Shown here: one piece after another, positions 1-37,396 of the stretch
Layout: every line of letters starts with the position of its first letter
How positions within the stretch are numbered: position 1 is the first letter of the stretch
Assembly (NCBI GenBank): GCA_021732995.1
Contig: JAKFWA010000049.1
Location: 1-37,396 of the forward strand
From: Planctomycetaceae bacterium
Lineage (GTDB): Bacteria > Planctomycetota > Planctomycetia > Planctomycetales > Planctomycetaceae
Direction of reading: 5' to 3'
Length of the DNA stretch: 37,396 nt
Program-made: the position numbers and the translations under genes
Notes under the pieces: model-generated
Seen by the model: only the letters and a program-made list of their open reading frames with translations
Told to the model about the DNA's origin: nothing
Databases searched by the model: none

Positions 1-528
1 GGTGGTGGTCAACAACGACCGCGCACCCTGCAGGCACTGGCTGAGCGCGAGGACGTGATTGCGGAACTCAAGCTCACTGATGAGCAAGTGGAGAAAATCA
101 AGTTCGCTGGCGGTGTGATGTCCGGCACGATGTCGAGACTTCGCGGCGTTCCGGAGGCTGAGCGTAGCGCCTTCCGGCAAAAGGCCGTTGCGGATTCGGA
201 AGCATCCGTCAAAGACGCGATGCAGTCCGATCAGTACTCGCGGTTGATGCAGTTGTACTGGCGCGACCTGGGCTCAGCCGCTCTGGAACGCGAAGATGCG
301 GCTGCTGCGGTCAGCCTGACCGACGAGCAAAAGACGAAGCTGCGCGAAGTTTTGGACGAACGTCGGAAGGAGATGGGCGGTATGCGTGATGCTCCGCCGG
401 ACGAGGTCGCGAAAAAGCGAAAGGAATGGGACGACAAGATCATTGCAGTTCTGACCGAAGAGCAGGCGAAGAAGTGGGAAGAAGCTCTCGGTGCACCTTT
501 GCCTGAAACCAAGAAGGCGGACAAATAA
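1..528 (+). CDS. Hypothetical protein with LTDEQ helical repeats, 5'-truncated by window edge
   Basis: Only the C-terminal ~175 residues are visible. The frame is open to base 1, so the GTG at 55 is probably internal. The visible part is rich in Lys, Glu, Ala and Arg and almost entirely helical. It carries two copies of an LT(D/E)EQ motif (LTDEQVEKIK near base 76, LTDEQKTKLREVL near base 319) and a late LTEEQAKKWEE. Such LTxxQ-type helical segments occur in Spy/CpxP-like periplasmic proteins and in many planctomycete hypotheticals, so an exported metal- or protein-binding role is possible but unproven. The protein ends in a Lys-rich tail. A 113-bp gap separates it from the next gene on the same strand. 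The family is not recognised with certainty; the coding call itself is solid because of codon periodicity and the repeated motif. Confidence 0.7.
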   Translation, partial: GGGQQRPRTLQALAEREDVIAELKLTDEQVEKIKFAGGVMSGTMSRLRGVPEAERSAFRQKAVADSEASVKDAMQSDQYSRLMQLYWRDLGSAALEREDAAAAVSLTDEQKTKLREVLDERRKEMGGMRDAPPDEVAKKRKEWDDKIIAVLTEEQAKKWEEALGAPLPETKKADK

Positions 529-631
529 GACTTCCGCACGCCGGTCTCGCTCAACGAAACTGACGGTGGTTGCGGCAGCGTGTGGGCTGCATCCAGACGT
601 GAAGTGCCCTATCAGGGACGTTGTTTTCTTC

Positions 632-635
632 GAGG
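632..635 (+). promoter_or_regulatory. Ribosome binding site GAGG for the PmoA-like gene
   Basis: GAGG lies 6 bases before the ATG at 642. It supports that ATG over the in-frame TTG at 621. Confidence 0.55.
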
Positions 636-641
636 CGTAAT

Positions 642-1631
642 ATGTCGACGTTGTATGATCTCCGCAGAGTCGTTTGGGCCTTGGCGTGCATCTTCGCGCT
701 GCACGCGGCTCAATCGCCTGCGGCGGATCAATCTGTGTTTCAGTGGAAGACAGACGAGAAGGCCGGGACCGCTGATCTCTACCTGGGTGATCAACCCGTC
801 CTGCGGTACATGTTCGCGTATGACACCTCGTCGCCCGAACGTGTCCACGACACTTACAAGGTGTTCCATCACGTCTACGGACCCGGCACGCAGAGCATCA
901 TCACGAAGGGACCGGGGGGAAAGTACACCCACCATCGCGGCTTGTACGTGGGCTGGAACAAGACCAGTTACGAAGGTGGGATGTCAGACTTCTGGCATTG
1001 CACCAAGGGTGCTCACCTGCGGCACGTCAAGTTCCTAGAGAAAAGCGGTGACGTCAACACGGGGCGAATGGCTGCCGAGATTCACTGGAACGAAGCCGAG
1101 GGCAAGCCTGTGATCGTGGAGACTCGCACGGTTGTCGTTCGTAAAGAGCCTGCAACCGGCGGTTGGCAGATTGACTGGGCTTCACAACTCGAAAGCCGTC
1201 GCGGCGAAATCAGCCTGGAAGGTGATCGTCAGCACTCGGGCTTCCAGTATCGAGCCGATCAGGCCGTGGCGGAGAGAGAGAGTGAGACGCGATTCATTCG
1301 TCCTGCCAGCTTCCCCCAGCAACCTGCCGCGATCCAAGTCGGCGATTCCGGGAATCCGCCGCCTCACAGCGATCTGGGATGGTTTGCGATGACGTACGAG
1401 CTGGGGGACAAGCGGTTCAACGTCGAGTACTTCGACAATCCCAGTTTGCCGAAGCCGTCGTTGTTTTCAGAGCGTCCCTATGGACGTTTTGGAACATTCT
1501 TCAAGACGAAACTCAGCCCCGGTAAGGCGCTCGAACTGAAGTACCGCGTGATCGTTTCGGCCGGAGAAACACCCTCTGTGGACGCGATCCAGGCACGCTA
1601 TCAGCAGTTTTTGAGCGAATTGAAGAAGTAG
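642..1631 (+). CDS. PmoA/DUF6807 family exported protein
   Basis: A 329-residue protein of the PmoA-like family (DUF6807), common in Planctomycetota and often found with sugar or sulfatase catabolism genes; the biochemical role is unknown. The N-terminus has a signal peptide: RR followed by a hydrophobic stretch (VVWALACIFALHAA) and a likely cleavage near SPA-AD. Family features include LRYMFAYD, the HHRGLYVGW block (a His-rich patch that may be the active or metal site), DFWHC, and a late PYGRFGTFF segment. The ATG at 642 was chosen over the upstream in-frame TTG at 621 because GAGG (632-635) sits 6 bases before it and it gives a clean signal peptide. A terminator follows at 1713-1761, so the gene probably ends its own transcript. 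The family call is confident; no substrate can be assigned. Confidence 0.85.
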   Translation: MSTLYDLRRVVWALACIFALHAAQSPAADQSVFQWKTDEKAGTADLYLGDQPVLRYMFAYDTSSPERVHDTYKVFHHVYGPGTQSIITKGPGGKYTHHRGLYVGWNKTSYEGGMSDFWHCTKGAHLRHVKFLEKSGDVNTGRMAAEIHWNEAEGKPVIVETRTVVVRKEPATGGWQIDWASQLESRRGEISLEGDRQHSGFQYRADQAVAERESETRFIRPASFPQQPAAIQVGDSGNPPPHSDLGWFAMTYELGDKRFNVEYFDNPSLPKPSLFSERPYGRFGTFFKTKLSPGKALELKYRVIVSAGETPSVDAIQARYQQFLSELKK

Positions 1632-1712
1632 CCGAATTGGTGCGGCACGCGGCCTTCTGCTGCTATGATGCCGCCGCTCAGTGGCAGGCCGTTGGTGTCG
1701 GCGTTGCCCGCT

Positions 1713-1761
1713 GCCCCGCTGATTCCTCGCGGAATGTCGGGGCTTCTTGTTTCGTTTTTTT
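1713..1761 (+). terminator. Rho-independent terminator between PmoA-like and U32 genes
   Basis: Left arm GCCCCG (1713-1718) pairs with CGGGGC (1738-1743). An inner stem ATTCC (1722-1726) pairs with GGAAT (1731-1735) around a TCGC loop. A T-rich tract follows directly (1744-1761, including seven consecutive T). It lies 82 bp after the PmoA-like stop and ends 25 bp before the U32 start at 1787. Any longer U32 reading frame starting at 1637 would have to be transcribed through it. An attenuator role for the U32 gene is an alternative. Confidence 0.8.
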
Positions 1762-1770
1762 GCGTTCGCG

Positions 1771-1776
1771 TGAGGA
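1771..1776 (+). promoter_or_regulatory. Ribosome binding site TGAGGA for the U32 gene
   Basis: TGAGGA ends 10 bases before the GTG at 1787 and supports this start, which gives the family-typical N-terminus (KPELLAPAGDW). Confidence 0.6.
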
Positions 1777-1786
1777 TTGTCCTGCT

Positions 1787-4288
1787 GTGTCTGTGAAGCC
1801 TGAACTACTCGCGCCGGCGGGAGACTGGGACTGCGTTCGCGCTGCGATTGAGAATGGTGCGGACGCGATCTACTTCGGTCTGGATACGGGTTTCAACGCG
1901 CGGGCTCGTGCGACCAACTTTGCTCCCGACGACCTGCCTGAAGTGATGGCGTTGCTCCATCAGCGTGGCCTGCGTGGATACGTTACCTTCAACACGCTGG
2001 TGTTCCCGAGTGAACTGCCGCAAGCCGAAGTTCTGATTCGCCAGATCGCCGCGTCCGGAGTGGATGCGGTGCTGGTCCAGGATCTGGGGCTCGTCAGGCT
2101 GATTCGAGCCATCTGCCCCGACCTGCCGATTCACGCGTCAACCCAGATGACGATGACGAGTGCCGAGTGCATCGCGGCAGCCGAACAACTGGGTGTTGAG
2201 CGAGTCGTTCTGGCGCGTGAGCTTTCGGTGTCAGAGATTGGCGATATCAACAAGCTGACCTCGATGCCGCTGGAAGCTTTCGTGCATGGCGCCTTGTGCG
2301 TCGCCTATTCTGGGCAATGCCTGACGAGCGAATCGCTCGGGGGTCGCAGCGCGAATCGCGGCCAATGCGCGCAGGCATGTCGGTTACCTTATGAACTGAT
2401 CTGCGATGGAGAACACATCGACTTGGGCGATCAAAAGTATCTGCTCAGCCCGCAAGATCTTGCTGCCTACGCATTGATTCCGGAACTGCTGGCCGCGGGC
2501 GTTTGCTCGTTCAAGATTGAAGGGCGGCTGAAGACTGCTGAATACGTCGCGAACATCACTCGACACTATCGCCAGGCGATCGATGCAGCCTTGGCCGGGC
2601 GGTCGGTTGAACTTGGCCCGGACGCCGTGCGTGAGATGGAGTTATCCTTCTCGCGTGGCTTCTCGCCCGGCTGGCTGAACGGTTGCGATCACAAGATGCT
2701 GGTACCTGCAAAGAGTTCGACCAAGCGCGGCGTGTTTGTGGGCACAGTCAAAGATGTTCGCGGTCAGCGAGTCGAAATCATACTGGCTTCGCCGCTGGCG
2801 GCCGGTGACGGCGTTGTTTTCGAAGGTGATCGAGCCAATAACCGCGAGCAGGGCGGACGCATCTACGGAGTGTTCCGCAATGGGCAACGGCAGCAACAGC
2901 CGGTATCAATTGGATTGGCAGAGATTGAGTTCGGCCGGGACAGCATTCACTTTGAAGACCTGTGGCCCGGGCAGCAGCTCTGGAAGACCGACGATCCGCA
3001 ACTGACGAAGCGATTGCGCGAATCCTTCAGTGGACCAGATCCGATTCGCAAGGTGTTGCTGGAGCTGAACGTCGTGGCTCGTGTGGGTGAGCCGCTGCTG
3101 GTGCAGGGCAGGGCGGCATCCGGGGCTCTGTGTGAGGTACGAACAGACACGCCGCTTGAAGAGGCTCGCAAGCATGCGCTGACGGCCGATGTCTTACGCG
3201 AGCAATTGGGACGTCTCGGCGGTTCGGTCTACGAGTTGTCGAACTTGAGTGCCGAACTGGTCGACAATCCCATGGTGCCGTTGAGCGTGCTGGGCAAAGT
3301 TCGGCACGAGATCGTCCGGCAACTCGATGAGTCAATCCGCAAATTGCAACCGCGCCGGATTTCAGAGGACTCAGCGCTGGCCGCTTTGCGATCAACGTTG
3401 CCTCTGCGGACTGTTGATCTGAGCATGTCGCCGACCTTGCGCGTGCTGTGCCGCACTCTTCCTCAGTTGGAAGCGACGCTCGATGTCGGGCTCAACAGCG
3501 TGCTGGTGGATTTTCAGGATATCCGCGAATACCGCGAAGCAGTTGCCTCGGCTCATCAACGCGGCGCGAAAATCTGGATCGCGACACCCCGTATTCAGAA
3601 GCCGGATGAAGCTCCGCTTTTTCGAGCCCTATTGAAGCACGGTGCGGATGGCATTCTCGTCCGAAACATGGCTGGCCTGTTGCACTACGTGTCGCTGGGA
3701 GTGCCGGTCATCGCGGACTTTTCACTGAACGTCGCGAATGAGCTGACTGCTCAGTACCTCATTGAACAAGGTGCGCGGCGCGTCACTGCGTCGTATGACC
3801 TCAACAGCGAACAGTTGCTCGAACTGGTCAGCGCCACGCCGCCGGACTGGATGGAAGTCGTCATTCACCAGCATATGCCGATGTTCCATATGGAGCACTG
3901 CGTGTTCTGTTCGGTGCTTTCTCCGGGTACTAACAAATCCAACTGTGGGCGTCCCTGCGATCGGCACGATGTCAAACTGCGTGATCGCATTGGCATGGAC
4001 CATCCGCTGAAGGCTGACGTCGGCTGTCGCAACACGTTGTTTAATGCGGTGCCTCAAAGTGCCGCCGAGGTTGTGCCGTCCCTGATTGATCAGGGAGTGA
4101 AAAATTTCCGCATTGAGTTTCTCGACCATCCACCGGCGCAGGTCGCTCCCCTGATCGCCATGTATCAGGAATTGCTGGCTGGCCGCGTGACTGGTCGAGA
4201 CGTTTGGACCAAACTGAAAGCCTCGAATCGTGTCGGCGTCACACGCGGCACGTTCGAAGAGCGACGAAATCCGTTAGCGATCTTGTGA
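1787..4288 (+). CDS. U32 family protein, RlhA/YdcP-like, two-barrel long form
   Basis: An 833-residue U32 ('collagenase-like') protein. E. coli members of this family (RlhA/YdcP, TrhP/YegQ) are now known as RNA hydroxylation factors, RlhA acting on a 23S rRNA cytidine; that role is inferred here. The first barrel starts with PELLAPAGDWDCVRAAIE and has the family signature FVHGALCVAYSGQC...GRSANRGQCAQAC, with Cys at 171, 178, 194 and 198, probably an Fe-S site. A central DUF3656-type region follows (~350-530). The C-terminal ~280 residues look like a second barrel with its own Cys set (705, 708, 720, 724, then 747: HCVFC, CGRPC, VGC). E. coli YdcP is about 650 residues, so this form is longer. 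Start GTG 1787 (GTG 1793 is possible) is supported by TGAGGA and by the terminator just upstream. The next gene begins 50 bp downstream and may be co-transcribed. Confidence 0.85.
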   Translation: MSVKPELLAPAGDWDCVRAAIENGADAIYFGLDTGFNARARATNFAPDDLPEVMALLHQRGLRGYVTFNTLVFPSELPQAEVLIRQIAASGVDAVLVQDLGLVRLIRAICPDLPIHASTQMTMTSAECIAAAEQLGVERVVLARELSVSEIGDINKLTSMPLEAFVHGALCVAYSGQCLTSESLGGRSANRGQCAQACRLPYELICDGEHIDLGDQKYLLSPQDLAAYALIPELLAAGVCSFKIEGRLKTAEYVANITRHYRQAIDAALAGRSVELGPDAVREMELSFSRGFSPGWLNGCDHKMLVPAKSSTKRGVFVGTVKDVRGQRVEIILASPLAAGDGVVFEGDRANNREQGGRIYGVFRNGQRQQQPVSIGLAEIEFGRDSIHFEDLWPGQQLWKTDDPQLTKRLRESFSGPDPIRKVLLELNVVARVGEPLLVQGRAASGALCEVRTDTPLEEARKHALTADVLREQLGRLGGSVYELSNLSAELVDNPMVPLSVLGKVRHEIVRQLDESIRKLQPRRISEDSALAALRSTLPLRTVDLSMSPTLRVLCRTLPQLEATLDVGLNSVLVDFQDIREYREAVASAHQRGAKIWIATPRIQKPDEAPLFRALLKHGADGILVRNMAGLLHYVSLGVPVIADFSLNVANELTAQYLIEQGARRVTASYDLNSEQLLELVSATPPDWMEVVIHQHMPMFHMEHCVFCSVLSPGTNKSNCGRPCDRHDVKLRDRIGMDHPLKADVGCRNTLFNAVPQSAAEVVPSLIDQGVKNFRIEFLDHPPAQVAPLIAMYQELLAGRVTGRDVWTKLKASNRVGVTRGTFEERRNPLAIL

Positions 4289-4338
4289 AGAGTGAATCAC
4301 GCGGCGATTTGGCTGCTTGAGAAACGTGAGAGATCTGT

Positions 4339-7300
4339 ATGCAAACATCGCCTTGGACAACACTGCGTTCCTGGTTGGGGATTACCGCGTTCGGAGTGCT
4401 GGCAAGTGTTGCTCACGCTGGAGCGCAGCAAGGAAGCAACGACGCCCAGAACGACACTGGCGACGCCGGTAACGCAGTCGCGAAGCCTCTCGTGAAATGG
4501 ACTTTCGACAAGGATGAGGCGGGCAAGTGGCACGGTTCCAAGGGCAGTTTTGGTGAAGGACCTCAGCCGCCGGTATTCCCCACCTTTAAGAAAGACAATC
4601 GCGCGGCGGTGTTTGGTACTGCTGGTGCGTCTGTCGTGGTCAAAGAGGGTGACCTTCCCGGCGTCAATTTGAAGTTTGATGCCGGTGACAGCATCACGAT
4701 TGAAGCGTGGCTGAACGTCGCGGACATCAAGGACGGCGAATACCGATACATTGTCGGGAAGGGGCGCAACAGGAACTCGAAGTTTCAGTCCGAGAATCAG
4801 AACTACGCGTTACGCGTGAAGGGCGAACGTGGCGAAGCACGACCGACCTTTCTGTTTCGCAGTCAGTCCGAAAAGGTGGATTCAGCGAAGGACTATCACC
4901 GCTGGACCGCGAGCGAAGGCTTTGGCCCGGCGACCGGCTGGCATCACATCGCGGTGACGTACACCTTCGGCAGGGCCGACAGCCTGCGATCCTATGTCGA
5001 TGGCAAGGATGTCAAGGGAACGTGGGACATGGGCGGCAAAACCGATAGGCCGCCCGTTTCGGACGCGGATGACCTCGTGATCGGCACTGGCAACGGTGGT
5101 GGTGCCGGAAACTCATTCAGCGGTTCAATCGATGAAGTCGCCATCTACCGCGAAGCCCTCCCCGAAGGCGTGCTCGCGCAGCGATTCCAGTTCGTCGCTC
5201 CTCCACCCGTAGTTGCGGTGTCTGATCTGTTGCCCGGCAAGGTGCTGGTCCAGATCTGCGAAGAAGGGATACCGGAAAAGAACGCCTGGCCGACTCAGTC
5301 ACCGAAGGCGTCCGAGCAGTTCTCGGTCGATGCGTTCGGCTTGGTTGAAGTTCCTCACAAGTATGTGGACACCGGCGTGCGCGGCGACCGTCCGATTCCG
5401 TACATCCTGCGAGCGGCGGCCAAAGTGACGTTGCCCCCGGGCAAGCATCGGCTGCTGTTGCGCAGTCGTGGAGCGTCGCATCTGCACGTGGACGGCAAGA
5501 AGGTGCTCAACATCCCGTTCCCGAAAGGCGATGCCGGCGGGCACGGACATGTTTCTGAGCAGGACGACTATTTGAATCTCGGTCCCGACTTCCGATTCGC
5601 CCCACCGGGAAGCCAGGAATCCTGGACCGAGTTCTCATCGTCGGGCGGTGAGCACGTGGTACTCGTCGAACAACTTGTCGGTGGCGTGATGGGGAAAGCC
5701 AAGCGACGTCCCGAACTGGGTGAGTTCGTCGTCGCCTGGTCGCGCGAAGGGACTTCTGCGTGGGAACTCCTCACAGCCAGCGACCGGACGATTGCTTACA
5801 CGGACTCAGGTTGGGCGAGTTATCAAGCTGAGCAACAGGCACGACTCAACCAAATGAACTCCGCGCGGCGAGCTGAAGTGCGGGCAACGCAAGCGGCTTA
5901 CTGGGAACGTCGGCGACAGGCCGCCAGTGAATGGTTAGCGACGACGAAGGACGAGCCTGTTCCCGAATTGCCGAACGTGACTGGTCCAATTGATCGTTTC
6001 CTGCAGGCGAAGCTGACCGGCGTGCTGTCTCAAAACGTGGATGCGCAGCAGAGTTCGGTGAACTACTTCCGCGATATTCAGCCTCTACTCGAAGCGAAGT
6101 GCTATGACTGTCACCGCGGCGTCAAAGCGAAGGGTGGCTTACGACTTGATAGTCGTGCTGACGCAATCAAAGGTGGCGATTCCGGGGATGCGGCCGTTGC
6201 TCCGCGCAAGGCAGCAGCCAGCGAGCTTCTGAATCGCGTGACCTCGACCGACAAAGATCTGGTAATGCCGCCGAAAGGCGATCCGTTGACTGTTGAGCAG
6301 ATCAAGCTCCTGACGACTTGGATCAACGATGGAGCAGCATGGCCGGAATACAACGTTGATCAAGTTCGTAACACGGGCCCCGCGAGTGACCTTTCGTTCC
6401 TGCGGCGAGTGACGCTCGATACCGTCGGCGTCGTTCCGTCGCTCAAGGAGATTGAAGAGTCGGCGAAACAGTCCCGTTCGGAAATCATCGATCGACTGCT
6501 GGCAGATCCTCGTTGGGCGGATCACTGGATGGGTTATTGGCAGGACGTGCTCGCTGAAAATCCCAACATGCTGAATCCGACGCTCAACAACACCGGGCCA
6601 TTCCGCTGGTGGGTGTACGAATCACTGCTCGATAACAAGCCGATGGATCTGTTTGTGACCGAGCTGTTGCGGATGCGCGGCAGCGAGCGTTTTGGCGGGC
6701 CAGCGGGCTTTGCAGTGGCCAGTCAGAACGATGTGCCGATGGCGGCCAAGGGCACCATCGTCAGCGCTGCATTCCTGGGAGTCGAAATGAAGTGCGCCCG
6801 CTGTCACGACTCACCGTCGCACGTCAGCAGCCAACGCGATTTGTTTGAACTGGCCGCCATGCTGGGAAAGCAGCCGGTTACGGTGCCGGTGACGAGTAGT
6901 GTTTCCGCTGAGAAGCTGACTGCAGGAGGCCGCAAGCCGCTGATTCAGGTCACCTTGAAGACCGGCACGAAGGTGGAACCACGTTGGCCATTTGATCGCT
7001 TTGCGACTGAGGACGTCGCGGCAGGTCTTGTTCAGGACGCGAATGATCCTCGCGATCGTCTGGCCGCGTTGATGACCGCTCCACAGAACGAACGCTTCGC
7101 GCAAGTGATTGCCAATCGCGTCTGGAAACGCCTGATGGGGCGCGGCATTGTCGAACCGGTTGACGATTGGGAGAAAGGGCAACCGTCGCATCCTGAACTC
7201 TTGCGCTGGCTGGGGCGTGAACTGGTTCGTAACGGGTACGACGTAAAGCACTTGGCGCGGCTGATTCTCAACTCCGAGGCGTATCAGCGAGCTACTGATC

Positions 7301-8082
7301 CATTGCTGAAGGAGACTCACCCCTTGTTCGCATCGCCCGCGCCGCGTCGGCTGGGCGCCGAACAGATTGTGGACTCCGTGTTCGCCGCGATGGGCAAGCA
7401 ATTCGATGTGGAGGAAATCAGCCTCGATATCGACGGTCGACGCGATCTTGGAAACTCGATCTCGCTGGGGCATGCTCGACGCAGTTGGATGCTGACAACA
7501 TCCTCCAACGAGCGCGATCGACCGAGCCTCAATCTGCCGCGCATGCAAGCGGTCACCGACGTGTTGTCCGCGTTTGGCTGGCGCGGCGCACGGCAGGATC
7601 CGACGAGCACCCGTGAGACTGCACCGAACGCACTGCAACCGGCGATTCTATCGAACGGGACGATGAGCATCTGGCTGACGCGATTGAGCGACGATCACGG
7701 TCTCACGCAACTTGCACTTGAGGATCAGTCGGCCGAGCAGTTGCTCGACAAGCTGTTCCTGAGGTTGTTGACTCGCCACCCCACCGACGCCGAGCGAACA
7801 CGCTATCTGGAACACCTGAAACCGGGCTTCGAGACACGCATCGTCCAGCAAGACGACGCGGAACGAAACCGTGCGAAGACCAGTGCTGCACGGCGTCCGG
7901 CCAGGTACGTGTCCTGGTCCAACCACCTCGATCCAGTAGCAACCCTGGTCCGACAAGAACAGGAAGTCGCCGCGCGGCGAGGCGATCCGCCCACGACGCA
8001 ACTCGCTGCTGAATGGCGCGAACGTATGGAGAACGTACTCTGGGCACTGCTCAACGCGCCGGAGTGGGTGTATTCGCCATAA
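4339..8082 (+). CDS. PSD1-type planctomycete cytochrome protein: LamG + PA14-like + CxxCH + DUF1549 + DUF1553
   Basis: A 1247-residue exported protein. A signal peptide (residues 1-~28, ending VAHAGA) is followed by a LamG/concanavalin-like domain (~50-282), a PA14-like beta region (~300-460; RLLLRSRGASHLHVDGKK), then a planctomycete cytochrome C segment with heme motif CYDCH (588-592) in the usual context YFRDIQPLLEAKCYDCH. DUF1549 follows (~675-875) and contains a second CxxCH, CARCH (819-823). DUF1553 covers ~900-1240 (NRVWKRLMGRGIVEPVDDW; HPELLRWLGREL; LILNSEAYQR). The family is common in planctomycetes and is thought to bind heme outside the cytoplasm; substrate and function are unknown. 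Many relatives are followed by a DUF1501 gene; here the next gene is convergent and unrelated, so that partner is missing. ATG 4339 is preceded by GAGAG. Confidence 0.9.
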   Translation: MQTSPWTTLRSWLGITAFGVLASVAHAGAQQGSNDAQNDTGDAGNAVAKPLVKWTFDKDEAGKWHGSKGSFGEGPQPPVFPTFKKDNRAAVFGTAGASVVVKEGDLPGVNLKFDAGDSITIEAWLNVADIKDGEYRYIVGKGRNRNSKFQSENQNYALRVKGERGEARPTFLFRSQSEKVDSAKDYHRWTASEGFGPATGWHHIAVTYTFGRADSLRSYVDGKDVKGTWDMGGKTDRPPVSDADDLVIGTGNGGGAGNSFSGSIDEVAIYREALPEGVLAQRFQFVAPPPVVAVSDLLPGKVLVQICEEGIPEKNAWPTQSPKASEQFSVDAFGLVEVPHKYVDTGVRGDRPIPYILRAAAKVTLPPGKHRLLLRSRGASHLHVDGKKVLNIPFPKGDAGGHGHVSEQDDYLNLGPDFRFAPPGSQESWTEFSSSGGEHVVLVEQLVGGVMGKAKRRPELGEFVVAWSREGTSAWELLTASDRTIAYTDSGWASYQAEQQARLNQMNSARRAEVRATQAAYWERRRQAASEWLATTKDEPVPELPNVTGPIDRFLQAKLTGVLSQNVDAQQSSVNYFRDIQPLLEAKCYDCHRGVKAKGGLRLDSRADAIKGGDSGDAAVAPRKAAASELLNRVTSTDKDLVMPPKGDPLTVEQIKLLTTWINDGAAWPEYNVDQVRNTGPASDLSFLRRVTLDTVGVVPSLKEIEESAKQSRSEIIDRLLADPRWADHWMGYWQDVLAENPNMLNPTLNNTGPFRWWVYESLLDNKPMDLFVTELLRMRGSERFGGPAGFAVASQNDVPMAAKGTIVSAAFLGVEMKCARCHDSPSHVSSQRDLFELAAMLGKQPVTVPVTSSVSAEKLTAGGRKPLIQVTLKTGTKVEPRWPFDRFATEDVAAGLVQDANDPRDRLAALMTAPQNERFAQVIANRVWKRLMGRGIVEPVDDWEKGQPSHPELLRWLGRELVRNGYDVKHLARLILNSEAYQRATDPLLKETHPLFASPAPRRLGAEQIVDSVFAAMGKQFDVEEISLDIDGRRDLGNSISLGHARRSWMLTTSSNERDRPSLNLPRMQAVTDVLSAFGWRGARQDPTSTRETAPNALQPAILSNGTMSIWLTRLSDDHGLTQLALEDQSAEQLLDKLFLRLLTRHPTDAERTRYLEHLKPGFETRIVQQDDAERNRAKTSAARRPARYVSWSNHLDPVATLVRQEQEVAARRGDPPTTQLAAEWRERMENVLWALLNAPEWVYSP

Positions 8083-8099
8083 CAATCGATAACACGTTG

Positions 8100-8180
8100 G
8101 TAGGATGGCCGCCCTCGGCTGTCCTGTAATCCACTGCACTCAACATGCGTCAAACGGCCGGCCGAGGCCGGCCATCCTAC
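8100..8180. repeat. Intergenic near-palindrome between convergent genes
   Basis: The 25-base arm 8100-8124 (GTAGGATGGCCGCCCTCGGC and five more bases) is the reverse complement of 8156-8180 with three mismatches, around a 31-base loop. It lies in the 114-bp gap where the PSD1 gene and the NIPSNAP gene converge, so it may terminate transcription from both sides. There is no long T tract. The arm sequence looks like a dispersed intergenic repeat (REP- or MITE-like), which the window alone cannot prove since only one copy is seen. Confidence 0.75.
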
Positions 8181-8196
8181 TTCGTTGCAGATGCCG

Positions 8197-8991
8197 TTAG
8201 ATCTGTGAGTAGGCGGCTGGGGTCAACAGGGTGTTGGTGATGCGAGATACGATCTTCTTGTCTTCGTATTCAGGGATGGCCTTGAGCTTGAGCCATTCGG
8301 GATCGCCACGGAACTTGTTCCAGGCGTCGGTGCGCGCTTTGTCATCGTTGAAGGCCAGCAAGTACGTCAGGTTCGGCATCCGCAAGCCAGCGATCGTTTC
8401 ACCGAAGAAGACCGGGGTCAGGCCGACTCGCCGGAAGATCGCGATCTCACCCTGATTGAACATCTCGATCTTCTTCTGACCAGCGGCTTCGTTGTGACTC
8501 TCATAGATGCGCAGGTTATAGACCTGCGGTTTGCCTGACGGCTTTTCGACCTTGGGCATGGTTTCAAAGGCACGCAGCAACGAACTTTCGATACGGTCGT
8601 AAATCGGATCTGCCGCCTGCGCGGCAAGGTAACTCGCCGCAGCCTTTTGGTACTCGGCATCAGCGGACAGCTTGGCCGATATGGTGGCCCATTGCTCGAC
8701 ATTGTCGTAGGGCACCAGAACGTAATAGGTCAGCGGTTTCGGCTGAGTCTGCGGTGGTTGCGTTTCGACATACACGCCCACTGCCTTAGCTCCCAAACGA
8801 TTGAGCGACGGGATTAACGCCTTCTCTGCGTACTCATCAAACAGCTTGTGCTTATCCAGCTTGAGCCGAATCGTTTTCAAATCGAAGACTTGTCGATTGC
8901 CCTTCGTGTCGTCGGCGGTTGAGTTAATGACTGGCAAAGAGGCCAAACTGGCACCTGCGATTGTCGAACTCAAGAATGTGCGTCGCTTCAT
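8197..8991 (-). CDS. NIPSNAP family protein with Tat-type signal
   Basis: A 264-residue exported protein. The N-terminus MKRRTFLSSTIAGASLASLP matches a twin-arginine signal (RRTFL, then a hydrophobic stretch with small residues). Two ferredoxin-like NIPSNAP halves follow. The first (~33-135) contains YYVLVPYDNVEQWATI. The second (~155-262) contains VYNLRIYESHNEAAGQKK, EIAIFRRVG and LTYLLAFNDD, the classic NIPSNAP pattern. Planctomycetes carry many secreted NIPSNAP proteins of unknown function. It lies 57 bp after K1 on the same strand, so it could be the last gene of the kinase array transcript, but a functional link is unproven. GAGG (8999-9002) is 7 bases before the ATG and supports the start. 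Confidence 0.88.
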   Translation of the reverse strand: MKRRTFLSSTIAGASLASLPVINSTADDTKGNRQVFDLKTIRLKLDKHKLFDEYAEKALIPSLNRLGAKAVGVYVETQPPQTQPKPLTYYVLVPYDNVEQWATISAKLSADAEYQKAAASYLAAQAADPIYDRIESSLLRAFETMPKVEKPSGKPQVYNLRIYESHNEAAGQKKIEMFNQGEIAIFRRVGLTPVFFGETIAGLRMPNLTYLLAFNDDKARTDAWNKFRGDPEWLKLKAIPEYEDKKIVSRITNTLLTPAAYSQI

Positions 8992-8998
8992 AATTGGA

Positions 8999-9002
8999 CC
9001 TC
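8999..9002 (-). promoter_or_regulatory. Ribosome binding site GAGG for the NIPSNAP gene
   Basis: On the minus strand GAGG precedes the ATG at 8991 by 7 bases. Confidence 0.6.
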
Positions 9003-9048
9003 GGGTTGTGAGACGTTGGAGAAAGAATTCCGTGCTGCGGGGTTGGCA

Positions 9049-12000
9049 TCAACGATCTGTCTTGTCGTTGAGCGGAGCTTTGGCTGGTGGAGTGGCTTCA
9101 GGTTTCAGACCGTTCGCGGTTGCTGGAGCTCCTGCGATGGTTACCCAGTTCGCGTTCACAATCGTTCCATGCTGCTGGTGCCCGGACGTATCCTTGAGTT
9201 CGGATCCCTGGCCTTCCTCGAAGCGATAGAGAGCAACCGTGTCTTGGTCCGTGGTGAACGTGGCGGGCGGATCGAAGTCGTCTGCGTATCTCGTCGCTTG
9301 CGAGAACCGCGCCTGAAGAATCTGGCCGGCGTACGCATCCTTGCCGTCCGAGGCCGCGCCGAAGGTCGCGATTCCGTTCGCGGCAGTCACATCGGGGCAG
9401 GGGACAGGCTCGCCATGACGGATGCCATTGACAAACAGCCGGATGTGCGAGCCGTCCCAAACTCCGGCGATATGACTGGGCTTCTTCCAATCTACGTCGG
9501 ATGTGGCGACGACATGGTGCAGGACCGATTTCGCATCGCGCACGCCGAACCACCATTGGCGACCGCGCAGACGCAGCACGCAATGATCCGCAAATCCCGC
9601 GACGATTCCCATCGTCACCGGCTTAGACGGTTGCACCCACGCCTCAATCGTCATCGGTCGAGTCGGATCCATGACCAGCGCCGGAATCTCGACGCGAGCA
9701 CCGCTGCCATCGAATTGGAGGGCCGACGTTTCCTTTGGCGCAGCGAGTTGCTTCTTGACCGCGTCCACCGACAGCGCCACGCGGAATCCCCAGCCGTTGA
9801 GCCGCATCTCGGGTGGGACCGCCCCTCGGTTGGAGGAGCGACAATGCACCGCGTGCAGTCCCAACGCTCCACCGCGCTGGACGCGCTGACCGCCGGGGGG
9901 CAGGATGCCCAAAGGATCAACAACCGGTTGGTCCTTGAGTTGCTCGTAGTACTTCTGGTCCCAGCCGTCGCGAACCCACTCCCACGCATGGCCGTGGGTG
10001 TCGAACAACCCGAACGGATTGGCTTCAAGCTGCCCAACGGGATAACTGCGGAGTTCGCCTTGCTGACCGAATCTGGCTCCGCGCGCGAGCGACGTTTCGT
10101 CGTTACCGGTCCAGTGCGAAGTGGTCGTCCCGGCACGGCAGGCGAACTCCCATTCGGCTTCCGTGGGAAGGCCATACGCATCGGCAGACGGCTGGCCGGA
10201 CGAGTCCTTTCGATGCGGTAGCGATCCCGTCAACTTTTCGAGCTGCCCCAGCTTCGAGCAGAACTCAACGGCTTCGTGCCATGAAACCGTTTCCACCGGA
10301 TGCGACTGAGTATCGAGGCCGCTGACTTCTTTCCGACCCGCACCCTTGGCCGAAAAGTGCGACGGGTTCTTGCCGATGACTCGTTCGTACTGCGCCTGCG
10401 TGACCTCGGTCGTCCCAAGATAGATCGGCTGAGTCAGCCTCACCAGATGCCGGGGGCCTTCGCTCTTCACACGATTCCGCCACGCCGAATCATCCGGGGA
10501 AATCTCTTTCAGTGTCGCTTCGATCTCTTCGGGCGTGCTTCCCATCGTGAACTCACCCGGCGGAATGAGCATGAACTTCATGTCGAGGCCATTGGTGTAC
10601 TCGACCGGCACGCCAAGCTGACTCGCCCATGCCTCCTGATGCGCGCGAGCCTGCTTCGCGTCGAACGGTGCTTTGGCAGGTGACGGAGCTGGACCATTCG
10701 GTTTCGCAATTTGCGGAGCGGTGACGGACTTCGGGAGTGACGGAGTGAGACCTGCGGTTGTCGCTGGGGCATCGAGCACTCGCAGGATGCGAAAGCCGCG
10801 GTCGTCGTAGCGGTACGACAGGTTGCTGCTGATCCGGAACGCCGACCGGCCGAAGGCGGGGACGCCGCCCCAACTGCCGCCCCGACCCACTCGGCGCGAG
10901 GTTCCACTCGAACCGACCGGATCGTTCTGAGGCGACTTCTCATACCATTTGCTGTCGTACCCGTCGTGACACCATTCCCACACGTTGCCATGGATGTCGT
11001 ACAAACCAAACGGGTTGGCGGGCCGCAATCCCACAGACTGAGGCCGACCACTCGCATTGTTCTTCGACCAGCCGAACTGATCCATGTTCTTCCAGTCGTC
11101 GCCAAACCAAAACTGCGTCGTCGTGCCCGCTCGGCAGGAGTACTCCCACTCGGCTTCGGTTGGGAGCCGATACCCGTTCGCATTCGCAAGCAGCGTCCAA
11201 GTATCGCCCGAGCGTTGGTAACACGTATCGAGTTTTTCTTGGACACTCAGCCAGTTACAGAAAGCCACGGCGTCGTTCCAATTCACTTGCGTCGCCGGTG
11301 AATCATTCGTGACGGCGTGGCCCGGAGTGCGCCACGTCACCTTCAGGTTGTCGGGCTTCACCTCTTGCGGTTTTCCCGCTTCTGAATTGCCACCAAACTC
11401 TTCGGCCTGCGTCTTGTACTTCGTCTGCTCGACGAACTTGGCAAATTGCCCGATCGTGACCTCGTGTGTACCCAAACGAAACGGCTTCGTAATCCGCACC
11501 GAGTGCTGCGGGCGTTCCTCTGCGATCCTCCCCTTCAGCGAAGGTTCCTGTGTCTCTTCCGCGATCTTCGATGCCAGTTTGATCTGTTCGTCAGAACTGC
11601 CCATCAGGAACTCGCCGGGCGGGATGAGGATCATCCTCGCGCCGACGGAGTTGGTCGTCTCGACCGTCGTGCCGAGATGCTTGGCCCACACCTCTTGATG
11701 CGCGCGAGCTTGCGCGGCGTCGAACGGGACTTTGGCGGGTGGCGGAGCGGGATTGAGACCACTGGCCCGCGATGCCGTCAGGCTGGTGAGTTTGCGAATG
11801 ACTCGAAACGAGATGGTATGCGTCGGCACGTCTCCCAAAGCACCGCCTCGACTGGCGCTACGGCCGATTAACGGAGAATTGAAGGCAGTTCCGCCACGTG
11901 TGCCGCGAACGTTACTGATCGGATGGGTGACAGGATCAACGGCGGGGGGTGTTTTGTAGTTGGAAGTCAAATCACCGAAACACCATTCCGCAGCGTTGCC

Positions 12001-15000
12001 GTGCATGTCGTAGAGGCCGAAAGGATTGGGCCGCTTGAGGGCGACAACACTGATCGCGTTGACGTTGCCTCCAAGGAGCACGGCTTCATCAGTCCCTTGG
12101 GCCTCAAGGCCGCCATACCAAAATGCGGTCTCCGTCCCGGCTCGGCAGGCGTATTCCCATTGAGCTTCGCTCGGCAAACTGTAGGCGACGGGAATCTGAG
12201 CGGCGTTGCGTTTTTCTAAAGGGACGGCCTGCTCGAAGTCACTGAGCCAGCGGCAAAACTCTCCCGCATCGTTCCATGTCACCTGCAAGACTGGTACGTC
12301 ATCACTGTGATCGCTGCCAGAAGGTGCGAAGGGGCTGCCGGGATTGCGCCAGTTCACGCTCGACTTGCGGACGAACTCCCCGTTCTCATGGACCGTGCCT
12401 CCTGACCCACGCTCGGCTTCCGTTTTGTAGGAGGCTTGTTCCGCGAACTTTCGAAACTGTCCTCTCGTCAGTTCCGTGGCTGATACGTAGAACGGTTCGG
12501 AAATGGTCACACGATGGCGTGGTGACTCTTGCTTCGGCACATCCGCATTCCATTTCAATTTCTGAAATACTTCGACGACCGCGTTGATCTCTTCGTCACG
12601 GCTCCCCATCCAGAATTCACCGGGCGGGATCAGCACCATCTTCATCCCGATCGGATTCGTGTACTCCACCGGCACGCCGAGATGCTTGGCCCACGCCTCT
12701 TGATGCGCGCGAGCTTGCTTGGCATCAAACGGGGCAACGGCCGGTGCGGGCTTGGAAGCAAGCGTCGCTTTCACTGCCTCGACCGACAGCGCCGCTCGAA
12801 ATCCCGGATCGTGGTGATTGGCCATCGCTGCGCAAACGTTGCGTTGACCAGAACGGCAATTGATCGGAGAGCTGTCAAAACCCCCGCCACGTTGCGTGCG
12901 ATGAGTGTCGGGCCGAAATAGACGGCTAGGGTCAATCGCAGGCTGATCCTGGAATTGCGCGTAGGAGTTTGGCTCCCACCCGTCCTGCACCCACTCCACG
13001 ACATTGCCGTGCATATCGTGGAGTGCGAAGGGATTGCCTTTCAGCTCGCCCACCGGATGCGTTCGACCGGAACTGTTCTTGCGAGACCAGCCGGCATCTT
13101 CCAGATCTTCGTCCCGGTCGCCGTTCCAATAGTAGGTCGTCGTGCCGGCGCGGCAGGCGAATTCCCACTCCGCCTCCGTGGGCAAGCGATAGCCATTCCC
13201 GGCCAGGGGGGTCACCGTTTCGCCCAGCCGCAAATAGCACGGGAGCAGCTTCTCCTGCTCGCTGGCCTTCGCACAGAACTCCGCAGCATCATTCCAGCCC
13301 ACCATATCGACCGGGAACGACGAAGTGTCGAGGCCGGCCACCGCCCCCTTCTCCCTATCGGCAGTACCCGTGGGGGCGAATCTCGATGGATTCTGCCCCA
13401 TGATCTTTTGGTACTGCGCCTGAGTCACCTCGTGGACGCCGAGGTAAAACGGCTTCGTCAGAATCACCTTGTGCCGCGGACTCTCGCTACGGATCCATTC
13501 GGTCAATAGCTCGTTGTCCCCCGCAGCCGCGAGCGCGGCCTCAGTCTCCGCCGGAGTGCCCCCCATCAGGAACTCGCCCGGCGGGATGAGGACGAACTTC
13601 ATGTCGATGCTGTTCGTGTACTCAACTGGCACGCCGAGATGCTTGGCCCACGCCTCTTGATGCGCGCGAGCTTGTTGCGCATTAAACGGTGCTTTCGCGA
13701 CGGGTACACCTCGGTCAGCCTGAGCTTTCACCGCGTCAACTGAAAGTGCGGCCCGTAAACCGACAAACGGGCGGCGGAGCGTAGAAACCTGGCCATATCT
13801 CTGCGCAGAACGGCAGGTGAGCGGCAAATCATCCCAACATCCGCCTCGAATGGATTGCCGGAACCCGGGAACGTGCGGAGTGAGCGGATCCGTCGCCGGC
13901 GTGTCCCCGAACTGAGCATAATCTTCGACACTCCAACCATCTCGTACCAATTCCGTGACGTTGCCGTGGATGTCGTAAAGACCAAAAGGGTTCGCCAAAA
14001 GTTCTCCGACTGGGTGCGTAGTTCCACCTGAGTTCGCTTTCATCCAAGCGACCTTTGCCAGGTCGTCACTCGTATCGCCAACCCAATACATGGCTTTAGA
14101 ACCTGCCCGGCAAGCGAATTCCCAATGGGCTTCCGTTGGTAGTTGATAAGCATCCCGACCAACCCCCAATGATTCTCCCAGCTTCTTGAAGAACTCATCT
14201 GCTTCGGCTGAATCAATCATCTCAACGGGAAAATTCTTCGTTGAGCGATTAGCGACGAGATCCTTACCGGCGCCTGTCGCGGAGAAGTGCGCGGGATTTG
14301 TTCCCGTGATTTTTTCATACAGTTCCTGGGTGATCTCATGCATCCCCAAGTAAATGGGCTGAGTGAGAACGACACGATGCCGAGGTCCCTCGCTCTTGAT
14401 GCAGTCGGCCCAATGTTGATCCGTAGCGGCATCAGGCAGTGCTTTCTCAATCTCTGCCGACGTACTCCCCATCAAAAACTCGCCCGGCGGAATGAGGACG
14501 AACTTCATGCCGATGCTGTTGGTGTACTCGACCGGCACGCCGAGATGCTTGGCCCACGCCTCTTGATGCGTGCGAGCTTGCGTGGCGTCAAATGGAGCGA
14601 TCGCCGCTGGTGGCCTTGAAGCAACCCCCTGCTTGCCGTCCCAATTAATCTTGCACTGCGGCAAGGCTTTGCTCAGCTCGGCGACTCCGCCTGCGGTCAC
14701 GCTCGTCGATCGGAGTTCAAGCTCGGTCAGTCCCTTGCAGTCTTTGAGTTGCGCCAGGCTGTTATCATTGGTGTTCGCTCCGTGGAGTAGTATTTTCGAT
14801 AAGGCTTTGAAATCCTTCAGGCTGGCAAATCCTGCCTCGGTCAAGTTTGCAGACGCCAACTCGAGCGCGGTCAAATTCTTGCAGCCCCTGAAGTGCGACA
14901 ACCCCACGTCGCTTAGCCCGAAGTCGAAACTCAAGAATGTCAGTTCCGTGCAGTTCTCGAAGTGGGCCAACCCCGGCTCAGCAGCCTTGGGGAGGTGGGA

Positions 15001-18000
15001 AATTCCCAGGTCTTTTAGCTGTTTGCAGTCCTTGAAGATGGCCAGCCCTTGTGCCGTCACCTTGCCACACTCCAGCCTGAGGCCCTGCAAGTCCTTGCAG
15101 TCCTCGAAATTGGCCAGTCCGGTGTCGGTCACCCCTTGGTACAACAGCCCAAGCCGATTCAATTTCTTGCAGTCCTTGAAATTGGCGAGGCCAGCATCGG
15201 TGACCGACATGTTGTAGCCGAGGATGAGCTCCTGGAGGTTCTTGCAGTCCCTGAAATTAGCGAGGCCTGCGTCTGTCACCTTCGTGCCTGCTAGTTCCAG
15301 GGCGACGAAATTCTTGCAGTCCTTGAAATAGGCCAGACTGGCGTCTCCCGGCGCGTGTAGCTTGAGATGAAGTAGATCCTTGCAGTCCTTGAAGTCGGCC
15401 AGGCCCTCGTCGCTCACCGGGGTATTCTGCAGAAGATCGACTTCCCGCAACTGGAATTTCTCACGTGGCAACTCGGGGACCGCCGTGATCCACGGAGTGT
15501 CTGCCTTAAGGCGCACGCTACCGCCAATCGACAGCACGTATTCGGCGGTGCGTCGGTCGGGATCGCCAGCCAGGACCGTACTTACCAATCTGTTCGACTT
15601 GATCCACTTCGCACCGACGATCTTGCCGTGATGGTTGTTGCCGGACGAGTCCTTCAAAACATCGCCAACTCCTTCATCGAAGTGGTACAGAGCCAGCGTG
15701 TCTTTGTCGGGCGTGAAGCGCGGTTGGGGCGAAAAGTTCTGCGTATAACGCGCGCTCGTCGAGATGCGCACCAGGCCGATATCGCCATCGAAAAAGCGGT
15801 CGAAGCCACCATTGGTGGCGATCGGTGAACCGCCGATCGTCAGCACTTCACCCGCCTGCGGTACGGAGTAGGAGTTCGCCGGCGCCTGTTGGGCTTGCCC
15901 ATTCACGAACAGCGTCGATTTCTGGCCGTCCCACACGCCGGCGATGTGACACCAATCGCGCGATGGTGGCGGCGAATCTTCTCGCTGAGCCACCCAGTGG
16001 TCGCCAGCATAGCGCCAGAGTGCCCAGGCATTCTCGACCGGCCCAATGTTGAAGCCCCGTGGGCCGGGCATGATCACCACCTGCGAATCGCGTGGTGTGG
16101 CGACCTTGGCCCAGGCCTCGATCGTCAGCGGATCGAGCGAGCTTTTGGCCTTCAGTGTCGGCACATTGACGAAAGCGTCCTTCCCGTTGAAACGGAGAAA
16201 GTTTTTTGGGGCACCGGCCAATGCGTTAGACTGGGACTGGTTACGCACCCACTTCGCCCCGACGATCGTGCCGTGATGGTTGTTGCCGGACGAGTCGCGC
16301 AATATCTCGCCCATGCCTTCATCGAAGTGATAGAGTGCCAGTGTGTCGGCGTCCTTTTCGAAGCGCGACGGAGGCGTAAAGCGAGCATCGTAACGAGCGG
16401 CCTTGGAGACACGGATGCCGTCAATGGTGCCAATGTAGTTGCCCCCCAATGTCAGCCGCTCGCCCAGGCCAGGCTCCAATTCCTGCTCTGCGCTCGACGA
16501 TCCGATCTGCTTGCCATCCACGAACAAGCGGAGTTGCCGGCCATTAGCGACGCCCGCCAAATGCACGCGCTTGGTCAACTCGGCTGGGGAGACGCCATAC
16601 ACATAAAATTTTGTCTTGTCGTCCTTGACCTTGTTCGACAGTAACCAAGCGCCACTGTTATTGGCCCTATCAAGTTCCAGTGTGGCATTATTCAACAGGA
16701 CGATAAAACCGACCTTTTCGCTTCGACGTTCGGGAGTCACAAACGCTTCGAGCGTGTATTTATCCAGACGCCACCAGTCAACGTCCTGAACGTCAACGTA
16801 ATCGTCTCCGTCAAATTGCAAGTGGTAGTCACTGCTGGCGGCGTCGAAGGGAGCAACGGCGAGGGGCGGAACGGCAGTTATCAGCGAGCTGTCGACCGGC
16901 ACCCACTTCGCCCCGACGATCTTGCCGTGATGGTTGTTGCCAGACGAGTCCTTCAGGACATCCCCGACACCTTCATCGAAGTGGTACAGGGCGAGCGTAT
17001 GTTCGTCGCGGGCGAATGGTCCTGGCGGCAACTTCAATGTGGGCTCGCGTGCAATCCGCGACATGCGGATTTCATCAATCATTCCAGCAAAATAAGCACC
17101 TCGGCCATCCGGCAAAGGCAGGGGATAGCCCGCTCCAATCAGCGACAATACGTCATCGCGACGCGTTGCCAGCGGAACCCATCCGTCGGGAGCAAGCTGG
17201 CCATCCACGGCGAGCGACACGCGATCGCCATTCAACACGGCCACCAGGTTCACGCAGCGGTTGGGAATCAATGAGCCCACAACAGCTTTGGCGCTCGTGG
17301 CGTTCGGCGCTTGCAGGATGGCTCCCCAGTTACCGTCACCACCGGCCAATCCAAACCACGTTGCGCCACAGAGTTGGACAATGCCCTCTGCAGGGGCAAG
17401 GCGATGGGGCATCACTCGCGCCTCAATGGTCAGAGGATGGCTGCCGTCGAACTTCAACGTGGGGAGTTCGACATACTGGTCCACCCCATTGAATTCGAGG
17501 GCATAGTCTTCCGACGGAGAGTTCGCTTTGACAGCGGTGGCAGTTGCGGTTTCGCCTGTCTTTGGGGCGAGTGATTGCTTCTTCGACGGGTCATCATTTG
17601 CAACTTGCGTGTCGCCCGGTTTCCGAGTCATTGCAAAGACAACTGCGAGCAACAACCCCACGGCGACAGCCAAGGCTGCCAGCATCGCAGTTCGCGGCTT
17701 CTTCACGCCTCCGATTGCAGTTTGCGACAGCCGCAGTCGCTCTGCCTGCTCGATGGTCAGCGATTGTTCGGTGCGCGGGTCAGTCTCAGCTTCACCAGCC
17801 GACGAGATCATCGTCTCCGAGAACTCTGATTCGGCTGCAACATTCGGTCTCGGACTCACAATCGTCGGGCTACCGACATCGGCCGAACTATTGCCAGACA
17901 ACTCCTTTTGGAGTTGTGGCATAGTCGCACTGCTCCCGGCCGTCGAACCGCTGACGAATGTGACGGTGCGCGAACCACCGGGTAGGCAGCGTTCCAACTC

Positions 18001-19089
18001 CGCGATGACTTCCGTCATCGACTGCGGGCGGTCTTCGGGTCTCTTCGCGACCATGCGGCGAAAGACCGCTTCCAGTGCCGGAAAGGATTCGTCGGGCGTA
18101 TCGAATTCAGGCAGGCTGGCGAGGTCGATTTCTGTCACCGTCTCGGTGGTGGCGTTCTTGCCTCGATTCACCTTGCGCGACTCGTCCACCAGCGAAGGGA
18201 TGGCTCCGTTCTGATGAGCCATCAGCTTCTTCATCATCGTGTCGCCGTCGTACACAACCTTGCCGGTCAGCAGGTAGTACAGCGAGCAACCGAGCGAATA
18301 GATGTCGCTCCGCGCATCCGCGTGCTTCGTGTCCATCGCCTGTTCCGGGGACATGTAGTCCACAGTCCCCATGATCGTGCCGGTGCTCGTGAGGCCCGCG
18401 CCTTCCGAACTGCCGCCGACTGATCCGTCGATGCGCGCCAGGCCCATGTCGAGGATCTTGACGTTCCCCTTGGCGTCCATCAGCAGATTGGCAGGCTTGA
18501 TGTCGCGGTGAATGACACCTTGCTCGTGAGCGAACTCAAGTCCTCGCGCAGCCTGAATGATGCAGCGAATCGCTTGCTCAACCGGCAGCGGCCCCTGCCT
18601 CTTCACGCGCACGGCCAGATCGCTGCCGTCTACGTACTCCATCACCAGGAAGTGAGTGCCCTTGGCCTCGTCAGCATCGTCAGCCGCGACGATGTTGGGA
18701 TGTCGCAACTTCGCAGCGGCTTCGACTTCGCGATGGAAGCGTTTCAGCGCATCCGGAGTTTGTACGGCCGCGGGTGACATGACCTTGATCGCCACCAGCC
18801 GTTTCATCCGCTTGTGCTCGGCCTTCAGCACCATCCCCATGCCACCCTGACCCAGCTTGTCGAGGACGACATAGTTGCCGAGGACCAGCGTCTTGCCTTT
18901 GCCAGCATAGATCTGCTCGGCCTGGTACTTGGTCAGCTTCTTCTGCTTGACCAACTCCTTTGCCAGTTGCTCGCCATCCTTGGGCTGTTTGTCCTCGGGA
19001 AGCCCCGCCAGCAGCGCAGACACATCCTCCGCAGACAGCAACCCGCTGGCGGTCAGATGATCGCGAAATTGATCGGTCGATAACGCCAT
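9049..19089 (-). CDS. K1: giant receptor-like Ser/Thr kinase with 4 LamG, LRR and 5 FGE-sulfatase domains
   Basis: 3346 residues. A conserved N-terminal helical region (1-72) precedes a Ser/Thr kinase (~73-370) with GQGGMG (81-85), VAIK (Lys102), [10 protein letters not shown] (His194-Asp196) and DMG (214-216); activity is predicted. A low-complexity linker leads to one transmembrane helix (~467-487). Everything after it is predicted extracytoplasmic: three LamG domains (~527-731, 753-950, 962-1165), each ending in DSSGNNHHG; ten ~24-residue LRRs plus a cap (~1224-1487; [13 protein letters not shown] type); five FGE-sulfatase domains (~1497-1787, 1799-2107, 2119-2440, 2452-2774, 2807-3113), each introduced by an [16 protein letters not shown] linker; and a final LamG (~3122-3320). 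None of the five FGE domains has the catalytic Cys pair, so they are likely binding modules. The start is the family-conserved [18 protein letters not shown]; no strong ribosome site is seen. K2 ends 207 bp upstream. Confidence 0.92.
12671..12717 (-). repeat. 47-bp FGE-linker repeat, copy A in K1
   Basis: This 47-base stretch is identical to 13628-13674 and differs by one base from 14534-14580. It encodes the [16 protein letters not shown] linker before an FGE domain. Confidence 0.9.
13628..13674 (-). repeat. 47-bp FGE-linker repeat, copy B in K1
   Basis: Identical over 47 bases to 12671-12717, at the matching place before FGE domain 2. Confidence 0.9.
14534..14580 (-). repeat. 47-bp FGE-linker repeat, copy C in K1
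   Basis: Matches copies A and B with one mismatch, before FGE domain 1. More diverged copies of the same linker lie near 10610-10660 and 11665-11715 in K1, near 20215-20265 in K2, and near 33585-33630 and 34565-34615 in K5. Confidence 0.88.
14628..15420 (-). repeat. LRR-encoding tandem repeats (~72 bp) in K1
   Basis: About ten 72-75-bp units encode a consensus [20 protein letters not shown]. On the plus strand the core CTTGCAGTCCTTGAAATTGG recurs with few changes, so the units are close relatives. A Cys is kept at the FKDCK position in eight of the ten units, and the block ends in a diverged cap (ALPQCKINW). Confidence 0.85.
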
Positions 19090-19102
19090 ATTGAGTCATG
19101 AA

Positions 19103-19129
19103 CTTCAAGACACGCAGCGAATCTTGAAG
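19103..19129 (-). promoter_or_regulatory. Inverted repeat in the K1 leader
   Basis: CTTCAAGA (19103-19110) and TCTTGAAG (19122-19129) are perfect reverse complements around 11 bases. The element begins 14 bases upstream of the K1 ATG, where a recognisable ribosome site would be expected but is not seen. It may be an operator or an mRNA hairpin that affects translation; neither can be decided from sequence. Confidence 0.45.
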
Positions 19130-19164
19130 AGCTAATCTCGCCAGCCAGGTTTTCAGAAGAGCCC

Positions 19165-19192
19165 GCAGCAGTAAGCCTACGAATCCTGCTGC
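19165..19192 (-). repeat. Small inverted repeat in the K2-K1 gap
   Basis: GCAGCAG (19165-19171) pairs with CTGCTGC (19186-19192) around 14 bases. It is short and could be chance; listed because the same 207-bp gap holds two other hairpins. Confidence 0.35.
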
Positions 19193-19232
19193 TGAAATGC
19201 ACTCTAATCGTTCATCTGTGGCCGTAGCTCAA

Positions 19233-19275
19233 ACAATCCTGCCCGCCATTTCTTCGGCGGACAGGATTGTCCGCC
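19233..19275 (-). terminator. Strong hairpin after K2, possible terminator or dispersed palindrome
   Basis: ACAATCCTGCCCGCC (19233-19247) pairs with 19256-19270 with one mismatch, around an 8-base loop. A second hairpin (GGCGGAC 19256-19262 with GTCCGCC 19269-19275) uses part of the same bases, so the two are mutually exclusive. The element sits 21 bp after the K2 stop codon. No T tract follows on the minus strand, so an intrinsic terminator is uncertain; it may instead be an intergenic palindromic repeat. Confidence 0.6.
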
Positions 19276-19296
19276 CTCCACCGGTACTGCAGGTTG

Positions 19297-22200
19297 CTAA
19301 GGCAGCCTTGTTGGCTTAGACGTGCGGGCCAGGCGAAATCCGGTGTAGTACGACGAGGTGTGTCGCGGGTACGAACGACGAATGGCCGAACGCAACTCGA
19401 TACGATTATCCGTCCATCCGCCGCCGCGAAGAACTCCCTCGGCTCCCCTTTGATCGTGGAACGGGTCGGCCTTGGGAGCACGGCCATACCAGGTGGTGTC
19501 GAAGTAATCGCAGCACCATTCCTGGGCATTGCCATGCATGTCGTATAGGCCAAAGGAATTAGCCTGCTTCGTTGCGACATCGCTCGGCTGTCGTTTCTTG
19601 CTGGAGCCGGAAAAGACTGCCCAGCTACCCACTTGCTTGAGGTCATTGCCGAACGAATACCACGTGTCCGTTCCCGCGCGGCACGCGAACTCCCATTCCG
19701 CTTCGGTCGGCAGACGGTAGCCGTCAGCGGTGGGATCGTAGGAATCTCCGTTCGGAGTCATCGTGAATGCAGGCTGCAGTCCTTCTTGCTCACTGAGCCA
19801 ATTGCAGAACTTTCCGGCCTGCATGTAACTCAGCGCAACGACCGGTGTATTGGGTCCGAACGCTTCTCCGCACTCGCGCCAGGTCTTGCTCTGGCCCTCG
19901 TTACGTTGCTGTCGAGCCGCTGGATCGCGTGCCAACAATTGCTCTTCGCCCGAACGATAGCCAGTTGCATCAGCGAACTTACGGAACTGAGCGTAAGTGA
20001 CTTCGGTTGCGCCGATGAGGAACGGTCGCGTCAGTTGAACTGGGTGTTGCGAGGCCTCGACTGCAAGTTGCCCTCGCGCGCGATCCTCGGACATGTTGTT
20101 CTTCGCACATTCTGCGACGATCGCATTGGCCTGCTCGGGGGTTGTTCCCATCAAGAACTCGCCCGGCGGAATGATGACCATCTTCCCGCCGACGGAGTTG
20201 GTGGTCTCGACCGCCGTACCGAGATGCTTGGCCCAGGCCTCTTGATGGGCGCGGGCTTGCTTCGAGTCGAACGGAGCCTTCGCGGGTGACGGGGCGGCAG
20301 TGGTCGAGCCACTCATTTCCACCCACTTGGCATCCACCAGCTTCCCGTGCTTGTTGTTGCCGGAGAGGTCGCGCACTTGATCGGCGGTTCCACCCCGCCG
20401 GAAGTCGTACAGCACGAGGGTCTGGTCATCAGGCAACCACTCTCCGGACGGATCGTAGTTAGCCGAGTAACGCGCGCCACGTGAAAGGCGGAAGCGATGC
20501 AGCGGTGCGTCGTAGGCTTGAAAGGCGGCGGGGGCTCCCGGCGACCGTCCGATATAGAATCCTTGATCTCCGTTCGACGGATGCGGAGCCGGCAGGTTCC
20601 GCTCGGACACTTGCTGCCCATTCAGGAAGACGCGGTATGTCGTCTCGTTTGCCGTGACAGCGGCGATATATCGCTCGCTGCCGGGCAATGGCGTCATGAT
20701 GACGGTCGTATCAGGCGTCGAATCGGCCCAAACCAGCATGTTTTTGTGCTGTTTGAATGTGTTTCCCCGAATCAAAATGGCGAATTGGTAATGCAAGTTG
20801 TCGGTGATAAGAGGCTTCTTCGTCACTTCGAATTCATAGGTAACGGCCGAGTTGCTGATCAGCTTGACGGGAATGTCGATGCGGCCGTCCGGTTCGAGTT
20901 GCAGAGCGAAAGCGTCGGACGGAGCGACGGCGGGTATTCGCGGACTGGCAGGTGAGCCAATCCCACTGGCGGTCGTGCTGGACTTGAGTTCGCGGATTAA
21001 CACGTTGCGAAACTGCAGCGGCGACCCGTACTTCTGGAGTTCGATCGGACCACTGGGGTAGATCGGTTTGTCGGGTTCAAGAAAGTTCTCGAAGGTCACG
21101 TCATCGACGACCAGCTTGCCGTTCAGACTCACCGTGACCTTCTCACCCACCATCCGAATGAACATGGCGTTCCACTCGCCAATTGGCTTGTCCACCTTCA
21201 GCAGTGGACGCGCGGGATTCTTGCGGTTGTTGTACAGACCGCCCGAGCCCATGTTCTTGCCAGACGGCTTGGAATCGCTGTCCCAGATCTGCACCTGCGG
21301 CGTGCCACGGAGATAAATGCCGCTATCGCCGCCAGCCGTGATGTTCCATTCGAGATACAGCTCGAAATCGGTGTAGTCTTTCACCGTACACAGGTTGTCG
21401 CCCCGACCGTCGAACGTGAGCACGCCGTTGTCCACGCTCCAATGAGCGCGCATGCGTTCGTCGGCCTTAGCTTGTGCGGCAGCGAGATCCGCCGGCGCCA
21501 TTTCGGCGCGCTTCTTCGGATCGCCCACCTCGCCCTTCCAACCGGTCAAGTCTTTGCCATTGAACAGCGGGATAAACCCTGACGGCAGGTCTTTTGGCGA
21601 CGTGGGCAATGGCAGAACAGACGGCGGTGTGGGTTCCTTTGACAACGCGGATTCGGATGCCGAGGGCTGCGGCTCGACTTTGGCCAAGGATGTGTCAGTT
21701 GGCGTGCCTTTGACGGGCTCTTGATTCGCAGGAACCGTGTCAGGAACGGCAGCAGCAGTCTGTGCATCATCCTTCTTCATGACTGCGAACACGATCGCCA
21801 CCAGCAACAGAACTGTTGCCACGCCCCCGCCGATCTGGATGCGGCGATCCTGCCACCAGGACGATGAGGCGTCGGACTTGGATGAACGACGTTTCTTTCG
21901 GCCACCCGGTGTGGAGACCGAAGCGAGTGAGTGCGGATCGGTCGCCTCGGACATGTTGCCGGTCAGTAGCGTGGCCTCAGCCGCGACGTCCGGTTGCGCG
22001 TAGGTCACCGTTGGTTCGGCTTGATACGTAGCAGTGATAGACTCGGCCGCTGCGTCCGACGCGGTGCGAAACGACAGCGTGTTCGACTCTGGCAGCACGC
22101 TCGTTGCGGAGACGCTGGATGCTGAAGCCGAGGACGCTCCGCTTTGACAGGCTTCCAGATCGTGGATGACTTCGGTCATCGTCTGGTAGCGGTCCTTCGC

Positions 22201-23157
22201 CTGCTTGGCGACCATCTTCTGAAAGACGGCATCGACCGATGCGGGCACGTCACTTCGTATGGCACAGAGCGACGGAATTGGTGAATCGCGATGAGCCAGG
22301 AGCTTGGCCATTAGCGTGTCGCCGTCGTACGCACACTTTCCGGCCAGCAGATACCACAGCGAGATACCCAAACTGTAGACATCGCTACGTGCGTCCGCGC
22401 TCTTGGTGCTCATGGCTTGTTCGGGCGCCATGTAGTCCACGGTTCCCATCACCGCACCCGTGCTGGTGAGTTCCGCCTGTCCGCTGGTTGCTCCTTCGAT
22501 ACGTGCCAGACCCATGTCGAGAATCTTGACCGTGCCTTTAGCGTCCATCAGCAGATTCGCGGGCTTGATATCGCGATGCACGACACCCTGCTGGTGAGCG
22601 AACTCCAGACCTCGAGCCGCTTGAACGATGCATTGCACCGCCTGTGCGACCGGCAACGGCCCCTTCCTCTTAACCAGCGCCGAGAGGTCACTGCCTTCAA
22701 CGTACTCCATCACCAAAAAGTGAGTGCCCTTCGCTTCGTCCGCGTCATCGGTGGCCACGACATTCGGATGCCGCAGCTTGGCTGCAGCTTCCACTTCACG
22801 ATGAAAGCGTTTCAACGCATCGGGTGTTTTGACTGCAGATGGCGACATGACCTTGATCGCGACCAGCCGCTTCAAGCGTTTGTGCTCGGCCTTCAGCACC
22901 ATCCCCATACCGCCCTGACCGAGCTTGTCGAGGATCGTGTAGTTACCGAGGACCAGTCCTTTGCCTTTGCCCGCGTAAATCTGCTCAGCCTGATACTTGG
23001 TCAGCTTCTTCTGCTTCACCAATTCTCGCGCGAGCTGTTCGCCGTCCTTCGGCCGTTTGTCCTCAGGCAGCGCCAGCAGCAGCGCAGACACATCTTCCGC
23101 ACTCAGCAACCCGCTGGCGGTCAGGTGATCGCGAAATTGGTCGGTCGATAACGCCAT
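19297..23157 (-). CDS. K2: receptor-like Ser/Thr kinase with DUF1080, LamG-like and FGE-sulfatase domains
   Basis: 1286 residues. N-terminal helical region (1-72, nearly identical to K1), kinase (~73-360) with GQGGMG, VAIK (Lys102), HRD (194-196) and DMG (214-216), and one transmembrane helix (~441-461; GGVATVLLLVAIVFAVM). Predicted outside: a DUF1080 / 3-keto-disaccharide hydrolase-type domain (~526-725; LFNGKDLTGWKG, GDSGIYLRG, NGKLVVDD), a LamG-like domain (~749-947) ending DLSGNNKHGKLVDAKW, and one FGE-sulfatase domain (~961-1283) with the [16 protein letters not shown] linker. The FGE motif reads RGGGWTDNRIELRSAIR, with no Cys at either catalytic position. DUF1080 domains bind or cleave sugars, so carbohydrate sensing is a reasonable inference. 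The start ATG 23157 was chosen over a longer frame from 23274 because it matches the K1 N-terminus, has GGAA 6 bases upstream and avoids overlap with K3. Confidence 0.92.
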   Translation of the reverse strand: MALSTDQFRDHLTASGLLSAEDVSALLLALPEDKRPKDGEQLARELVKQKKLTKYQAEQIYAGKGKGLVLGNYTILDKLGQGGMGMVLKAEHKRLKRLVAIKVMSPSAVKTPDALKRFHREVEAAAKLRHPNVVATDDADEAKGTHFLVMEYVEGSDLSALVKRKGPLPVAQAVQCIVQAARGLEFAHQQGVVHRDIKPANLLMDAKGTVKILDMGLARIEGATSGQAELTSTGAVMGTVDYMAPEQAMSTKSADARSDVYSLGISLWYLLAGKCAYDGDTLMAKLLAHRDSPIPSLCAIRSDVPASVDAVFQKMVAKQAKDRYQTMTEVIHDLEACQSGASSASASSVSATSVLPESNTLSFRTASDAAAESITATYQAEPTVTYAQPDVAAEATLLTGNMSEATDPHSLASVSTPGGRKKRRSSKSDASSSWWQDRRIQIGGGVATVLLLVAIVFAVMKKDDAQTAAAVPDTVPANQEPVKGTPTDTSLAKVEPQPSASESALSKEPTPPSVLPLPTSPKDLPSGFIPLFNGKDLTGWKGEVGDPKKRAEMAPADLAAAQAKADERMRAHWSVDNGVLTFDGRGDNLCTVKDYTDFELYLEWNITAGGDSGIYLRGTPQVQIWDSDSKPSGKNMGSGGLYNNRKNPARPLLKVDKPIGEWNAMFIRMVGEKVTVSLNGKLVVDDVTFENFLEPDKPIYPSGPIELQKYGSPLQFRNVLIRELKSSTTASGIGSPASPRIPAVAPSDAFALQLEPDGRIDIPVKLISNSAVTYEFEVTKKPLITDNLHYQFAILIRGNTFKQHKNMLVWADSTPDTTVIMTPLPGSERYIAAVTANETTYRVFLNGQQVSERNLPAPHPSNGDQGFYIGRSPGAPAAFQAYDAPLHRFRLSRGARYSANYDPSGEWLPDDQTLVLYDFRRGGTADQVRDLSGNNKHGKLVDAKWVEMSGSTTAAPSPAKAPFDSKQARAHQEAWAKHLGTAVETTNSVGGKMVIIPPGEFLMGTTPEQANAIVAECAKNNMSEDRARGQLAVEASQHPVQLTRPFLIGATEVTYAQFRKFADATGYRSGEEQLLARDPAARQQRNEGQSKTWRECGEAFGPNTPVVALSYMQAGKFCNWLSEQEGLQPAFTMTPNGDSYDPTADGYRLPTEAEWEFACRAGTDTWYSFGNDLKQVGSWAVFSGSSKKRQPSDVATKQANSFGLYDMHGNAQEWCCDYFDTTWYGRAPKADPFHDQRGAEGVLRGGGWTDNRIELRSAIRRSYPRHTSSYYTGFRLARTSKPTRLP

Positions 23158-23217
23158 GCATGGTTCCAGAAACGATGAACGAACAGCGTACTGTCTCAGC
23201 TCGCGATGTAACCGAGC
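23158..23217 (-). repeat. Duplicated leader, copy before K2
   Basis: These 60 bases align with 28277-28337 before K3 at roughly 80% identity with a one-base gap. They include the ribosome site (GGAA here, GGAG in K3) and the core ACATCGCGAG followed by GACAGTACGC. Either a conserved regulatory leader or a footprint of gene duplication. Confidence 0.8.
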
Positions 23218-23224
23218 TTCATGT

Positions 23225-26200
23225 TCACTTTGACGCGCTATTTGATCCTTCAGTCCCAGCCTTGGACGATGCACCGCGCAGCAGCTTGGTGGTGCCTTTC
23301 GTTGTCGTCAGGCTGGCTTCCAAAAGCGTGGCAGAGGTGTCTGGAATGGGCAGGAACACGCCGACAACCAGCGACCGCTCCGAGCCATAACGGCCGTCGA
23401 TCTTCTGGAGTTGCTCGCGGGTGCCTTTCCATTCCAGCGCGAGCTCGTTGTCCACCGTGAGCCGGAGATTCGCCTCTTGATTCGTGGTCCTGGCCACTTC
23501 AATCAGTACTTCGTGACGTTTGCCATCATTCATCGAACTGGGAAGTGGCGCACGAGGGTTCGAGGGATTGTTGAGCCCGTGCTGTAGCACATGCACGTTG
23601 CCCCCCGAGAGAAAGATCTCCAGCCCCTTGGATTCGAACGGCAGAACGAATGACACGTTCCCTCGTTTGCTCACGAATGCCGCTCGCAGTGTGTATTCCT
23701 CACCGGGCTCAACCGGCAGCCTGAGTTGGCTGTCAACTCTGGTCGGAGTCGTGGCAAAGCCGGAGCCATCCTTGGTCCAAGTACCAGCCGCAACATCCTG
23801 GCTGAGATCCACCAGTGAGAGCAGATTGATCGTGCCAGCGGCTGATCCTGCAACACACGTTGGCGCAGCTTGCTTTCCAATCTCCGGGCCTGGCGTGTCC
23901 CATTCGACGAGGAAGTAGAAGTACCGATTCTGGTCATAATCGGGGCTCACCAGGTTCCAACTCGTGTCGGACATCCAGGCGAGGGCCTTGTCGGGAGCGT
24001 CGTTGAGGCGTCCCAGAAACAACGCCCGATCCAGGGGCTCACCCGTGACCCAGCGCCACTCACCACTGGCATTGGTCGCTCCCAGGAACATGCGGGAGCC
24101 AACATCCATCAAAGGCCTCTTCCGCTTGCTCCAGACGTTGTCGAAGATCCAATTGCGTTCTTCGAGGCTGTTGATGGCTACCAAATGGCCTCCCATTCTC
24201 TCGGCGGCAGTCCTGGCCTCAGTCCAAGTGCCAAACGAATCAACCAGCAGATAGCGATGCCCGCCAAACGACAGAGCTTCGGCGGGAATCATTGGCGATT
24301 TGCCATTAGAGATTGGCAACTTCGCATTGCCGACCAGTGTCAGCCGTGCGTCCGTCAGCAGAACGTGGCTGGATACTGTCGTCTTTTCAGCGTTGATGAC
24401 GATCTTGAGTTCATTGACTCCGCGCACATCGACTGTCAGTGGAGCACCCGTCTCCTTCACCGTCGCCAGGCTCACTGTCTTGGCCAGCAATTTATCGTCG
24501 CCGAAGACCTCCACGGTCAGCGAGTTGCCGCGGTTTCGGTTGCGGCTGCAGCGAGCGAGTGTGTTGAACGTCGCGTACCGACCGCCGAGGTCATAAACGA
24601 CTTGACCATCCTGCTGCGGGGCGGGGTGGATGATTAACCCGTGGGCCGGGGGGGCGCCAGCCTGGTTAAACGTATCGGCAAACTCTGCCGTGAACTTCTC
24701 CATCCCTGGCTTGCGCAACGGTCCAAGTCCCAGGAACGATTTCTCAGTCAGCGCATCGAGATAAACAACTTCCGTTGGCGCTGCAGCAGTCTTTACGACT
24801 CGGCGGGTGAACCAGATATCGATTTGCCCGTGGCCTCCCGGTAGTGGTGCTGAGTGGAAGTAGAGACTGCGACCGTCGCCTGACAGACAGAAGCCACCAT
24901 TGGTGGAGCTTGTCTCTGCGTTGCCTAAGGGGATGCCGAGGGTTTGTCCGGGTCCGAAGGGCTCATCCGCGTTGTTGCGCGTGAAGAATTTCATTTCGCG
25001 TACGGTACCCGGACCTGAACCACTCTGATTCCCGGCGATGATCAGTCGACGGTCATTCGAGATATAGAACGGCATATCCCAGTCAGCCGTGTTGACTGCT
25101 CCGGGCAGCAGTTCGGAAGCCCCCCAGTCCTGGTCGAGTCCGCTGCGTTTAAACATCCTGATGTCAGCCCCCGCTGATCCACGATAGGTCGCAGAAACCA
25201 GCAACGTCAGCCCATTCGCCGAAAGGACGGGGTGTTTCAATGAACCTCCCGCGGGCATGTCGCCCATATTGAGATTCGCCGGTTTTAACTCTCCAAACGG
25301 ATCATCAAGCGTCGGTCGAGTTGCAAACATAATCTCGTCACGGTTGCTTTGGGTTCTTTGAGAAAAGGCGGCCAGCAACCCGTTCGCTGAAAAGGATGCT
25401 GCGCTTCCGGGGAAGCCGACCTCGGGTAGACCGGCCACCTTCGTTGCCGCAGGGAACGTGGCCTCACGACTTGGACGCGTGCTGACGCGAGCATGACCGC
25501 CGCTGTGTACGTAGATGGTGCGTTCGTCTCCGCTAATGCCAGCCACAAAATCTGGCCCTGAGGAGTTCACACCAGTGCCCAGATTCTGCGGCTTACTCCA
25601 CTCGTACTCCCTACCATCGGTCAGGTCGAACGGCCAGCGCGTCTCGGGAACACGTTTGGTCTTCATCACACGACGGGTCATCCAGAGGTCGAGTTCTCCC
25701 TTCCCTCCCGGAATGTCTCGTGAGTGGAAATAGAGTCGTTGACCATCGACAGAGAGACGCGCTCCTCCCATCGGAGTATTCTCAATACGAGTTCCCAACG
25801 ATTGGCCTTTACCAAACGGTTCGGCCTCAGAGGATCGACTGTGCCAGGACGTACGGAAGGGTGGGGAAATCATGGCCGTGGCGACCAGCAGCTTACGATC
25901 ATTGCTGATCCAGTTCGGGACAATCATCCCTGCCGCGTTCACGTCGCGTCCAAGGTTTTGTTCGTTGCCGAAGTTGGTAGCTAATGAGGGGCGGGTGAAG
26001 GAGTAGACATCCGATCCCGCGAATTTTCCGGGACGCGCCGACGAGATGCACAGCGTCAATCCATTGGGAGAGAACACGACCACGCTGTCCGAGGCCTGGG
26101 AATTCACCGGCGCGTCGAGCCGTACGGGCGGGCCAAAGGGTTCGTTCGCGGTCGTCCGGCGGCTCAGCCAGACATCGTCCGTTCCCTCGCGTACGACAAA

Positions 26201-28276
26201 GGCCAACTGCAACCCATCGCCCGACAGGCAGGAGTTCTCCCGGAGTCCAGGTTTGCCGTTGATGGCGTCTGGTAGTGGTTCCACCTTCGAGAACTCTTCG
26301 TCACGAGATGCTCGCTGTCCGATCATCAGTCGGTTATTTGAGTAGAAGGCGATCGTTTTTTCGTCGTCCGTCAGCGAGGGATTCAGCTCGCGACCTCGAG
26401 TGTTCACACCAGGACCGAGACTCTCTGGCTGACTCCATTCGTACTCATTCCCATCGCTTGGATCGAACGGCCATCGTCCGGATGCGTCACTCACAGTGAT
26501 CGTGCTGGGTGTTGATGGCGTCGAGGGCAGTTGAACAGTGACGGGCGCTGCCTCGATCTTCTTGTTGCTGTCAGTGATCGCGCTGACGAAGCCTTTCTTC
26601 TCAATCTTCCTCTGCGAAAGCACTTTGCCATCAACGTGGACCGCCAGGTTGTCATCGACCAGATCAACCTTGACCTTGGTTTCCTCACCCTTCTTGAGTA
26701 CCAGGGAATCGGTCTCGAAGGAGACATCGCCGCGCGTCACCACGAATTTCTTGTCGCCCGCTTTCAATGAGACCGGTTTGATTCCGCCGCCTTTGAACTT
26801 GAGCTCTGTACCTTTGAGCTTCATCTCAACGGCAGGGTCAAGAATCTCCACGACCAGCGTGCCGTCAGCCGTCGGCCAGAGAAAGATCACCCCCAAGAGC
26901 AGCGCAATTAGACCGACGGCCGCACTAACTAACGTCTGCTTTGTTCCCCAGCCTGCGGACCTGGTTGAGCCATCAACTTCTTGTGTGGGTGCCGGTCTTC
27001 TCACTGTGTTCTGAGTTTGTGGATCCGTACCGACTTCGCCGTTCGAGGTCAGTAGGGTCGCGTCCATGCCGGCGTTCGTTGGAGCACTCGGATCCAGCGG
27101 TAGACTGACCGCGCTTTCTGCCGAGATGCCGGCAAGGAAATCTTGCAGTGGCACCTCACCCATTTCGGCCGGACGGTTCGCAAAGCTGACGGTTGGTGAT
27201 TCGGCGGAGCGACAGCTCTCCAGAGCAGCGATGACTTCGGTCATCGTCTGAAAGCGATCTTCGGGTCGCTTAGCGATCAGGCGATGAAAGACTTCATCCA
27301 GCGTCTTGAGCCGCGCATCAACAACCAGCGTGCTCATGGACTTGCCCTCAGGTTCGCGGACAATCATCAGATCGCGACTCAGGATGGGCAGCGGCGCATT
27401 ACGGTGGGCCAGCAGCTTCTTCATCACCGTCGCGCCTTCGTAGGTGCAACGTCCGGTCAGCAGGGCATAGAGCGAACAACCCAGGCTGTAGATATCGCTG
27501 CGAGCGTCGGCGTGCTTGGTGTCCTCGGCCTGCTCGGGAGACATGTAGTCGATGGTCCCCATGATAGCGCCGGTGCTGGTCAACTCGGCTTGCTCACCGC
27601 CAAGTCCGCTGGCGTCAATGCGCGCCAGGCCCATGTCCAGAATCTTGACGACACCTTCTCGATCCAGCAGCAAGTTCGCTGGCTTGATGTCGCGATGCAC
27701 GATGCCGCGCTTGTGAGCGAACTCCAGTCCGCGAGCCGCCTGCAAGATGCAGTCAATCGCGAAGTCGAGCTGCAATGGACCGTTCTTCTTGACGAGTGCC
27801 GAGAGGTCGAGGCCTTCTACATACTCCATCACCAGAAAGTGCTTGCCGTTGGCTTCATCAGCATCGAACGCCATCACAATATTGGGGTGCGTGAGTTTGG
27901 CCGCCGCCTGCACTTCGCGTTGAAACCGCTTGACGGCATCCGGCGCTTTCATCGCGTCGGGCGACATCACCTTCAGCGCGACCACGCGATCCATGCGCCG
28001 ATGATGAGCCTTCAACACCATGCCCATGCCACCTTGGCCAAGCTTCTCCATGATGGTGTAGCTGCCCATCACCAAGGCCTTGGCCTTACCCGCGTAAATC
28101 TGTTCGGCCTGGAATTTTGTCAGCTTCTTTTGCTTGACCAGCTCGCGCGCGAGTTGTTCGCCATCCTTCGGCTGTTTGCCATCTGGAAGCGATACCAGCA
28201 ACGCATCGACATCGTCAGTGGTCAGCAACCCGCTGGCGACGAGATTGTCTCGGAACTGATCGATTGATTGCGGCAT
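23225..28276 (-). CDS. K3: receptor-like Ser/Thr kinase with PEGA-like, two PD40 propellers, NPCBM, C-type lectin and beta-sandwich domains
   Basis: 1683 residues. N-terminal helical region (1-72, MPQSIDQFRDNLVASGLL), kinase (~73-360) with GQGGMG, VALK (Lys102), HRD (194-196) and DMG (214-216), transmembrane helix (~446-467). A PEGA-like beta domain follows (~469-560; DGTLVVEILDPAVEMKLKG), then two WD40/PD40-type propeller regions (~606-879 and ~879-1160), each opening WPFDxxDGxEYEWS; an NPCBM carbohydrate-binding domain (~1167-1316; VVYLDALTEKS, VVYDLGGRYATF); a C-type lectin-like domain (~1334-1459; FGGHRYLLVDSF, FLGATNASGEWRWVTG) without the usual Cys pairs or EPN/QPD calcium motif; and a C-terminal concanavalin-like sandwich (~1488-1683). 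It has no FGE domain. ATG 28276 is supported by GGAG six bases upstream and by alignment with K4, rather than a start 18 bases earlier. Sugar or glycan sensing is inferred. Confidence 0.92.
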   Translation of the reverse strand: MPQSIDQFRDNLVASGLLTTDDVDALLVSLPDGKQPKDGEQLARELVKQKKLTKFQAEQIYAGKAKALVMGSYTIMEKLGQGGMGMVLKAHHRRMDRVVALKVMSPDAMKAPDAVKRFQREVQAAAKLTHPNIVMAFDADEANGKHFLVMEYVEGLDLSALVKKNGPLQLDFAIDCILQAARGLEFAHKRGIVHRDIKPANLLLDREGVVKILDMGLARIDASGLGGEQAELTSTGAIMGTIDYMSPEQAEDTKHADARSDIYSLGCSLYALLTGRCTYEGATVMKKLLAHRNAPLPILSRDLMIVREPEGKSMSTLVVDARLKTLDEVFHRLIAKRPEDRFQTMTEVIAALESCRSAESPTVSFANRPAEMGEVPLQDFLAGISAESAVSLPLDPSAPTNAGMDATLLTSNGEVGTDPQTQNTVRRPAPTQEVDGSTRSAGWGTKQTLVSAAVGLIALLLGVIFLWPTADGTLVVEILDPAVEMKLKGTELKFKGGGIKPVSLKAGDKKFVVTRGDVSFETDSLVLKKGEETKVKVDLVDDNLAVHVDGKVLSQRKIEKKGFVSAITDSNKKIEAAPVTVQLPSTPSTPSTITVSDASGRWPFDPSDGNEYEWSQPESLGPGVNTRGRELNPSLTDDEKTIAFYSNNRLMIGQRASRDEEFSKVEPLPDAINGKPGLRENSCLSGDGLQLAFVVREGTDDVWLSRRTTANEPFGPPVRLDAPVNSQASDSVVVFSPNGLTLCISSARPGKFAGSDVYSFTRPSLATNFGNEQNLGRDVNAAGMIVPNWISNDRKLLVATAMISPPFRTSWHSRSSEAEPFGKGQSLGTRIENTPMGGARLSVDGQRLYFHSRDIPGGKGELDLWMTRRVMKTKRVPETRWPFDLTDGREYEWSKPQNLGTGVNSSGPDFVAGISGDERTIYVHSGGHARVSTRPSREATFPAATKVAGLPEVGFPGSAASFSANGLLAAFSQRTQSNRDEIMFATRPTLDDPFGELKPANLNMGDMPAGGSLKHPVLSANGLTLLVSATYRGSAGADIRMFKRSGLDQDWGASELLPGAVNTADWDMPFYISNDRRLIIAGNQSGSGPGTVREMKFFTRNNADEPFGPGQTLGIPLGNAETSSTNGGFCLSGDGRSLYFHSAPLPGGHGQIDIWFTRRVVKTAAAPTEVVYLDALTEKSFLGLGPLRKPGMEKFTAEFADTFNQAGAPPAHGLIIHPAPQQDGQVVYDLGGRYATFNTLARCSRNRNRGNSLTVEVFGDDKLLAKTVSLATVKETGAPLTVDVRGVNELKIVINAEKTTVSSHVLLTDARLTLVGNAKLPISNGKSPMIPAEALSFGGHRYLLVDSFGTWTEARTAAERMGGHLVAINSLEERNWIFDNVWSKRKRPLMDVGSRMFLGATNASGEWRWVTGEPLDRALFLGRLNDAPDKALAWMSDTSWNLVSPDYDQNRYFYFLVEWDTPGPEIGKQAAPTCVAGSAAGTINLLSLVDLSQDVAAGTWTKDGSGFATTPTRVDSQLRLPVEPGEEYTLRAAFVSKRGNVSFVLPFESKGLEIFLSGGNVHVLQHGLNNPSNPRAPLPSSMNDGKRHEVLIEVARTTNQEANLRLTVDNELALEWKGTREQLQKIDGRYGSERSLVVGVFLPIPDTSATLLEASLTTTKGTTKLLRGASSKAGTEGSNSASK

Positions 28277-28337
28277 GCAGGGCTCCATGAACAATGAGCA
28301 ACAAGCGTACTGTCTTAACTCGCGATGTCACCGAGCC
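28277..28337 (-). repeat. Duplicated leader, copy before K3
   Basis: Partner of 23158-23217. GGAG (28283-28286) stands six bases before the K3 ATG. K1 and K4 leaders do not show the same sequence. Confidence 0.8.
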
Positions 28338-28343
28338 TAGCCA

Positions 28344-28499
28344 TCATTTTGCCTTGTCGCGCTGCCCAGCAGCCTGATCGTTCGCATGGTCGTCTTCACT
28401 CTGGCATTGGGTCGGTTTGGCACAACTGTCAGGACGCGGCAGGAAGACGCCGACAACCAGCCGGATCGGAACGAGCGGGCCACCGGTGGGAACATGGTC
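28344..28499 (-). pseudogene. Relic of a K3-type C-terminal tail behind the K4 stop codon
   Basis: Reading on past the K4 TGA (28500-28502) in the same frame gives about 51 more sense codons before the next TGA (28344-28346). They include RLVVGVFLPRPDS, which matches SLVVGVFLPIPDT in the last ~40 residues of K3. The remainder is diverged. The simplest reading is that K4 once had the lectin and sandwich domains of K3 and lost them by a deletion that joined the NPCBM end to the last tail, with a stop near the junction. Confidence 0.7.
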
Positions 28500-31400
28500 T
28501 CACGGTGCCAGCCGGGCGTCGATGAGGAGCACGTGACTCGCCGCATTCGTCTTTTCGGCGTTGACGACGATCGTGAGTTCTTTGACCCCACTGACGTCGA
28601 CCATCAGCAGGGATCCGCCTTCTTTCGCCGTCGCGAGGTTCACGGATTTAGCCAACGACTGGCCATCGCCAAACACTTCCACGGTCAGTGAGTTGCCGCG
28701 GTTGCGGTTGGGGCTGCACAGAGCGGTTGCCGCGAAGGTCGTATACCGACCGCCAAGGTCATACACGACGCGGCCATCCTGCTGATTGGAGGGGTGAATG
28801 ATGATGCCATGAGCGGGTGGGTCGCCGGTTTGTTTCAGGGATCTTTGGAAATCTTTAGCGAACGGATCTGTTCCGGCCTTGAGCAACTGCCCGACGGTCA
28901 TTGACGACTTTTCGGTCAGCGTATCGAGATAGACAACATTTCCGGAATTGCCCGACGTCACACCACTCTTCACCACACGGCGGCTGAACCAGATGTCGAC
29001 CTGACCCTGGCCGCCGGGAATCTTCGCCGAGCAGAAATAGATGCTGCGACCGTCGCCGGACAGTCGAAAGCCGCTGTTGGAGTCGTGTGTCTCCGCGTCG
29101 CCCAGTGGAATGCCGAGCGGCTGCCCGGTGCCGAATGGCTCCTGAGCATTGTTCCTCGTGAAGAACCGCACTTCACGCACCGGACTAGAACCTGACCCAC
29201 GCTGACTCGCAGCGATCAGAAACTTGCGGTCATTGGAGATGTAGAAGGGCATGTCCCAGTCAGCCGTGTTGACTTCGCCGGGCAACGCTTCCGACGCCCC
29301 CCATTCTTCATCCAGCGTCTTGCGGGTCAGCATCCGAATATCCGCTTGTCGTGATCCGCGATGGGTGGAGCAGGCCAGTAACGTCAGCCCATCTGCTGAC
29401 AGAAGCGGATGTCGCGACGCGGCTTCAACTCCGTTCACATCAACCTTGGCATACTTTGGTGAGCCGAATGGAGCGAAGGGCGTCGGTCGAGCGGCCACCC
29501 AAACCTCGTCAGCATTCTTCTGCGACTTCATCACGAACGCAGCCACCAGACCATTGCTCGAAATAGATGCCGAACTTCGCCCGGCATCTGAACTCGCGAA
29601 ACCGTCTAGTTTCGTCGCCTTAGGGAAGTCCACGTCCCGGCTCTGACGCACACTGACGCGGGCATCGCCCTTCAGAGAATGAACAAAAATCCGGCGTTCG
29701 TCATCACTGATCCCCGCCACAAAGTCTGCTCCCGGTCCGTTGACGCCAGATCCGAGGTTTTCCGGTTTACTCCACTCGTACTCTTTCCCGTCCGTAGGAT
29801 CGAACGGCCAATGCACAGCAGGCTGATCGGACGCAGGTGGCTGCGAGGATTTGGTGAGCGATGTGGATGTGTCTTCGAATGCCTGCTTGCCGCCTGAGAC
29901 TGCGCTGACGAAACCCTTCTTCGAAACCTTACGCTGCGAAAGCAATCGGCCATCGGCGCGGACGGTCAGGTTGTCGCCAACGAGTTCAACTGTGACTTTG
30001 GTGTCTTTGCCCTTCTTGATGACCAGCGAGTCGGTCTCGAAAGCCAGATTTCCACGAGTCACGACGAACTTCGTCTCGCCCACCTTCAATGAGGCTGGCT
30101 TGATTCCTTCGCCCTTGAATGCGAACTCCGTCCCTTTGACTTTCAGTTCCACTTCAGCATCAAGAATCTGCACGAGCAGCGTGCCACTCGGAGCCGGCCA
30201 GAGAAACAGCACGCCCAGGACGAACGTGATCGCACCAACAGCCGCAGCGAGTGACTTCTGGTTGGCGCCCCAGCCGGCAGGCTTCGCCTTACCGTGTCTC
30301 ACGTGCTCTTCGACGGACAGTTTCAGAGTGTTCTGAGTTTGCGGGTCCGTACCAACCTCAACACTCGAAGTCAGCAGCGTGGCCTCCATCGCCGGGCCTG
30401 CGGGAGCGCGAGGATCCAACGGTTGGCTGATCCCGCTATCTCCAGAGATACCGGCGAGGAAATCTTGCAGTGGAACCTCACCAAGCTCGGGCGGTCGGTT
30501 CACGAAGTTGACGGTTGGAGATTCAGCAGAACGGCAGCGTTCCAGAGCCGCGATGACCTCCGTCATACTTTGAAAGCGGTCTTCAGGACGCTTGGCGATC
30601 ATCCGATGGAAGACCTCATCCAACGCCTTGGTCCGGGCATCGAGCGTCACCGTGCTGACGCTCCTTCCCAATGCCTGTCGAGCGGCGACCATGTCGCGAC
30701 TCAGAATGGGCAACGGTGCATTGCGGTGGGCCAGCAGTTTCTTCATCACCGTCGCGCCGTCGTACGTGCAGTGTGCCGTCAACAACGCGTACAGCGAACA
30801 ACCGAGACTGTAGATATCGCTCCGCGCGTCGGCGTGTTTCGTGTCCTCCGCCTGTTCGGGGGACATGTAGTCGATGGTCCCCATGATCGCTCCGGTGCTG
30901 GTTAATTCAGACGGTTCAGCGCCGAATCCATTCGCTTCGATTCGCGCCAGGCCCATATCCAGAATCTTGATGACGCCCTCCCTGTCCAGCAGCAAGTTCG
31001 ACGGCTTGATGTCGCGATGGACAACGCCGCGCCTGTGGGCGAACTCCAGTCCGCGCGCCGCCTGCAGAATGCAATCGATCGCGAAGTCGATCTGCAGCGG
31101 TCCATTCTTCTTGACGAGGGCGGAGAGATCGCGGCCTTCGACGTACTCCATCACCAGGAAGAATTTGCCGTTGGCTTCATCGGCATCGAACGCCATGACA
31201 ATGTTGGGGTGCGTCAGCTTGGCTGCCGCCTGCACTTCCCGCTGAAAGCGTTTGACGGCATCTGGGGCGCTCATCGCGGTGGAGGACATCACCTTCAGCG
31301 CAACCACTCGGTCCATGCGGCGGTGATGAGCCATCAACACCGTGCCCATACCACCCTGGCCCAGCTTCTCCATGATGGTGTAGCTGCCCATCACCAGGGC

Positions 31401-31598
31401 CTTGGCTTTACCCGAGCAAATCTGGTCGGCCTGAAACTTGGTGAGCTTCCTCTGCTTCACCAGTTGGCGCGCCAACGCCTCGGCGTCCGCAGGCCGCTTC
31501 CGTTCGGATTGATTCAACAGCAGCTCCGCGGCCGCAGTCGCGTCCGTCAAACCGCTGGCGGTCAATTGCTGACAGAAGTCGTCAAGCGACTGAGGCAT
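28500..31598 (-). CDS. K4: receptor-like Ser/Thr kinase with PEGA-like, PD40 and NPCBM domains, C-terminally shortened
   Basis: 1032 residues and the closest relative of K3 in the window. N-terminal helical region (1-72, MPQSLDDFCQQLTASGL), kinase (~73-360) with GQGGMG, VALK (Lys102), HRDIKPSNLL (194-) and DMG (214-216), transmembrane helix (~452-470), PEGA-like domain (~472-560; SGTLLVQILDAEVELKVKG), one PD40 propeller (~596-875; EYEWSKPENLGSGVN) and NPCBM (~885-1032; VVYLDTLTEKS, VVYDLGGRYTTF). Its propeller is closer to the second propeller of K3 than to the first. The protein stops right after the NPCBM end (LIDARLAP), where K3 continues with a lectin and a sandwich domain; the matching tail is visible in frame behind the stop. 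A 175-bp gap separates it from K5. No good ribosome site is seen before ATG 31598; the start rests on alignment with K3. Confidence 0.92.
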   Translation of the reverse strand: MPQSLDDFCQQLTASGLTDATAAAELLLNQSERKRPADAEALARQLVKQRKLTKFQADQICSGKAKALVMGSYTIMEKLGQGGMGTVLMAHHRRMDRVVALKVMSSTAMSAPDAVKRFQREVQAAAKLTHPNIVMAFDADEANGKFFLVMEYVEGRDLSALVKKNGPLQIDFAIDCILQAARGLEFAHRRGVVHRDIKPSNLLLDREGVIKILDMGLARIEANGFGAEPSELTSTGAIMGTIDYMSPEQAEDTKHADARSDIYSLGCSLYALLTAHCTYDGATVMKKLLAHRNAPLPILSRDMVAARQALGRSVSTVTLDARTKALDEVFHRMIAKRPEDRFQSMTEVIAALERCRSAESPTVNFVNRPPELGEVPLQDFLAGISGDSGISQPLDPRAPAGPAMEATLLTSSVEVGTDPQTQNTLKLSVEEHVRHGKAKPAGWGANQKSLAAAVGAITFVLGVLFLWPAPSGTLLVQILDAEVELKVKGTEFAFKGEGIKPASLKVGETKFVVTRGNLAFETDSLVIKKGKDTKVTVELVGDNLTVRADGRLLSQRKVSKKGFVSAVSGGKQAFEDTSTSLTKSSQPPASDQPAVHWPFDPTDGKEYEWSKPENLGSGVNGPGADFVAGISDDERRIFVHSLKGDARVSVRQSRDVDFPKATKLDGFASSDAGRSSASISSNGLVAAFVMKSQKNADEVWVAARPTPFAPFGSPKYAKVDVNGVEAASRHPLLSADGLTLLACSTHRGSRQADIRMLTRKTLDEEWGASEALPGEVNTADWDMPFYISNDRKFLIAASQRGSGSSPVREVRFFTRNNAQEPFGTGQPLGIPLGDAETHDSNSGFRLSGDGRSIYFCSAKIPGGQGQVDIWFSRRVVKSGVTSGNSGNVVYLDTLTEKSSMTVGQLLKAGTDPFAKDFQRSLKQTGDPPAHGIIIHPSNQQDGRVVYDLGGRYTTFAATALCSPNRNRGNSLTVEVFGDGQSLAKSVNLATAKEGGSLLMVDVSGVKELTIVVNAEKTNAASHVLLIDARLAP

Positions 31599-31773
31599 GG
31601 TGGAAATGCAGTCGACAGATACGGGTTACGAGATCGAATAAACCGAACGTTGCAGTTCTTCCTCGTCATCATGATTTGGAAAGTCAGGGATGAGGGCGCA
31701 TTCCACCGGCATTGGCACCGCACGTGCACAATAGACTATTCGAGGCGGACAAGACCGTCAAAGTTGAACATCC

Positions 31774-34700
31774 TTAACGAGTTTTCCGAGGCGTGGGCTC
31801 GGTCTTTGACTTCGGCACGCGACGCACAAACCAGAGGTCAAAGTCTCCCTGGCCACCATCGCGCTTTGCTTGGAAGTACAGCGTGCGACCGTCGGCAGAG
31901 ATGCCCGGCGATCTGACTGAGCCGTCACCACCGGCAATCGGGTCGAGCATCCGAGCGGTGCCGAACGAGCCTGTCTGACCCTTCCACAGCACGAGCCAGA
32001 GCGAATGGCGACCGTCCGAAGCACGACGGCAAAGAACAGCTCCGCGGCCGTCAGCGGTGGGTCGGAAGTGAGTTTCGTCGTCAGCGGAATTCACCGTCGA
32101 GCCAAGATTCTCCGGCGGTCCGAACGGATCGCTGAGCGATGAGCGCCGTGCGGACCAGATGTCCGTTGCTCCAAGTCCGTTCGGACGATTCGACGCGAAA
32201 TACAGTGTCAGGCCGTCAGGTGAGAACGCACCGCACTCTTCTCGCTGATCGGTGTTGACCGGCGGATTCAGAGGCACGGGCGGTCCCCATTTTTCCTGAG
32301 GATCTGCTCGCCGACACAAATAGAGGTCCAGATCACCTTCTGAACCTGGTCGATCGGATGCGAACACGATTTGTAAACCGTCAGCACTGAGGGAGGGAGA
32401 ATCATCGGTGGCAAACGAGTTCACCACCCGAGGTAAGTTCGTAGAAGTCTGAAAGGATTCTTCGACAGATGCTCTACGACTTTCCCAAAGATCAAATCCA
32501 CTTTGACCTTGCGCGCGATTGGACGAGAAAATTAGCGTCAGTCCGTCAGGAGTTAGGAACGGATTTGCATCGCTTTGACTGGAGTTCACCGCGGCTCCGA
32601 GATTCTGTGGCTCAGACCATTCGTAATCCGGCGAAACCAGGATTGTTGTGGCATTGGGCGGAGAGTACGGAGACCGCACGACCCGAAAACCGCCCTGAGT
32701 GTTCCTCAGGAAGGGATTGATGTCGTAACGAAACGCCGAGCGAGCGCTGACGCTATGGGCGTTCCAGCGCCCGCCGCGCATCACGCGATCAGTTCCGAAT
32801 TCGGAACCGATCGGATCGACTCGAGATGGCTCGGCATAAACTTCGGACGAGTACCAGTCATGGCACCATTCGCGAGTATTGCCGTGCATGTCGAACAACC
32901 CGAACGGGTTCGGCAGCTTCCTGGCAACCGGTTGAGGATGGCCCGCTTTCACTTCGCCGGTCCAGCCATGTTCGCCAATGTGACTGGCCTGATCTCCGAA
33001 CGAAAACTGAGTCGTCGTACCGGCGCGGCACGCATATTCCCATTCGGCCTCGGTCGGCAGGCGATAGCCGTTGGCGCCGGGAATCAGTTTCCAGTCCAGC
33101 TTGCCGCTACTTTCGTAACACGGGTCCAGCAGTTCTTCTTCGCTGAGCCAATTGCAATAGGCAACGGCATCGCCCCAGGTCACTTGAGTCACCGGATGCT
33201 CGTCTGTGGTGGAATAGCCCGGAGCACGCCAAGTGATTTGCACGTTCTCTGGCTTCGAGTCTTTGGGAGCCGTCCAGGTGCTGGCGTTGCCGGCGCCGAA
33301 CTGCTCGCCCTGCGTCAGGTACTTGGTCGCGTCGACAAAACGACGAAACTGCCCAACGGTCACTTCAGTCGCGCCGATGCAGAACGGTCGAGTGACGGTC
33401 ACCTTGTGTTGCGGCTGTTCCTCCGGAATCCGCGAGCGTTCAAACGCGGTCGGTGACAACTTCGCCTCATCGACGATTTTGAGCCCCGCAGCGATCTCTT
33501 CCGGCGTGCTGCCCATCAGGAACTCACCCGGCGGGATGAGGATCATCTTGGCACCCACACGATTGCTCGTCTCAACCTGCGTACTCAAATGTTGAGCCCA
33601 TGCCACTTGATGCACGTGAGCTTGCTCTGCTCCGAACGGGGCTTTCGTTGGTTGTGGTGCGACGGGTTTGGCCACAGATGAAGGCACAACGACCGGCACG
33701 GCTGCAGGTCTGCTGATCTCGCTCACAACGCGGAACCCGAGAGTATTGAATCGGAGTGTCGGTGGGGCGAGATCACGGTACGCACTGCGACAGAAGGCCG
33801 GGTTGTGATACCAGTGGCCGCCGCGGACGGCATATGTCGCATTCGTTGAGGAAGCCGGAACTGTGTCCTTAGGTTTCTCTGAAGGACCGTCTTCTTCGAA
33901 TTTGCTACCGCACCACTCTTCCATATTCCCGTACATATCAAACAAACCAAACGGGTTCGCCAGGCGGGTAGCAACTGGGTGGCAATTGGAATTCGCATTG
34001 CCGATATACCAGCCGTATTGATCCAGCTCAGACGCAGTATCACCAAACGAATACTGCGTTGAAGTTCCTGCTCGGCAGGCGAACTCCCATTCCGTTTCGG
34101 TGGGCAACCGATAGGTCGCCTGCTCCTTTTGCGAGAGCCATCGGCAATAAGCGTTCGCGTCGTTCCACGAAACTTGAGTCACGGGGAAGGTGTCGTAGAG
34201 ATCATAGCCCGGGGCCTTCCAGATGAAGGGCTTTTTTGAATCGGCAGTGGTGTCGGTTATGGCTTGAGAGGAAGTGTTGCCCAATCCGAATCGCTCAGCA
34301 TCGGTGACATAACCAGTGTCGGTCACGAATGCTCTGAACTCTGCAACCGTGACCTCGGTTCTCGCCATTCGAAACGGCTGCGCGACGACTGCTCGATGCT
34401 GAGGCCGTTTGGATTTGCGAATTCGGTCAATCCGGCCAGCCTCAACTCCCCCCGCTTCGGCGAGTTTCACGGCGGCATCCACCTGCTCATCGGTGCTGCC
34501 CATGAGGAACTCGCCGGGCGGAATGAGGACCATCTTCGTGTCGACGCTGTTCGTCGTTTCCACCATCGTGCCAAGATGCTCAGCCCAAGCTTCCTGGTGC
34601 ACGCGGGCAGTCTTTGCGTCAAACGGGGCTTTAGCAGGATCGGGCTCAACGGGTTTAGCCGTGGGAACGCTCAGAAGGCGTTCCACCGTTGGTTTCAAAG

Positions 34701-37396
34701 CGGCTCCCAGTGCCCGATACCCTGCAAGGGACAAATCGACCCCCTTCAACAAGTCCGTTTGAATGTTGCCGGCAGAATCCAAAAAGACGGGATCCAAGTC
34801 GACGTAGTGGGCTGTCTTGTTGTCCGCGAGTTGCTGGATGGCCTTGTTCAGAGCTTTGCATTGCTCACCCAATTCGCTCTTCGGGAGCACTGATGTGAGT
34901 ACCAAAGCTGAGGCCGGAAACTCATGTCTCAGCTGGTTGACCAACTGTCGATAGTTTTCGGCGCTCTCTGGTAAAGGCACATTACGACTGATGTCCGCGT
35001 AACCCGCTTGCACGATGACGACTTTGGGAACAACCGCCGCGAACTTCTGGTTCCTCAAGTCATCCAACACGGTTGCCACCGCAGATGTTGCTACAGCTCC
35101 GTTGTTCAAAGTGCGGTCGGGAAAGATGTGCTCCAAAGCCGCAGTGCCAGTGGCTGCGCGCCACCGCGACAAAAAGCCGTCTCCCAGCAGTAGGATATCG
35201 TTAGTGAAGGTTGGAGCCGTTGCGTTCGTCGTTGACTCTGATCTTGAATCGACGCGGATCCATGTGGGATCGACGATCTTGCCGTGGCGGTTGTTGCCCG
35301 AAGAGTCCCTAAGCACGTCCCCGGTGCCTTCATCGAAATGGTAGAGAGCCAGCGTGTCCGGGTCGGCCGCTAGGCGTGCGACGGGGGTGTAATCAGCCTG
35401 ATACCTGGCGACCTTTGAGAAACGCACTTCATCAAGTGTGCCAGTCATCGGGTAGTCGATCCCCTCGCCCTCGGGGCTCGCGCCGAGATAGAAGGGCAGA
35501 TTCGACGGCAGGTACTCTCCCTTCAACTCGGCCGAAGCTTCGAGCCTGCCATCGACAAACAGCCGCAGCTTGCCACTGTCGTAGACCGTAGCCACGCGAT
35601 ACGTACGATCGGCAACGAGCGGACGCGGAGACGTGATCCGCACATAATCGTCCTTGCCATTGGCGCGCCGGAACGCCAGGAACGAGATCGAATTGCCCAG
35701 GATATCGATCCCCATGCCTTTCGCTTCGCTGTCGGAGATGACCGCATGCTGCTTCGGTCCTGGCAGCAGGGTGAACTCGATCGTCAGGGGCGTATCGCCG
35801 CCGTGCACGAGTGGTGTCCGCACATGCGATTGTTTGCCGTCGAACTTAAGCGCAGCATCAATAGACGCGGTATCTGCGTTTGGAGTACTGGCTGGCCAGT
35901 TCGGCTTTGCGGCCGTGGCGGGAAACTGTTGCTCATTGAGGTGCAGTTCGACGTCTGGACGCACCTGACGGAACTTGGCGATGCCTGCGGGCGTAAAGGT
36001 GAAACTGCTGGGCGGCAGATAGATGCGCGCTTGCTTCAATGTTGGGATGAGTGCAAGGCTCTCCAGATCATCGTCGGAGAACGAGCCAATGCATGTTCCT
36101 GGGAAGACAAGCAGGTTCGATAGACGCGTAAAACCGCGAAGCTGTTGCCACGGGGACGCATCGTTCGCGTTTAAGTGGGCTAAGATCGTCAGGCGTGCAA
36201 GACGTTCCCGCAGCCTTCCCAACCGTGAAACGGTTGCTCCTGAAGAGAGATCGCCGTCAATAGTCAGTTCTTCCAAGTTCGGAAGAGACTGCAGTGTCTC
36301 AACCCCGGCATCGGTCAAATGCGTCGTGAAACAGCGAACATTCTGCAGCTTGCTGAGGCGCTGCAACGGTCGTAGCGATGCCGTCTCGTGATGCGCAAGG
36401 ATGACGGATGTCAGGTTCGGCATGCGCTCGCAAATGAGCGTCAGTCCCTCATCTGTGATCCCGCGACTTCCGATATCGAGATTGGTTAGTCCCGGGAGTT
36501 GCGGCATGTTTCGCAAGCCCGCATCCGTGATGGGAACATTGTACGGGTTCGTGTACTCGCCGATACGCAAATGCGTAAGCTTCGGCCAGTTCGTCAGGTG
36601 AGGTAATAGATCATCTCCCACCCCCGTTCCTCGAACGTCAAGGTTCCAGAGCGACTTGACCGCCGCGAGCGATTTTACGCCCGCCGCTGTGATCTTTGTC
36701 TGACCTCGAAGATCCAGTGCTGCGACCCTTCGGCATCCCGCCAGATTCAAGAGGTCCGCATCGGTCACGCGTTCCGCATTGCCATACAACCCTGCGAGAT
36801 TCAGATAGAACTTCGCCGATGGCAGTTTGCCATCGGGCACGGCCATCCCTAGCCCATTTTCATCGTAAATTTCAACGACGCCTCCTCTCTTCAGCACCCA
36901 CTCGGCCGCTTTGCGTTCGGCGTCATAGTCGACAGCGTCGCTGACGCTGGCGACTGCTATGGGGGGCATCGGTGTAGGGATTGCGACGTTACTGGCTGTT
37001 GCGGGAACGTCCGGTGTGGGCTTTGCCGTGGCGACCTTTGCTGGATCAGATTCCGGATCCGTTGGCTTGCCCCCGCGAAAAGCGAACGCGGCGATGACGG
37101 CCAGCAACAGACCGCCAATCGCCAGCATAGCCAGCTTGCGACGCGATGCTGATGACGCGGGAGTCGCGGCTTCCTCAGCCGACTTGATCGGAGCGGACGT
37201 GATCTCACTCTGGTCGGCCTGAAAGGTCACCGTGGCGTCGGTTGCTTCGGACCGCTCAGGTGCAACGACCGTGGCCGCGTCTGGATGCGACGGCGGCGCA
37301 CTTATGGCGCTCGATACGGGCTTGGCATGTCGCATCTGCGAGTCGTTCAGTTGCAACGGGGCCGTTCGCGAAGCTGGCCTGCCGAATGATTCATTC
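31774..37396 (-). CDS. K5: receptor-like kinase family member (kinase part beyond window) with LRR, LamG, degenerate SGNH, two FGE and PD40 domains
   Basis: 5'-truncated at the right edge: the frame is open to 37396, so the TTG at 37356 is probably internal, and a kinase domain is expected just outside by analogy with K1-K4. Visible are 1873 residues, numbered from the edge. A Ser/Ala/Pro-rich linker precedes a transmembrane helix (~86-107; LAMLAIGGLLLAVIAAFAF). Outside: irregular LRRs (~202-490; TDAGLRNMPQLPGLTNLDI), LamG (~512-715; ends DSSGNNRHGKIV), an SGNH/GDSL-like domain (~731-905) with its catalytic residues replaced, two FGE-sulfatase domains (~922-1227, 1250-1579) and a C-terminal PD40 propeller (~1586-1866; DYEWSEPQNLG, several SPDGLTLYFASNR-type repeats). 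The FGE motifs RGGHWYHNPAFCRSAYR and RGGRWNAHSVSARSAFR lack the Cys pair. It is the most upstream member of the array seen here. Confidence 0.88.
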   Translation of the reverse strand, partial: NESFGRPASRTAPLQLNDSQMRHAKPVSSAISAPPSHPDAATVVAPERSEATDATVTFQADQSEITSAPIKSAEEAATPASSASRRKLAMLAIGGLLLAVIAAFAFRGGKPTDPESDPAKVATAKPTPDVPATASNVAIPTPMPPIAVASVSDAVDYDAERKAAEWVLKRGGVVEIYDENGLGMAVPDGKLPSAKFYLNLAGLYGNAERVTDADLLNLAGCRRVAALDLRGQTKITAAGVKSLAAVKSLWNLDVRGTGVGDDLLPHLTNWPKLTHLRIGEYTNPYNVPITDAGLRNMPQLPGLTNLDIGSRGITDEGLTLICERMPNLTSVILAHHETASLRPLQRLSKLQNVRCFTTHLTDAGVETLQSLPNLEELTIDGDLSSGATVSRLGRLRERLARLTILAHLNANDASPWQQLRGFTRLSNLLVFPGTCIGSFSDDDLESLALIPTLKQARIYLPPSSFTFTPAGIAKFRQVRPDVELHLNEQQFPATAAKPNWPASTPNADTASIDAALKFDGKQSHVRTPLVHGGDTPLTIEFTLLPGPKQHAVISDSEAKGMGIDILGNSISFLAFRRANGKDDYVRITSPRPLVADRTYRVATVYDSGKLRLFVDGRLEASAELKGEYLPSNLPFYLGASPEGEGIDYPMTGTLDEVRFSKVARYQADYTPVARLAADPDTLALYHFDEGTGDVLRDSSGNNRHGKIVDPTWIRVDSRSESTTNATAPTFTNDILLLGDGFLSRWRAATGTAALEHIFPDRTLNNGAVATSAVATVLDDLRNQKFAAVVPKVVIVQAGYADISRNVPLPESAENYRQLVNQLRHEFPASALVLTSVLPKSELGEQCKALNKAIQQLADNKTAHYVDLDPVFLDSAGNIQTDLLKGVDLSLAGYRALGAALKPTVERLLSVPTAKPVEPDPAKAPFDAKTARVHQEAWAEHLGTMVETTNSVDTKMVLIPPGEFLMGSTDEQVDAAVKLAEAGGVEAGRIDRIRKSKRPQHRAVVAQPFRMARTEVTVAEFRAFVTDTGYVTDAERFGLGNTSSQAITDTTADSKKPFIWKAPGYDLYDTFPVTQVSWNDANAYCRWLSQKEQATYRLPTETEWEFACRAGTSTQYSFGDTASELDQYGWYIGNANSNCHPVATRLANPFGLFDMYGNMEEWCGSKFEEDGPSEKPKDTVPASSTNATYAVRGGHWYHNPAFCRSAYRDLAPPTLRFNTLGFRVVSEISRPAAVPVVVPSSVAKPVAPQPTKAPFGAEQAHVHQVAWAQHLSTQVETSNRVGAKMILIPPGEFLMGSTPEEIAAGLKIVDEAKLSPTAFERSRIPEEQPQHKVTVTRPFCIGATEVTVGQFRRFVDATKYLTQGEQFGAGNASTWTAPKDSKPENVQITWRAPGYSTTDEHPVTQVTWGDAVAYCNWLSEEELLDPCYESSGKLDWKLIPGANGYRLPTEAEWEYACRAGTTTQFSFGDQASHIGEHGWTGEVKAGHPQPVARKLPNPFGLFDMHGNTREWCHDWYSSEVYAEPSRVDPIGSEFGTDRVMRGGRWNAHSVSARSAFRYDINPFLRNTQGGFRVVRSPYSPPNATTILVSPDYEWSEPQNLGAAVNSSQSDANPFLTPDGLTLIFSSNRAQGQSGFDLWESRRASVEESFQTSTNLPRVVNSFATDDSPSLSADGLQIVFASDRPGSEGDLDLYLCRRADPQEKWGPPVPLNPPVNTDQREECGAFSPDGLTLYFASNRPNGLGATDIWSARRSSLSDPFGPPENLGSTVNSADDETHFRPTADGRGAVLCRRASDGRHSLWLVLWKGQTGSFGTARMLDPIAGGDGSVRSPGISADGRTLYFQAKRDGGQGDFDLWFVRRVPKSKTEPTPRKTR

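Follow-up and report, generated by a model that had tools for sequence, protein, structure and literature searches.

A tandem array of six receptor-like Ser/Thr kinase genes in a Planctomycetaceae bacterium, with kinase domains alike within pairs and differing ectodomains

Results

The window analyzed here (i.e., the whole stretch of 37,396 nucleotides, positions 1-37396 of contig C32 in a genome of 9.39 Mb assembled into 135 contigs) contains five long minus-strand frames, located at 9049-19089, 19297-23274, 23225-28294, 28500-31598, and 31774 to the window end. With start codons aligned with those of neighboring genes, g2 begins at about 23157 and g3 at 28276, which leaves intergenic gaps of 207, 67, 223, and 175 bp. 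A first-pass annotation of the window had described five adjacent minus-strand genes separated by 67 to 223 bp, at least four of them with full kinases; the frames and gaps are as described, and four kinases are complete inside the window, but the array continues past the window to a total of six minus-strand genes (g1 to g6), with a NIPSNAP gene at one end and glnD at the other. The window breaks off inside g5 at a gap of 100 N (contig positions 37397-37496), and the kinases of g5 and g6 thus lie outside it; the g5 kinase is found across the gap at contig positions 37497-38735, and g6 occupies 38849-44143, beyond which lie glnD, two ammonium transporter genes, and a dnaA gene (all at locus L001, 8264-15609). 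Once one copy of a 127-base overlap is dropped, g5 is a single open frame of 2244 residues. Automated run-calling gave the array as four plus two genes owing to the broken g5 frame; the count of six is our own reading. The window also contains a U32 peptidase gene (1637-4288), which adjoins a gene for a planctomycete cytochrome protein (PSCyt1, PSCyt2, PSD1) with an additional LamG domain (4339-8082). Neither promoter-like sites (1 found, 5.3 expected) nor terminator-like sites (14 found, 17.4 expected) were in excess over shuffled sequences between 18000 and 37396, and these counts offer nothing firm for or against co-transcription.

The largest gene, g1 (9049-19089, minus strand like all features below; 3346 aa), encodes a kinase domain (18016-18873), a transmembrane stretch assigned by hydropathy (17629-17685), three LamG domains, LRRs, five FGE-fold domains (9766-14523), and a fourth LamG domain. 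g2 (19297-23157; 1286 aa from the aligned start) combines its kinase domain (22168-22941) and transmembrane stretch with DUF1080, LamG, and FGE-fold domains, while g3 (23225-28276; 1683 aa from the aligned start; kinase domain at 27248-28060) carries, after its transmembrane stretch, two propeller-like regions, an NPCBM domain, a weak match to a C-type lectin, and a LamG match below the cut-off. In g4 (28500-31598; 1032 aa), the kinase domain (30570-31382) and transmembrane stretch are followed by a propeller-like region and an NPCBM domain, and propeller and NPCBM regions are common to g3 and g4. The part of g5 inside the window (31774-37396) includes the transmembrane stretch, LRR-like repeats, a LamG domain, an SGNH-like domain (34711-35139), two FGE-fold domains, and PD40. 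The g6 ectodomain consists of FGE, LRR-like repeats, and DUF1080; its residues from about 1180 to 1590 gave no Pfam match above the cut-off, and a single-sequence structure model of this region, with a mean pLDDT of 39, was set aside. The ectodomain types that had been named from the letters alone were found by Pfam, although the g3 LamG (22.4 bits against a cut-off of 22.9), the g4 PD40 (20.1 against 20.9), and the g5 LRRs (20.8 against 40) fall below their cut-offs and the g3 lectin lies barely above its own (23.1 against 22.6).

The array holds 9 of the 36 FGE matches in the genome. Active-site cysteines of formylglycine-generating enzymes are spaced C-X4-C, and such a pair, sought after the RGG motif, was present in none of the nine array domains as compared to three of nine other FGE stretches of the same genome, which served as a control. 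The pair was likewise found in none of 24 kinase-linked FGE domains when those of relatives were included, a weaker result than that for the nine since some rows cover only part of the domain and two belong to a frame next to a kinase frame (L154). SGNH hydrolases are recognized by their catalytic Ser, Asn/Gly, and His blocks, with the motifs GDS, GxND, and DxxH; in the SGNH-like domain of g5 (Pfam, 6.8e-14), inspection by eye found GDG for GDS and GYAD for GxND, with DxxH absent, so that the catalytic residues are apparently lost. With the cysteine pair missing and the SGNH residues apparently gone, these parts, and the FGE-fold domains in particular, look like binding modules, which upholds and sharpens the earlier view that the ectodomains consist mostly of binding folds. 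The extract of PMC12123546 names two active-site cysteines in the formylglycine-generating enzyme. "Sulfatase-modifying" domains on kinases of this kind should be checked for the cysteine pair before they are annotated as enzymes.

In all six proteins the Hanks-type motifs are intact (i.e., the glycine loop, a VAIK-type lysine, HRDIKP, DMG in place of DFG, and GTxDYM(A/S)PEQ), and the Pkinase Pfam match in each gene has an E-value of 4.9e-50 or below 1e-48. Each protein also has a single hydrophobic transmembrane stretch, by hydropathy only, within residues 442 to 487. The receptor-like topology of an N-terminal kinase, one transmembrane stretch, and a long C-terminal ectodomain thus holds for six of six, and the locus comprises single-pass receptor kinases of the Hanks Ser/Thr type arranged in tandem. 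The first-pass annotation had further described a constant kinase with motifs at identical positions. This is accurate for g1 to g4, with the VA(I/L)K lysine at position 102, HRD at 194-196, and DMG at 214-216, but not for g5 and g6, in which the lysine is residue 101. Over the N-terminal region and kinase, identity is 79% for g1/g2, 81% for g3/g4, and 100% for g5/g6, as compared to 62 to 69% across pairs within g1 to g4 and 48 to 51% between g5/g6 and the other four; because of these last values, the description fits the pairs better than the whole array.

The g5 and g6 genes share an identical run of 1273 bases (37497-38769 and 42905-44177), with homologous but diverged sequence on either side. 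The same 127 bases flank the 100-N gap on both sides; the copy inside the window (37270-37396) is identical in g6 and marks the lower edge of the exact tract. Fourfold degenerate sites differ between the two genes at 0 of 189 positions in residues 1-360, 1 of 33 in residues 361-420, and 15 of 31 in residues 421-480, whereas the same comparison found no tract of such identity in g1/g2 or g3/g4. Old divergence around the membrane part combined with a young kinase part is the mark of gene conversion, and the tract fits a recent conversion event, with the caveat that it ends at an assembly gap and that its exactness therefore depends on the assembler, which may have merged small differences between g5 and g6. 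We nevertheless regard the repeat as genuine, given that unique sequence leads into it and that the reading frame stays open over the join.

With regard to the origin of the array, the leader of g2 (23158-23224) is homologous to that of g3 (score 40, as compared to a maximum of 12 in 100 shuffles), and a 95-base query comprising the g2 leader and start matched three places in the genome, all within the array; this homology, found only here, ties the g1/g2 and g3/g4 groups together by local duplication. When the g5 kinase was used as a query against its own genome, the array kinases were the six best of 51 matches. With g3 as the query the array again supplied the first six matches in the genome, but g5 and g6 had a bare lead (303.9 bits, next kinase 296.6), and many kinases of relatives outscored them. 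Three kinase trees were built: one of 64 rows (duplicates, domains below 180 bits, and partial domains excluded), for which the bootstrap had not settled; one of 38 of these 64 rows, picked after the first tree was seen; and one of 41 rows. g6 was omitted as identical to g5. Trees with relatives gave the pairs, and the 41-row tree placed g1/g2 with a kinase from the relative G012 and g3/g4 with L125, a sister kinase from a planctomycete metagenome-assembled genome (support 99/95), while g5/g6 were given no firm position. Tests of a single clade with relatives included (p = 0.352 for g1 to g4 and 0.136 for g1 to g5) neither showed nor rejected one clade. The description of the array kinases as related is supported. 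At the G012 locus L154 (169-11666), a kinase frame of the g1/g2 type lies between a further kinase gene, ahead of it, and a distinct frame, behind it, that has FGE domains; this may be a small array containing a split gene.

The kinases of g3 or g4 are 64 to 67% identical to those of g1 or g2, yet their ectodomains do not match one another at an E-value of 1e-3. As FGE modules remain 56 to 72% identical between genomes, this mismatch points to a difference in content rather than decay. The FGE domains of L125 group (98/94) with a domain carried by L122 (2-4819, contig C18), a distant kinase encoded in the genome studied here, in a tree from which short, low-scoring FGE stretches were excluded and in which 11 of 21 inner branches were open; between L125 and L122 the FGE module (the first FGE-fold domain of L122) is 72% identical and the kinase 42%. 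In a further relative, G009, two kinases that are 89% identical carry FGE plus LRR and LRR only, respectively, and a third, 64 to 70% identical, carries DUF1080 and weak LRRs. Kinase and module histories are thus out of step in both L125 and G009, in agreement with the swapped ectodomains that had been proposed, and these comparisons support the idea that kinase lineages have exchanged ectodomain modules. By contrast, the relative G027 has, on one contig of 7.6 Mb (L105 with L106, 8756-20894), four adjacent same-strand kinase genes, three of them long with a WD40-type ectodomain and the fourth short (546 aa); the long members have kinases that are 76 to 82% identical and ectodomains that can be aligned over their full length at 26 to 39% identity. 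Judged by these alignments, the G027 array is a case of duplication without exchange and counts against generality.

Of the 97 distinct kinase frames in the genome, those of the array make up the longest run on one strand, followed by a run of three; locus L114 (contig C89, 5097-14085) has three adjacent same-strand kinase genes with kinases only about 30 to 34% identical to each other. In other genomes, inspection by eye of the matches listed showed kinase runs of roughly two to four members. GlnD is present in 32 of 40 relatives, and the surroundings of glnD were surveyed in 15 of them, one from the same genus (G001, G002, G004, G005, G007, G009, G011, G014, G016, G019, G022, G023, G024, G027, and G028), covering 583,531 bases, for several on one side only or up to a contig end. 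None of the 15 has a run of two or more kinases around glnD. Single kinase frames lie about 3 to 12 kb from glnD in six (G002, G004, G005, G009, G014, and G024), and G001 has one about 45 kb away; these seven frames represent no excess over the approximately four to six expected from densities of 45 to 76 kinase matches per 7.3 to 7.6 Mb (G002 and G027). The G009 frame (L187, 6525-8552) encodes an array-like kinase (376 bits) on the opposite strand, about 3.6 kb from glnD. A conserved neighborhood of the array and glnD was thus rejected; the synteny check yielded only single kinases at background density, and in the stretches surveyed the array has no conserved location. This goes part of the way toward the synteny outcome that the first-pass annotation had named as refuting it.

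Discussion

We propose, with a probability of roughly 0.6, that g1 to g6 form a six-receptor tandem array built by local duplication, conversion between g5 and g6, and module exchange, in which the receptors sense and the pairs keep their output alike. The kinase would lie in the cytoplasm and the ectodomain in the periplasm or at the cell surface, where its modules may bind glycans, wall material, or peptides; ligand binding would cluster the receptors, and the kinases would then phosphorylate each other and subsequently cytoplasmic targets, which would be common to g5 and g6 at least. Duplication combined with recombination would keep the output part alike within pairs and let the input part change. 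The likeliest mode of working, as suggested by topology and domain types, is sensing in the periplasm or at the surface with cytoplasmic kinase output. An output shared by g5 and g6 is plausible given the identity of their kinases; one output for the whole array would be an inference from the same kind of comparison, which is strong only for this pair.

Other accounts of how the array arose were considered. The g5/g6 kinase identity could be an assembly artefact in which two similar repeat copies were merged, and a 100-N gap with a 127-base overlap at the tract edge, in a genome of 135 contigs, speaks for this; however, the tract has differing flanks (five mismatches in 29 bases upstream, about 81% identity downstream), so that only copies that already resembled each other much more closely than these flanks could have been merged. 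The reading frame also runs open over the join, and we consider an artefact improbable. Plain tandem duplication, in which modules are not exchanged and ectodomains simply change faster than the kinases, would account for the pattern of the G027 array and for the propeller and NPCBM regions in both g3 and g4, but it sits poorly with FGE modules that stay recognizable across genomes while the g3/g4 and g1/g2 ectodomains do not match one another, and with the discordant histories in L125 and G009; we consider it quite improbable. Diversification of the FGE-fold ectodomains by a diversity-generating retroelement is hardly credible, even though, among solved structures, the g2 FGE domain is matched best by Treponema denticola variable protein 1 (2y3c, 4.1e-18) and the genome has six reverse transcriptase matches. 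Enzymes of such retroelements differ at the QGxxxSP motif, whereas the four of six reverse transcriptase loci that were inspected all have QGxxxSP and gave no blastn match to the array (0 of 4); a reverse transcriptase search of contig C32 gave no match, and this candidate was rejected. Two of the genome's loci, L004 and L005, encode reverse transcriptases that resemble each other, are 462 and 445 aa long, and have YADD and QGAVLSP motifs.

With regard to output, the receptors may instead have separate, insulated outputs, the array being a by-product of duplication. Only g5 and g6 have identical kinases, the others being 48 to 81% identical, which speaks for insulation; on the other hand, the catalytic motifs and the end of the activation segment are alike in all six, even though these do not discriminate targets, and we regard insulated outputs as unlikely but worth keeping in view. 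A bolder form of our proposal is concerted evolution, in which gene conversion would homogenize the kinases of neighbors, whereas new ectodomains would be assembled from glycan- and protein-binding modules that belong to a common pool also used by unrelated kinases. Recombination would have its edges in the juxtamembrane linker, and many inputs would feed one output; we offer this as a tentative and rather doubtful extension. If true, the locus would parallel, in a bacterium, the receptor-kinase clusters of plants. The array is a compact case in which kinase and sensor histories can be separated inside one locus. The conversion tract is the part most deserving of a direct test; should the g5/g6 kinase identity be confirmed, these two receptors, alike up to the linker and different beyond it, would allow the one-output idea to be tested directly.

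Several elements of this picture are already published, namely STK expansion, these accessory domains, tandem duplication, and identical output with variable sensors. As described in the available portion of Odelgard et al. 2024 (PMC11032199), membrane STKs of Planctomycetota have a cytoplasmic Pkinase domain, mostly one transmembrane stretch, and periplasmic accessory domains, among which the sulfatase-modifying (FGE) domain is the third commonest overall and DUF1080 the commonest of the strictly periplasmic ones; STK expansion is lineage-specific, and similar architectures arise repeatedly. The array resembles these STKs in its Pkinase domain, single transmembrane stretch, and FGE and DUF1080 domains, and the sensing placement proposed here agrees with the domain placement given there, whereas a single locus, gene conversion, module exchange at the sequence level, and a test of the FGE active site do not figure in that portion of the report. 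The same portion cites Perez et al. 2008 for strain-specific STK duplications, some side by side, and the present genes are likewise tandem-duplicated kinases. A literature search that covered few subscription journals turned up nothing on bacterial STK arrays whose genes undergo gene conversion or exchange modules. The G027 array, also made up of adjacent same-strand kinases, differs from g1 to g6 in that its long members keep one WD40-type ectodomain. The nearest working analogue, as far as the excerpt of PMC9769880 describes it, is provided by Tlp2, Tlp3, and Tlp4 of Campylobacter jejuni, in which signaling domains are identical and sensory domains about 30% identical, so that one output serves several inputs. 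These are chemoreceptors with sensory domains of the dCache_1 family only, while the array consists of kinases with different folds; an identical signaling domain joined to differing sensors is found here in g5 and g6, subject to the assembly caveat, and gives way to 48 to 81% identity over the array as a whole.
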